DNA of 64,000 nucleotides, taken from assembly GCA_017654735.1 (NCBI GenBank), contig JADPYG010000089.1, forward strand, positions 630,001-694,000, given 5' to 3'. The position numbers and the translations under genes were made by a program. Position 1 is the stretch's first letter. Each line of letters starts with the position of its first letter. The notes below the pieces were generated by a model. It was not told where the DNA came from and made no database searches. It saw only the letters and a program-made list of their open reading frames with translations. Positions 1 through 64,000 of this stretch are shown here, piece by piece. Origin of the DNA: Vishniacozyma victoriae (lineage: Eukaryota; Basidiomycota; Tremellomycetes; Tremellales; Bulleribasidiaceae).

Positions 1-2114
1 CATTCGATCACGGAGAGAAAGGACGTCGTCGTATGGTAATGGCTGACCGACGAGTTCAGAGAGGGCTCGGATGATCTTCCAATCTTCTCGGGCGGCTCCT
101 GGTGGTACGACAGCTGTTCGACCTAGTTGAGATCGACCTTCCGTGTTGACCCATGTCGCGCTCTTTTCAGTGTATGCAGCGGCAGGTAGACAGACATCGG
201 CAAACTGGGCACCGAGATCACCGTGGTGACCCTGGTAGACGACGAAGGCGTCCTCGGGGATGGAGGTGGGATCAATGTCATCGGCATTGAGGAGGTAGAC
301 GAATTTAGGTGTGGTGGTGGAAGCGGATTTGGAGGGTGTGAAACCGAGGTCGTAAGCGGCGGTCCTGGATGCAGCCTGTTTGTAAGCTTGAATCAAATTA
401 GGAATAGAAGGATGCTCACCCTCTGCAAGACCGAGAATCCATTCCATTCAGGAGTCAAGAACTTGGCAGCATTGTCCGAGACGTGCTTGCTGACAGCCTT
501 CAAGACCTCTGCACCATCCTTCCTCTCTGTAACAGCACTTCCAACAATGATCAATGGCTTCTTGGCCTCCTTCCAGATCTTTGCGAAAGATCCCTTGCCG
601 CTTCCAGACAAGAAGCTCGCGACCTCCTTGGGCGAAGTTCCGAGATGTTCGTACTCAAAGACGGATTCAAAGTTTTCACCGATCAAGGCAAACTCGGCAC
701 CGCTCTTCAAGTATGATTTACGGAATCGAGTGTTGATGATGGCGGCCTCGTGTCGGGGGTTGGTACCGATGAGTAGAACGGCATCGGCCTCTTCGACGTT
801 CTCGATACCAGTGTTGAAAAGGTAGTTGGATCGGATATCGACACCGGTAAGTGGAGGTGCGTCTCCAAGGGCGTGATCCGTTGTCAAGTTCTCTGATCCC
901 AATCGATTGACCAAATCCTTGAGCGCGGTCAAAGCCTCGGTATCGGCAAGGGCACCGGCAACAGCCTTGATCTCATCACCACGAGCTCCAGAGTTGACGA
1001 GTCCGTGTCGGACAGTCTCCATAGCTGACTCCCATGATGCAGGGACGAATCGGTCACCCTCTCGAACCAGAGGTGTCGTTAATCGCTGGTACTTGAGGCC
1101 ATCGTAGGCGTATCGGGTCTTGTCGTTGATCCATTCCTCGTTAACCTCGTCGTTGATCTTTGGCTGAATCCTCATGACTTGGACACCTCGCGAGTCGACT
1201 CGAATATTGGATCCAACAGCATCCAAAACATCTACACTCTCTGTCTTCTTCAATTCCCAAGGTCGAGCCTGGAAGGCATATGGCTTTGATGTCAAAGCTC
1301 CGACGGGACATAGATCGATAATGTTTCCAGACATTTCCGAGTCCATGACCTTTTCGACGTACATGCCGATCTGCAAATCGTTTCCTCGTCCTGTTGTTCC
1401 AAGATCCTCAACACCGGCGACATCGTTGGCAAATCGAACACAACGTGTACACTGAATACACCTGTTCATCGAAGTCTTGACGATCGGTCCTAGATCCTTG
1501 TTCTCCAATGCTCGCTTTCCAGTGATCTCGTGGAATCGCGTTCGGTCCGATCCGTATCGCATCGACTGATCCTGCAAATCACATTCTCCTCCTTGATCAC
1601 AAACGGGGCAATCGAGCGGGTGGTTGGCGAGTAAGAACTCCATGACACCTTCACGAGCTTTGTGGACGAGGGGAGTGTTGGTAAAGACTTTGGATCCGGG
1701 CATGGCAGGCATGGCGCAAGATGCGACTGGCTTTGGTGATCTCTCGACCTGTTGTCAGCTCTACTTTTTCAGGTCTGCTTACCTCTACAAGACACATTCG
1801 ACAATTACCAGCGATAGCTAGACGATCATGGTAACAGAATCGGGGGACAGTAGCTCCAGCAGCCTCACAAGCTTGAATCAAGGCGGTACCTAGAATTAGC
1901 AAATCTCCTTGAGCCGCCAAAGCAAACTCACCTTGAGGAACAGTAACCTCCTTTCCATCAACAGTAAGCGTAATATCCGCTAGTCTAGGCTTCGTGGTCG
2001 ATAGTAATCGAGAACCTGTGAATTAGCTTTTGGTCATAATACCAAAACATATCACCTACCAGAAGGAGCGGCAAAGCTCTGACGAGCCGATCGGGTGGAA
2101 ATATGCCTCAACAT
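1..2114 (-). CDS. NDUFS1: NADH-ubiquinone oxidoreductase 75-78 kDa subunit, partial (C-terminus off the left edge)
   Basis: This is the large iron-sulfur subunit of mitochondrial complex I. It passes electrons from the flavin subunit along its [2Fe-2S] and [4Fe-4S] centres in the matrix arm. The start at 2114 opens a basic, Ser/Arg-rich stretch ([14 protein letters not shown]) that fits a mitochondrial presequence. Short introns then separate exons reading [34 protein letters not shown] (2Fe-2S ferredoxin fold) and [15 protein letters not shown] (4Fe-4S ligands). These are followed by [19 protein letters not shown] and the molybdopterin-oxidoreductase-like domain. An intron near 371-416 joins FSVLQR to [12 protein letters not shown], and the frame stays open to base 1. 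The gene has at least six exons. Confidence 0.95.
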
Positions 2115-2740
2115 GACGGCGATACTTTTGAGTATATGCGTAGTGGTGCCGATAGAGAGGGTGCTAGGTGTATAGCACTACGGCTGTTGTATAATTACGC
2201 TGTATGCAGTAAACGTATCAACTTGGTTGGCTGACTGACATCTGCTACCGGAAATTCCCGGATAGGGTTGAATGTGGCACTTTAAGAACCAATGATAGTT
2301 AACCTGAACAACATCATTACATCATGCTCCTTGCCATTCCTTTTAACATACATGCATATATAGTCACTCGCAACTACTGCAGCTCCGCCGACCGATCTCA
2401 TTGAGGGCAACAGAACCAATATAATGAGCACCATAAAATGATGGGAGGGGGGAAGGGCCGAGTAAAGAGCAGTAATACGGGATTTGGTGGGAAGTTTAGG
2501 TAAATGAAGCAACGTGACAGACGAGGGCGTCTCTGATATTGCCCAGCAAGGTTGCCTGAGTTTCTGATAATCAAACATTTCGCTATCGCTGAAAGAGGCT
2601 CACATCTACCGCAAAACTTGATCCGCAAAGCTCGGTAATGATGTACATTGCTAATTCTACTACTCGTAACCTTTATTGAACCATCACAGACACTTCTCTT
2701 CTCGCTGGAATTTACCCAAGAACGAGACCATCCAAGCTTC
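2115..2740. other. Intergenic region between NDUFS1 and the first MFS gene
   Basis: This 626-bp stretch holds the promoter and 5' UTR of NDUFS1 and the 3' flank of the MFS transporter. No open frame in it shows splice-linked continuation or a recognisable domain, and no RNA gene was seen. Confidence 0.6.
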
Positions 2741-4777
2741 TTAGTAAATATAAACAAATTCGTTGTTCTGGTAATCGGTAAGATCGTCGAGTGCTGTCGT
2801 TGTCAATCCCAGCCCGATTGATGCCTGAGACATGAACTTACCATTTTGACCAAGCCCATCTCCTTCACCACCGTAAGCCTCATACTGAGCCATCATACTG
2901 GTATCTCTGATATACTCAGGCTTGCCAGCAGCGACTCGCTGACGTCTCCTCACTCGATTCAAGAAGAACAAGACGACTACCTGGATTCCGACACAAGCTA
3001 GCTGGGCGGAGAAGATACCGAGAACACCTCTGATTCCTGGGATGTAGTACGGTGCGTCTTTGGCATTGAACAGTAGTGGACCTGTTTGTGAGTCAGTGGG
3101 TGTACAATACAGGGTGTGGGTGAACTCACCGATGATGTTTCCGGCTGCGGCACTAGCGTTGTAAATAGCCATGATAACCGATTTCTTGGTTTGACCAGCA
3201 GTGTTTGCGACCTGATATCAGGCTCAGCTTAATGTTGGGGGTCACGAGCACTGACCATCCAGGAAACAATCAAAGGATTACAGCCAAAGTTAAAGGCAAG
3301 AAGGTAGTAGCCTACCAACGCGACTGGTTGACGGAAATTACCGGAAGTTCCCTCATGGTATAGCAAGGCGCACCCGATGATACCGGGGACTTGGAGGCAA
3401 GCAAGTGGGATAGCCTTTGATTTCACTTTTAACGCTGCCCATGACGAAAAGAGGATCACACCCAATTGAAGGATACCGAATGGGATGTTCAGTAGCGAAC
3501 TGACGTATTGATCCTAACCATCAGCACAATCCTCGGTCGGCTGACTCACGAAACCAAAGTTCCTGATCAAGGTAGGTCCGAAAGCGCTAGCTACCGCAGT
3601 ACCAGCATTGATCAATAGTGGAATACCGATAAAACAGACGGTCTTGATATCGTAGAATACTTCAGCAGCTTGTTTCCACTTGAATTGGGTAGATCCGACT
3701 CCAGTTTGGTTCGCTCGAAGTCGTTCAATTGCCTTCAATCGATCATCGGGAGTCAAGAATCGAGCATCGGTGACTGTCGAATCGACAAAGATCCAGACGA
3801 GGGGAGCACAGGCGATAGTCAAGATTCCGCAAACAAGGAAAAGGGCTTGCCAGGGGTAGATCCCGCCACCGGATATGTGACTCCTTCTTTATCAGTGCCG
3901 TGTTCTCGTACCTCAAAGACGTTCACTCACATGCCGTAAGAGACGAGAGCGGCAAAGAGGGTACTGATGCCGTTCATGGAGTACCATGCCGCGACTCGGA
4001 TAGGCTGTTCGGACCTCCTATACCACTGGGCGGTCATCAATGCTGTTTTTGTAAGCAAATTTGGAGAGCTCCAAAATAGGCAGTGTCCGCACATACAGAA
4101 AAGAGGAAGACACCCAGCTTCGAAGAGACCCGAGAAGAACCGCAAGGCCATCATTGACGAGAATCTAGCAAGTCAGAGCAGTCTCTATGAGATCGGGGAG
4201 CCAGGGGGCGAATGAGGGGAAGAAATTGGACAGAAGCTGGACATACGTGGTACCACCGGCCATACCGGTTTGTATAGCTCCCCAACAGACCACTAAGACG
4301 GTCATGAGTATCCTAGGAGGGACTCTGACCAAGATGTAGGATGAGATCGGCTGCCAGGCGAGCTGGGCAGACGAAAGTATGATATTGAGTAGGGAGTATT
4401 GATTGCCTTCCAGGCCAAGATCTTCCGATACGCCGAGTACATTTGCATATCCGAAGTCTTTCAGATCATCCCAATACTAACCGTGAGCACCTTTGGGGAC
4501 CTACTTGTCTTGTCAAGGGCTTGTAGAAAGTAAATGAGCATGAGGATAGAGAGAATGTTTTTATCCGTTCGTCGGAGAATCCTCTTGTTCTGCCACATCA
4601 GTTCCCATCCTGCAGGACATTGCTGCTCACATCCTCTTCGGTGACTGAAACCCGCTCGTCACCTAGAGCCTTGAGTGCAGGATCACTCATCCGAGCTTGC
4701 GACTCGATATTCTCGGAAAGCTCAATGGCATTTTTGGAATCTTCTATTTCGTGGTCTCGCAATTGTCGGTCAGCCAT
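2741..4777 (-). CDS. MFS transporter, anion:cation symporter (ACS, Dal5-like) family
   Basis: This is a plasma-membrane proton-symporter-type permease of about 500 residues with roughly 12 membrane spans. The start at 4777 (MADRQLRDHEIEDS) gives a hydrophilic N-terminus. Spliced exons then read ILRRTDKNILSILMLIYFLQALDKTNFGYANVLG, where the DKTNxGxAxVxG signature typical of ACS carriers lies. Later blocks are RFFSGLFEAG and WYRRSEQPIRVAAWYS, also diagnostic of ACS carriers. The C-terminus, once a short intron near 2811-2844 is removed, ends in DDLTDYQNNEFVYIY, the usual tail of Dal5-type proteins. At least eight introns are present. It is divergent from the GH42 gene, which suggests co-regulation. 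The family is clear; the substrate cannot be read, though the neighbours point to a sugar or oligosaccharide. Confidence 0.9.
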
Positions 4778-5103
4778 GTTTAGAGGTGGATGGGGTGGAC
4801 AGGGGGGCCCATTTCGAAGTCACAGCTTGTATATATACAAGAGTGGGACCTCACTAGCTCCATCCCGCGGCACTCGCTGATTTCCGCGGTCTTGGCGCAT
4901 GATAGGCTGTCTTTCGGATAAACACGGCAGCAATGAAAACAGCGAACGGTAACCGTCAATTTCTGCTCGAAACAGCGTCCTCCTATCTCGCTCCCTTGGC
5001 TACCACATGCCGCAATGTCACTATGGCGAGATAGTCGATGTAGCGATAGGCTAGTCGACAGCTTCTTCTCAACTCTTGTCATTCTCACTCCGTCACCGAC
5101 AAG
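4778..5103. promoter_or_regulatory. Shared divergent promoter region of the MFS and GH42 genes
   Basis: These 326 bp separate two start codons that point away from each other, so they must hold both promoters. The GH42 side is rich in CTC/TCC pyrimidine tracts just before its ATG. I did not find an exact copy of the AGTACTCCG element seen upstream of the GH43 gene. Confidence 0.6.
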
Positions 5104-7136
5104 ATGAGAACCAAACCATCCTGGCCAGCTGTACCAGGCATCATCTTTGGAGCCGACTATAACCCCGAGCAATGGGACCGATCAGTATGGGACGAAGACG
5201 TCAGACTCATGCGACAAGCTGGTGTCAATCTCGTCTCTATCGGTATCTTCTCATGGTCTATCATCCAGCCTACCGAGTCGACCTGGAACTTTGCTTGGCT
5301 AGACGAAGTCTTTGACTTGCTCCATGCAAACGGATTGTCAGTCGATCTCGGCACCGCTACCGCCTCTCCACCTCCTTGGCTCACTACCAAATACCCCGAG
5401 ATTCTGATGGTCAATGAGCTTGGCGATACAATTTGGCCTGGAGCTCGACAACACTGGCGACCTACCTCTCCTGTATACTTGCGATACGCTCTTGAACTCG
5501 TCGGACGATTAGCTGAACGGTACGGCAATCATCCTGCTCTTGTCGCCTGGCATATCAACAATGAGTTGGGCAATCACAACCAATTCGATTTCTCCGAAAA
5601 TGCTATCCGGTCATTTCGGGACTTTTTACGATCCCGATATAGCAACTTGCTCGACGAGTTGAACTCAGCTTGGGAGACCGCCTTTTGGTCTCAGAGATAT
5701 AGCAACTTTGACGAGATCTTACCGCCACGCACCTTCCCTCGAGGGACGTTCCTAAACCCGACCCATGTCCTCGACTGGCGACGCTATACCAACGACGCTC
5801 TTGTCCAGTACTACAAGCAGGAACGCGACTTGCTTCGATCGATTACCCCCGATATCCCTATCACCACCAACCTCATCATCATGGGCAAACAGACAAAAGA
5901 TAGAGACTATACGACATGGGTCGACGAGCTGGACTTTGTTTCGAACGATCACTATGTGTTCATTTCCGAACAAGGTAGAGACGAGCTGTCCTTCTCCGCC
6001 AGCCTTGCCAGTGGAGTGTCATCGCATAAGCCTTGGTTCCTGATGGAACACTCGACAAGTGCCGTTCAATGGCAGCGCGTCAATTCCCCCAAGTGGACCA
6101 ACGAACTCGCTCGAGACTCGCTTACACACCTCGCCCATGGTGCAGACGGTCTATGCTTCTTCCAATGGCGTCAAAGTAGAGCCGGTGCCGAGACGTATCA
6201 CAGCTCGATGATCCCTCATGCAGGACCTGACTCGAGATTGTTTAGAGATGTCGTCGAGCTGGGTGCTTTGGTCAAGGGCTTGGCGCCAATCAAGGGGAGT
6301 AGGAAGGAACCGGCAAGAGTTGCCATCTTGTTTGATTGGGAGTCTTGGTGGGTTGCCGAGGGGAAAGCACAGCCGAGCCAGATCATCGAATACAAACAAG
6401 AAGCCCTCGATTTTGGTTTATCGCATTCCTTGATGCCGGTATCACTGCCGATGTCATTCCAGCAAGTCAGCTAGATCGCTTATCGGACTATCCACTGGTC
6501 GTCGCTCCCATGCTTCATGTCGTCCCGGATTCGCTACGAAACAAGATCACGGTGTACGTCGAACAGGGTGGTCATCTCGTTACGACATACTGGTCAGGTA
6601 TCACCGATGAAAACTGCCATGTCCACCTTGCCGGTTACCCAGGAGCATTCAGGGATCTACTAGGTATTCGAGTAGAAGAGTTTGCGCCTATTGCCTCTCC
6701 TGTTCAGCTAGATGACGGCACCGAGGGTACTATCTGGTCCGAGCCAATCGATATCGTCGGCGACAATGTCGAGGTTTTACGCGAATACACAACCGGGATG
6801 TTTCCAGGTGGACCCGCTATTACTCGCCGAAGCGACAGAGCTGGTAGCGCGACCTATGTCTCTACCAAGCTTAGCTTGGAGGGTCTGAAGAATCTCTTAC
6901 CGGCCTTGTTAAACAAGTCAGGGGTCAGGAGTGCTTTGCCAGAAACATTAAGAGGAAAGGTAGAACAGGTATTTAGAGCGGATCGGAAATCTCGTTGGCA
7001 ATTCTTGATCAATAGGACAGATGAAGATTTAGCTCTGGGTGGTATTGAAGGTGTGTTTGTTGTAGCGACTGGTGGAGCTGGCGAGAATCATCTGTCAGCT
7101 AGAGGTGTGGCTATATACAAACATAATTCACAATAG
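5104..7136 (+). CDS. GH42 beta-galactosidase, reading frame broken by one base
   Basis: A glycoside hydrolase family 42 enzyme, which removes terminal beta-galactosyl residues by a retaining mechanism. The N-terminus reads GADYNPEQW, the usual GH42 opening. The acid/base Glu154 lies in WHINNELGNHN, and the nucleophile Glu315 in WFLMEHSTSAVQW. The trimerisation-type middle domain (VAILFDWESWW ... DYPLVVAPMLH) and a C-terminal beta domain follow, for about 677 residues in all. There is no signal peptide, so it should be cytosolic. Coding similarity moves from one frame to the -1 frame at the T run 6411-6414, and the original frame ends at 6474. No intron with usable GT/AG ends and length bridges the shift, so this is an inactivating indel or a sequence error. 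It is unusual for this genome in lacking introns, which fits bacterial ancestry. Confidence 0.88.
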
Positions 7137-7280
7137 AAGAAATGCATATACTCGTTCAGCATATGCAGGCAGATATGCCTTGCTTTACTGGCCTCGGCTG
7201 TCGCTGTTTATCCGGGGAATTAACTCGCCAAACAGCCGTCCAGTGATCTTCGCCCTTCGCACTCCAACATAGCTCTGATA

Positions 7281-9654
7281 ATGGCAGAAGCAGGTCCAAG
7301 TACGGGCACAGGCACCCGCCAGCAAAGAAGTCTCATAGCGTCAGTGCAGCCATTGCTACGACCCGATCAGGCTGACCATGTAGCTGCGTCGAATGTCGAA
7401 ATCTCCGAGTAATGTTGACGCCCCGGGAAATTGAATTTCAGCTGACCAAATCAGATTAGATGTCGAGGTAACGAAGATCAAGCCACGCCATGTCAACGAT
7501 GCAGTGAGTGCCATGTATAGGATTCACCTGATGATAGCCAAATTCGGATTGTTCTGCAACTACTCACGCAAAAAGAGAGGACCTAAAGGGTACGAGCTAT
7601 CCGGTCCATGAACCTGATAGGATAGGTCGTCTGCAGCCAGGCAGCCATCGCCTAGGCCTCGAGAAATCAATCCGATACAGCCTCGTACGAGATCATCCGC
7701 TTCACCTGACATATCACCTCGTACAGAAGGTCGACTGGTACCCCAAAGTCTGGATGTCACGGACTACCTCGATCCGCACCACCGTGATAACCAATCACCG
7801 ACTGCCCACAACGGCCCGAGTCCAGATCAAAGACCAATAGCTCAGTTACCCCCAGGACTTAGAGTGGAAGATGATCCGGGTATGTCACTTTCGAGTAGTT
7901 GGTGACTTGGTACAAGGCTGAAAAGCAGTTGTTTTGGGAATTCTGAGCCTCGCCGAAGCTGATTATTTGGTTTCTAGGTCGGTTCTTATCCTTGACACAA
8001 ACGCTGAAGCCAGGTTTCACAGCTTCTTGAACCCGATTGTTGCGCTACTTGATCCACAACGTTAGTCGCGATTCCATGCATACGCTGATGGCAGTACACA
8101 CCCTGCGTCAACTACGTGAATCGTCAACAATCCTCCTGACTGCAATCCTAGCAGCATCCGCTAAATTCTTCAATCGCACCATCCGGCCGGCCTTACTCTC
8201 ACATACCCAGATCATACTCAATCGATCAGTCCTGGTGGGAGAATGCAGTACAGGGACGATACAAGCTCTGATGCTCTTGAGTGCTTGGAAAGAACCCACG
8301 GATAGGTCTTCTTGGGTCAAGATGGGGATCGCCATACGGCTCGGATATCAATTAGGCCTACACATACCTCGTTCTGGACCCCTACCGGCGGATAAACATC
8401 AGGCTAGGCTGTTGATGGATTCAGAAAGGACTTGGATCGTGTTGTCCTGTAAGTGGTTCGACTGTATCACCTTCCTGGGCTGATGACGACAGGCTTAGAC
8501 CGATCGTATGTCACATCACGGAGCGCTCGACTGATTACAGATACTCGGATATTTTCAGCCTTCCTCAGGCTATCAGGCCAGAGCATGTCGGAGATGTAAA
8601 TGACACTGAGGCTTGAAACTATGGATATAGCTGACATCGCAGACCCAGCGATGGGCTAGAGAGACGTCATCATATCACTACGGTGATTTCAGACACGCTT
8701 GTAGTATGGAGTAGGTACCTCCCATCTGCATTCAGCTAATAGTAGCTCGGCATCGACCTATCTGCTATGGATCCAATTCAGGTCGATCAAGAAGGATATT
8801 TCAATCGAATCTCGAATGTCTCTGCTCAAGAGCATCCATCAGCAGTTCGAGCGGCACATGCAATACTGGTTTCCGATTGATCCAGGTAAGGACGCAAAGT
8901 GTATGTGAACGTCGCTAACCATGAAGCGAGTGGAAGCTTTAGCGCTTCTGAGCAGATAATTCTCAAGTGGTTTGACTTGAATCACTTGTTGAAGATCCTT
9001 AATCAAATGCTGGAGATCTGCTCCCCGCACGAGGTTCCCGAAACGCAGCGGGCATTCATCGGTGTAGCGGGGCAATTTGCTGGTCAGACTGAACTGCTTG
9101 CAACCAGCGGTCATTTGACATACCTCCTCGACACATCGGCAGCGCACATCTCAGCATTGGGCACCATGATACATTGTGTAATTCATATCCAGTCCAGCTG
9201 GCAACAAAACGCTGAATAGTAGATCTACTCCAAAGTCGATGATGCGGGACAGCATGCCCTAGCAGATATCGTCAGGCGTATATTCGGATGCTGTGATTCA
9301 ATAGCAGCAGGCGATCCACAAGCAGTCACTGCCTACGTCGCTCGCTCAATGGGCAGACTACTACGAACAATCACTTCCGAAACTCAAGCTCTGACTCGGC
9401 ACGTCACACCCGTCGAAGGGATAGCAGAAGGCCCTCCGCTTGAACCTACTTGGTTGGACGATATGGTAAGTCGTTCGACATGTGATTCGGCTAATGAGCA
9501 GGGTGAATTCATCCGGCAGTCTGGACTGGATGATCCGAATGGATGGGATAAGGCTGTCGATGATCAGTTCTGGTGAGCTTCTCGCTCCTTGCCTGACCGG
9601 TACTGATGAGATAGGGCGAGTATGGGCTGGTTCGACGAGACTACCGGAAGCTAG
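7281..9654 (+). CDS. Zn2Cys6 fungal-specific transcription factor
   Basis: Likely the pathway regulator of the surrounding cluster. Splicing an intron of about 44 nt after MAEAGPSTGTGTRQQRSLIA gives a binuclear zinc cluster. It reads CVECRNLRIRC, then nine residues, then CQRCTKFGLFC, followed by a basic NYSRKKRGPKG linker. The third and fourth zinc-cluster exons are separated by short introns. A Pro/Ser-rich linker leads into the fungal-specific middle homology region, with motifs STILLTAILAASAKFF, TIQALMLLSAWKEP, SWVKMGIAIRLGYQLGLH, ERTWIVLSCLDRSYSDIF and QRWARETSSYHYGDFRHA. The last exons read KVDDAGQHALADIVRRIF and DQFWASMGWFDETTGS, then stop. About eleven introns are needed, and several joins are by eye. 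The CxxC-x6-C type and KRGPKG tail resemble sugar-utilisation regulators. Confidence 0.82.
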
Positions 9655-9707
9655 GATTTTCCGCCATCAGAGGAGGATACATCGCGGGGTGGACACCAGG
9701 CGTCGAT

Positions 9708-10005
9708 GAGTACTCGGTCAATATGGATTGAGATCCTGCTCGGGGCAATAAATCGCGGTCGAAGGAAAAATCACCTCTTGGCGGTCGGGTAGACATTGAG
9801 ATCATGCTAGCAGACGTTGTCGATCATCGCGATGCCCAGTATTACTCGGTCGATACGGAGTACTGAGGGATCGCCTGTCGCGCCGGTTATACTAATATAG
9901 ACTCATGATAATTTCAGCGAAGAACTCAGGGTCCCTTTTCAGCGATGTCTAGGGTAAAGAGTGGATGGAGTGCCGCGCCAACAACCATCTTTTACGAGTA
10001 CTCCG
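9708..10005. promoter_or_regulatory. Repeated AGTACTCCG-type element in the GH43 promoter
   Basis: In the 418-bp gap between the regulator and the GH43 gene, a 9-mer CGGAGTACT occurs at 9856-9864. Its exact reverse complement AGTACTCCG is at 9997-10005, and a one-mismatch copy (AGTACTCGG) is at 9709-9717. Another TACTCGG half lies at 9843-9849. CGG/CCG triplets are what Zn2Cys6 proteins usually contact. The element is a candidate operator for the neighbouring regulator; this role is an inference. Confidence 0.4.
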
Positions 10006-10072
10006 TCGACGATGTTTACGAACCCAATCTCATTTCTAGCTCTCGGAGATCATCTGGCTGACGAACTCATAA

Positions 10073-11761
10073 ATGACCTCGAACCCGATCTTACCTGGAT
10101 TCAATCCTGATCCCACCATATGTCGCGTGGGCAAAGATTACTATCTAGCAACCTCTACGTTCGAGTACTTTCCTGGCGTACCAATCTACCATTCACGTGA
10201 TCTGGTCGATTGGAAGGTCATAGGTCATGCGCTCAATCGACCATCTCAGCTGTATATGCGTACGACCGATCCTGGAGGTGGCGTATGGGCACCTACGTTG
10301 AGATATCATAAGGGGAGGTGGTACATGGCTGCATGCTGCGTATGGAAGTTTGGACGCAAACCGGTAAGTCGACCAGTCATCGGGCATGGTCAAAGCTGAC
10401 GGACAGCACCTGAGAGTGAAACCTCGAGGTTTCTTCGTTTATACCGATAATATCTGGGATGATAAGTCTTGGAGTGATCCGGTCCACATCGATTTACTTG
10501 GCATCGACCAGGATGTAAGCCTGCTCCAGCTTGAAGTTCTGGAGCTGACGTGGTAGCTTTTCTTTGACGATGACGGGAAGGTCTACCTAAGCGCTGCCCA
10601 GTGGACGACTCTCTCTCCCACAAAAGACCGGTTCTCCACTTTCGCTGTCGAAATCGACATCAATACCGGTCGATCTCTCACACGACCTGTTCTCTTACGC
10701 CAATCGAACCTCATTAACGATTGTGCAGAAGGCCCACATATGTTTAAGAGAGGGGAATGGTACTACCTCCTAACAGCAGAGGGCGGAACCGAATTGCACC
10801 ATCGAGAAATGATATTCCGTAGTCGTCATCCCTTGGGTCCATTTGAGGAACCACCAGCCGGAGTGAATCCGCTGGTACACAATTCGCCGGATCATCCTCA
10901 TGTCAGGCAGACTGGACATGCTGATTTAGTTCAGGCTGAGAATGGGGATTGGTGGGCTGTTTTACTGGCTACGAGGCGGCAGGTGGGGGATACGGAACAG
11001 CTGGGGAGAGAAACATTCTTGGTCCCTGTCGATTGGCCCAAGGGAGGATGGCCGATATTTAACAAGGGACAAGCGGTCGGATTGACGGTCTTGTCGGACG
11101 ATCTACCACAGCTAACCACGGGACTGGACTGGAGGGACGACTTCACCAAGCGTAAGCTATCGGTGTCCTGTGCGTCATAAAGCTGACATGGGCAGCCGAG
11201 CTACAGATTGGATGGTACCACCTCCGAACACCCCTTCGGCAATGCTACGTCCTTGAACCAGGTCGACTCGCTCTGTATGGAAACGCATATACGGTCGAAA
11301 TGCAGGAGTCACCAGCCATGCTTCTCCGCAAACAGACATCATACACTCAAAATTGGACGACACAGGTATCACTAAACCCAGAAACAGAGACTCATGAAGC
11401 AGGCAGTATAGTCTTCTGGAGCCGATACTCGTATATTGCGCTATTTCTGCGGGAAGACCAAGTTGTCGCGAGATGGGTGGAAGAGAATACGGATGAGACC
11501 AAGGAGCTAGTCGGACCCGCGAGTCATGGACCGACGACTCTTTCGATACGAGCCGAGCCTTCAACGTATACCTGCTCTTATCGTTCTAGAGATATGATAG
11601 AAAGCAAGGATCTGATAACTCTACCATCGACCGTTATTCAGCGCCAACGAATGTTCGAATCTCCTTATACTGGTGCTCATTTTGGTCTGTTCGCTCAGGA
11701 CACTTCATTTGAACAATGTCTCGTACCTGCATACTTCGACTATGCTTCTTTGACAGCGTAG
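10073..11761 (+). CDS. GH43 beta-xylosidase / alpha-L-arabinofuranosidase
   Basis: An inverting exo-glycosidase of family GH43 (XynB-like branch). The protein opens NPILPGFNPDPTICRVGKDYYL, where Asp13 is the expected general base. The pKa-tuning Asp is in LFFDDDGKVYLS, and the catalytic Glu is in NDCAEGPHMFKR. After the five-bladed propeller comes a C-terminal concanavalin A-like domain (WHL/WYHLRTP ... FWSRYSYIALFL ... HFGLFAQD) typical of beta-xylosidases. Introns lie near 10362-10407, 10514-10558 and 11153-11195. There is no signal peptide, so the enzyme is probably cytosolic and would act on imported xylo- or arabino-oligosaccharides. Total length is about 520 residues. Exact specificity is unknown. 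Confidence 0.92.
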
Positions 11762-11842
11762 ATTGTGAGAATATTCATTACAGTCATGTCATGTCGTTAT
11801 GTATCTAATCGCAAAAAATCCTGAGAAGGCCACAATCTCTAT

Positions 11843-12463
11843 TTAGACCCAGTTGCCTTCCCTAACTCCTCTGCCCTTCTTCTTCTCGATGACTACCACA
11901 TCCTCCCTCCTCACAACGGACCAGAACATATCGTCCTCACTAATGATCCTCTCCTTCCTCAATTCCCTTCCCTTCCTAGCCTCACCTTGAGCTTTCTCCT
12001 TCTTCTCCTTCCTTTTAGGCGATAACATTGGGAAATGAAGTTTCTTGCCAATGATCAACTCGATATCGGCAAGTAAAGTTTGTCTAGGTTTATGGTCGAA
12101 TAAAGCCAGCTCGGCTGGTAGGTATCGTGGAGATTGATTGATCGCAGAAGGGAAAGAGATGGCGGATGGGTATGAGATGGATCGAATTGGATGAGCGTGC
12201 CTTGGTCTAGTAGGGGATGAGAGGAGAGTGTTTAGCGGTGACCTGGCTGAGTGCCTTGAAAAGGTAGAAGGGGTGGATGGATCCGTGTAAAGAGTAGAAG
12301 CCGAGTCCAGAGATGTAGAGGAGTGTCTTTGGTGATGGTGAGGTGCGTAAGGTGTAAATGGTCCGTTTTGAGAGCGTTGAGAAGAAGTGTAGCTCGGAGG
12401 AGGAGGGGCCGGTCGGCTAGGAGTAAATTGGTCTCGTTTGGTAGGGGTAGTAGGTGAGGACAT
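11843..12463 (-). CDS. Hypothetical low-complexity protein
   Basis: Not recognised. The frame from 12463 gives about 206 residues. It starts MSSPTTPTKRDQFTPSRP, is Ser/Pro/His-rich with several SP/TP sites, then has a short ordered-looking stretch (YLPAELALFDHKPRQTLLADIELIIGKK). It ends in a Lys/Arg/Glu-rich tail (KRKEKKEKAQGEARKGREL ... MFWSVVRREDVVVIEKKKG). An in-frame ATG at 12559 would add 32 hydrophobic residues (MVVYGSSSNSS...). I prefer 12463 because the extension looks like translated 5' UTR. It lies tail-to-tail with the GH43 gene. Confidence 0.6.
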   Translation of the reverse strand: MSSPTTPTKRDQFTPSRPAPPPPSYTSSQRSQNGPFTPYAPHHHQRHSSTSLDSASTLYTDPSTPSTFSRHSARSPLNTLLSSPTRPRHAHPIRSISYPSAISFPSAINQSPRYLPAELALFDHKPRQTLLADIELIIGKKLHFPMLSPKRKEKKEKAQGEARKGRELRKERIISEDDMFWSVVRREDVVVIEKKKGRGVREGNWV

Positions 12464-12964
12464 CGTGATGGTATGAGCTTGTAAAGTAAGAGTGAGGAGT
12501 AGTGATTGGAGTATAAATTCTCGTTGAGATGAGTTTGATGAGGAGCCATAAACGACCATCTTGACTTGGATCTTATACCTGTGATGCCCACTTCACTGCT
12601 CAATCCCACTCAGCGTCCACCTTCAATCATCAATCAGACATACCTGCTTCGATGTCAGTGGTGATCAGCGAAAGGGAAATGTGAATATGAAGTGAAGTCT
12701 GATCATCGGTGAGAACAATAAGATCTTGATGTTTGTGAAACCAGAATTCGTCCCTTTGATTTTATGTGCTTCTTATCCTGTTCCTGAGTAGATTTCGAGC
12801 CCGGGGCATCTGTGTTTCGAGAGAGCGAGGCTGAATCCCGTGGAAAACAGAGATGCTGGATGTGAGATAATGTATGCAAATATGTTACAGTGTATAATCG
12901 AAACAACGAGATCTATCCTCTCACCTGAGTAGTCTCAGGCTCTAATTCCATGAAAACCATCACC
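12464..12964. other. Intergenic region between the hypothetical gene and RPC19
   Basis: These roughly 500 bp hold the upstream region of the hypothetical protein and the 3' flank of RPC19. Nothing else was seen. Confidence 0.5.
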
Positions 12965-13621
12965 CTAAGCCATATCAACATCCCCACCCCTACGTTCAGC
13001 GAGTGTATCCGCGACGACCTTCTTGACATCGACATCGTTCTCCTTGACGTATTGCCCATTCCTAGATATCAGCTCTGAGTCATTCTACCCGATGACCTTG
13101 GCGTGGCAGGCAGTCTTAGGGTACTCACTTCAAACTGGCATCGTATTTCGCATCAACGGCCGTCAACAGGTTCCGTAGATTACTAAGCGCCTTCTTCAAA
13201 CAATCGACTGCTGATAGACCATCTGATCATCAGCTTTGATCCAGGACTAGGGAAGATGACTTACCATACATCTGTATACGCAGATGAATTTTGGTTTCTG
13301 AAGGATGAGGTGCTGAATATCCACAGTACTCGACATCAGGGCTGATGTTAGCTCTTATCTCTCTCTTGGGTGGGCTGAGCTCACTCCTTCATGATGATCC
13401 ATCTGAGAGCATTTCCAAGGGTATGGTCCTCCTTCCATAGACAGAATGTACATGCCGAATAGTCAGCTTCGTGACCTGGTAACTATTTATCAGCTGATTT
13501 TACAGTACAATGAAGTTTGGAGACTTACGATGGTCACTTTCTCGTGGATGATGGAAGTTGACACAGATTGTTGAAGTGTTCCAGCGTTATCTAGCCTTGA
13601 TGTCTGTCCGTCGTCTGCCAT
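12965..13621 (-). CDS. RPC19: RNA polymerases I and III subunit AC19
   Basis: A small alpha-like subunit that pairs with AC40 in the assembly platform of RNA polymerases I and III in the nucleus. Five short exons were joined by eye. The protein starts MADDGQTSRLDNAG, then LPGHEADYSACTFCLWKEDHTLGNALRWIIMK, the hallmark DHTLGNxLR motif of alpha/AC19 proteins. It continues PDVEYCGYSAPHPSETKIHLRIQ, then GLSAVDCLKKALSNLRNLL. It ends ERRGGDVDMA with stop at 12965-12967. Length is about 150 residues, normal for the family. None of the frames is long, so it is easily missed. Confidence 0.92.
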
Positions 13622-14358
13622 TTTGTATTGTGTAATGAGTGAGTAGTGAGCCCGTTAACTAACCTTACTTGAATTGAGGTGAAATTTTGATTCCGCTGTC
13701 GTCAACCATCCTTTCCAGGAACCCACCCTCTCTACCACCCAACTCAGTCTAAAAACGCAATGCATAGCATGGCTGGCGGGCCAATCCAACCCAGCTTGAT
13801 AGATATAACATTCCATTCGACGAAGGTCGGCTACAATGGACCGGAATGCGATATCCCAACGTCCGAGCGCTTTTGGTCGATGATCCTTTTGTCCCCCTTA
13901 CCCCTTTTGTTTGGAACCGCCTTTTGTAACAAACCATATTCCACCTTTTAGCGCCTGTAACCCATTCCGACTACTGATTCCGCTTATTGATCATACAGAC
14001 ACGCCTTACGATACATCAAAAAGCTTACAAGTGCACGGTCCTTCCATCCACAATGCCCCCATTGTACCTAACCCTGGCTCTTTGATGAATAGCGAAATCC
14101 TGGAGTCGAGGCTTCTGTATCTATTGTCAAGTACATGATAGTAGCTGATGTAAGGGGTTGAATAATGATTGAAGGTTGAAGTGGTGTTTCGAAGTTATCA
14201 AATGGGTATTGATCGTTGATTGAAGTCTGAAGGGGTTGTTTATTGATATATAGTCGTCTCCATCATGGGTAGTCTTGTTTCTCATCCACTACTGATATAT
14301 CTTACGACTTCATCGTTGACTCTCTATACCTAGATTCATAGATACTACATTCGCTATC
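13622..14358. other. Intergenic region between RPC19 and a hypothetical gene
   Basis: A 737-bp divergent gap. It is pyrimidine-rich near 13690-13760. The short open frames do not extend across plausible splice sites. I see no gene or RNA here. Confidence 0.5.
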
Positions 14359-15213
14359 ATGCCTGCTGTTGCTCGAATCCGAACTGTTCGATCTTTATCA
14401 CCATCTCTCCTCACCCACATGACACATCGATATCTCCCTTACCACCGTACTGCTTCGCCATCATCTTCCGCCGACATCGCCTCGGATGTTAGTAGTATCT
14501 CCAGCCGCGATAGCTGTAGTTGCGATCGACTCAACTCATTGAGCATCTCTGAAAAGGTATGTCTGTTTTCCGAGATGGGTCCTGGAGACTAGACGAGGGA
14601 GGATTGGGATGCTGGGTGGACTTGAGATGCGGCTGGGTCGGACTTGAACGATCAGAGCTACGCTGATAATTAGTCCGCAAGTCCCGAGCAAAGGCAACGA
14701 TTACCTCCCATCTCCTCTATGACTCCGTAAGTCCCTTTCTGGTCTCCTAGAACGTCACTGACGTTCAGTCCTCGAAGGCCAGTCCACGCCCATCGACGAG
14801 CGATCTCGATGTCATCAGTTCCTTCCGGCTATATCGTCTTCCCAAACCAATCCCGTCAACGACCATCACCCCATTTCCACCCCAGCCCCAATGCTACCCA
14901 AGCTCCAGTCCATATGCTACCGCAGCACACGATGCGTCCTTCCCACCGAGCCCAGCCCCGACCCCAGCAACACCGACCTGTTCCAATTCATCATCGACCC
15001 GCTCCTATTCGGATCGCATCTCCTCCCCTTACTCCTATTCAAGAATCACCCAAACGAAAGGTCGGAGAGAAGTTGATGTTGGTTACACCTAGTATCGCTG
15101 CCTATCTGCGTCAAGGGGGAAGTGTTAGTATTAGAGGGCCCGATGGAAAGGCTTGGAAAGTAAGGGCTCCTATCAGGTCTCCTGTCTGCGGAGTCAGGAT
15201 GATGAGGATGTAA
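14359..15213 (+). CDS. Hypothetical Ser/Pro/His-rich protein
   Basis: Not recognised. Three exons join cleanly: MPAVARIRTVRSLSPSLL ... LNSLSISEK, then SASPEQRQRLPPISSMTP, then PRRPVHAHRRAISMSSVPSG onward. The second half is Pro/Gln/His-rich (HRAQPRPQQHRPVPIHHRP). A compact C-terminal part follows (PKRKVGEKLMLVTPSIAAYLRQGGSVSIRGPDGKAWKVRAP) and could be a short ordered domain. Length is about 225 residues. It is probably a disordered regulatory or structural protein. Confidence 0.6.
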
Positions 15214-15404
15214 ATGATCAACAGAGAGGAGGAGAGATTAAGATAGAGGAAGGAAGATCAGGAGAGGGGAGCAGTGGTCGCGGGAGAGAGACATGTTGTC
15301 AAGTTATCGATATCATCTTTGTTTGTTTATAATGTATTCCTGTCCTTCATACTTCTTCCACCTTTCTTCCATCTTTCTTCAAACTCAGCTATTATAGCTG
15401 AGAT

Positions 15405-15964
15405 CTAGATGAGCGACCTGTTGAGCTTGTTACCAGCTTTGACGAAGGTAGTCAAGTAACAAACTGTTGTTAGCCAAACATTTAATAATGTGTACATACG
15501 GTTCCCTGCCCAGTAGATCGCCGACCTCAAGAAGCTCAACTTCTTGTCATCGATCTTCAAGTATGAGTAGACTAACGTCAGCTCTAGAACACCTTAGCAC
15601 TCACTGTAAGCACATCGGATCAAGAAGAACGCGACCGACATCTTGGTCATGTACTCGGCGCTAAGGCCAGCTTGATTGCCGGCGACCTATTTATCAACAA
15701 CATCCAACATTAAAGGCAAAGACTCACGACACTAGCACAGAAGATACCAAGAGCTTCCCAACAGTTCTGATGACATGCTTCCCTCCTCCTCAACTTCTTG
15801 ATGACATTGGGCGAATATTTACCAGACTTCTCCATATCTGTAACATTGTTTCGAGGGTCCGCATTGTCTTTCCATCCTAATTTGATGGTAGCTCCCCGAA
15901 CAGAGCTGAATAGAGTCTGGAGAAAGACTCCGACGATAACGTGGTATGAATAATTGTTGTACAT
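15405..15964 (-). CDS. MAPEG-family-like membrane protein
   Basis: A small integral membrane protein of about 150 residues. It starts MYNNYSYHVIVGVFLQTLF at 15964 and has a hydrophilic turn with KKLRRREACHQNCWEALGIFCASVVAGNQAGL. The RxxxxHxNxxE pattern is typical of MAPEG (eicosanoid and glutathione metabolism) proteins. It continues EYMTKMSVAFFLIRCAY, SFLRSAIYWAGN and ends KLNRSLI. Three or four short introns are present. An in-frame ATG-less extension upstream is not used. Activity (glutathione transferase or otherwise) cannot be told from sequence. Confidence 0.7.
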
Positions 15965-16138
15965 GGTCGCTGTAGGAGTTCTGTATGAAAGATGGGGGAT
16001 GTTATACTGGTACAATACACCTCCGGAATAACCGGGGGATTGATCGAATAAACCCGTAACCCGGTTTACGATTTCGGCACCCGGCTCGTTGTCGTCATCA
16101 TCTCTTGAACTTGATCTTTGAACTTATCTTATCGCTCA

Positions 16139-17169
16139 ATGACATCGACAATGTCAAGCACAAAGCCCAAATCGATGCACACCACTTATCCGATGGTAGG
16201 TAAACGAGCGAGTGATCCGAACCCAGTACCAAAGTATGGGCGGATGTTCTTACACGTTGGAGCTGCTGCGATCATGGTGAAAGGCTTCACTTCGCTAAGT
16301 CAACTTGCTGTTGGGAAGGTCATGCAGCCTCAAGTAAGCTTCCTCCTCAACCAAAGTCAGATCATAGCTGATGTCACAGTACGGTGGTATGTTGAAAATG
16401 ACGATCGAGATGCAATGTACTGACAATCAGGTTTCTTTCAATATTTGACCATCATCGGGTACGCCCCGCTAGAGCAATATCAGAGTTGGACTGACATGTA
16501 GTCTCTTAACTTCCGGTATCGCAATGCTAGTAGCTGCCGCCTCGGATCTACTACCAAATGTCAGGAGTAAGTCCCTTCTCCTGGATACCGCTGGATACCG
16601 CTGATGATAGGTCTGAAGAGCGTCAAACGGATATTCCTCCTATTTTCAATGCCGATCGAAATCGTCATTTCTACCATCTACGTATGTCCTCACATGTCAA
16701 AGAAGCTCATGATAGTGGTCAATCGTATTGGTCAAGCCCGAACTTATGTTCCCTCCTAAACCCGATTCTATCGCTGGCGCAACCAATGCTGAACCTACGA
16801 ACCAAACTGCCGATCTCTTATTCAGGATCCCACTCTGGATGGACCTCAGCATGCACCTCCTTCCAGCTGTCGCTCTTATCATCGGTACGTCCCTTCTCAT
16901 CCAATTGAACTCCTCAAGACTGACTATTAGACTTCTTTGTTCTAGAAGAAAAGTTCAGACCGCCAGCATCGACCACTGGAGCTGCCCTCCTAGCTGGATC
17001 TTTCGGACTGGTCTATTCGGCATGGATCGAGCACGCTTCTGCTATTAATGGCAAATTCCCATATCCGTTCCTGAACGTCATGTCGATTGAGCAGAGGGTC
17101 ATCTTTTACATCGTTTCTGTTGTTGGCGCTTTGGCGACTTTTAGGTTCCTCAACAGTCTCCACCGATAA
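16139..17169 (+). CDS. FAR-17a/AIG1-like multi-pass membrane protein
   Basis: A predicted multi-spanning membrane protein of the FAR-17a/AIG1 (androgen-induced gene 1) family. Animal members hydrolyse fatty acid esters of hydroxy fatty acids, but the fungal role is untested. Spliced exons give FLHVGAAAIMVKGFTSLSQLAVG, LTIIG, LTSGIAMLVAAASDLLPN, IFLLFSMPIEIVISTIYW, RIPLWMDLSMHLLPAVALIIGFFVLEEKF and WIEHASAINGKFPYPFLNVMS. It ends VVGALATFRFLNSLHR. The LWMDLSMHLLPAVALIIDF-type segment and the YPFLN motif are what I used for the family call. The start at 16139 is the first ATG; there are about five introns. Confidence 0.75.
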
Positions 17170-17436
17170 CTATCCTTTGCCAATGCAGAATGACCCCAAG
17201 TAGAAAGGTCCTGACAACCCACACCAGTATCCGGAAGGATTCACGGATTCAGTCTCGAGGCTTCTATTCGAGCAAGACTAAACTGAACGTATCACTGATG
17301 AGAGGTTCAAATCTGCCAATGATACACATTTCGCTGGAATGCCTAGCTTTCACAGAGCAAATGTACATGTATCATACGATCTTATTCAAGCTACCTCAAC
17401 CCTACTTATCCCTAATCCTTGACTGACACTCGGCAC

Positions 17437-18755
17437 CTACGTTTGATACGGGTCCTTCCCACATGCCGAACAACACGGTGCATCCTCGCGATTCTTCAGC
17501 ACGATTTTGCCTCGCCATCGGCCATCCAAAATACCGTCGAGTGCGGCTTGGATGCCCTGGAGATTGCTCGGCTCAAAGTCTTGACCCGTGCTTCGAGCAA
17601 TGTGTCCGTCCAAATCGACATGGATACAGTAATTGTATACCTCGATAGTCGTAGTGTCGAGAGGGATATCTTCAAGTGGTACGACCTGGAAGTCATTCGA
17701 GTGCAGGAGCAGGCCTTGGTTCTCGTCGGTCAGGCTTTCATCCAGGTCTTCGACTATCGGACCGACAATGTCGTTTGGTATAGTGTCCCCATTTCCTGCT
17801 CCGATAATGACTCGAGGAGTCTGGAATATATAGCGGTTGACTGAACCGATCAAAATGGGCGGCAGGTGCATATCCTCCTCGCCGGCTTCTTCGGGAAGGT
17901 GATAGGTGACGGTTTCGGGGCTAGTGAGTGGCCGTGTGTAGTTGTGCTTGAGCGCCAGCGGACCCGAGCGGCTGGACTGGCAATAATGCTTGACACTCTT
18001 CAGACCAACCAGGTGATGAGGTATCGGCCTGGGAAGAAGTTTGTTGGAGGTGATGGAAAATCTGTCGCCCATCTGATCCCAAATCGGGAAGATGTAGCCC
18101 AGCGCCAAATCCGACCATGGAGCGTCCCAGGTCTTGCATCCGTCTCCGGCCATGATGACTCGCTCAAGTCTAGCGAAAGCCTGTCTCTGGTCTGGTGACT
18201 GGCCGGTGTCGGACTCAAGGTCTTCTGACCAAACGGCTCGACTGGTGTTCGTTTCTCGATTGGTGTTCACTCGATCCAATTTGTCGATGGCGGTACGACC
18301 CCAAACTTTGTCGGCGTAACCTTTATCCTTCTTGGCTCGAGTAACGATCCCGCGGTGGTCTTGTCTACCTGACTTTTTGCCATTCTCTTCCCATCTCCCC
18401 TCGCACAACAAGTTGAAATATTGCGGTTCGTCGTGGCTGTGGTCGATAGGATGGTATAGTCGAAGGGTAGTGACTTTGTTCAACAAGTACTCCATTCTGG
18501 ATTGAGGTTCGAGCTCCTTGACAAAGAGGTCGAAGTCGCCCACCAAGCATTCTTTATATAAGAATGGTTCTACGATAGTGCAAAAGAGCTGACATCAGCC
18601 ATGTCTGTCATGTTGAGAAGACCCACCTTTGAGACTCGCATCATTCTCGCCAAGTCCCGTTGTTGATCCAGCTTGGTTTCAAAATCGGGGGGACTGTTGG
18701 TGGCCAGCATTGATTCGACTATCATTTTGTATATCTCCGGTTTGAGTTGTACCAT
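17437..18755 (-). CDS. F-box-like family protein, paralogue A
   Basis: Member A of a local expanded family of unknown function. Exon 1 (18755-18627, 43 residues) is F-box-like (MVQLKPEIYKMIVESML ... DLARMMRVSK). A 38-nt intron follows VSK in phase 0. Exon 2 begins LFCTIVEPFLYKECLVGDFDLF, then KVTTLRLYHP, LKSVKHYCQSSRSGPLALKH, LPPILIGSVNRYIF, IEVYNYCIHVDL and WRGKIVLKNREDAPCCSACG. Total is 426 residues. The first 19 residues equal those of paralogue F, and the ends (CCSACGK) also match, so A and F are closest relatives in inverted orientation. Known F-box proteins link substrates to SCF ubiquitin ligases; that role here is inference. Confidence 0.82.
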
Positions 18756-18910
18756 GATGGATGATGTGAGTGAGAGATAGAACGTTGTTGTTGTACACCA
18801 TTGTTGACAAAGAGCGATAGAAGCATTGGATACTGCATAAACACACACAAAGATATATAGTTCCCTGAAAAGCATTGACCCCTTTCTACTGATTGTATCT
18901 TCATTTGCAT

Positions 18911-20213
18911 TCACTCAATAAAATGATAAGTCGTGCCTACCATGCGGTCATGATCCATCTTTATTTCTCCTTCAAATCCACAAGCCGAGCAAGGGGGACA
19001 TTCCGCACTGTTCTTCAAAAAGACTTTTCCTTTCCATCGGCCGATTCGTTCATTGAATATCGATTGAATAGGGGCTAGATCGAGCGGTGGATCAGTAGCT
19101 TTGGGGAAGGGATCCATCACGTCAACAAATTTGAAATATCGAATGTAATTGTAGATTTCGATCCTCGTATTGTCCAGCGACACCGAGGGGAATGAAAGAT
19201 ACTCGAAATCGGTGTCGTTCTTGACATGTAGAACCGGTCGTTCCCCCAACATGACTTGCAAGCAAAGTAGAACCTGAGCAACACTCTCAGCAATCTTGTC
19301 CTCCGCTGCATCGATTGAGCAAAGTAAATCATCCTCGCAGCGGAACATATATCTGTTGGTGGCGCCGAGAACGATAGGCGGTAGCCATATCAAGCCATCT
19401 TTCGAAAGCATTTTTGGAGTATGCATGGTAACGATTGAGGGGGGATTGTCGATCTTGATGACGTGATTGGGTAAAGCGAATGGTCCGGTGGGAAGTCGCT
19501 GGCAATAATGTTGGACGCTTGGTAAATCGAGGAGAAAGAGAGGGACCGGAGCTGGCTCGAGTCGCTCTGCAAAGCTGGTGAATTCGGATTGGAACGATCC
19601 CCAGGTCGGGGTGATCTCTTCGGCCGACATCGTGATTCGCTGAAGGTGACGTAGAGCAGGACTTTTAATCGTAGCCAACTTGAGAGCTAGGACAGCGGGT
19701 CCATAGAGGAATCTGTCGGCGAATCCGTCTTGCTGCATGGCCAACTGCAAGGGCCTATAGAAGTCACTTGCTTTCCTCTTGGCGACCAGGTAAGGCCACT
19801 CTTCGTTGGACACCAGCTGGAGGTAGGTCGGTTCTTTCAAAAGGCTGGTATCGGCTTCGTATAGTCGCAACGTCTTCACTCGACCGAGTAGATCAACTTT
19901 GTGCGGACTTGACGATATATCTTGTACGAAAGTATCGAGATCGCCTACTAGACAATCGTCGTACAGCTCGGTTTTGCAAATCTCGTACATGATCTACTCG
20001 TCAGCAAAAGGGATCGATGACCATGCTCACCTTAGAAACTTGCATGAGGCTGACGAGATTGGCCTGTCGACGTTGTCGCGAGGGCGCCGACAGCACGCTC
20101 GGGCTTCTAATACATTCGGCTGGTAGGGCGGCGGCATTGGCTTCGGCGTCGTCATCTGAGGAGACCAACGCTTTGACGATGAGGCGGTATATCTCTGGTT
20201 TGAGCTGTATCAT
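18911..20213 (-). CDS. F-box-like family protein, paralogue B
   Basis: Member B, 421 residues. Exon 1 (20213-20031) reads MIQLKPEIYRLIVKALVSSDD and ends NLVSLMQVSK. A 37-nt intron follows at the conserved position. Exon 2 opens IMYEICKTELYDDCLVGDLDTFVQDI, then RVKTLRLYEAD, EPTYLQLV, ITMSAEEITPTWG, LPSVQHYCQRLPTGPFALPNH, WLPPIVLGATNRYMF, VSLDNTRIEIYNYIR and GRWKGKVFLKN, then CPPCSACGF. The insertion between the F-box helices is longer than in A (ALPAECIRSPS). It is tandem with C and D on the same strand and most like C. No transmembrane or secretion signal is seen. Confidence 0.82.
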
Positions 20214-20449
20214 GATAGTGTACAAAGATGGAAAGGATGCGGTTCAATGAAAGGGAAGAAACGGCTAATATTTACCACCCCAGATTTAGAAGCAAAATGC
20301 ATATACGAGGACACACAGACACACACATATTACCCTACTTCAGATCTCAGATCTCCTATACTCATGTTCTCGCCTACATACTATCTATCGATATCACACC
20401 ACTACCTCGACTTGAGATGTCCACCTCATTAACTTTCATTGCCGAAATA

Positions 20450-21717
20450 TCACTTCATTCCCGTATAGTCCTTCCTGGGATGCCCTGCAAACCCGCAAGC
20501 TGAGCAAGGAGGACAATCCTCTCGGTTTTTGAGAAACACCTTGCCCTTCCATCTGCCAATCCTCTCGTCAAACAGCCTTTGAATATGAATGAGATCGTTA
20601 GGCGAGCGGTCGTTTCTATCCAAACTCGTGTGGCGAATATAATCGTACATTTCGAGCCTCGTATCGTTGAGAGAGACCGAGTCAAACGAAACGTACTCGT
20701 GACCGCTGGACTTGGCGTGTAGTACTAGGCGAGGACCCAACATGGTCATCATAGGCGCCACAAAGCAAGCCAAGTGGCCGAAGCTCATACTCTCTCCGTT
20801 ATCTCTCGAAGCTACTTCGTTGTTACTGTTGAACATATATCGATTAGTCGTACCGAGGACGATAGGTGGAAGCCAATCTGGGCCCCAATCTTCGAGCATA
20901 TGGGGGTAATGAAACGTAACTATGTCGGGGGGATTATCGATCTTTATGATGCGAGTTGGTAGAGCAAGAGGACCGGTGGGAGTTGTTTGGCAAAAGTGCT
21001 TGACGTTGGGCAGGCTGGCGAGGAAGATGGGGACCGGTGCCGGAGGAAGCGAGTAGGTAAACGCGTGGTATTCTTCCTGGTCACGTCCCCAGGGGAAGCC
21101 CTCGGCTTCCCCGGACATGATAACGCGTTCAAGGCGGGCGAAGATATTTGAGGTCGAGGAAGATCGGGCGACGGACCTCTCCAGAGCCTTGATTGTATGT
21201 CCAGACATGTATCTATCCGCGAATTCGGGATCCTGAAATGCCTGCGTCACTCCCGCGAAATAATCCTTGCTTTCTTTTTTGGGGACAAGTAACTGCCACT
21301 TCCCTTGTGTGATCAGTTCGGCATAAGAAGGCTCCTTCAAGAGATAGAAGTCACTCTGGTAGAGTCGAAGAGTTCTCATTCGACCGAGGAGCTCAATCTT
21401 CCGTGGGTTCGAGGATATGTCTTGTGCGAAAGTGTCGAAGTCGCCGACTAGGCAGTCTCGGTATAATTCGGCTTTGCAGATATCGTAAAAAATCTGGTGA
21501 TTAGTCTCGCAACCTGAAGTAGCCATGCGCTCACGTTTGATACTCTCATCAAAGCGGCAAGGAAAGCTTGCTGATCTCTAGTAATCAATGTCGCCGAGGT
21601 GTGCGATGCGATGAGTGGCTGTTTCGAGTTGGCGGAAGATCTGCTCCTGTGTTCACCATCAGGAGCGATTAGGGCTTTGACGATTAGGCGGTATATCTCT
21701 GGTTTGAGCTGTATCAT
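20450..21717 (-). CDS. F-box-like family protein, paralogue C
   Basis: Member C, 408 residues. Exon 1 (21717-21535) starts MIQLKPEIYRLIVKALIAPD and ends FLAALMRVSN, so Asn replaces the usual Lys at the splice site. A 41-nt intron follows. Exon 2 reads IFYDICKAELYRDCLVGDFDTFAQDI, RMRTLRLYQSD, EPSYAELI, VIMSGEAEGFPWG, LPNVKHFCQTTPTGPLALPTR, WLPPIVLGTTNRYMF, VSLNDTRLEMYDYIR, DERIGRWKGKVFLKN and CPPCSACGF. The frame is intact throughout. Its 5' region shares the start context and the long F-box linker with B, which suggests a tandem duplication. Confidence 0.82.
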
Positions 21718-21968
21718 GATGACGAGTATGATTGAGAGATACAAGAGGGTTACTAGGGTCCTTGACAACGCCTCTCGTGAATTGCTGAGAAAGGGAAGCA
21801 AGAAGCATGTTACATCCACACAAACACAATAAATCGTGCCCTGGAAAGGACTGTGCAACAAGAACCCTTATATACTGTTCATATCGGGATATATACATAT
21901 ACAGCATGTGCACTTGCTTCAATAGCGCCCTTGTCATCGTAGATCCAGCTATGTATCCTCCACTTGCC

Positions 21969-23251
21969 CTATGCCTTCTTGTATTTCCAGAACCCCTCAA
22001 ATCCACAGGCCGAGCAAGGCGGACAGGATAGTCTTCTCTATTCTTCAAAAAAACCTTGCCTTTCCATCGTCCCATCTTTCAGTCCAGAATTGACTGAATT
22101 CGAGACAGATCAGTCGGGTGGCGTTCTATAGTCTTGATGTCGAGCCCTGGACCAGAAACAGTACAGTGGCGAATATAGTCATAAATGTCGACCTTGGTTT
22201 CCTTGAGCGAAACCGAGTCGAAAGGAACGGTTTTGCTCTCATTGGGTTCGACATGAAGAACGGGAATCTCATTAAGCATTACTTTAAGCGGCTCCAAATA
22301 ATGAGCGATGTCCTCGGGGGGTAGGATAGTTCCCGGTTTATCGCTTGACAACAACAGGTTGATTCCGTTGCACATGTATCGATTCGTAGCGTCGAGTACA
22401 ATAGGTGGTAGCCACAAGGCACCAGTCTCTACGAACAAACCCGGATGATGTACCGTAACAATCTCGGGGGGGTGTTCAATCTTCAGAATCCGGTTTGGTA
22501 GAGCGAGGGGCCCAATCGGACTTGACTGGCAATAATGCTTGACGCTGGGAAGGTCGGCAAGAAGAAGCGGGATTGGAGGAGGGTCGAAGACATTGTTGAA
22601 GTTGCGGAATTCCTGTTGAATGACACCCCAGGGGAATGACTCGGCTTCTCGGGTCATGATGACACGTTCGAGACAAAAAAAAGGTCCCTGGGATCTGGAC
22701 CTCGAGTCTACCGCCTCTTGAATAGATTTGGCCGCTGGGCACAAAAGGAACCTTTTGGCGAAGGCCGGGTGATCCGATGCTAGCCGCATTTCCAAGAAGC
22801 AGTCCTCAGATGTTGATACCGATCCTGATAGTGTCCATTCGTCGTCCAACATGAGGTGTATGTATGTCGGTTCTTTGAACGAATGACCATCTCCGTGGTA
22901 TACTCGGAGGGTCTTGATGAGAGCCAGTTTTCCGACTTTTCTCGGGTTCGTTCCGATGTCTTGAGCGAAAGCGTCGATATCCGCAACTAGGCAGTCCTTG
23001 TATAACTCGGTCTCGCATATTTCGTACAGCTTCTGGACATTAGCCCAGTAGGATACACTGCTGCTTACCTTCGAGACTCGCATCAGATTCGCAAGAGACG
23101 CTTGATTACCCCTTCGAATGGCCGTTGCCGGGAGACCGAATGTTTGAGCCTGCTCGTTATGAACAGCTGGAGGATTGTTGGTATCTCCTTCCGATGAGAT
23201 GAGGTATTTGATGATGAGTCGATATACATCGAGTGGGAGTTCGGCTGGCAT
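21969..23251 (-). pseudogene. F-box-like family paralogue D, 3' end decayed
   Basis: Member D keeps most of the family plan. Exon 1 starts MPAELPLDVYRLIIKYLISSE and ends NLMRVSK. A 36-nt intron is followed by KLYEICETELYKDCLVADIDAF, LPSVKHYCQSSPIGPLALPNR, WLPPIVLDATNRYM and VSLKETKVDIYDYIRH. In the last part a TGA at 22079-22081 replaces the Glu codon of the family's DERIGRW motif. Past it, KMGRWKGKVFLKNRED continues in the same frame. Five extra bases at about 22026-22030 then push the cysteine motif out of frame. The family stop would be near 21969. The product may still be a protein of about 388 residues lacking the CSACG tail. Confidence 0.8.
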
Positions 23252-23426
23252 TGCGATGTATATGTGATACAATAGAGCTGGAAAATGAAGACGGTTGGTC
23301 GTCAAGCAATCCAAGAACCCAAGAACTCACAAAATCCAGGGACCTCTGTGTGTGTACGTCGTGGCCGGTGGATCAGGCTCACCCAATATCCCCAAACATC
23401 TTGAACTTACTTCACGACTTTCGCCA

Positions 23427-24608
23427 ATGACGATACCAGCATTGAAACCGGATATCTTAAGGAGGGTAGTCGAATTCGCGTTAGAGTCATGTGTCGTTTC
23501 CGAGGATGATCCCGCTACTCAGCTGGAGAGACAGAGGTATTTGGGTAACTTGATGTCGGTATCCAAGGTGGGTCCTTTATGATGCTGCAGCAGCGTGGCT
23601 GACGAGAAGATCTTCAAAGACATATGCACACCGCAGCTATACAAAGACTGCCTCATTAGCGATGTCAACAAGTTCCTCGCCGGTCTGGAGAAGGGGCCCT
23701 TCTCCCGAAAGTCTCAAGCACTTACGACAACCAAAACACTCCGAATCTACGCTTCAAAATATCGTCAAGGAGCTACCTATAAGGACCTTTTCGGAGGCAC
23801 CGCCGAATGGTTGGACGTGGGGAGTGCACGAGGGATCAATTATGGAGTCTCTTCCGAGATGTCTGATCAAATCTCATTCGACTACTTGAGGAACGATGTA
23901 GGCGCTTTAAGGATTAAACTCGGAAAGGTAAAGCGGAGCGCAGTATTCGGATCCGTAGAGCGAGTCTGCATGTCGTCGACCGGTGATCAAAGTTGGGGAA
24001 CGCACCATACTCATCCCCCTGTCGACGCCAACTTTACCACCCCGGCGCTACCTATTCGTCTGCTCTGTCTACCCAGCGTCAAGTACTTCTGTCAGTCGAC
24101 CATGCTTGGACCCTTGTCGCTCGGATGGACCACGATCAAGCTTAAGAATCCTCCAAAAGTCGCTACTTTCCACACCAGCCATATCAATCTCTGGGCGGAT
24201 AAGGACAATCTTCCCCCGATCATATTAGGAGCAGTCAATCGATATATGTCGACCGGATTGACATATCATACGATAACTCCCGATCTCATATGGAACGAAG
24301 GCACCGCCAGGGTCTTTATGCCTCTCTTGGCTTTCTTCACCTCGCGATCGGTCGGCATAGAGAACGACGGTTATTTGGACTCGATCTCGGAAGATACTGT
24401 CTCCTTTGCCGGCACCACGATTGAGATATACAATTTTGTCGACTGGTATCCCGGACCGACAGCGCACCCAAACCTCACCCGGGCAGACAGGCTGGCTTTA
24501 GTTCAAAAGTTTGTGGATAAGCATCTTGGGAAGTGGAAGGGGCGTGTTACCTTGATGGATAAAGCAGACTGTCCTCCCTGTTCAGCATGCGGGTACGCGT
24601 ACAAGTGA
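23427..24608 (+). CDS. F-box-like family protein, paralogue E
   Basis: Member E, 379 residues, divergent from D with only 175 bp between start codons. Exon 1 (23427-23567) reads MTIPALKPDILRRVVEFALES and ends NLMSVSK. The intron is at the conserved position. Exon 2 begins IFKDICTPQLYKDCLISDVNKFL, then TTKTLRIYASK, VERVCMSSTGDQSWG, LPSVKYFCQSTMLGPLSLG, LPPIILGAVNRYM, TTIEIYNFVDW, HLGKWKGRVTLMD and CPPCSACGYAYK, then stop. It is more diverged than B-D and shares LMSVSK and STxLGPLSL wording with G, so E and G may form a subgroup. Confidence 0.82.
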
Positions 24609-24824
24609 GGATGCAAGAGGGACAAGGAGAAAAGAGTGTTGGGTTCTGTCGAGGACATATCAGGAGCTGTGAGATCGAATACTTTGGCGTAGGGAATAAA
24701 TCGAGGTCAAGATAGATATTATGGTCATGAATATAAATATAGATATGCTTACAATAGAAATACAACAACCGACCATCCAAGAGTTCCCAAGAATGTCAAC
24801 AAATTTTCTCCTTCCTTTCACCAG

Positions 24825-27800
24825 TTATACATCTTCCCAAACTCCCACAGACTCCCCTCTTGCCCATCTTCCCCTCACATCCAATTCTACCACATTATCA
24901 TCCTCATACGTGACGAGATATAATGGTGATTTCTCTTTTCGCTTCTTTATCTCTTTTGGCTTGTCCATCTGGCGAGTTGATTCAGATGCAAGGGTGGATG
25001 TGGGTACAATCGGTGGTAAGGCTAATAACGATTGACTTTGATTTCCTCTTGACTTTGGTTTTGGTTTTGCGGTGGGAGCAGGGGGTGCATTAACTCGTGA
25101 AATGGGAGCGGTGGAAGTATTGGTTCGTGAGGTCGAAGCGAGTGGTCTCCTAGACACTGGTGCCGGTGGTGGGGGTGTAAGATCATTGTCATCGTCGGAA
25201 GAACACAGATCGATTATATCGTTACTCGATTTAGCTTGTTTCGAAAATCGCGCACTCCGTCTCGGGCCTCTTCTCGGTGGGATCGATCTAGGTGTCGGCT
25301 CTTTTCCACCATGACTTTCCCTTCCGGATGAATTGGGTGGACGGGAAGATGATACCGACGCGGTACTAGACGAGAAAGGGCTGCGCCGTACATTCCTTCT
25401 GATTCTCTCTCGGGAAGGTAACGGTGAACTGGGCGGAGGTGGTGTGAGTGTCGAGTCCCTACTAGCTGATGGCCTGTACTCGAGTGGCTCTTCTTCTTCC
25501 TCTGGCGCTTCTGCTCGCTGACTCGTAGGTGGACGTTGTGTCTGAGTGAAGAAGGACTTGAATGCCGCGGTGTTCTCCCCTCCTTGATCCCTCGTTGATT
25601 TCTTCAACACTTTCTTGGCTTTCGGTCTCGGTTTAGCTTTCGCCGCTAGCTCCTCCTCGTGTGCCTGGATCAATTCCGGCCAAGCTTCCTGGACGAGATA
25701 CTCGGCTATCCACAATCGGACTTCCGCCTTCTGGACCGGAACATCGGCCTTGTCGCCAGCATCATCCTTGCCGACCAGACCCAAATTTGCGCGTTCTGAC
25801 TCCTCCAAATCCTTCGGATCCACACGATGTCCATCCATTACATCATGGCATCTCTTGATGTAGGCGGTCGGAGTAAAGGAGATTCGGAGTTCCTTCAGCT
25901 CGGGATTGGTAGGATCTGGTCGAGAGGAGTGGATCTTGATGACATGGGCAGGCATATCTTGGAATGATTTGCGGGGTTTGTTTGGTCGGGAAGTCGATCG
26001 AGATGGTCCAGAGGTGGACTGGAAGAACGAAGTGATATGTGAATCTCTTGGGACATCTTCCTGATCCACCGATTTGGTCTTTGTCTCTGACGGCGCAGGA
26101 TCTCGAAGTCGAACACGCTCTCTGGCGCAAGTGACCAGTTCCGACCCGAATAGCCCTACACTCTCGCTGGCGAACTTCTTGGCGACTAGATCTTTTGTTC
26201 CCCATTCAAAGAACTTTTCGCAAGCCTTGGCAAAGCTCTCCATATCGCCTCTTCCCTCAGATCTGGCCTTTCCCCTCTTCTGAAACACAGCCTCTCCATT
26301 GCCGAACCCCGGCCATCCTTGCGATGGATCGTCCGACGAAGTTGCTGGGCGGAGGTATGCGTCGAGAGCGAACGCGGGAAAGAGGGTCAAGGGGTCTTTG
26401 ACTTGAAGTTCGGCTGCTCTGGCGGGATATCGTCGACCTAGATGACCCGAGGCATTGCTTTGCAGTTCGTCGATCATGAGGGCGTGTACTCTGGCGACAT
26501 CGACTTCGTTGATCGGGCGGCCAGCTTTGTAGCGATGTAGGAAATATGCCATCCCTGCATTGGCGAGGGCGTAGGTGATGGTCGGACCTAATTGTCAGTC
26601 GGACAATCTGGGTGCACCACCACGACAACAAAGTTGACAACTTCCAGGAGCAAAAACAAAAAGGTGGATGGAAGTAGAGATAGAGACGGGACCAGTGGCG
26701 TTGTTCTTTCGTACTTGATTGAATGGCGACAGACGGAGAATACGGATCCGAGCAGAGATGAATGTATCCTCCCTACGAGTTCCTACTGATCATGCCTTCT
26801 TTTCCTCGGCTACGGTTGCCATTCACCTCTAGTGTGAACTGGGCTCCTTGAACCAGTGCATATCCCGAATCCAGCTTTCACACGCGACAGTCCACTCCTC
26901 CCATTCCACACCACGCTGCCGCTAGGCTCGGCTCGCTAGCTAGCGGGTACCAGGCAGTCGTGCGTATCAATGCACTACGTCCATCACCGCGGACCAATGT
27001 AGTCCATACTTCTGACCAGTCCTAGTTCTCATGTATCGAGAACACGAAGAAGACCCGAAGCCAGTACACGTCCATACCCCGCCTCACATACACTAATTCC
27101 CGCGTTCCCCGACCCATGCAGTCCAAATTCCCCTCTAGCCAGAAAGTTCGGGAATATGGTCGAGACCCCGACTCACACATCCATATATCTCCTCATGTAC
27201 ACGGCAGGCTGCGTTCTCCGAATCCATTTCAATATCGAGAACTCACCAAAGCCAGTCAAGCCTTCCGGCGCATAATCCCCTCCGCCGAGCAAAGCTATCC
27301 AGACCATCGCCATCCTGCAGTCCTCCTCTGTTCTCAAGCTCGTACCGTCCTTGTCCGTCCACTGTTTGACAATCGCCGAGGATCGGTACATCTCATAATG
27401 CCTTAAATCCGGTTTCGACGAGTTCGATTGTGTTGAGGATGCCTGAGCCCCAGATAGAGTTGGCGAGTTGCTGATATCAGCTTTGTACTGTCAAAGTACG
27501 TATAGCTTACTTTCTGAGTAGGCAGGTAGCCCCGAACAATAGCGCATCGACATCATCCGAAAGTACGACGTCAATCTTGCCCTGTCGGTTCATAAGAGCG
27601 AGTTCAGCTTCTGCTTCTCCAGGTGCCTGGCATGAGTAATGCTCCAGTTGCTCACTCGAGGGGAAAACCTACGTTCCACCACTCAAGACCACAAGCATCC
27701 AAAAGTTCTTTGAATTGTCGAGATCGGTAGTCGGAAGTACCAAATTGACCAGCGACTTTCGTTCCACGCTTCTGAGAAGGCTTCTTAGGTCCGTCTGCCA

Positions 27801-28184
27801 CTTAGCTGGTCCTGATACCGGTTTGGGAGAGCTTACCAAACACAAAGACAGGCAAGACGGGATGTTGTAGTAGAGAAGTGATCTTGAAGAATATGGTCCT
27901 CATGAACGGGTTCTCACCATACTGTGGGACTTGAGCATGAAAGATCCATATCCTGTATGTAAGCTGCTTGTCGATTGAGCTAGGTACCGAGCTAGCTTAC
28001 GAGGCGTCGATTCCTATAGTCAACGCTCTTCGACCATTCTTGTTATTGTAGAAAGCTTCCCGAGCTAGCGTCGACAACGATGTCCGAGTCGCGGCTGGCC
28101 GGAGTAGCTGTTTACATCAGTTATGTTTCGAGCTACTTCAAGCGACGAGGGGTCACTTACGTCCCAAAGACCCGGTACACCCAT
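24825..28184 (-). CDS. GEN1: GEN1/Yen1-type Holliday junction resolvase (XPG/Rad2 superfamily)
   Basis: A nuclear structure-specific endonuclease that cuts four-way junctions and flaps. The start at 28184 gives MGVPGLWD, the GEN1/XPG N-terminus. It is spliced to LRPASRTRTSLSTLAREAF and TIGIDAS, then WIFHAQVPQYGENPFMRTIFFKIT and PVFVFDGPKKPSQKRG. The metal-binding acidic residues are visible in APGEAEAELALMNRQGKID, VVLSDDVDALLFGA and the LLGGGDYAPEGLTGFGPTITYALANAG helix-hairpin-helix part. The long C-terminal exon has a chromodomain-like area (RISFTPTAYIKRCHDVMD ... VRLWIAEYLVQEAWPELI). A Ser/Pro-rich tail with EEEEEPLEY and basic patches follows. One intron (26588-27246) is exceptionally long. 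Total is about 840-860 residues. Confidence 0.9.
26588..27246 (-). other. Unusually long intron (659 nt) in the GEN1-like gene
   Basis: The exon ends LTGFG at a GTGAGT donor (27241-27246) and resumes as PTITYALANAG after an ATTAG acceptor at 26588. Introns elsewhere in the window are mostly 35-60 nt. No protein frame in it looks real. It contains a GC-rich palindromic patch around 26930-26950 (GGCTCGCTAGCTAGCGGG). Confidence 0.7.
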
Positions 28185-28411
28185 ATTAGTCCATGCCTTT
28201 CTCCTTTCAGTAGCCTTACGATATCCAAAAAGTATGTATATGGATATGATATGAACAAAGACAAGGTATATCAATGTCAACAAGTTAACGCAGATGCTGA
28301 TGATGAAATAGAAAGCAGTCACGAGGAAACCACGTGGTCATGTGCCTGAATCCCTGAGACCGTTGTTGAGATAAGAATTTTGTGCATTTTAACATCATCA
28401 TCATAACGACA

Positions 28412-29927
28412 ATGAGCGCAAGTACAAGTACACAAGAGCATAAGAAGAGCAAACGCAAGTCTGTAGCTGGTGGGAATGAGGGAGGAGATGTGACTGTCGT
28501 TTTAAATGAAGCTTCTTCGAGCGCTGGACCTGCCTTCCGTAAGTCTTGACCTAGCTCTTCAGAGTAGGCTTAGCTCACCTGTAGTAAACTTCCCCTCGGT
28601 CCGACCCTCCAAGTCCACACCCTATACTGTCTATTCTCGAGAGATTGGATCATCAAAGGAGATCTCCAAGCAGAGGACTTGCATCGCAGGAGAGACTGAG
28701 GATGTCGAGTTTTTCAGTCTGAACAGGGATTACCCATCATCAGAAGCAGCAGATTGCCAGTAAGCTCCCATCACCATCCTGGAAGTGTCAGCTAATGATC
28801 AGGTACCTACCTGGACTATACGACCCCGACACCAATACCTTGACCCTTACTCCCGCTCCACTATACCTCATGTCGCATCGAGCAAAACGACTCAAGATGG
28901 CACCTCTTTCAACAGCAGCTACAGCCGAGGCACAAGTACAATACAGAGCTCAGAGAAATGACCTTGGAGAAGCATTCGGTACGAGGAAAGCCAAGTCGCA
29001 GATCAAAGCGCAAGAACGAGGGAAGGTCAATGCGGCAGCTATGGAGAGTGTCAAGGACCATTTGATGGATTCCATCGTTGTCAACGAGGAAACCGAGGGT
29101 GAGTCACTTGAATAGAAGTATGAGCGACAGCTGATGGTAGATGTCAATGCCCCGAGCGCGTTCATTCCTGTACCCAACATGACGACTGATGATGTTACGC
29201 GAGTCTACCCACGCGAATCGATTGTCCCATCCGCTGAATGGGCTGTCATCGATATCAAGCCCTTTATCAGGGCCAAAGATGAGAAAGAAAGATTGGGCCA
29301 TCTACCAAGCCGTCATTCTGCTTGGGTCAACAACAAGCTCGGCGAAGTCATTCGAGGTCCAGCAGAACTTCGCAAGGATAACATGTATGTCACTTCAACG
29401 TTCGAGGGAAATGAGCTGATGTGTAGTAAATACCTCTATTACCTATCAATGCTCCAAGATTTCAGCCGTAAAGTCAGCAAAATCGCTACTCTCAAGCCAT
29501 CCGAAATGGGCGAACAGTTCCCGAATGTCCCTTCACAAATCATTACCGGCCTATTGGACAGATTTACGGAGAAAAGCGGCAAGAAATATACCCTCACTGA
29601 TAGCCGAAAGACCAAGATTATGGCTTGGCAGTGTGTTCTTTACTTGACGATCGATGGATGGAGTACGGATATTAGCAAAGTAGCTACCGATCTCAAGATG
29701 AAACCCCCAAAGTCAGTATTTCCTTATACCTTGTCAGGATGGTGAGCTGATGGACCAGGGTTCAAGAGATGTTCGTGAATCTGGGATGTACGACTGATGT
29801 GCTCGGACCTGCGGAGAGGGAAGAGAGGGGATTATCGATGGCTGCGGCACGAGAGATGCGACGAGCAGTCCTCAAAGCGCCGGTCAAGTTCCCCAACGTC
29901 AAGCGAAGAGGACCTGTCAAGAGGTAA
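28412..29927 (+). CDS. RPA49: RNA polymerase I subunit A49
   Basis: A49 (POLR1E) forms a TFIIF/TFIIE-like heterodimer with A34.5 on RNA polymerase I in the nucleolus, helping initiation and elongation of rRNA. The start at 28412 gives MSASTSTQEHKKSKRKSVAG. Exons join to FPSVRPSKSTPYTVYSRE, YLPGLYDPDTNTLTLTPAPLYLM, LGEAFGTRKAKSQIKAQERGKV, VYPRESIVPSAEWAVIDIKPFI and HSAWVNNKLGEVI. The tandem winged-helix region follows with YLYYLSMLQDFSRKVSKI and a VQEMFVNLGC segment. It ends APVKFPNVKRRGPVKR. About six short introns are present. It is divergent from the GEN1-like gene, with 227 bp between the starts. Confidence 0.93.
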
Positions 29928-30144
29928 TCACCGTTATCTTGTATTAACTACTATACATATTGAGATCTATATGTACAGATTGGACTCACACTGAATGACC
30001 CGTACAGGCAAATAGCCAAGGGATGGTGTTTGTCAGGGAAGTGCTTGTGTGTAGTATTCCATGCTTCTATTGTGGCTTGATAAACAATGACCCGTCGTCA
30101 AGTCTGCTCATTTCCATCCATTCTCACTCCCATTATTCACCAAT

Positions 30145-31609
30145 ATGGTACAGCTCAAACCGGAGATATACAAGATGATTGTGGAATCGATGCTGGCCAC
30201 CGAAGCGCCTTTCGACCACAACACCAAATTGGATCAGCAACAAAGCTTGGCAAGAATGATGCAAGTTTCTAAAGTGAGTTCACTCCCCTTTCTGTGCTCA
30301 AGTCTCTTCGAGGGCGCCGTCTGGGATTGAAACTGGTGAAGGAAGGTAGATTCAGATGACAACTTTCATATTGGCGTGGACGTCAATGGCCTAGTTTGAG
30401 GATTTGGTTGAAGGGATCGTTAATTTGTAGAGAATTGGCTGATGATAGCTCTTGCACTCGATCTGCGTACCCTACCTATACAAAGACTGTCTCGTCGGCG
30501 ACGTCGACCTTTTCACCCGAGGCCTTGCGCCGAGATCTCGAAAAGAACACCTATTGAACAAGGTTACCGCCCTTCGACTCTACCATCCTTTCGATAGTCC
30601 CGACGAACCGTCGTATTCCGAATTACTCAGTGATGGCATGTGGACGGAGAATGGGAAGAAAGCCAAGATTCACGGCCACTCCGACCACGTCCGACGATGC
30701 TTTCAAGATAAGGCCTACGCCGACAGGTTCTGGGGTCGAGACGCCGGCAACAGACTGCGAACCTCGATCACGGACGGCGACATGGTCTTTGCCAGGATGT
30801 CACGCGATTGTCAGCCCGAATGTTATACCGATAAGGCAGCATTAGAAGACGAGGCATTCGCAAACCTGGAGAGCGTAATCATGACCGGCACTGGCGATCA
30901 ATCGTGGGGCGAATCTGGACTGGACGATTTCAAGCTCCCTTTCGACGCCTACCCGCAAATGACAACGCTTTATCAGCTCTGCGGTATTCCTCGAAAACTC
31001 GATCCCAAACTGGTCCCTCACTTTCTCCTCGGACTTGAAGGTAACAAACACTATTGTCAAACCAGCTTGGCAGGGCCCATGGCGCTCGAGAACGAAATCA
31101 TCCAAGTCGTCAATCCACCCGAGATCGTGACATTCCACATTAACCACCGAATTATGGAGGAGGGGATAATGCCTCCCATTGTGGTCGGAGCCATGAATCG
31201 CTACATGTTCGGAACTGGTACAGTCATGATGTGCGACTCTGAAGGCGACTACGTGGGGCCAGGGCAAGTAGTGGAGATCTTACGTCCACTCCAAAACATG
31301 CTCAACCACCGAAATCAGTGCTTGACTTTGTATCCGGGCACTTTTGATCCTCTCCCCTTCGAAGAAATCCCTTTGTACGAGACCACCACGATCGAGCTTT
31401 ATAATTACGTCCGACACCTCGATATCGATAACGTGGACCCGATCACCAGAATGGGACCGAGTAACCTCAAAGGTATCCAATACCAGCTCGATCGATCCAT
31501 CGGCAAATGGAAAGGCAAGGTCACTTTGAAAAACAGCGAGGACGCCCCTTGTTGTTCAGCTTGTGGCAAAGAACCCGATCAAAGGCATTTGATGATGGGC
31601 AAGCAGTAG
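30145..31609 (+). CDS. F-box-like family protein, paralogue F
   Basis: Member F, 429 residues. Exon 1 (30145-30273) is MVQLKPEIYKMIVESMLATE ... SLARMMQVSK. Its intron sits at the family position but is about 175 nt, versus 36-50 nt in the others. Exon 2 opens LLHSICVPYLYKDCLVGDVDLF, then KVTALRLYHPF, EPSYSELL, VIMTGTGDQSWG, LEGNKHYCQTSLAGPMALEN, MPPIVVGAMNRYMF, TTIELYNYVRHLDI, GKWKGKVTLKNSEDAPCCSACG. It is nearest to A, on the opposite strand. An internal segment (SRDCQPECYTDKAALEDEA) is longer than in B-E. Confidence 0.82.
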
Positions 31610-31888
31610 TGAAGAGGATGGAGTCGGGATGGAGTCATGACAGATTCCAGTGGTTTGGCGTGGAGAGGCAAGGTAGCAGAGGATGTCAATAGAAGTAGGA
31701 GATGACCGCTCAAACCGGCATGCAGCTTGATATTCGGAGTCGATCAAACATCGTACACTATCAGAACCAGACCGAAATGATTCAATGGTATCCATCAACT
31801 TCCTACATATCTGCAACGATCTCCCTCAAGTCCCTGGTCCTCCTCAGCACACGGAAGCACTCTGAGCTTTTTACTTTTCCCTATCCTA

Positions 31889-33180
31889 TCAAGAACGAAT
31901 TTCCAAAGACATGACGCTACCGAGCGCCGGCTTGGTAGTATCCGGGACTCGACACGCCGGACAAAGCGGAATTTCGTCAATGTTGTGGAATGAGACTTTT
32001 CCCTTCCAAGGACCAATTTGAGTATCGACGAGTCGTGCGAGAGCTTGTCGTACTTTCAAGTTGAGCGGCTTAATGTCTTTCTCAATCTCGGGACGAGCTC
32101 GACCTGGAACCGGATGGGGAGACGGCATCATCATGTCGCCGACCATATTGTACATTTCGATTGTAGTACCATCGAGAGAAACAGAAGCGAGGGGGACCTG
32201 CTTCCACTCTTGATCACCGGGGTGTTGTGGCGACTTTTGAACTTGCACGACCGATCTCTTGAACATTGACAAGATCGATACTGATAGTCCGTTGATCATG
32301 TGGTTTCCAATATCAGAGGGGATCGTAGACTGATAGGTGCCGAGTTTGAGTGGACAGCAAGATATGTATCGATTAATCGCACCAATCACAATCGGCAGTG
32401 ATTCTGGCCAATGGTCGTAAAGCTCGCTATTAGCGATGTGAAAGGTGGCGACTTTTGGGGGATGGAGGAACTTTTGAATAGTATTCGAAAGGGATAAAGG
32501 GCCGAGGATGCTGGACTGGCAGTAGTATTTGACGGTCGGCATCTTGATCAGGGTATCCGCAAATCCCTTTGGCTGTCCAGACACGCGTACAGAGATCAGG
32601 TCATCGCTCCTGCCTAAAAGGACGACTCGCTCCAAATTGGGTAGGGACTGGTGACCATTACCCATCATCCTTCGATGCCATTGATCGATTTCGAGAAGGT
32701 ATCGAGTATCTCCTGTGAGTCGATCTAGCGTCTGCTGTACGGTGCGGATCGGGTCGTTTGGATATCGTAAAGATCCCAAGCCCTTCCAAGCGATATGGGC
32801 ATCTAGTAGATCCCAGTATGGGGTATCGTATCGACTGCCTGTGGTGAATGACCCACTCGTAGTGTTTTGACTTTAGAAAGTTGAGCCTGCTTGGTCGGGT
32901 TTGGTGCGTGTGGATTTCGAGAATCGAAGAGTGGTTTGAAGAAAGAGAAAGGTTGGTAGGTGGCACAATCTTGGTATAGCTCGGCAGTACATAGCTCATG
33001 AAAGATCTGACAGAGTAAGCTATGGCTGACGAGAGCAATCACTTTACTCACCTTGGAAACACTCATCAAGTTTGCCAAATCTCGCTGTCGTTCCCTTTTG
33101 GAAGCCATTGTTCCATCATCGACGGCACAAGCCTGATGGATGATCTTCTGTAGTATCTCTGGATGTAATACCGGTAGCAT
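31889..33180 (-). pseudogene. F-box-like family paralogue G, frame broken by a 5-bp tandem duplication
   Basis: Member G starts MLPVLHPEILQKIIHQACAV and ends exon 1 with NLMSVSK at 33052. A short intron follows, then IFHELCTAELYQDCATYQPFSFF and KVKTLRVGHSPQ. The frame then breaks at TATCG TATCG (32824-32833, plus strand): a directly repeated 5-mer. The frame closes at 32803. Beyond it the family sequence continues in another frame with WDLLDAHIAWK, LERVVLLGRSDD, MPTVKYYCQSSILGPLSLSN, PIVIGAINRYI, VSLDGTTIEMYNMV and GPWKGKVSFHN, then CPACRVP. The second half is well kept, so the lesion is recent or a sequence error. G is tail-to-tail with F. Confidence 0.8.
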
Positions 33181-33457
33181 GATGGTAGTAATGATAAGTA
33201 GAGGTCAAGCATGATCATTGTGATTAGGGCATGAAGGTATTCAAAAAAGAAGCAATTGATCAGTGACACAATTTGTGTATGAACAACGCCGAATGACCGA
33301 GCTGACGTCTCTCAAGCGGGACCTGGACATTTGACCTGATCAATTCGAAGTGGCTGATATCACATACTGGCATCCATAATCTTCATCCAACATTCCATAT
33401 AAAACAACCTACCACTGACAACTCACTTCGGACAAATCTCGTAAAACTCCTCAAAGC

Positions 33458-35367
33458 CTAGTAGCCCTCAAACCTGAATCCAAGGTCGACCATATCCTTC
33501 GTGACTCCCTTCGTCATTGCCTTCTGGACGTCCTCAGGAGGGCCATCGAGGAGTCGGTTAAGGTACCTAACATAGTACTTGTACCCTGTAAGGGTGAGAG
33601 CGAATAAAGCGGCACATGCAAGCACTACGAATCAGCTCCACCATTGCCATGTTGAATTTAACTTACGACATCCGAAAGCGGCAAAGTACCTGGGTGGTGC
33701 GTAGTACAAGTATGAAGCCCAGATGTTGGAGGTACCGCCAATAGCGTTCAACATTGCGATGGCAGCTGCCCGCTTAGCGATAGGTCGGGGCATGTGGTGG
33801 TTGATAGTCTTGTACATCAGGAGTTGAGGGCCGACTGAGAATCAGCCATAGTCCAGCCTCATGAAAGATGGCAGACGTACCAGATGCGCAAGGCATCAAC
33901 ATCATAGCGGTGTACCTTCCACCAGTGTTGAGTGTGGCCATTGGGACGACGTAGGTGCAGCATGCAAGACCGATGCAGAACATCATGAACCAGTACATGT
34001 GGTTACGTTTCTGGAACATTAGTCCTGATTTCACGACGTAAGCAGCGGACTTACATCGGACCAGTAGGTCAATCCGAAGTAGTACCCTGCAGCAAAGATG
34101 TAAGGTGGAGCTAAGATATTAGTACGGATGCCGGATAGGCAAGATCACAGGACTCACCGGTCAAGAGAAGCGTAATGGTGGTGTTGTATCCAAGAGTCCT
34201 GACGATAGATGGGAAGAAGTTGGCAATAGAGCCCTGAGCCTGGGACATCATGTTACAGAAGATCATGATGTAGACCCGACCATCAGCTTAGCTTATGATA
34301 CCAAAAACAAACTCACCTTGATATCCTTGAGCCCAATCTTGAACCCTTGCCAAGTCCCAATATCCTCCGTTCCTTCACCGGCTCCAGCTTCCTTCTCAAG
34401 CCTGTAGACTGCTACTTGTCGCTCCAGGGGAGTCAAGAGCTTGGCATTGTAAGGATATTCGGGCAGGAAGAAGCAGCAGATGGCTCCAATACCGACCGTA
34501 GCGGATCCTTCTCTGTACCCCATTAGCGTGATGCGACACCACCACTACGTGGTCACTTACACAATGAACAACCACCTCCAACCGGCGATACCATGTACAC
34601 CGTCAAGTTTGAGGAGCCCAGCAGCGATGAGACCACCAAATGCGTTACCGAATTGCTGGAAGAAGTAAAGACCTGGAATGATAAGCGAAAGGTCCACTTT
34701 TTCTATCAATTCTGAGACTTACCAGCAATTCTTACACCCAATTCGTGCTTGGAATACCAAGCACTGAGGAGGTAAATAGCTCCCGGGAAGAAAACTGCCT
34801 CGGATACACCCAGGAGAACACGTACACCGAGTAGAGCTTCGTAAGTTTGGACGGTAGCGGTACAGGCCGAGATAGCTCCCCAGATCATACAAGCGCAGCA
34901 GATGTCTATATTGTTAGCGGAGGTCTCGTATGTATCTTGTAGTCACCTACATAATCCAGGCCGGGTAATTCGAGAGATGATGAGATTACTAGGGAGTTGG
35001 AAAGGCAAGTATCCTACGAAGAGGATAGAAATGGCTGTCGCGAATTGTTGAGTAGTCATGTCGAGATCTTCCATGATACCCTGGAGTTTCGCTGCGGCCA
35101 AGTTCTGCCGATCGATGTAATTGAGCACGTATAAGATACCCATGATCGGCCTAGGATCAGCTCAAGATCACGACATAGGTCAGGTGATACTGACATAATG
35201 ACACAATCTGCCTTTCGGACAATTCTCTTGACTGTCGCATTGTAATCTTCCTCCGAGAGGGCAGCAATGTCTTCAGGCACTCCGCGAGCATCGGCTTCAA
35301 GTGCCGATACATCAACAGGTTCCTTAGTGTCGAAGTCTTTCGACTCGGTTCGGTGGATTGAGGTCAT
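33458..35367 (-). CDS. MFS transporter, ACS family (Dal5/TNA1-like), second copy
   Basis: A 12-span permease of the anion:cation symporter family. The start at 35367 (MTSIHRTESKDFDTKEP) precedes a cytosolic N-terminus. It then reads IMGILYVLNYIDRQNLAAAKLQGIMEDL, with the DRxNxxxAxLxG signature. Later segments are FVGYLPFQLPSNLIISRI, RVLLGVSEAVFFPGAIYLLSAWY, LYFFQQFGNAFGGLIAAGLL and GWRWLFIVEGSATVGIGAICCFFLPEYP. The protein ends DPPEDVQKAMTKGVTKDMVDLGFRFEGY in spirit, with the stop at 33458-33460. At least nine introns are present. It is divergent from the HpcH/HpaI aldolase gene. Substrate is unknown; ACS members carry carboxylates, vitamins and related anions. Confidence 0.88.
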
Positions 35368-35960
35368 CGTTGATGTGTGAAATTTTTGGTGGGCATACAA
35401 TCCGCCAAAAATCGCCTTGTTATATACCTGGTAAGGATGCCTGTACCGATAAGGCTCCTCATACCTGCCTTGGTATTTGCTTCATGCCGTTCGTGATAGG
35501 TGTGGTGAGTGTACGTAGAGATAGAGCAGGCTAGGCGGAAAGAAACGGGAGCAGGGAATCTTGACGGTGCCCCTCTACTGGAATGGGGTGAAAAGATAAG
35601 CCGTCTTTTAGCGGGAGGAGCACTTGGCGAGCTGACCGTTCCTGGTATCGGCGTTCGGCCCGGTTGTCTCCCTCCTCTTGAACATCGTCAGCTATCTGTT
35701 CATGTGGTCACAACACCCGTATCATATGACATCTCGCTTGATATGATCTGGAGGAGCTCAAATAGGACAGCCGATAGTCACTCACCTCGAGATTCCGTGA
35801 TCACTCTTCATCAGACTAGCGGGTCTTCAGATTGCCGACCGAATACAGGCTGGTATATAAGTCGACCGTAGATGAAGTTGGCTTCTACATCCCTCATATC
35901 CTCAATTCAAAGCTTAAACCTCCATATCAAACTTAACGGAAACCCCTATCACTGTTCAAC
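35368..35960. promoter_or_regulatory. Divergent promoter region between the second MFS gene and the aldolase
   Basis: A 593-bp gap between two outward-facing starts. No gene is evident. The longest open stretch (35509-35871) has no splice-linked continuation and no recognisable domain. No clear repeated operator was seen. Confidence 0.5.
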
Positions 35961-36913
35961 ATGACTATCCAGCCTACATCAACACCTACCGCACATACCA
36001 CCTCGGTCCAAAATCCTCGTCTGAGATTACTGAACAAGCTCCGAAGTGAGGAAAAGCCCTTGATGACCTTTGTCGCTATCCCTTCCGTTCGACATGCCCA
36101 AATCATCGCTCTGACTGGTTTGGATGGAGTCATCATTGATTGCGAGCATGGTGAGTCACCCCACCTACTCCAAAAAGCCACGAGCTGACTCACAGGACAT
36201 ATTGGCGATGACTCGATGCATAACAGCGTTTCCGCCATCTCATCATTGGGTGTTTCACCTATTATCCGAGTCCGAGGTCCTGCTCCCGATCTGCTCAAGC
36301 GAGCACTCGATACCGGAGCACAGTAAGTCTGCAGTCAGGCTGAATGGACTTGGCTGACTTGATAGCGGTCTCATGGTCCCAATGATCAACACCGCAGAAG
36401 AGGCAGCTGCGGTAGTCACCTACTCCAAGTTCCCACCTCTCGGTCTCCGAGGGCAGGGTTCTGCCTTCCCCGCTATCGGTCACGGTCTTACAACACCCGA
36501 ATACATGAAGACTGCCAACGAGACACTATTGACGATCTTGCAAATTGAGAGCAAGCAGGGAGTGGAGAATGTGGATGCTATCGCTGCTGTTCCAGGAGTC
36601 GGTGAGTCCCCCAGTTCCAAGATAATTCCTTAATGTGCGCTGACTACCAGACTACCTCTTCATCGGCCCCAACGACTTGGCACAATCCCTCCTAGGCTAC
36701 ACCCCCGCACGAGGAGACGAACCAGTATTCGTCGACGCCATCAAGAAGATCGTCGCCGCAGCAAAGAAACACGGTAAATGGGTCGGACGGCTAGTGAATG
36801 ACGGTGAAGGAGCTGTTAGAGAGTTGAAGACGTTTGATTCTGTTGCTATTACCGGTGATACCAAGGCTGTTACCAATTGGTATACTGCTCAGATTGCTCA
36901 GGTACGAGGCTAG
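35961..36913 (+). CDS. HpcH/HpaI-family aldolase
   Basis: A class II pyruvate-type aldolase of about 260 residues that should split a 2-keto-3-deoxy acid into pyruvate (or an analogue) and an aldehyde. Four exons join. NKLRSEEKPLMTFVAIPSVRHAQIIALTGLDGVIIDCEH carries the expected acidic and His residues. GHIGDDSMHNSVSAISSLG and PIIRVRGPAPDLLKRALDTGAHGLMVPMINTAEEA follow. Then come GLRGQGS, QIESKQGVENVDAIAAVPGV and DYLFIGPNDLAQSLL. In fungi, relatives act in L-rhamnose (2-keto-3-deoxyrhamnonate) or aromatic-acid breakdown; which applies here is not visible. It faces away from the MFS gene. Confidence 0.9.
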
Positions 36914-37467
36914 TTGTAGAGGTAGCTCCTGCATCATGTATTGTTATGTCACGACTTGATGGTCTGCTCTCCTTACCGGTGATCTCTAGATCTATCGGTC
37001 ATTCCTGATGAAAAGGAGGGCGATTCCCCGCTTCTCCTCTTCGACTAAGCATCACACCGGTACCGGACTCTCTATTACCGACTGCCTCAGGCGAGACTGA
37101 AGTAACCCCAGTAGCGGAAGGGAGGAGTTTAGACGAAGTGTCTCGGTGCCACCATGACCAGAAAGGCATCGCAGCATCGCTGCATCAAGCGACGACAGGG
37201 ACATGACATGGTCTTGAGAGTGAAGTGACATCAGTCGCTTGTCCTCTCATCAGAGCTAGCCTAGGGCTTATCCTGCTATCGTACTTTGTCGGCTGATCCT
37301 TCTTTCACATACGGCATCGGGCTCCTCATCCAGCCCTCCATCAATTATGGATGTCATCCAAGGTGAAAAAAAAGTCCGACCGAACTGGTCCTGACCCTCC
37401 GGAGCAGCCACTATGCAACAATGAAGGAGTGTTCATGCCATGCATATCTTTACTAGGTGCTACAATT
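36914..37467. other. Intergenic region between convergent aldolase and RidA genes
   Basis: 554 bp of 3' flanks. No coding frame, RNA gene or strong repeat was recognised. Confidence 0.5.
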
Positions 37468-37996
37468 CTAAACCTGGGCAATACACTCAATCTCGACAAT
37501 TGTGCCGGCTCCAGGCAGACACCCAGCTTGAATACAAGTTCTCGAGGGTGGGTTTGCGGGGAGATACTGTTAATCAGCACCATCATCATATGACCGCCAA
37601 GTAGACTCACAGCGATATAGGCCTCGTTCATAGCCGCGAAATCCTTCATGTCCTGCAAGTATACTACCCATTAGCCACATCCACCTAAAAGTGCCACTTT
37701 ACTTACCGTTGTACTTGACGACCTGCTCCAATGAAGATCCAGCCAACTTCAATACTTTCTCCAGGTTCGACAAGCATAGTGTCTGACATCAGCTGTGATG
37801 TAAAAGATCCATGGAGGACTCACGGTAGCCTGCTTGATCTCGCCGGTAGCGGTTTGTCCGGCACAGAAGACGAGTCCGGGGACTTTGACTGCGGGAGCTG
37901 ATTGTTAGGAACTGAAGATGGGGATTCTGATGATGACTTACTGTTATGGGGTTTGGGAGGGAACTCGGCAGAGCTGATTAGTTCACGGGTAGCCAT
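37468..37996 (-). CDS. RidA (YjgF/UK114) family protein
   Basis: A small trimeric enamine/imine deaminase family protein that clears reactive 2-aminoacrylate or acts in degradative pathways. Four introns are removed to give about 125 residues. It starts MATRELISSAEFPPKPHN, then VPGLVFCAGQTATGEIKQAT, LSNLEKVLKLAGSSLEQVVKYN, VYLQDMKDFAAMNEAY and PANPPSRTCIQAG. It ends VEIECIAQV. The Arg in PPSRTC and the Glu in EIECIA match the family's active-site positions. Its place beside an aldolase and a 2OG oxygenase fits a catabolic role, as many RidA subfamilies sit in such clusters. Confidence 0.9.
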
Positions 37997-38444
37997 CTTG
38001 ACGTTGAGGTTGGAGTTTAGTTCGAGTGAATTGACGAGTGTATGAAAACGGAGATTGGGGGACTAAGAAATCGACTGGTCGAGATTATATATCAGAATTG
38101 GCCGAGCCCGGCAGATACCGATCATGTTGGTCACTGGAGGTACTAGGCCAGGTGGACAGGAAAGGAAGGTGGCTTCTGGCGAATAGCGTTGATACGGCGG
38201 GAGGAGCTGACTCGAGGAGGAGTGGAGGAGTAGTTGATTCCGGGAGGAGCTCTTCCGACCCTATCTCGACGCCTCCTCCTCCGGTCAATGTGGCACCTCC
38301 AGGAGGAGGAGGTGCAAGATAGTGAGTGATACACTAGTACTCGGGGCAGGCTACTATAGCTAATCGTCTCAGGTATAAGACGAAGACCTTGATGCATCAC
38401 TGGATTACAAGTCCAGTTACAACACCCATACCTCACTTGACATT
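37997..38444. promoter_or_regulatory. Divergent promoter between RidA and the 2OG oxygenase, with purine-rich inverted repeats
   Basis: 448 bp between outward-facing starts. Around 38269-38280 the strand reads CCTCCTCCTCC, and around 38301-38311 GGAGGAGGAGG, giving an inverted repeat with a loop of about 20 nt. Upstream are several GGAGGAG copies (38200-38250). Confidence 0.5.
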
Positions 38445-39878
38445 ATGGCACCTAGCGCCCCCTTCCAACCACCTCCAGCCGATGGTCCTGGCAAAGTTCA
38501 CATTGATAATTGGGTTCCACCACCAGTCACCAAGCAGGTCGACAATTTTGCTCAGCTCTCCACCATCGATTTGAGCCTCATGGATAGCGATGATCCTGCT
38601 GTTGTATCCCGACTCGAGCAGCAGATCAAGAGAGCAATTCGAGAGGATGGGTTCTTGTTCCTTGAAAACTACGGTGTAGACATCGATCAGGTCCGTACCA
38701 CGTTAATATGTTTTGGCGTATGCTGATAAGATAGCTACATCGACAATTTGGACTGGCTCAGTACTTGCATAGCAACATGAGCGAGGAAGATAAGCAGCGA
38801 TTGCTATTTCATCCCGAGACTGGGCAATGGGCAGGGTACAAGCATCCTTACGGATTCAAGGTAAGCCAAAAGCTCTGAAGGTTGGAGACTGATGCTGATC
38901 GACAGCGTCACCGTGCTGTCAAGGATGGTATCGAACAATTCAACTGGTACTCTCGAGAATGGCAAGATCACAATTACGTTCCAGAATGTATTCGACCATT
39001 TATGGATGAGATCCAGGCATTCTCAGAGGTACTTCCAGGTTGATCACCGTCATGGTGTCTATGACTGACGATCAGTACCTCACCAACTCGGTCAACCGTC
39101 GCCTTCTCACCTTGTTCTCTCGAGTCCTAGAGCTAGACGATGACTACCTTTGGAACAACGTCCAGTCCCACGTCGAAGGCTCAGCGACTGGTGAAGGATA
39201 TTTCCGTCACGCCATCTTCCGTCCTGTCGAAAAAGCAACCCAAGAAGCCGCAAAGGGACTCAAGATGCACGGTCATACCGATTTCGGATTAACGACACTT
39301 CTATTCTCGGTCCCTATCTCGTGTCTCCAGATCTGGAAGGATGACCAGTGGGTTTACGTACCTTACAAACCTGGATGTTTGGTTGTCAATATCGGTGAAA
39401 CTCTCGAGATCGTCTCTGGAGGCCACTTCAAGGCGACGAAACATAGGGTTTACAAGCCTCCTGCTGATCAGGCTCACGAGGAGAGGCTGTCGATTGTGCA
39501 GTTCAATTCGTCGGTCGGTGATCTACGAATGACCCCTGCAGCTGGTGAGCAATATGACTACCAGTTCATACAGCCAGCTGACTTGATAGCTTCCCCTCTG
39601 ATTCAGCGAGAAGGTTGTATCGATTCTCAGGGTATCTACAGCGAATTCAAGAGATTGATTGATCAAGGTGTACCAGTAAGTCTAACCCCCTCTATGAAAC
39701 CGTCTCTGGCTGATCAAAGGTACCTACGAACCGAGAATGGCGAGAGATCCAGATTACGACCTGCACTGATCCTACCGATACGAGCATGAACAAGATCGGG
39801 GTTCATCAAACGATGCTGGATGGGAAATTGATGTTCCAGAGAGAGTATCTTGGTGTCAAGGTTTTGTTGCCCGTCTAG
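38445..39878 (+). CDS. 2-oxoglutarate/Fe(II)-dependent oxygenase (isopenicillin N synthase-like)
   Basis: A cytosolic non-haem iron oxygenase of about 400 residues. The N-terminal DIOX_N-like part reads NFAQLSTIDLSLMDSDDPAVVS and AIREDGFLFLENYGVDIDQ. The double-stranded beta-helix has the iron ligands in HGHTDFGLTTLLFS (His-x-Asp) and in FKATKHRVYKPP (His). The 2OG carboxylate-binding Arg/Ser is in ERLSIVQF. The C-terminal exon begins VPTNREWREIQITTC and ends REYLGVKVLLPV. Five short introns are present. Fungal relatives act in secondary metabolism or breakdown of small molecules; the substrate is unknown. Confidence 0.88.
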
Positions 39879-40035
39879 TTAGGTATCGGTAGTTGTAGCA
39901 CATTAGATTTTAGTCTTGTTGGGTAGTCATGGATGCACAGATTCAATCTTGATCATGTTCGCGACATACAACCTAAGAAACGACGTAGTGCATGATACAA
40001 CAGGACTACCCTTACAATCTGCACGACGAAGCCAA

Positions 40036-42170
40036 TCATATGACCAGGGACACCGCCTCCAGCTCATCCAGCGATTTTAAAACCGCCCGACCGACTCCCC
40101 ATTTTGACCGGGTCGCAAACACCTTTTTGATCCACTCCAACATCGTCCCTAAATCGCCAACTCCAATACAACCAGCCACATCCCCGACTCCCGCCCGAAT
40201 CAACTGCCAAGCTATCAGAGCAGCTTTGAAGCTGTATATTGTGACCCATGGGGATTCACTCATTGCCGTCTGAGCTGGTGTTCGATCAAGGTAGGATAGG
40301 AAGAATTGAATATGCGGTTCGAGCGATTCGACCACTTGGTCGGATATGATTATTGGCTGAGCTACCGTTAAGTGGGTTCTGCCGGTCAGTAGGTGTCACC
40401 ACGAGTTAGCAGAAACCTACCCGGCGGCTAGAGCGGCGTCCAATGAGCCTTCCACCACGCCATTTGTATGAGGCGTTGACCACAGCAAGAGCTCGATCAT
40501 CGACATATGCCAAGTTGCCTCGCATACAACCGCCATCCTCCCGTTCTGCGGGGATAGATCCATTGTCCCCTCTAGCGCTTTCAATGAGGAATGTAGGGCC
40601 TACCATCAGCACGATCGAAGATGGTTTAACGAAAATACTCACCTCAAACCGTTCAAACGATACTCTGCCCGTCATTGTAGACCAACCCGATTGCTCCCTC
40701 ACACTACTCAGCATAAACAGGATAATCAACAATCCACCATGCGCATCATATTTTGGCGAACAGCTTGAGTGGTTGGGGCTCATACATGTCCTTACAGCCT
40801 GTATATACCGACTGGGACCTTGATCGGTGGATTTGCCCATCGTCAGACTTCGGTGGGCCCAATCTGAAGAGGTCGATGCTGTCCAGGTATCCTGGGGACA
40901 TGGTAATTCCAGTTTGATTTCCAGGTGGGATATCGTCCGTGGTATTGATAAGATGTGGTACCACATTACATCGAATTGATATAGAGCGAAGAATGTACGT
41001 TTATGCGATTCCACTCGAACGAATTGGCGCCATAATGTATCTAGGTCTGAAGCGTTGGAAGAGGCAGGGAGAGGTTCTGCCAATCCACCAATTCTCGCCA
41101 GCTATACTATCAGCGTCATAGATCATCCTTGCATGAGATTGTACCTCAATAGCTCGAGTATGTATCCTCAGACCATATGCTGTCTCAAATCCACAGGTCG
41201 ACATGACAGCATGCATCTCAAGCAGCAAACATGCTTGAATAGCATGCAGCTCTAACCCAGAAGCGATCTTGTTCTGCAGATGATCCGTTTCCAACAATTC
41301 CCGTCCTCGGTGGAAACACGCTTTAGCAAGTCGTGATCCATGTTCCTCATCTTCCATATAGAGTAGCCCCAAGCTGAGCACACCCATAAGCAAAGGTTCC
41401 GGTATGGAGGAAGAGTCGAAAGTGGGTTGATGTAGGAATGGGAAGACATGTGCTGCATTGGCGAAGAACAAGTGGACGCCTTGTTCGGTATGATGGTTGG
41501 TGACTAGGCTGACGGGTACCGGTGGAGAGTAAATTGGAGGATGAAGGCGGCCAAAGGAAGAGGGGTCAAAAACGGTTGATGGTAGCGGAAATACCTGATT
41601 TGGATTGTTACCGCTTCCTTGCCATCAGCTATTATTCGGTTCGTCTGACTCACCTGATGCACCATTATCACTAGTCCGGGATGGTCCGCTCACGCTACCC
41701 GACAAGAGCTCCTCTATCGACATCTGACTTCCGCCGAAGGAATCCATCATATCTCCCCCGAAGAGACTGCTAAAGTCGTCTGCCGCAGTGGATATGGCAG
41801 CATTTTGGGGTGCTGATGATCTTGAGCCTGGATCCGAGACTGCTTGCGGGTTGCTCGAAGACGAAGTAGCCAATGCGGTCGTAGATCCCTCGGTCAAGGG
41901 CGCTTCGGGGTGTTTACGCTTAATATGCCGTCTCCTCAGGTCGCGACGCGAAAAGACCGTCGAGCAATGAAAGCATGGGAAGGCGATATCCTTCTCTCTC
42001 TGAGCATGTAGAGCTGAATGTCTCTTAAGATTTTCCTACATAATCAGCGCTGACATGATGAATGGGCAGGGATGTACATGACGGGTAAAGCGCTTTTGGC
42101 ACACCAGACACTGGAACGGTTGAAGACCATCACGAGGTGGAGATGGTGATACTGAGGAGCCCCTGGACAT
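40036..42170 (-). CDS. C2H2 zinc-finger plus fungal-specific domain transcription factor
   Basis: The start at 42170 gives MSRGSSVSPSPPRDGLQPFQ. Two classical C2H2 fingers follow: CLVCQKRFTRHENLKRHSALH and CFHCSTVFSRRDLRRRHIKRKH, split by a short intron after TRH. A Ser/Asp-rich activation-like segment (DDFSSLFGGDMMDSFGGS) leads to the fungal-specific domain. That domain reads FFANAAHVFPFLHQPTF, LLMGVLSLGLLYMEDEE, ELHAIQACLLLEMHAV, LWRQFVRVESHKRTFFALYQFDVM. It then continues ATWHMSMIELLLWSTPH and VTIYSFKAALIAWQLIRAG. Length is about 620 residues with seven or so introns. It may control the nearby oxygenase, RidA, aldolase and MFS genes; this is inferred from position only. Confidence 0.85.
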
Positions 42171-42191
42171 GTTCTGCTGTATGTTGGAAGT

Positions 42192-42206
42192 TGTGTGTGT
42201 GTGTGT
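42192..42206. repeat. Short (TG)n microsatellite
   Basis: About seven TG dinucleotides lie just upstream of the C2H2 regulator's start codon. The tract is short but the only clear dinucleotide repeat of its kind in the window. Confidence 0.7.
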
Positions 42207-42310
42207 CATGTGATCAGTAGTATTGAATCAGTCACATGCCCATTGGCCAAGATAAGGAGGTAGTCGGTACCTTGGAGGAGCTCCTCCCGGATTCAATGTC
42301 ATGCTTGATT

Positions 42311-43588
42311 TTATGGTACAACTTGTAAAAGATCGCCAATGACTCCCTCTGATAGATATACAGACGATGCGTTCTCTCCTTCCGGTACCCCTTGTATCTT
42401 CCATTGCTCCCTTGGGTCCAGGTCACAAGCCCGGCACGGCGAGGCTTCCTCCCTATTCTTCAAAAGTACCCTTCCTTTCCATTCCTCATCCACATATGAC
42501 TCCAGCGTGTCTTGAAGGTGTTCAAGCGATTCCGCAGGTCTATCGGCAAGTCCCATGGCTTTACCGTTGGTGTGAGGGAAAGCAAGATTGACCTCAGGAG
42601 GGTGGATTCGGACATGTCGTATAAAGTCGTAAAGTTCGATGGTGGTGTTTCGAAAGTCTTTCGTGGTGATGTGTGTACCGCTGACGGTCTTGCGAGGCTT
42701 CATGTATGTTGGCTGAAACATTTGAATAATCATGATGAGAATCCCATACAACTCTTGCGCTGATACATTGAAGTTCATCCCGTCCATCGATACCAGGGTA
42801 TGATTACAGGAAAAGTAGTACCGATTGACGGCACCGAGTATGACCGGTGGCATGCCGCCAGGGTGCGGACTGGGCCCATGACCGGGTACAGCGTGGTAGG
42901 TGAATGTCTCGAGTGGTGACTTGACAGTGAGTAAACCGGAAGGAAGGGAAAGTGGACCGACTTGGATCGATTGGCAGTAATGTCGGACCGTCGGTAGGTC
43001 AATCAGAGCGTTTGCGAGTTTACGGTCGTAGCACCCCAGAGAATATCCAAGCGGATAGTCTGTCCATATAGATTCCCTGATTCCTCCCATCACCACTCTT
43101 TCCAGCCGCGGCATGATCGGATCATGAGGACACACTTTAGCAAGGTGCTTGGCAATATCGGCCAATTGGGCATTCTCCTTCAAGAGCGCATAGGTGTCGA
43201 GCGATTTACGTCCACTGAGGTTTTCCCAGCAGTTGCGAGTGATGAGGTCTTGGTATGTCGGTTCTCGAAGATGATCGTTATGAATGATGTGGAGTCGCTG
43301 GACTTGTTGAAGGGTTCTCTCGGGACCAAGCCAGCTTGCATGAAGGAGCATAGCGAGATCATCGGTAATGCAGTCGGCGTAGAGGGCAGGAGCACAGTCG
43401 TAGTAGAAAGCCTGAAATAAGCTTCTCGTCATGTTTGCTAGGCTCACCCTTGAGACTGTCAACAAGGGTAAAAGGGCGGCTTGATCCCGCTTGATTTGGT
43501 CGAGCGAATGTGATCGGAGATGTGGGGGTATCCAAGTACGAATCAAGTCGACTATGAGACGGAAATCCTCAGGTCTTATTTGTACCAT
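42311..43588 (-). CDS. F-box-like family protein, paralogue H
   Basis: Member H, about 413 residues after splicing, lies 9 kb from the main group. Exon 1 (43588-43448) reads MVQIRPEDFRLIVDLIRTW and ends LLPLLTVSR. The intron at the family position is in phase and 36 nt long. Exon 2 opens AFYYDCAPALYADCITDDLAMLL, then LERVVMGGIRESIW, LPTVRHYCQSIQVGPLSLPSG, MPPVILGAVNRYYF, TTIELYDFIRHVRI, EWKGRVLLKN and ASPCRACDLDPREQ. It has the most diverged ending: CRAC instead of CSAC, and about 30 extra residues after it. The frame is intact. Confidence 0.82.
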   Translation of the reverse strand: MVQIRPEDFRLIVDLIRTWIPPHLRSHSLDQIKRDQAALLPLLTVSRVSLANMTRSLFQAFYYDCAPALYADCITDDLAMLLHASWLGPERTLQQVQRLHIIHNDHLREPTYQDLITRNCWENLSGRKSLDTYALLKENAQLADIAKHLAKVCPHDPIMPRLERVVMGGIRESIWTDYPLGYSLGCYDRKLANALIDLPTVRHYCQSIQVGPLSLPSGLLTVKSPLETFTYHAVPGHGPSPHPGGMPPVILGAVNRYYFSCNHTLVSMDGMNFNVSAQELYGILIMIIQMFQPTYMKPRKTVSGTHITTKDFRNTTIELYDFIRHVRIHPPEVNLAFPHTNGKAMGLADRPAESLEHLQDTLESYVDEEWKGRVLLKNREEASPCRACDLDPREQWKIQGVPEGENASSVYLSEGVIGDLLQVVP

Positions 43589-43763
43589 TATGAATGTAAA
43601 GTGTATGATGGATCAAGGGAAGAGGAATGAGAAAAGTGTGATTGTGATCGAGGTAATTTAGTGGAAAGGAGGACACAGTGTGTTTATTGTGCCTGTTGTG
43701 TAGACATCCTTTGAGTCGTGTTCGTATACCAGAATGCATAGCGTTTATCGTTATGGCAACCGG

Positions 43764-46700
43764 CTAAATGATGGCAAGCAGGTTCGTAGCGTTAAGTTCA
43801 ATATCGAGTTTCGAATCGGCCAAGTATCCCAAGACTCCCTTCCCATCCAGCGTCTCCCTCAAACAGATCCACAGAGCATCCCCATCCCTCCTTCCCAATG
43901 CCTCATATAGACTCATAGCTTCTGCCTGCAGATCCTCATGAGCCCTCTTATCCAAGAACCACCTGAACATAATCATCATATCCCAAAGAACATCATCGTC
44001 CACCGGTACCTCTTGGGCGATAAACGAAGCTGTACGCAATATAGCAACATGTAGTCTGTGCGAGACAGAGTAGCTCGTCTCGGTTCCGAAACCTCTTCTT
44101 GCCAAAGCTGATTTCCCATCCAGTACCCTCTGCTTGTCGAGGAGGATCTTCATTCTTGGCCAGGCGTAGTCTAGTACTCGACGCGACATGAAATCCCCTA
44201 CGTTTTCACATAGACTGGCGATAGCCTCGGCAGCTTCCGTGACGACGTATGGTTCCTGATCCTCTAACCTGTTCAGGATTCCACCCCAAGCTTGATCAAT
44301 CGAGGGAAGAAGGTCGGATTCGCGATTCGCCGAAGCCAAAACCGGTGTCACACGAGCGATGAGAGCGAGAACTCGAGCTCGCAAGAAGGGTGAAGGATGA
44401 GTGAGGAAGTAGATTGATTTCGATAAGATGGCTTTTGCGACTTCCTGAGATCGAGTCGGTCGATCTTCCTCCTCTTCAGGCTGAGGTTGTTCTTCCACTT
44501 CCTCCTTTTTGAATTGCTCCGAAGCTCGATATATCACATTGTCCATTTCCTCTTGGTTCCTCTTATTCCTCTCTCCATACCACCGTCCAAACTTGGCGAA
44601 ATCTTTGACTGGATCTGGCGGTTCTCCCAATCTGCTCATTTCGAGTTTCCGGTCCATCCTCTCCTGAGTCAATCCAATAGCATCCACTTCAGCCTTCATG
44701 ACATCCACAAGAGTCATCAAGACAGCCAGTAAACTAGTAGCAAGCGATTCGTAGCCGTGGTAATCGTCCAGTGCGTCAAAGATCTCGTCGACAACATCGT
44801 GGACCATGGGTACAATCTCGTCACCGACTAATCTGATCATTGCAATAAGGACCAATGGGGCTTGCGAGTCGAGTCGTCGGTAAGTGAGACGCTGGGACAC
44901 TACATTCACGACATAATCGACATTATCGAGGACGAGGTTCTGAACGGACGCATAGCCGGCATGGTACGCTACGTGTGAGAGAGCGGTTTCGGCGTATTCG
45001 CTAATGATATTCCTAGACCCCAAATGAGCGAGCAGGGTATAGAGAGATGTGAGAAGCAAAGAGCGGAAGGAGGATCCAAGTATTCGGGATGAAGTCGATA
45101 GGAGAGATAGGGACAGGCAGCGAAGCAGCATTTTCTGGCCTTCAATATGTAATTTCCGGGTCGTATCGGCAGTGTGTGAATCGGGGAGTGGTTTCTTGTC
45201 AAGCATAGTCACCACATTATCCAATCCTTTGGTCCTTGCGATAGGAACGAGTTCGTCGGACGGCATTGGTGTGTCTTCCTCCTCTACTTCCTCATCTAAC
45301 ACAGTAGCCAATCTAGCAGCTTCCCTAGCCATCTTTCGGGTTGCTTTGCCCACTTTCCCATCGATTCCATTCTCCTCTCCCGTAGCTATACCTCCTAGTA
45401 GCTTATCCGCGACCCAGACTGCCGATACAGCTTTTGCGATATGAACCCCTCGATGCGTTTCGGCGAATGTCAAAAAGTACTCGACGGAATGTAATGCTGT
45501 TGACCCGCCAGCCTGACCCAATGAAATAAGCATGGTCGTCAAAGCTCGAACAGTCGAGTCTGCTTCCACATGCCGAAGAGGTAAATGTGGAAATCCAGGT
45601 AATCCTCCATCGCCAATCTCCTGCCTGCCCTTGACGAATGATCCAGATGGCCTTCCAAACTCTAAACATGACAGAAGTGACCAGCCCCATCTTTCCACTT
45701 TCCCTTCGGGACCTAGTAATTGACCTATGACCCCTCTGACGTCGATTCCAGCTAGGGCAGTGATGAGTCTGGCCGTAGATTCCGCTTGTTGATCCTGCTG
45801 AGATGTGATGAGCCTCGGTAGTGAATTGAGGGATGATGTGAGGATTTCGATCAGGTCGGTATCGAGTCCGGGGACCGAGAGGAGTGATCTTAATTTCTCA
45901 TTGGCCTCGTTCCGGACGGGATCGAAATCGTCGTTGGAGAGATGTAGTAAGGTCGTAAGGCATGGGCGTGCTAACGACAGAGACTCTCTACATGTTGATA
46001 TGAGGTTATATGCGAGATTGCCAGCGGCTATACGGGCGGTATGTGTCGGATGTATGGATAATGACAGGATTGAAGGTATTGCCGTGAGGAGCTGGGCCGA
46101 AGTGAACGAGAGGTACGAAGTCGACAAGGGTGGAAATGGATCTTTGTTGCTATCCGGTCGAGTTGTCTCCGGCTCCTCCTCCTCAAGATCCGTATCCAGC
46201 TGACTAAGATCATCCAGCTTTGTCCGCAATAATCCCAGCTTCCTCAGGTCCTCATCATTTAAAGTCTGAACCACTATATCCTCCACGACTCCAGCTATTT
46301 CCGCAGCAACATCCCCTTTCAGCCCTTTCCCTCCAGCATGTACTAATTTCGACATGGCGCTCATTGTGCCAGGCAGAATAGCGGCTAGAACCCGATGTTG
46401 GCCTTTCAAGTAACGTATACATTGTCGCAATAGTCTGAGGGAGGAGAGTTGAAGATTGAGGTAGGGTGGATCAGGCGATGAGGTCGATAGAAGAAGTGTA
46501 ATAGTTTGGAATAAAGTCGGCATGAGCGGTGCTTTTGCATTTCCGAATTTACTCTTCATCTCAGCAGTCGGATGCGAAGTGTCCGTATCCAGAAGTACAG
46601 TCAAGAAATTGACAGCTTCAAGCAGAACATCCTGACTCCTCTCTTTCCCCTTCCCTTTCCCCAGCCCAGGTCCAACGCAGGAAGTAGTAAACCTCCATAA

Positions 46701-47143
46701 TTGCTCCCAAGCAATTATATCCATTCCACCTTCCAATCCCCTCCATTGTTGGCCCAAGTACGCTAGGACCCGGAATGTAGCTTCCAAGAATGAGTCAGGG
46801 AGGTCGACAGGATTGGACTGGCGTATAATGGATGTCAAGGGGTAGAGAGCATAATTTATCGTTGAAGCGTTTAATGAGCCTGGAGGAAGGGTTGTGAGGG
46901 TCGAATGTAGTGATGAGAGTAGCGAAGCATGTTGGGAGTGAGAGGACGGAGGTGAAGAGTTGAGAGCCATGAGCGAGACACATATTGGTTTGAGCTACCT
47001 ATCAGCCTTCTTCACGGAGGAAGATGTAGATATCGACGAGGGGTAGAAGCTGAACTCACCTTCCTGAAAGCAGCCATACTAGCTCCCGCATCTGACCTTG
47101 ACCCCATTCCTCTCAATGACAGTGTGTCCTGAGCGATAGGCAT
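43764..47143 (-). CDS. TTI1: TTI1 (TELO2-interacting protein 1) homologue
   Basis: TTI1 is a HEAT-repeat scaffold of the TTT complex (TEL2-TTI1-TTI2), which matures PIKK kinases such as TOR, ATM and ATR with Hsp90. A short first exon (MPIAQDTLSLRGMGSRSDAG ... MAAFRK) is joined over an intron to LKPICVSLMALNSSPPSS, the usual FxxLKPxCV opening. The main exon then runs for over 1,060 residues of helical repeats. The C-terminal family blocks are visible: LDYAWPRMKILLDKQRV, SYSVSHRLHVAILRTASFI and AMSLYEALGRRDGDALWICLRE. An acidic low-complexity linker (EEEVEEEDTPMP) occurs mid-protein. It is one of the longest nearly intron-free genes here. Confidence 0.88.
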
Positions 47144-47414
47144 GTCCTTCAACTCCACCTCTAGATCACAGGCGTGATCGTGAAATGAGAATAGTGAATG
47201 ATAGGAAAGGAAGTTGAAGTCGCTTGATCAAGTTGATTCGTTTACAAAGGAGGTGTCCGGGCATATATTACATACGATCTCTGGCGTAGCTATCACTCCG
47301 CCCAGATATAGTGAGCTTGTCAAGATGCAAAGTGAGGTAGGTGCATATGGAGTATGCATAGTATTTATGGGCTTTCTGCCTTTACAAGGATACAATAAAC
47401 GGCTCGTTGACTAT

Positions 47415-48141
47415 TTAGTCGAACTTTGACCTATCATAGTTGGCTCCTCCGGCTCGTCGGAGTCGCTGAATGATATCGTCCTGGTCATCAGCATGGCCCG
47501 GGCATGGAATCATGAAGGACGAGCAGATGACAGCTTGATATGATGGGACTAGGACGAATGACGAAACACCGAAACACAACTCACCTGTTTCAAGTCGGCA
47601 GCTGTAGATGCATGGACCTCGAACGAGTAGGCAGACATGACCTTCTTGACATCCGCTCCGTGAATAGAGACCTACACATCAGCTCTCACATCCACAGCGC
47701 CTGGGTGAGGCAGACGACCCCCAAGATTGAGAATGAATGACGCACCTTTGCCCGACGCATAACCTTGACCTCCTCCCCTATCCAAATGACCAAGATAAAC
47801 TTCTCTCGGAACGAATGTTCATCATTGTTATACTTGATCTTGACGTATGCGAATGAAGCTCGTTGGGGTTCGAGCTTTTGAGCTAGTTCTGATAGATCAC
47901 CTGTTCCGGTTGCTGTCAATGTTAAAGTGTTGGATTTGTCGGACTATATCGTTAGGTCCATCTTATGAAGAGAGAGTTGCAGAAGTTCAGAGGAGACTGG
48001 ACATACCTCGTAGTCTAGTAAAGCCCATGTTAGGTCATCGTCTTTACTCCTGATCTTCTCGTAGGCTACTATCAGCATGGGCGGTCAAGCTACTTAGCTA
48101 TGCTTACCTTCAGCGATTTTGGGGTCTTTGACATCCGCCAT
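47415..48141 (-). CDS. Coactosin-like actin-binding protein (ADF-H domain)
   Basis: A single ADF/cofilin-homology protein of about 145 residues that should bind F-actin in the cytosol. The start at 48141 (MADVKDPKIAE) is spliced to AYEKIRSKDDDLTWALLDYE, then SDKSNTLTLTATGTGD. It continues KLEPQRASFAYVKIKYNN, KFILVIWIGEEVKVMRRAK, VSIHGADVKKVMSAYSFEV. The last exon, IIQRLRRAGGANYDRSKFD, holds the LRKAGGANY ending diagnostic of coactosin. Four introns are present, the last one longer (about 100 nt). Confidence 0.9.
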
Positions 48142-48298
48142 CTTTCTAGATACGTGTACAATAGAACCGGGAGGGTATTGAGAGGGTAGGTGAGGAGTAT
48201 GGTTGGACAACAGGGACAAGTACAACGGTGACTTGAGAGAGCGACCTCGCGCGTCACCACCACCACTACCTCTCTCTTGCTTTCCACCTCCTACCACC

Positions 48299-49409
48299 AT
48301 GGAAGACATCAAACATCAATTATCTTCCATCCTTAAACGGCCGGGGTCGAAACCTGCGACTTTCGCTCTTACGCATAAGCTACTACAAGATCCGAAGGTC
48401 GTGACTGCCGTCTTGGGGTTGTTGTTAATACTTTCCGTTATCTTCTGTGAGTCCCCATTCCAGGAATACAACTTCGCTTATATCAGTGACCACTGGCGGA
48501 AGTAAGACTACGAGAAGAGGAGGACCTGCTACTGCTCTACTAGTAGGACCAGTTGATGCAGGAAAGACCTCTCTCTTTGCTAAAGTACGTTTCTATATAT
48601 TGATGCAATTGACAAATAGATTGTCCATGATTCCTACCCTCAAACTCATACTTCCATCTCCCCCTCTTCTACTACTTTTCCCTTAACCGAAGTCGATGGA
48701 GACGCTACAAAGTCTCTGACACTTGTGGATCTACCTGGACATCCTAGGTTGAAAGATGAGTTTAAGAAGAATATCAAGGGAGCGGATGCAGTGGTATTTG
48801 TAGTGGATATCGTTGGGCTCGTCAGGACAGCGGGAACGGTGGCAGAGTAAGCTCCCTTATCCGATCTCACGGGAAATGAAGCTGATGAGCAGACAACTAC
48901 CACCTATCCTATCGGCACTAGCACACCTAGCCAATCAGACGGGACGAACTCCCCGCCTGCTCATTCTAGCGCACAAGACCGACCTCCTCATCCGCCCAAC
49001 ACCACCATCAACCACCTCCCCACCCGATATACCCGCACAAACACGCCAAGTAGCAGTCGAACGACTCAAGTCCATCCTCACCCGAGAAATGGATCGCCTA
49101 AAGGCAGCGCGAGCAGCAGGGGTTGGAGGACGAATAGAAGGAATGTCAAAAGTCTCTTCAGGTGGACGAGGGTGGTTTGGGAAATTATTTGCTAGTGCTG
49201 AAGTGGAAGGAGAGGTTGAGGAGGACGAGGGATTGGTATGGGGTGGAAAAGGACCCTTTAGATGGGAGGATATTGATGGGGTCGAAATTGAGTGGGCTAG
49301 TAGTGCGTTGGGAATGGTCAATATGGCCAATGGGGCTTCTGGGGCTTTAACAGAAGGGGAACAAGGTAATGGACTAGATGAGTTGAGGAACTTCCTTTGG
49401 GATCTATGA
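48299..49409 (+). CDS. SRP102: Signal recognition particle receptor subunit beta
   Basis: The membrane-anchored small GTPase that holds the SRP receptor alpha subunit on the ER. The ATG at 48299 sits in a strong CCACCATGG context. One transmembrane segment (VVTAVLGLLLILSVIF) is followed by the GTPase motifs: G1 GPVDAGKTSLFAK, G3 LVDLPGHPRLKDEF and G4 LILAHKTDLL. The region after G4 carries a Pro/Thr-rich insertion and a Gly-rich loop (SSGGRGWFGKLF). It ends GLDELRNFLWDL. Three introns lie near 48447-48500, 48585-48620 and 48850-48895. It shares a short divergent promoter with coactosin. Confidence 0.92.
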
Positions 49410-49560
49410 AAAAGGGGATTGTCCCCCCCAATACACAAGCTCTAGGCACGATTGAAGGGCGTGTTACTGAAACAGCAGACTGAACTATACTGAGTCTCGT
49501 TATAGACATCATCAATTCTACTTCATCTCTCACTCACTTCACACTCCAAATCATTCGACT

Positions 49561-50536
49561 ATGACTATACCGCAGCTCCCGCTCGAGGTCTGGTGCAAAG
49601 TCGTCAGGTACCTCGGTGAACCATGTGAAGTGGATACAATCAGCAAAGGGGATCTGTGCGCAGTAGCTAGGGTCAGCTCGGTGAGTCGATCAATCATCTC
49701 GATTAATCAATAAACTCAGCTGACGAAAGATCACCAACGCCGCTGCTTCGAGCTTGATATACGAGAATGTCCGAGTCTTCGACATGGAAGCCTTCTTTCT
49801 CGGATTCAATCACGCTCCGAGCGATCTTCGCCAATCCAAGGCTCATTGGCTTACCAAGACAAAGTACATGATGATCCGCAGTTGGTTTCACGATCCGTGG
49901 GCAGAAATGGGACCGGTCATGGCTCAATTGCTCGCCAATGACAATCACTACGAACGACTCGTGGATGTCTTGCCGAATCTAAACAAACTCAGACTGTCAC
50001 CTACATCCGATACTACTCTTCATCAACATTACAGCGACAAGCATTGGTCCCACCTCTCGTTACCAGCCAAGTACATCTGTTTCGGGCCCGAATCCACCCG
50101 ATTCATTCTGGATGAAGCTGGTCGAGTCGACCCCCACACTATCATTTGTCACGGTCACTCGGGCGTTAGATTCGAACGACAAAAGCCAAGCACGGTCGAC
50201 CAGATCATCATCTCAAGGACACTCGAGGCTCCTCCGCCTGGTCGAGCATGTCCACACCACGATATCAGCGACTACATCCACGCCTTTCGCATTCTCATAA
50301 ACGGCGCCCTCGGCGGTATCCTGCCTAATCTAGTGACTGATCGAGAAAAGCTCATATTTAGAGTATATGGTTGGTTTGAATCCTGTGAATGTGGATCCAC
50401 TCGAGAAGGATTCGCCAAAATCGCGAATGGCTTGAAATTTGTAAACTGGCATCTTGAAAACGACCTTCCTCTCGATATCAAGTTCGAATTCTTCCCTCTC
50501 GAAGACAAGCAGGTCTGTCAAGTATGCGGGGAGTGA
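49561..50536 (+). CDS. Short F-box protein, paralogue I
   Basis: A 308-residue protein related in plan to the larger family. Exon 1 (49561-49680) reads MTIPQLPLEVWCKVVRYLGE ... DLCAVARVSS, a clear F-box with LPxEVW. A 49-nt intron sits right after the VSS motif, the same place as after VSK in the long family. Exon 2 starts ITNAAASSLIYENVRVFDMEAFF. It then has MGPVMAQLLANDNHYERLVDVLPNLNKLRL and a C-terminal half ending in KQVCQVCGE. It is directly tandem with J. Role unknown; an SCF adaptor is plausible. Confidence 0.8.
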
Positions 50537-50911
50537 GGGAATGACGAAAGACTAGTCTTGTATGAAATGAAGGATTGGTGCAGGGAGAGAAGGTGGGCTC
50601 ATCGGTAGGGCAGGCTGAGGGATGTTGTTCGGTCAACTCGTCGATGATACATGTATGTCATGACCCTACGGGCAATACGAACTCGACAACTTAATGATCG
50701 CGGTTGACCGTCTGAGAGAACAGAGCTCGGAGCCGATATCTTTTTATGAACCCTTCAAAGGAGGAGGTACCTAAGCTGAGGCACCAGGGGCAAGGATGGT
50801 TGGAAGTCGTGTTGATGAAACGTGAGACCGTTAAATACTGAATCTCTTCATCTCATCATCTACTCTCCATCATACCTTCCCCATATCTCTTCTCTTATAC
50901 TTTCTATAAGT
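50537..50911. other. Spacer between the two short F-box genes
   Basis: 375 bp holding the 3' flank of I and the promoter of J. No other feature was seen. Confidence 0.5.
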
Positions 50912-51938
50912 ATGCCTGACCTTCCTGCTGAAGTGTGGTCTTTGGTTGTCAAGTACTTTGAGGGGGAAGAGAAGTACAAAGCGGGTCTGTGCGCCATTGC
51001 GAGGATCAGCTCAGTGAGTCCTATCGCCTCGAGTCGAAGGAATCAGTTGACACCAGAACGCAAATACCGCTGCTTCGACCCTCATCTACGAGCGAGCACA
51101 AGTCGCAGACTTCGATGACTTCTTTTACGGCTACAATCATACTCCTACCGCTAAACGTCAGCCAAAATCATATTGGCTCGCCTCGACCAACACCATCCGA
51201 GCTTCTTTCTCTTACTATGATCTATCCCCTCGAATGGGTCCTATCCTCACCCAACTCCTTGTTAATCACAATCACCATGATCGCCTAGTGGAACTGTTAC
51301 CCAAACTATCAAAACTCCGGCTCGTCTCGGACTTACAGACCCCTCTGAGCGATCCTCGTCAGCCATCAAATCAACAATGTTGGTCTCCAATCTCTTTACC
51401 TGCTCAACATATCTGTCAGACGGTTCATGAATCACGCAGATTCCCGAAAGTAATTCGTCCTCTACCATCTTCCATCACGCTGCACCATTATGCAGGTGAT
51501 TCCCGTAAAGCAAGTCTGATTGTTCCAAATATCGATTTCGAAAATGATAACGAAAACACTGTCTGCGATACCACTATCGTCTTTGGTCGACCAATCGGCT
51601 ATCTACCACACGACATGTTCGACACAGACGAAGAATGCATATGGGATTCAGTACGCGCTACGGTGAACGAACAGCTTGGATCTTCGATATTGGCACAGAA
51701 CAGTCGAACCCATGTTGACCGTTTGAAGTTTATGATGTACGGCATGCTTCGTCGTCCCAAATGCGACGGCCACAGCCATGCTTGTCAGTGTGGAAACGAG
51801 GTGAAGCACAGGATCGACCTCCTGAACAAGGTGAAACACTCAATATTGCGATCACGCGGAGGATATCGTATTTCATACGATGTCAAATATGATTATCGGT
51901 ACAGAGCCCCAACTTGTATGGCATGTGGCGAGAAGTAG
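50912..51938 (+). CDS. Short F-box protein, paralogue J
   Basis: A 327-residue tandem paralogue of I. Exon 1 (50912-51013) is MPDLPAEVWSLVVKYFEGEE ... GLCAIARISS. A 43-nt intron at the same position leads to NANTAASTLIYERAQVADFDDFFYGYN. The centre matches I closely: MGPILTQLLVNHNHHDRLVELLPKLSKLRL. It ends APTCMACGEK. A His/Cys-rich stretch (RRPKCDGHSHACQCGNEV) is found in J near residues 270-290, and I has a shorter CECGSTREG there. Confidence 0.8.
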
Positions 51939-52239
51939 CTGGTTTCCTCGAGCTGAATGGGCAGTGATGGGAGAAGGGGATGGGCATTGGGGATGAGCAC
52001 GGTCAATAGGGAATCAAGACGTAATGTACTGTATATGGCAGAATCATTTTATACCATCAGGAATATCATCGTCGAAAATGGTACGACTTTTCCTCGTCAT
52101 CCCAAATACCATCACTGACAACACAGGAGGATTTACTAGGTAGTCGCTGGCCGGCTCATTAAGTATGGTTGGAAAGGGACTGGCAAGATGCAAGCAAATA
52201 CATCATGTACATAATGACAACTATGATGTAATTATACTA
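51939..52239. other. Intergenic region between J and UTP17
   Basis: 301 bp of convergent 3' flanks. Nothing was recognised. Confidence 0.5.
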
Positions 52240-55200
52240 CTACTCCTTAGGAGCTCTTCGTTTCTTCGTAAACTGCTTCTCCCTACTCTCATCGCTTGGC
52301 GTACCATTGGTCTGAGCAACACCATCGACCTTCTTTCCACTACCCACTCCATTCGCCTTTACAGGTGTAGACTTGGGCGTACTGTCCCCGTTTGCCATCT
52401 TTGGCATGCTTCCATTCGCAATGGGGGCGGAGGAAAGGACATCCTTGAAGAATGATTCGAGATCTCTCATTTCCTCTTCAGTGACCTTCTTTGTATGTGC
52501 TTTAGTAGAAGTCGTAGGTGCCGGTTCGACCTTGGCCTCGGTAGCTTCGTATTTGATATCCGACTTGCCCTCGACCTTGACTTCAGACTCGGATTTAGGT
52601 TTCAAGAGCTGGGTCATGAATGCGTCAAATAGTAGACCGACAGGTGGGAGGGTATGACTTGGTCCATCGAAGATATCGGTTGGCCTTGAGATCGTTGGTG
52701 GCACAACAACAGTCGGTTGTGGTGGGGCGAGATCATCAAGGAAAGCATCTTTACCAAACATCTCTTGCCAGATTGATGAGGATTTGGAAGAGGTGGTTGC
52801 GATTGTATTGGTTGCTGGAGCTGAGGCAGTGACGTCTTGCCCGAATCGATAGATCTCGCCCGAAGGGGCTACTCCGATGAATTCGTTTCGGATAGATGTG
52901 ACCTTCAAGAGGGCGATAGGGATGGTTGCTGTCTGCGAGACTGAGCAGGAAGGGTGGTAAATATTGATTGTAGTCTTCTTCGATGTGCTTGATGTCGTTG
53001 CGAAAGAGGTGTTGAATGGGATCAAATGATCGACCTTGTCTTTGATTGACCATAGGACTGATTGTTAGCTGTGTTCATGCTTTGAAGGTGTAAGAACTTA
53101 CCTTCGCAAGAAAGAAGATCCCAAACGACGAGACCGGCTCCAGCAGCTACCAAGTACCGATCACCGACAAACAAGCACTTATCAACCTGTCGGCCGGCAT
53201 CAAGTACCTTGAGCAAGACATTACTCTCGACATCCCAAAGGGTAACGACAGGACCATGTACAAGAACGATGATAGTCCCATCTGGCGAGAAAGCAGCAGC
53301 GTGAATCTGCATGTTTCGGTAATTGAATGTGGACCGAGTAGACCAGAAAACTATCTCATCAGCTGAGTTCTCCAAGAGGAGACTACAAGCAGAAGGAGTA
53401 GGAGCGACCCTCAGAGGGTTGAAGAAGGAGTATCAACATGTTATATTCTGACTGTTGAGCTTGATAAAGTTTTGCTCATCATCGGGTCGCTTTGTTGGTT
53501 GAAGAAAGAGAAAGAGGATGGAAGGGAACTTACGATCGATAGTTTTCTTTGAAGATGTTTTACCTGTTTATCAGCCTCCGAATTGCAGAATGCCATCAAG
53601 GGATATCAGATGAATTTGTGTAATGTAATGTAAAGGTTTTTTCGTCATTGACTGGGTGAGAACTCACCTTGATCAGATTTCTTGGCTTGACGAACAGACC
53701 ACAATTTCGCTTCGGTCGAAGAGCAAGTGAGTAGGTACTCTGACAAAGCCATGGCGGTGATGGATTCGGATCCGTGAGGGCGAGGTAGTTGAGTATTGAT
53801 CTTGTATTGACCACCTTCGTATCGCCAGATCTTGAGGGTACGGACATCACCACCACCTTCTGCTTCATCACCTTGACGCCCTTCTATCGTAGCCATCCAG
53901 TTACGGTTGAAAGCGATATGCTCGACAGCGACGGGGACGATCTCCTTGTCGTCCCGCCTAGCGACTCGGTTCGAAGGTGCGACCTCAAGATCGTAGGATA
54001 CGGATGATGAAGAAGCGTCAATGAATTGGAGAGTGGAAGGGTGGGAGGAGGGAACGACCAAATGACCGGTAGGTTGAATGGCGAGTGGATATGGAGAAGA
54101 AGTGGTGGGACGTAAAGGATCAAGCTTGACTCCTTGGCCGACTTGAGTGACGTGACCTGAACTTCCGCCAACTTTGGAAACACTCCCATCCGAGAAACCC
54201 ATCCACCATTCCTCCTCGTCTCCGCGTGATGCGCCCTTGACAGCAAGAGAGATGATGGGTCGACCACCTAGACGAGGGATGTATTCGCGTTTACCAGAAG
54301 CGAGATGCCATTGTACGAGCACACTCTCTTGACCGACCGAGAGGAGCTGAGCGCCAGAGTGAGTAAAGGCAAGAGCAGCGACGGCATGGGCGTGCCAATG
54401 GAGTGACGTGGTAGGTAATCGCTTATCCTTCTTTCCATCTTCGGCACCTTCGGCATCGATTTGGCGGAAAGCATCTTGTAAACCATGCCACAGACGAATT
54501 ACACCCTTGACATCACCGGTAGCGAACCATTCTTCTTTACCTTGAGGTGAAAAGGCACCACAAGTGAAAATTTGATCAGAGACAAATTTGACTGATGAGG
54601 GTTTGGCTTTTGGGTCTTTCGATAATCGATAGGCATAAGCCTTGTTGGCAGCGAGAGCGACAAGGTAGGTGGAGGAAGGGGAGATGAGGAGTGATGTGGG
54701 TGTTGCGGATAATTTACCCATCTTCGTGGATCGTCCGGCGAGGTCGAGTCGGAAGATGGCTTGTGAGTGGCCGCTCTTTTTCGAGTTGGGTGAATCGACA
54801 GTACAGAAGATGTACCACTTGTCGAGACGACCAGTCACCATATGCAGGACAGGTCCAGCTTGTTTTATGGTCTTGACATGACGACCTCCGACCCAATCCC
54901 ACACTCGTATCGTACCATCCAGACTCGATGTGATGAGATGAAGAGGGTTGGAAGGGTGGAGCATCATGGCAGTGATGGGTTCGCGATGAGCAGGAATGGT
55001 GGAAAGACGTTTGGTGGAGGAGTGGACCTGGACGGATCCGCCAGCAGCCATGAAGTAGAATCTGCTTGTCAGTGATGCCTTTGAGATAGACAGAAGGGAC
55101 ATACCGACCATCTCGAGACCAAACTGGTGGTACACTACTTATCTCGTTCTGAGCGATAGGGACATACTCCCACTCTTGCTGAGCGGATAGTTTCGATGGA

Positions 55201-55328
55201 CCAGCCTCGGGGGAAGAAGGGAGTGGGACATCCTGAGGGCGAGGGATAGCCCTTGGTAGAGTGGTGTTTACAGCCCTCTCTTTACCCTTTGATCTCCTCC
55301 TATGTCTTTCGACTGTAGGATGTTCCAT
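52240..55328 (-). CDS. UTP17: UTP17/NAN1 (WDR75) WD40 protein of the small-subunit processome
   Basis: A nucleolar t-UTP subcomplex component needed for pre-18S rRNA processing and Pol I transcription. The start at 55328 (MEHPTVERHRRRSKGKERAV) is basic. WD40 repeats follow: ITAMMLHPSNPLHLITSSLDGTIRVWDW, FSPQGKEEWFATGDVKGVIRLWHG and LAFTHSGAQLLSVGQESVLVQWHL with KREYIPRLGG, the family's typical wording. Later parts read FWSTRSTFNYRNMQIHAAAFSPDG and VWDLLSCEVLWSIKDKVDHL. The end is a Lys-rich tail (FTKKRRAPKE). Introns around 53371-53665 are hard to place: my joins DQ-GKTSSKKTID and LLLENSADE do not meet in one phase, so a boundary there is wrong or the sequence has an error. Confidence 0.88.
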
Positions 55329-55499
55329 AGTGATAGATGAACAAGAGAGAGAGAGAGATAGAGTAGTTCGGGTAGAAGGAATGAAATTTTGGTTAGACTC
55401 TCATTTAAATGGGGGGAGTATTTGAACTCAGTTTCGGGGTAACTGCAGACTGCTTTTGTACTTTTAGACCATATACTATATACATATCATATATACACT
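55329..55499. promoter_or_regulatory. Bidirectional promoter of UTP17 and eIF3d
   Basis: 171 bp between two divergent starts of ribosome-biogenesis and translation genes. It includes a GAGAGAGAGAGAGA tract near 55350-55364. Confidence 0.6.
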
Positions 55500-57284
55500 A
55501 TGGAATTCACTCTACCACCAGTAAGGGATAACCAGGATGGATCATGGGGACCTAGTACTAGCACTGCTCCTGATCAGTTCAAAGAGTAAGCACAAATCAC
55601 TTAAGAATTCAACTAACAACCAGCATCCCATACGCGCCATTCCAGAAATCCGATAAAATTCACCGAATCGCAGATTGGCATGAGGCTACCGTCGATGCAT
55701 CCGGACGAACACGAGGTGGACATTCTGGACGAACAAGAGCCGCTTACGGAGCTGGAGAAGCCAACATCTTTGGTTACGTACACGAGGAGGATGAAAAGAG
55801 TTTCTCTTTGGTAGACAGTGGAAAACCAGTTGCCAAGGCCAAGAATGCTCTTCGACCACTTGGAGGACGAGGACGAGGTGGAGCTGCCAGTCGAGGGAAC
55901 ACTCGGGGACGAGGTGGTCTTGGTGGACGAGGTGATGGCCGAGGTGGATTCGGTGCTCGACGTGGTGGAAGATACGACCGACAGGTGAGTCGTGCTAACC
56001 CCCGGTTAGAGAGGGAGATGAGCTGATGAGTAGCCCCAACGAATCCGAGACTCTTCCGTTACCGTCACACCAGAATGGAATATGCTTGAAGAGATCGAGT
56101 TCGGCAGATTGGGTAAACTTAACCTCAACGTTAGCGAGCCCGAGGAGCTCGAACAACACGGTACTCTACAGGGCTACGACAAGACATTCGACCGAATCAA
56201 TACCCGTACCGAACGACCACTCGAAATCATCGATCGAGCATGGTACAACCAAACCACCTCTGACGATCCCATCATCACTCAGCTTGCTCAGAAGGACGCT
56301 GCTCAGGTATTCGCTACCGATGCCATTCTCGCTGTTTTAATGTGTACCACCCGATCTGTCAACTCTTGGGATATCATTCTTGAACGACGAGGTAACCAGC
56401 TTTTCCTCGACAAGCGAGATTCCGGACCATTCGACTACGTCACAGTTCACGAGAACGCTTCCGACCCTCCTGCCGACACTGACGACCCTACCAATGTCAA
56501 CTCTGCTTCGTCCCTATCTCTCGAAGCTACCTACATTACCCGAAACTTTTCTTCCCAAGCTATCGACCCCAAATCAAAACCATACACTCCCAACCCCAAC
56601 CCTTTCTACTCGGAGGAAGAACCTTCCCCCGTCGCATCCTGTTTGTACCGATACCGAAAGTTCGACCTTTCCATCGGAGAGGAAGACAAGCTTGACCTTG
56701 TTGTTCGAACTGAGGTTGATGCTTACCAGGGAAAGAAGAGCTCGTTGGTTACTGTCAAGGCATTGAACGAATTCGACCCAAGGGCATCCGGGGGTGGAAA
56801 GGCATTGGACTGGAGGAAGTACCTCGACACGCAAAAGGGTGCTATCGTCGCTTCAGAGATGAAGAACAATTCCGCCAAACTCGCTCGATGGGCCGTTCAG
56901 TCTGTCCTCGCCGGTGCCGAGACCATGAAGATGGGGTAAGTCTCTTCTCGATCGCATCAGTGCTGAAGCTGATCAATAGATACATCTCGCGAGCTACACC
57001 AAAGGATACCACTCACCACGTCATTGTTGGTGTTCAGAACTACAAGCCCAAAGACTTTGCTGCTCAGATGAACGTTTCCCTAACCAACGGTTGGGGTATC
57101 GTACGAACGATCGCAGATCTCATGCTCAAGCAGCCCGAGGGTAAATACGTCCTCGTCAAGGACCCCAATAACGTAAGCTGCGATGTCCGCTTTCGGGAGG
57201 CTAAAGCTAATGTAACAGACTATTATCCGAATTTATAGTGTACCTGAAAACGCATTTGATGCGGAGGAGGAGGATGAGGAGTAG
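55500..57284 (+). CDS. EIF3D: Translation initiation factor eIF3 subunit d
   Basis: The cap-contacting subunit of eIF3 (Moe1 in fission yeast). The ATG at 55500 gives [19 protein letters not shown], spliced to [20 protein letters not shown] Gly/Arg-rich RGG region follows ([19 protein letters not shown], continuing [11 protein letters not shown]). The conserved core begins [21 protein letters not shown], and then has [18 protein letters not shown] wording ([15 protein letters not shown]) and [19 protein letters not shown]. It continues [39 protein letters not shown] and [14 protein letters not shown]. It ends FDAEEEDEE, the family's acidic tail. About five introns; roughly 560 residues. Confidence 0.94.
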
Positions 57285-57454
57285 ATGTGGTATTAGATAG
57301 ATATGATCCATTATTGCCTATGCACTAGTATATAGCTTATTTCCGCAAATTAGGGTTTCGGTGGAATGACTGAAATGACTCAGTCGCGACGCGTCTTGAT
57401 TTTCTGAAATTCGAACCTTGTTCATCTTATCCTTGCACTTGCTCCACCACCGAA

Positions 57455-58851
57455 ATGTTGATCGCTATAGTCGGAACGCCCTCAGCTGGGAAGCGGACAG
57501 TCCTCCAATACCTGATTGAGAAACATGGCTTCACTCAAGTTGGGCTGGAGTCACCAGCGGATCCAATGGAAGGGTCGAAATTGGTATGTCCTCCCCATCC
57601 GCGTTACTGATGTACAGCTCGAACCGCCCATGAACAACTTATCTCTCTCATCAACTCCTGCGACTGTATGTTTAATTCGTATGGCTTCGCTGATGCCAGT
57701 CACCATCAGAGACACCGGTGGCACGACACTCGTCAGTCGGGGGTTTATTAGATTTCGCAACCCGCAACTGGCTCCAGCACCATGTCACGACAGACTTGAG
57801 GACATATGAGGACTTGGAACCATTCTTCAAACGCCCTTTCTTCCTCATCATCTCAATAGATGGACCACTCACCACCCGGTTCAAGCGAGAGAAAGAGTAA
57901 GCTCACGTCTATAGGTCAATGTCAAAGCTGATGATAGACGAAACGGCGTATCACTTGATGAGTTTGTGGAGATTCACGATAAATTACATTATGGACCTTC
58001 TACCCCCTCTACCTCTACCACTATGTCTATGAGTAGTAGTGCAATGACGGATTTCTCGAGGGTCATGAGTCTAGCAACGATAAAAGTGGATAATTGTTTC
58101 CCAACAATAGAGGGATTATGGACGTACCTCGAGACACTCAATCTACTGGATGAAGAGAGATTACGTCCAGGGTGGGATACCTATTTCATGGTCGGTCGTC
58201 TCTACCCCACTTGGGAAGGTGCTAATGATAGACATTGGCATCTCTAGCATCGCATAGGTCAAATTGTATGAAGCGCCGAGTTGGAGCTTTGTTGGTGAGA
58301 TCAAAAAGGATCTTGTCGACTGGATATAATGGAACTCCTAGGGGGACTAAAAACTGTAATCACGGAGGGTGTAGGCGTTGTAATGGATCAGCAAGAGGTG
58401 GGGAGTCACGTACGTCTATGTCTTATCTGCTTATCTTCGTCCCTTTTCACCTCTTCCACCTCCTCCATTCTGCCGACCTATACATCCTGGAATCAAGAAC
58501 GGAAGACGGAATACATGCTGATGAGTAGTGGACGAATGCCTATGCCTCCACGCAGAGGAGAATGCACTGCTAGAAGCAGGCAGGGAACGTATAGGCGAGG
58601 ATTCAGTAATCTACTGCAACACGTAAGTCCACCTCTCCTCCCCTTTCTTTCTCGCACTATATTTCGATCCCTTGGGTCGAGAAGAAGAAGATGGAGCTGA
58701 TGATAGATGCCCATGCTTGAGATGTAGTGTCAAGATTGTTCAATGTGGGGTTAGAGAGGTTGTTTATAATCAGAGTTATAGTATGGATGAGGCTAGTGCG
58801 GCGGTACTTAAGGAAGGTGGGGTCATTTTGAGGCAGTTACATATGCCCTAG
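57455..58851 (+). CDS. DCD1: Deoxycytidylate (dCMP) deaminase
   Basis: Converts dCMP to dUMP, feeding thymidylate synthesis. The fungal form has a nucleotide-kinase-like N-terminus: MLIAIVGTPSAGKRTVLQYL with a P-loop, then FFLIISIDGPLTTRFKREKE. The deaminase domain reads LASHRSNCMKRRVGALLVRSKRI, STGYNGTPRGTKNCNHGGCRRCN. Zinc ligands are in CLCLHAEENALLEAG (HAE) and CPCLRCSVKIVQCGVREVVY (PCxxC). It ends GGVILRQLHMP with stop at 58849-58851. About nine short introns break the gene, so no single frame is long. Confidence 0.92.
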
Positions 58852-59102
58852 ACATGATGTATGTGATCATTCATTCTTCTTCCCTTGACATGGTCTATTG
58901 GCACTATTCTGTACAAACCTACAGTATCGACTGATATATGTCTCAACCTAACTACTTTTGTCGGATTAGATATTTTCTACTGACTTAAAGCCCAATCCGC
59001 TATTTACCAACAGTGTCGAATTCTATGGAAGGATTTCTTCATCAACGACCTACAATCTTGGTCCAAAATTCATCCAAGTTGATCCAATAGTCCCACTACT
59101 CC
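58852..59102. other. 3' flank of dCMP deaminase
   Basis: No gene seen; AT-rich in its first half. Confidence 0.5.
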
Positions 59103-59744
59103 TTCATGTTCGGGCCACGAGCGATACGAGGCGTAGCATCCTCTCGATCCTTAGTGATGACCCTCCCTTTCCTTCGACTATGTAGCTTTGCCCACTCGCG
59201 AAAGCTGTCGCAGGACTCAAGTCCGACTCCTTGTCCCTTTTATGGTCTACACGACGAACCAAAGTCGTCACCGAGCTGTACCTAGATAAGTAGACTCCTC
59301 CGCCCCTCCGTGGCAGATCTGAAAGTCACTCGATGTCGATATGAGAAGCTTTCTTCTTGAGTCCAGCGAGGAAAGTCGTCAGGATCCCTAAAAAGACGAT
59401 CGTTTCGAGATGAAAACGATCCTCGAATCCATCTACGGCTCAGCATAAGCAGCGATCGGGAAGAGGGAGTAGAGCCCGGGTACTGGCTATCTCGGGGTAC
59501 TAATACTTTGAGTTGGAGCGCAGCGTGATTGTGGTCTGAATTGACTGAATCACGCGAATATTCAAGGTGTTACGTTGGCGAGTCATAGGGGACGACAGGG
59601 AGTAGAGGTGACGAGAGATCATCTGACTTCTTGATTCGTGTCAGGTTCGGCCGTCAGGTAGTCAATTTAGGCTCAGAGATTGGACATCTGACCTACCTGC
59701 GGGGCGATATGGAGAGGTATCTCTGGGTAGAGTTGGGAAGTCAT
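59103..59744 (-). CDS. Possible unrecognised small multi-exon gene with one membrane segment
   Basis: Tentative. A start at 59744 gives MTSQLYPEIPLHIAPQ up to a GTAGGT donor. After an intron of about 200 nt comes a frame reading FEDRFHLETIVFLGILTTFLAGLKKKASHIDIE, which looks like one transmembrane helix with a positive-inside end. A GTGACT donor and a TACAG acceptor allow it to continue as TLVRRVDHKRDKESDLSP. Another frame in the 3' part, ESCDSFREWAKLHSRRKG, ends at 59103. I could not settle the splicing, and no family is recognised. It would be a small membrane protein downstream of HIS6 on the same strand. A non-coding transcript is the main alternative. Confidence 0.3.
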
Positions 59745-59985
59745 GATCGTCGAAATCAGTCAGCGTGGTGTAGGTAGTATGTAAGGTTGAGCGACGACCG
59801 TGGAAAAACAGAGTGAACAAGTAAGCTGATAGATGGGGAAGGAAAAAAAAAGACGTGTTGCATGATTAATGGCACAACGTTACAAACAGCAGTGAAGCAA
59901 CGCCTTTTTGTTGTGCCTGATTGCTGCGTGCTGAGGTTCCTAGCGTCAACCAACGTTATTCAAAGGGATCAAAGGGAGTACTATT

Positions 59986-61134
59986 CTATTCGCTCGTGTC
60001 TCTGTGCTCAGCATTCAAAGTAACGAGCTCCTCAAACTTCACTCCGCTCCCACCAAAGATATCAAGGGCACTTCCAATCAGCTTTCGGTCTGAGTCCCAG
60101 AGAAAAGAAGCTTACGACCCAAAAGTCAGATCCACTTTACCACCCGATAAATCATCTACTAATCCCAAATCTGATATTTCTTCCCATCAGCTCATTCACG
60201 AACCTGCAAACAAAAGCTGACTGACCTCTTGCTCCTCCTGCGTATGTACATGGTAATGTTACCCATTCGCCCAACTTCTTGACTAATTCCTCATCTACGC
60301 CCTGACATAGACCCTCGACGTCTGCTGCGTGGATGAGGAGTTCGGAGCAGTATTTCTCGATGAGGGCTATGCTTTCTGTTTCATCAGCCTTCTGTCCTGG
60401 TTCTTGCATATGACTTGAAGCCGATGAAAGTATTGGATACGATTGAGAAAGGGAGCTGGACAATGATGGGGTGGGAAGGGAAGAGGACATACCTTGCGTG
60501 ACCCACATATCCGTCAACGTCTTCCACCCATTCATAGCTACCACCCACCCATCCTCTCTCCTCCTACAACTAATATCAACAATCAATTTCTCCTTCCCCA
60601 CTTTCTTCTCCAATCCATCCAGGCGGTCCAAAGCGAATTTCCCATCAGGAAACAAATAACTCGTGACAATAACCTTTCCATCAGCTCTCCTTTCTCCCAA
60701 AATTGTTGGGAGGGCACACCTGGCTCGCTCCTGCGTTTAACCATTCTTGAGCATTATCTAATGTAATTCCGCCTCCGACTTGTAATCCATTTGGCCAGGT
60801 TTTGCAAGCTTCTTTGGCAGCTTCATCGTTCTTTGGTCCGAGCTTTATGACGTGTCCCCCTGTGAGGTTGTTTCGTCGATACAATTCTGCATAGTACGAT
60901 GGTGGGTGTCTGCTATCAGCTCAAACTCATGAAGCGAGTGGAATGGTGGAGAAGAGAAGGGAGTACTTACTCTGAGACGAAATTTGTGCGTAGAGATGAA
61001 GAGGATGATTCGCCTGTTTTGAGGAGGTCTAGTGTCCCGCCTACGATCTGCTTGACTTTTCCTTCGTGTAGATCGATACAAGGCCTAAACTGGGATCTCC
61101 TGCGTGGTGCGCCTGTGGTGGTAGTGGTGGACAT
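59986..61134 (-). CDS. HIS6: HIS6, 1-(5-phosphoribosyl)-5-[(5-phosphoribosylamino)methylideneamino]imidazole-4-carboxamide isomerase
   Basis: The fourth-step isomerase of histidine synthesis, a cytosolic (beta-alpha)8 barrel. The start at 61134 ([15 protein letters not shown]) precedes [20 protein letters not shown], where the conserved Asp lies. Spliced exons read [39 protein letters not shown] and [21 protein letters not shown]. They continue [41 protein letters not shown] and [10 protein letters not shown]. The last exons give [18 protein letters not shown] and [15 protein letters not shown] and end EHRDTSE. Five introns; about 280 residues, a normal size. Confidence 0.93.
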
Positions 61135-61390
61135 GGTGTATAAAGGGCAAAAAGGAGATGCAGATGATAGATGGAGCAGTGAGAGAGACATTCGAAATGG
61201 AGGCACGTGATTCAATTTCACCTTTCTACAGTATAACATCCCATACTCTGCTTTTGTATGGAAGAGTAACTAGTAATGATGTATGCATGCGCCTGATTAT
61301 GTCACTGACTACAGCTTGCGCTGATGATTTTAAAAGAAGCTGTTATACATGGACCCCATCCCTTGCCCAAAGTCCATCCCCACCCCCAGC

Positions 61391-62667
61391 TCAGCGCCTC
61401 TTTTTCAACCCGCCATTCCCTACAACCCCCTTGACACCTGTACCCTCACTCTCACCCATCTGACTGGTATGAATCTCCGGGACATCCTCCAACGGACTAC
61501 CCTCATCCTCCTCGTCACTCCTACTATCCTCTGCTCCTAGACCCCTGAGCACCCTGACAGCAACCATGCAAGCCATGTAGAACCAGACTGTTGTCAAGCA
61601 TAGTAATAGGGATAGGGCGACTAGGAAGATGTGGATTGTTCGTGGAGAGTAGTATGAGCCTGCGTCTGGGTTCCAGCCTGCTGTGATCATGTGGTGATTA
61701 CGGTGTATGACTTGGATGACGAATACGAGTCCGAATTGGCGGGTAATCAGCCATGAGACGAGGAAGACGACGAATGTCGCGTCGCAAAGGGTCGTGAGGG
61801 ACAGGTAGCGGAACATCTTTGCCAACTGGGGATTAGTGTTATGGCCGTTTATAGTGGGAGGGACGTACGGGTAAAAGGATATCACAGAAATCCATAAACA
61901 CATGGACGACTGTTCCGATTCGAGTATAATTCATACAGTAGCTCGAGATGATGAGTGTGATGGACAAGATGTGATGGGCAAACATCTGCCAGTGATCCTT
62001 CCTTGGCTTTTCCGAGTGAATAACGTAGAGTTGGTGGAACCACCATCCGAGTTGAGCTAGGTAGTAGAATTTAGTCAAGGCGGGTAGGAGGGTGTGTGGG
62101 TATCCTGCACAGAGGGTTTCTGGTGAAAGGGGCTTTGGAGTTCTCATCAAGACGGTCTGGTTGTTTAGTAAATTGACAAAGGAGTCGGAAAGAATCACTG
62201 ACCATTCCTAATGTCCAGAATACAGTGCAGTAGAGGAACGACCATCCTTGCTCAGCGAACCTCAAGGCGGTATGTTCTCGTTGCCTAGCTTCCCTCTTTG
62301 TTTCTCCTATCGTCCCTTTCACCCCATTTCCGTTGCCGTTGCCATTGGATGTAGCCCTACCAAGAGCTCGTTTACGTTTCGCCCGTCCAGCACTCCTCAA
62401 CCACCAATTTGCAAATGGTTTCATCAACCCCCTCAACATCACCTCCCTCAATACCGTGAATGCAACAGCACAAAATCCAGCAAATAAGAAATCATTCGTT
62501 CCTTTGGTGAAAAGGATTTCGTTCGTATATCGTAAATGATTCAGTTTTGAAAGTTGTAAAGTCGCAGCGGGGCGGGTGACGGGGTAAGAGAGTGAGATGT
62601 ATGGGCGTAGTGAAGGTGGGATTAAGGATTCCATAGTGGAGCTTGAGGCGTTCGCCAGGAATGCCAT
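61391..62667 (-). CDS. LAG1: Ceramide synthase (sphingosine N-acyltransferase, TLC domain)
   Basis: An ER membrane enzyme that joins a fatty acyl-CoA to a sphingoid base. The start at 62667 gives MAFLANASSSTMESLIPPS. Membrane segments include FLFAGFCAVAFTVLREVML, FLYCTVFWTLGM and FYYLAQLGWWFHQLYVI. The Lag1p motif is plain: the catalytic His pair in FAHHILSITLIISSYCMNYTRIG, then VFMDFCDILLPLAKMFRYL. A final helix (IHIFLVALSLLLCLTTVWFY) leads to an acidic tail (DSRSDEEDEGSPLEDVPE), as in yeast Lag1/Lac1, and a basic end. A Gly/Asn repeat (SNGNGNGNGV) lies in the N-terminal loop. Two or three introns. Confidence 0.94.
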
Positions 62668-63107
62668 GGGTATGATTGAGTGTGGTGAAAGGAGTGTTTA
62701 TGAGAATTGCTGTATTGTTAGATGGGGCTGCGGTTGTGGGGCATTTGGCGGCTTACTGGGGTGAGCTTTGTGCTCTGCTCGATACTATTCTCGAAGGTAT
62801 ATAGTCTCTCTCCAGTCCCTCTCCTTTTATAGATCTATGCTCTCTATCCCTTCTAGCCTGTGTAAGAATGAAATGAGTATGGTATATAATGAACCAATTA
62901 ACCCTTTAGCGTCGCGTCTAAATCACTCGATTCTCATTCTAGTAGACTAGTAGACTATTATCGGAAAATTAGGATATTCATTATACAATCCCTCCATTTA
63001 AACATATACAGTAGTATCCTTCAACCATCATAGCACATTACTACACCCCCTTATCCCCCCTCTAATCATCCATCGACCAGGCAGGAAGACCACCTGGAAC
63101 CCTCAAG
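62668..63107. other. Divergent intergenic region between LAG1 and U2B''
   Basis: 440 bp, AT-rich from about 62860 to 63010, holding both promoters. No gene was seen. Confidence 0.5.
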
Positions 63108-64000
63108 ATGGCACTCCAAACCCCCTCATTAACACTCTACGTCTCAAACCTGGAAGGTAAAACGAAGAAGCCAGAATTAAAGGCATCTCTCTACTCACTC
63201 TTTACCCCATATGGACGAGTGTGAGTCTTACATCACGTATATGGAGGGGATAGTACTGATGATAGTGTCGATATAGTCGCAAAGAAGAACGGAGGAGGGA
63301 GGGAGCAGGCGTTTGTAGTATTTGAAGAGCAGACGGCTGCTACTGCTGCATTAAGGGGATTATCAGGTCAACTATTCTACAAGAAGGCCCTAGTACGTCT
63401 TTTATCATCTTACTTCATCTCAAACGAGGGATTGATCCTTCATCTCACAGAGGAAACCACTAACTAGTAGGCAATATCATATTCCAAGAAACCATCCAAC
63501 GCAACCCTCGCCCGAACCGACCCATCCCTCTCACGCGACGCCGCAGCGATCCAAGCTGCTAAACTAGTTGTCTCACGGGCTCAGGGAGAATACGAAGCTT
63601 TAGAGAAGGAGAAGGAAGATGCGGATGCTAGAGTCGCTCAGGGACAAAAGAGGGATTTGGATGGTGAAGGAGAAGAGAGGAGTGGGAAAAAGGCAAAGAC
63701 GGGTGGGGATGAGGATGAGGAGGAAATGGAGATGGATGAGGATGATGATGGTACGTTTTTCACCTCAGCACTAGCTGAGATGGATTATGAATATGAGCTG
63801 ATGGTAGACGCACCTGCAGCGGGAGGATCGAGCTCAAAATTGATCTGCACAAATCTACCCCCAGAGTGTACAGAAGAAATCATGGGAGCTCTATTTGCAC
63901 AGTACGTACCCTCTTCGTCACCTCGATTCAATGGACAAACTAACAAACAGGTACCCAGGATACACATCTGCAACACCACTAACGCCAGCGGGTACGAATC
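63108..64000 (+). CDS. MSL1: U2 snRNP B'' / U1A-type RRM protein, partial (runs off the right edge)
   Basis: A spliceosomal protein that binds U2 snRNA stem-loop IV. The start at 63108 gives MALQTPSLTLYVSNLEGKTKKPELKASLYSLF. The first RRM carries RNP-like blocks LYVSNLEG (RNP2) and REQAFVVFEE (RNP1) across an intron, joined through VVDIVAKKNGG. It continues ALRGLSGQLFYKKAL and AISYSKKPSNA, as in U1A/U2B''. A long Glu/Lys/Asp-rich linker (GGDEDEEEMEMDEDDD) leads to the start of the second RRM, SKLICTNLPPECTEEIMGALF. The window ends inside this RRM. At least four introns. Confidence 0.9.

Follow-up and report, generated by a model that had tools for sequence, protein, structure and literature searches.

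A single site in the genome of Vishniacozyma victoriae holds an old cluster of ten divergent predicted F-box adaptor genes

Our analysis indicates that one site in the genome of Vishniacozyma victoriae holds an old cluster of ten divergent F-box adaptor genes. Their products might be read, with about an even chance of being right, as substrate adaptors of SCF ubiquitin ligases that combine an F-box with a leucine-rich repeat (LRR)-like arch and a metal-clasped tail, a set for which counterparts have so far been met only in the relatives that were found. Within the window, i.e. the whole stretch of 64,000 nucleotides that was analysed, the eight genes or gene remnants of common plan (A-H) reported in the initial annotation were all recovered, each carrying the quoted motifs in conserved order at the expected place, and the seven copies said to lie within 16 kb (A-G) fall inside 15.7 kb on both strands. 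Two loci at 49.6-51.9 kb, I and J, were absent from that annotation. The gene models are as follows (positions in the window, intron lengths in bases):

Gene A, 18755-17437, minus strand: 426 aa; exon 1 (F-box) 18755-18627, intron 38, exon 2 18588-17437; intact.
Gene B, 20213-18911, minus strand: 421 aa; exon 1 20213-20031, intron 37, exon 2 19993-18911; intact.
Gene C, 21717-20450, minus strand: 408 aa; exon 1 21717-21535, intron 41, exon 2 21493-20450; intact.
Gene D, 23251-22079, minus strand: 378 aa; in-frame stop ahead of the WKGKV/CxAC tail.
Gene E, 23427-24608, plus strand: 379 aa; exon 1 23427-23567, intron 42, exon 2 23610-24608; intact.
Gene F, 30145-31609, plus strand: 429 aa; exon 1 30145-30273, intron 175, exon 2 30449-31609; intact.
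Gene G, 33180-31889, minus strand: exon 1 33180-33052, intron 45; frame broken within exon 2.
Gene H, 43588-42311, minus strand: 413 aa when spliced; exon 1 43588-43448, exon 2 43411-42311.
Gene I, 49561-50536, plus strand: 308 aa; exon 1 49561-49680, intron 49, exon 2 49730-50536; splice sites placed by eye.
Gene J, 50912-51938, plus strand: 327 aa; exon 1 50912-51013, intron 43, exon 2 51057-51938; splice sites placed by eye.

All eight loci of the A-H group share a phase-0 intron directly after the VSK, VSN or VSR of the F-box, which comprises 36-45 bases except in F (175 bases). The 36-base intron of H, determined from the sequence itself, is in-frame, so that read-through would yield a product of 425 aa; in the tree, H forms the longest end branch among A-H. 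D and E are arranged head-to-head with their starts 175 bases apart. Downstream of the stop in D, tail-like sequence continues with its CxAC part out of frame, and D is a probable pseudogene. In exon 2 of G, which has a close relative in P0031, the first frame ends at 32803 and the remainder is read in a different frame (32872-31889), suggesting either a pseudogene or an assembly error. Thus, open frames remain in six of the eight copies and in I and J.

The resemblance among A-H is not due to chance, as searches of the genome with F, C and E recovered other members with E-values as low as 1.5e-109 (3.9e-31 when H was the query). Identity to A amounts to 28-50% in a seven-row alignment that leaves G out. 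No significant match beyond the cluster was obtained in the genome with any of the six queries (C, E, F, H, I and J); the sole outside match, of J on contig C14, has an E-value of 0.09 and is not significant. Similarly, a tblastn comparison of 33 relatives and 17 exon pieces of the window with the window itself returned 381 matches at E <= 0.01, all of them within the A-H loci. I and J are linked to this group by the same phase-0 intron, here after VSS or ISS, by an F-box and by a C-terminal CxxC: both are distant members, I carrying an F-box plus C...H and a CxxCG tail, and J lying in tandem to it. The F-box and about 30 further residues of I and J align to A-H with hhalign values of 74.6-83.4%. 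The C...H...CxxC pattern is clear at their tail, with a score of 27.0 against 24.8 for the best of 200 shuffles, and weak at the C...H segment, where the score of 17.6 was equalled or exceeded by 24 of 200 shuffles.

The F-box-like N-terminus proposed earlier is well supported as a genuine F-box by profile comparison: hhalign against F-box domains of the same genome yielded 93.7-95.0%, with scores of 40.4 and 37.6 compared to 15.8 and 15.1 for the best of 200 shuffles. The structure model of H places N-terminal helices at residues 6-19, 29-52 and 55-71, albeit at low confidence (block pLDDT 44-66). None of the ten spliced N-termini reaches the Pfam cut-off for F-box or F-box-like domains, which is a detection threshold and not a biological criterion; five (A, D, F, G and I) give F-box-like matches of 15.5-19.5 bits below the cut-off of 24.3, and D additionally an F-box match of 18.8 below that of 20.5. 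On the strength of the profile comparison, we propose that the N-terminal 60 or so residues form an F-box by which the protein would attach to Skp1 in an SCF ubiquitin ligase. This F-box is interrupted by the conserved intron, and its LKPEIY and LMxVSK helices are separated by an insert that varies in length.

The description of the family as a previously undescribed one also stands. Pfam searches with the exons and spliced N-termini gave no match for the family at cut-off, an Rfam scan of the window likewise nothing, and against the PDB the profile search found none by sequence, H giving two rows at chance level (E 1.2). Excerpts of the literature on expanded F-box families (Tremellomycetes, Kwoniella) and on fungal F-box/LRR proteins do not describe it, and those on fungal F-box, zinc, LRR and CxxC contain nothing bearing on it. 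The statement that the other 350 or so residues have no known domain is not supported, since the H model aligns mainly to LRR proteins, F-box/LRR ligases included, albeit weakly (50 rows listed; best Foldseek E-value 0.23). With moderate support, this part might fold into an LRR-like arch, degenerate and built of irregular repeats with a single strand each, on which the target would be held. A protease-like Cys-His-Asn triad (C246, H273, N294) was tentatively set aside, since the 50 structure rows listed are mainly LRR proteins.

In the A-H family only four Cys/His columns are near-invariant, forming a C...H...CxxC pattern with C246, H273, C416 and C419 as candidate ligands and 27 residues from Cys to His. 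We infer that these residues may together coordinate a single metal ion, with zinc the likeliest candidate, by which the tail would be clasped back on the arch of the SCF substrate adaptor and its shape fixed. A control for CxxC ends, covering ORFs of at least 140 aa at 20 loci that surround 22 of the genome's 30 listed F-box-like matches, flagged a single ORF (L045), on the same strand as an F-box match and just downstream of it, and is weak because the ORFs are exons. A possible alternative, which we consider somewhat less likely, is that the proteins are ordinary F-box/LRR-like adaptors lacking a metal, with the Cys, His and CxxC residues as part of the structural core or as a redox or disulphide feature and the tail capping the solenoid. 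The evidence for F-box and LRR-like parts requires no metal, and Q247, G252, T271, R295, T356 and Y361 are equally invariant; however, such an explanation does not account for the restriction of near-invariance to four Cys/His columns in A-H, of which two make up the CxxC, or for the recurrence of a similar set in I and J. Moreover, cytosolic proteins rarely contain stable disulphides.

The cluster proteins resemble FBXL (F-box/LRR) proteins, for example SKP2 (1fs2) or the LRR-F-box ligase 7sa1 of plants, in that their N-terminal F-box precedes a part which aligns, if weakly, with LRR structures along most of the model. In contrast to these, they lack LRR or F-box matches at the Pfam cut-off, have irregular repeats, an intron-split F-box with its variable insert, and the near-invariant C...H...CxxC; they might be regarded as the F-box/LRR type in a new form. 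FBXL5-like iron sensors share the proposed F-box/LRR plan and, according to excerpts of PMC12241848 and PMC11126956, have a metal cofactor in the LRR domain, whereas for the cluster a metal is only proposed. The cluster proteins begin directly with the F-box, gave no hemerythrin match to Pfam up to E 1 among the ten pieces searched, and have Cys, His and CxxC as candidate ligands; the likeness is one of plan. By this analogy, it might be speculated that the cluster is a metal- or redox-responsive battery of SCF adaptors, in which Cys and His of neighbouring LRR repeats together with CxxC hold zinc or an iron-sulphur cluster whose gain or loss frees the tail and switches the binding of targets, as in animal FBXL5 but independently evolved and multiplied in one cluster; we consider this unlikely.

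Cryptococcus Fbp1, a Grr1-type F-box/LRR adaptor of a probably related fungus described in an excerpt of PMC8787122, is a similar case, but Pfam detects no LRR in the cluster proteins. The same excerpt gives at least 19 F-box proteins for C. neoformans. In the genome analysed here, 19 other F-box-like matches, among the 30 listed, exceed the Pfam cut-off and none of the ten cluster genes does, which leaves the latter invisible to domain annotation; SCF adaptors are thus probably undercounted in fungi of this kind. One old single-site cluster with a shared Cys-His-CxxC signature would be a compact system for testing metal control of an F-box protein beyond FBXL5.

It is unlikely that the proteins act outside SCF or as decoys, binding Skp1 with no degradation of targets, or that the family is mostly drifting to pseudogenes. 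Non-SCF F-box proteins are known (excerpt of PMC3814724), D and G are damaged, and the relative P0022 also lacks the tail by a frame change in its sequence; on the other hand, most copies are open, and relatives in several subfamilies retain the invariant residues.

On the preferred reading as SCF adaptors, the copies would stem from old duplications in either orientation and would have remained at one site, every subfamily would recognise a target of its own, and D and G would be either decaying or wrongly assembled.

The divergence between the copies looks old. Outside the F-box region, fourfold sites are 20-43% identical over 21 pairs, i.e. near saturation, and the relatives from elsewhere fall into the subfamilies seen among the cluster paralogues, the nearest with identities of 89% (A), 83% (F) and 93% over 72% of I. 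The family had been called fast-evolving, which these two observations do not support. Several pairs of relatives agree in the length of their longest contig (P0024/P0033 10008, P0020/P0029 4897, P0044/P0048 5209), a hint that they may be clustered as well. Rapid evolution for the recognition of self/non-self or pathogen targets, suggested by the local grouping of several strongly diverged copies, some of them damaged, and likened to F-box families of rapid turnover in other lineages such as Caenorhabditis (excerpt of PMC8665587), is very unlikely given the near-saturated sites and same-subfamily relatives, and we found no evidence for it, the location of the most invariant residues in the would-be arch, the presumed target-binding part, being mildly against it.

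Gene conversion of exon 1 was also considered and rejected. N-terminal fourfold sites show no clear excess of identity over the remainder (69 of 201 against 317 of 991 identical, summed over the 21 pairs; 9 of 17 against 24 of 68 for the pair of A and F), and constraint is therefore preferred. Upstream of the genes, the best 9-mer, the low-complexity TTTGTGTGT, occurs in six of ten regions, compared to at most five of ten in 16 control sets.

Stop-to-stop reading of the window recovered eight loci, A-H, which share the single plan described in the initial annotation, and seven of the eight lie close together at 17437-33180, as had been noted there. Spliced gene models yield complete proteins of 379-429 residues for A, B, C, E, F and H, while the model of D (378 residues) has a stop preceding the conserved tail and the frame of G is broken within exon 2. 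Each of the eight carries a single phase-0 intron immediately 3' of the VSK/VSN/VSR of the F-box, with a size of 36-45 bases except in F (175 bases); the 36-base intron of H is in frame, and H thus reads through as one ORF. Identity to A ranges from 28 to 50% in a seven-row alignment. D, a probable pseudogene, and the intact E are arranged head-to-head with just 175 bases separating their start codons (23252-23426), and may therefore have a common promoter region. The CxAC tail is lost at nearly the same place in D and in P0022, a database relative of F, apparently by a change of frame; this might be coincidence, or else the tail may be prone to recurrent loss.

The F-box-like start proposed for these proteins is supported by comparison with F-box domains of the same genome. 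None of the ten N-termini (A-H and two more distant members, I and J) reached the Pfam cut-off; sub-threshold F-box-like hits were obtained for five (A, D, F, G and I; best 19.5 versus 24.3 bits), and none for B, C, E, H and J. The comparison set comprised 22 of the 30 F-box-like matches in the genome, of which 19 pass the cut-off and three fall short of it. In profile-profile comparison, A-H matched 12 F-box domains hand-picked as clean with 95.0% (score 40.4) and all 22 with 93.7% (score 37.6). When the columns of the A-H profile were shuffled 200 times, the best scores were 15.8 and 15.1, respectively. The remaining blocks of the profile (column 90 onward) scored at most 12.5 and 11.0 against the same sets. 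The profile-profile comparison is stronger support than Pfam. All 21 pairs are more similar in the F-box part than in the middle, by the widest margin in A-F (0.75 vs 0.43) and barely in B-C (0.49 vs 0.48).

A sub-threshold match of the Pfam F-box-like model to the genome (49567-49701, 19.3 bits) is located where I and J lie (49561-50536 and 50912-51938, both plus strand). The two genes have the same phase-0 intron, following VSS/ISS, and their C-termini read CQVCGE and CMACGEK. In profile comparison, their F-box and about 30 further residues match A-H with a probability of 74.6-83.4%. Larger profiles of 40 and 22 rows revealed two additional collinear segments, the tail and the C...H segment. 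As the tail scored 27.0 compared to a best of 24.8 among 200 shuffles, and the score of the C...H segment (17.6) was equalled or exceeded by 24 of 200, the tail finds support and the score for the C...H segment is weak, though LPAQHICQ in J corresponds to LPSVKHYCQ in D.

Among the Cys/His columns of the A-H family alignment (40 rows: seven window copies without G, and 33 relatives), near-invariance is confined to four, namely, in A numbering, C246 (40/40), H273 (39/39), C416 (35/36) and C419 (35/36), the next-best reaching 33/40. The quartet is kept in 35 of the 40 rows; it is incomplete in D, where the stop precedes the tail, in P0016, P0018 and P0033, whose available sequences lack the tail, and in P0022, where by our own reading the tail region lies in another frame. 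The C-to-H distance is 27 residues in all eight window copies. Similarly, the 22-row I/J family has, in I numbering, C157 (22/22), H181 (21/22), C303 (19/20) and C306 (20/20), all four being kept in 18 rows; P0046 and P0047 end short of the tail, P0039 has F at the first tail Cys and P0053 T at the His. A C...H...CxxC pattern is thus seen in two families that scarcely align beyond the F-box. We infer a putative metal site, most simply for zinc. In a model of H, the tail has a mean pLDDT of 92 at residues 381-390 and almost no regular structure, as would be expected of a packed knuckle. The I/J family has an additional near-invariant Cys pair, C259 (19/20) and C261 (19/19), in a CxCG motif, and H113 (20/21), with no near-invariant A-H counterpart, which might possibly form a second metal site. 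On the minus strand of another genomic locus (L045), a CxxC-ending ORF lies just downstream of an F-box-like match; this could be exon sequence extended into an intron, or a hint of a further relative.

On the best reading, the cluster proteins would be SCF substrate adaptors with an LRR-like arch and a metal clasp. Taken alone, the F-box/SCF part is likely and the arch somewhat less so, while the clasp has about even chances; these estimates are not independent, and the joint reading is likewise evenly balanced. In the portions of the literature consulted, FBXL5, an F-box/LRR protein with a [2Fe-2S] cluster in its LRR domain (PMC12241848, PMC11126956), is the only precedent we met for a metal cofactor so placed. 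However, FBXL5 has a hemerythrin domain, which was not found in the cluster proteins, and is therefore at most a parallel.

Protein searches for relatives returned 19, 20 and 20 proteins, the second set sharing six with the first. All relatives found are named only 'hypothetical protein' and have no precomputed Pfam domain; since the search reaches just those sharing short exact words, the family may be wider. A 41-row tree was built from the eight window copies, with G represented by its longer piece, and 33 A-H relatives. In it, A pairs with P0003, F with P0001 and G with P0031, E joins P0004 and P0006, and P0002 joins B, C and D, all with starred support, the branching order inside the last group being unsettled. 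H has a long branch, and its pairing with P0029 is unsure (80/63). The subfamilies hence predate the split of this species from the sources of the relatives. At conserved residues outside the F-box region, fourfold sites are 20-43% identical (21 of 21 pairs, seven genes), which is near saturation. The cluster thus looks old rather than the product of a recent burst, and the initial view of a fast-evolving family is not borne out. The longest contig is equal in length within the pairs P0024/P0033, P0020/P0029, P0044/P0048 and P0012/P0022 (10008, 4897, 5209 and 29018), suggesting that in other species as well the relatives' genes lie next to each other.

When H, F, C, E, I and J were used as queries against the genome (11.58 Mb, 17 contigs), no significant match lay outside the window; very diverged copies could escape, as the search proceeds exon by exon and its counts for large families are minimum values. 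Almost half of the assembly consists of a single 5.39-Mb contig, and the assembly may thus be incomplete or contain one very large chromosome. The N-terminal HSP90 exon of this genome has its best PDB match in 7k9r, from Cryptococcus neoformans, with 9 differences over 110 residues by our count; together with the short introns, this would fit a Tremellomycete basidiomycete.

Non-family genes are interspersed among the copies, with no evident function common to the cluster and these neighbours:

24825-26594, GEN1-type resolvase
29116-29745, RNA polymerase I A49
39010-39789, 2OG-Fe(II) oxygenase exon
41.0-42.0 kb, fungal transcription factor, C2H2 finger sub-threshold
43764-46994, TTI1, beyond H

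A second group of genes is located elsewhere in the window:

5050-6474, plus strand, GH42 beta-galactosidase domain, almost full-length (Pfam E 1.2e-141)
8031-8483, fungal transcription factor exon near GH42
10557-11761, GH43/beta-xylosidase exons near GH42

These three might constitute a sugar-use cluster. The GH42 family is mainly bacterial, and the gene has perhaps been transferred into this fungal genome.
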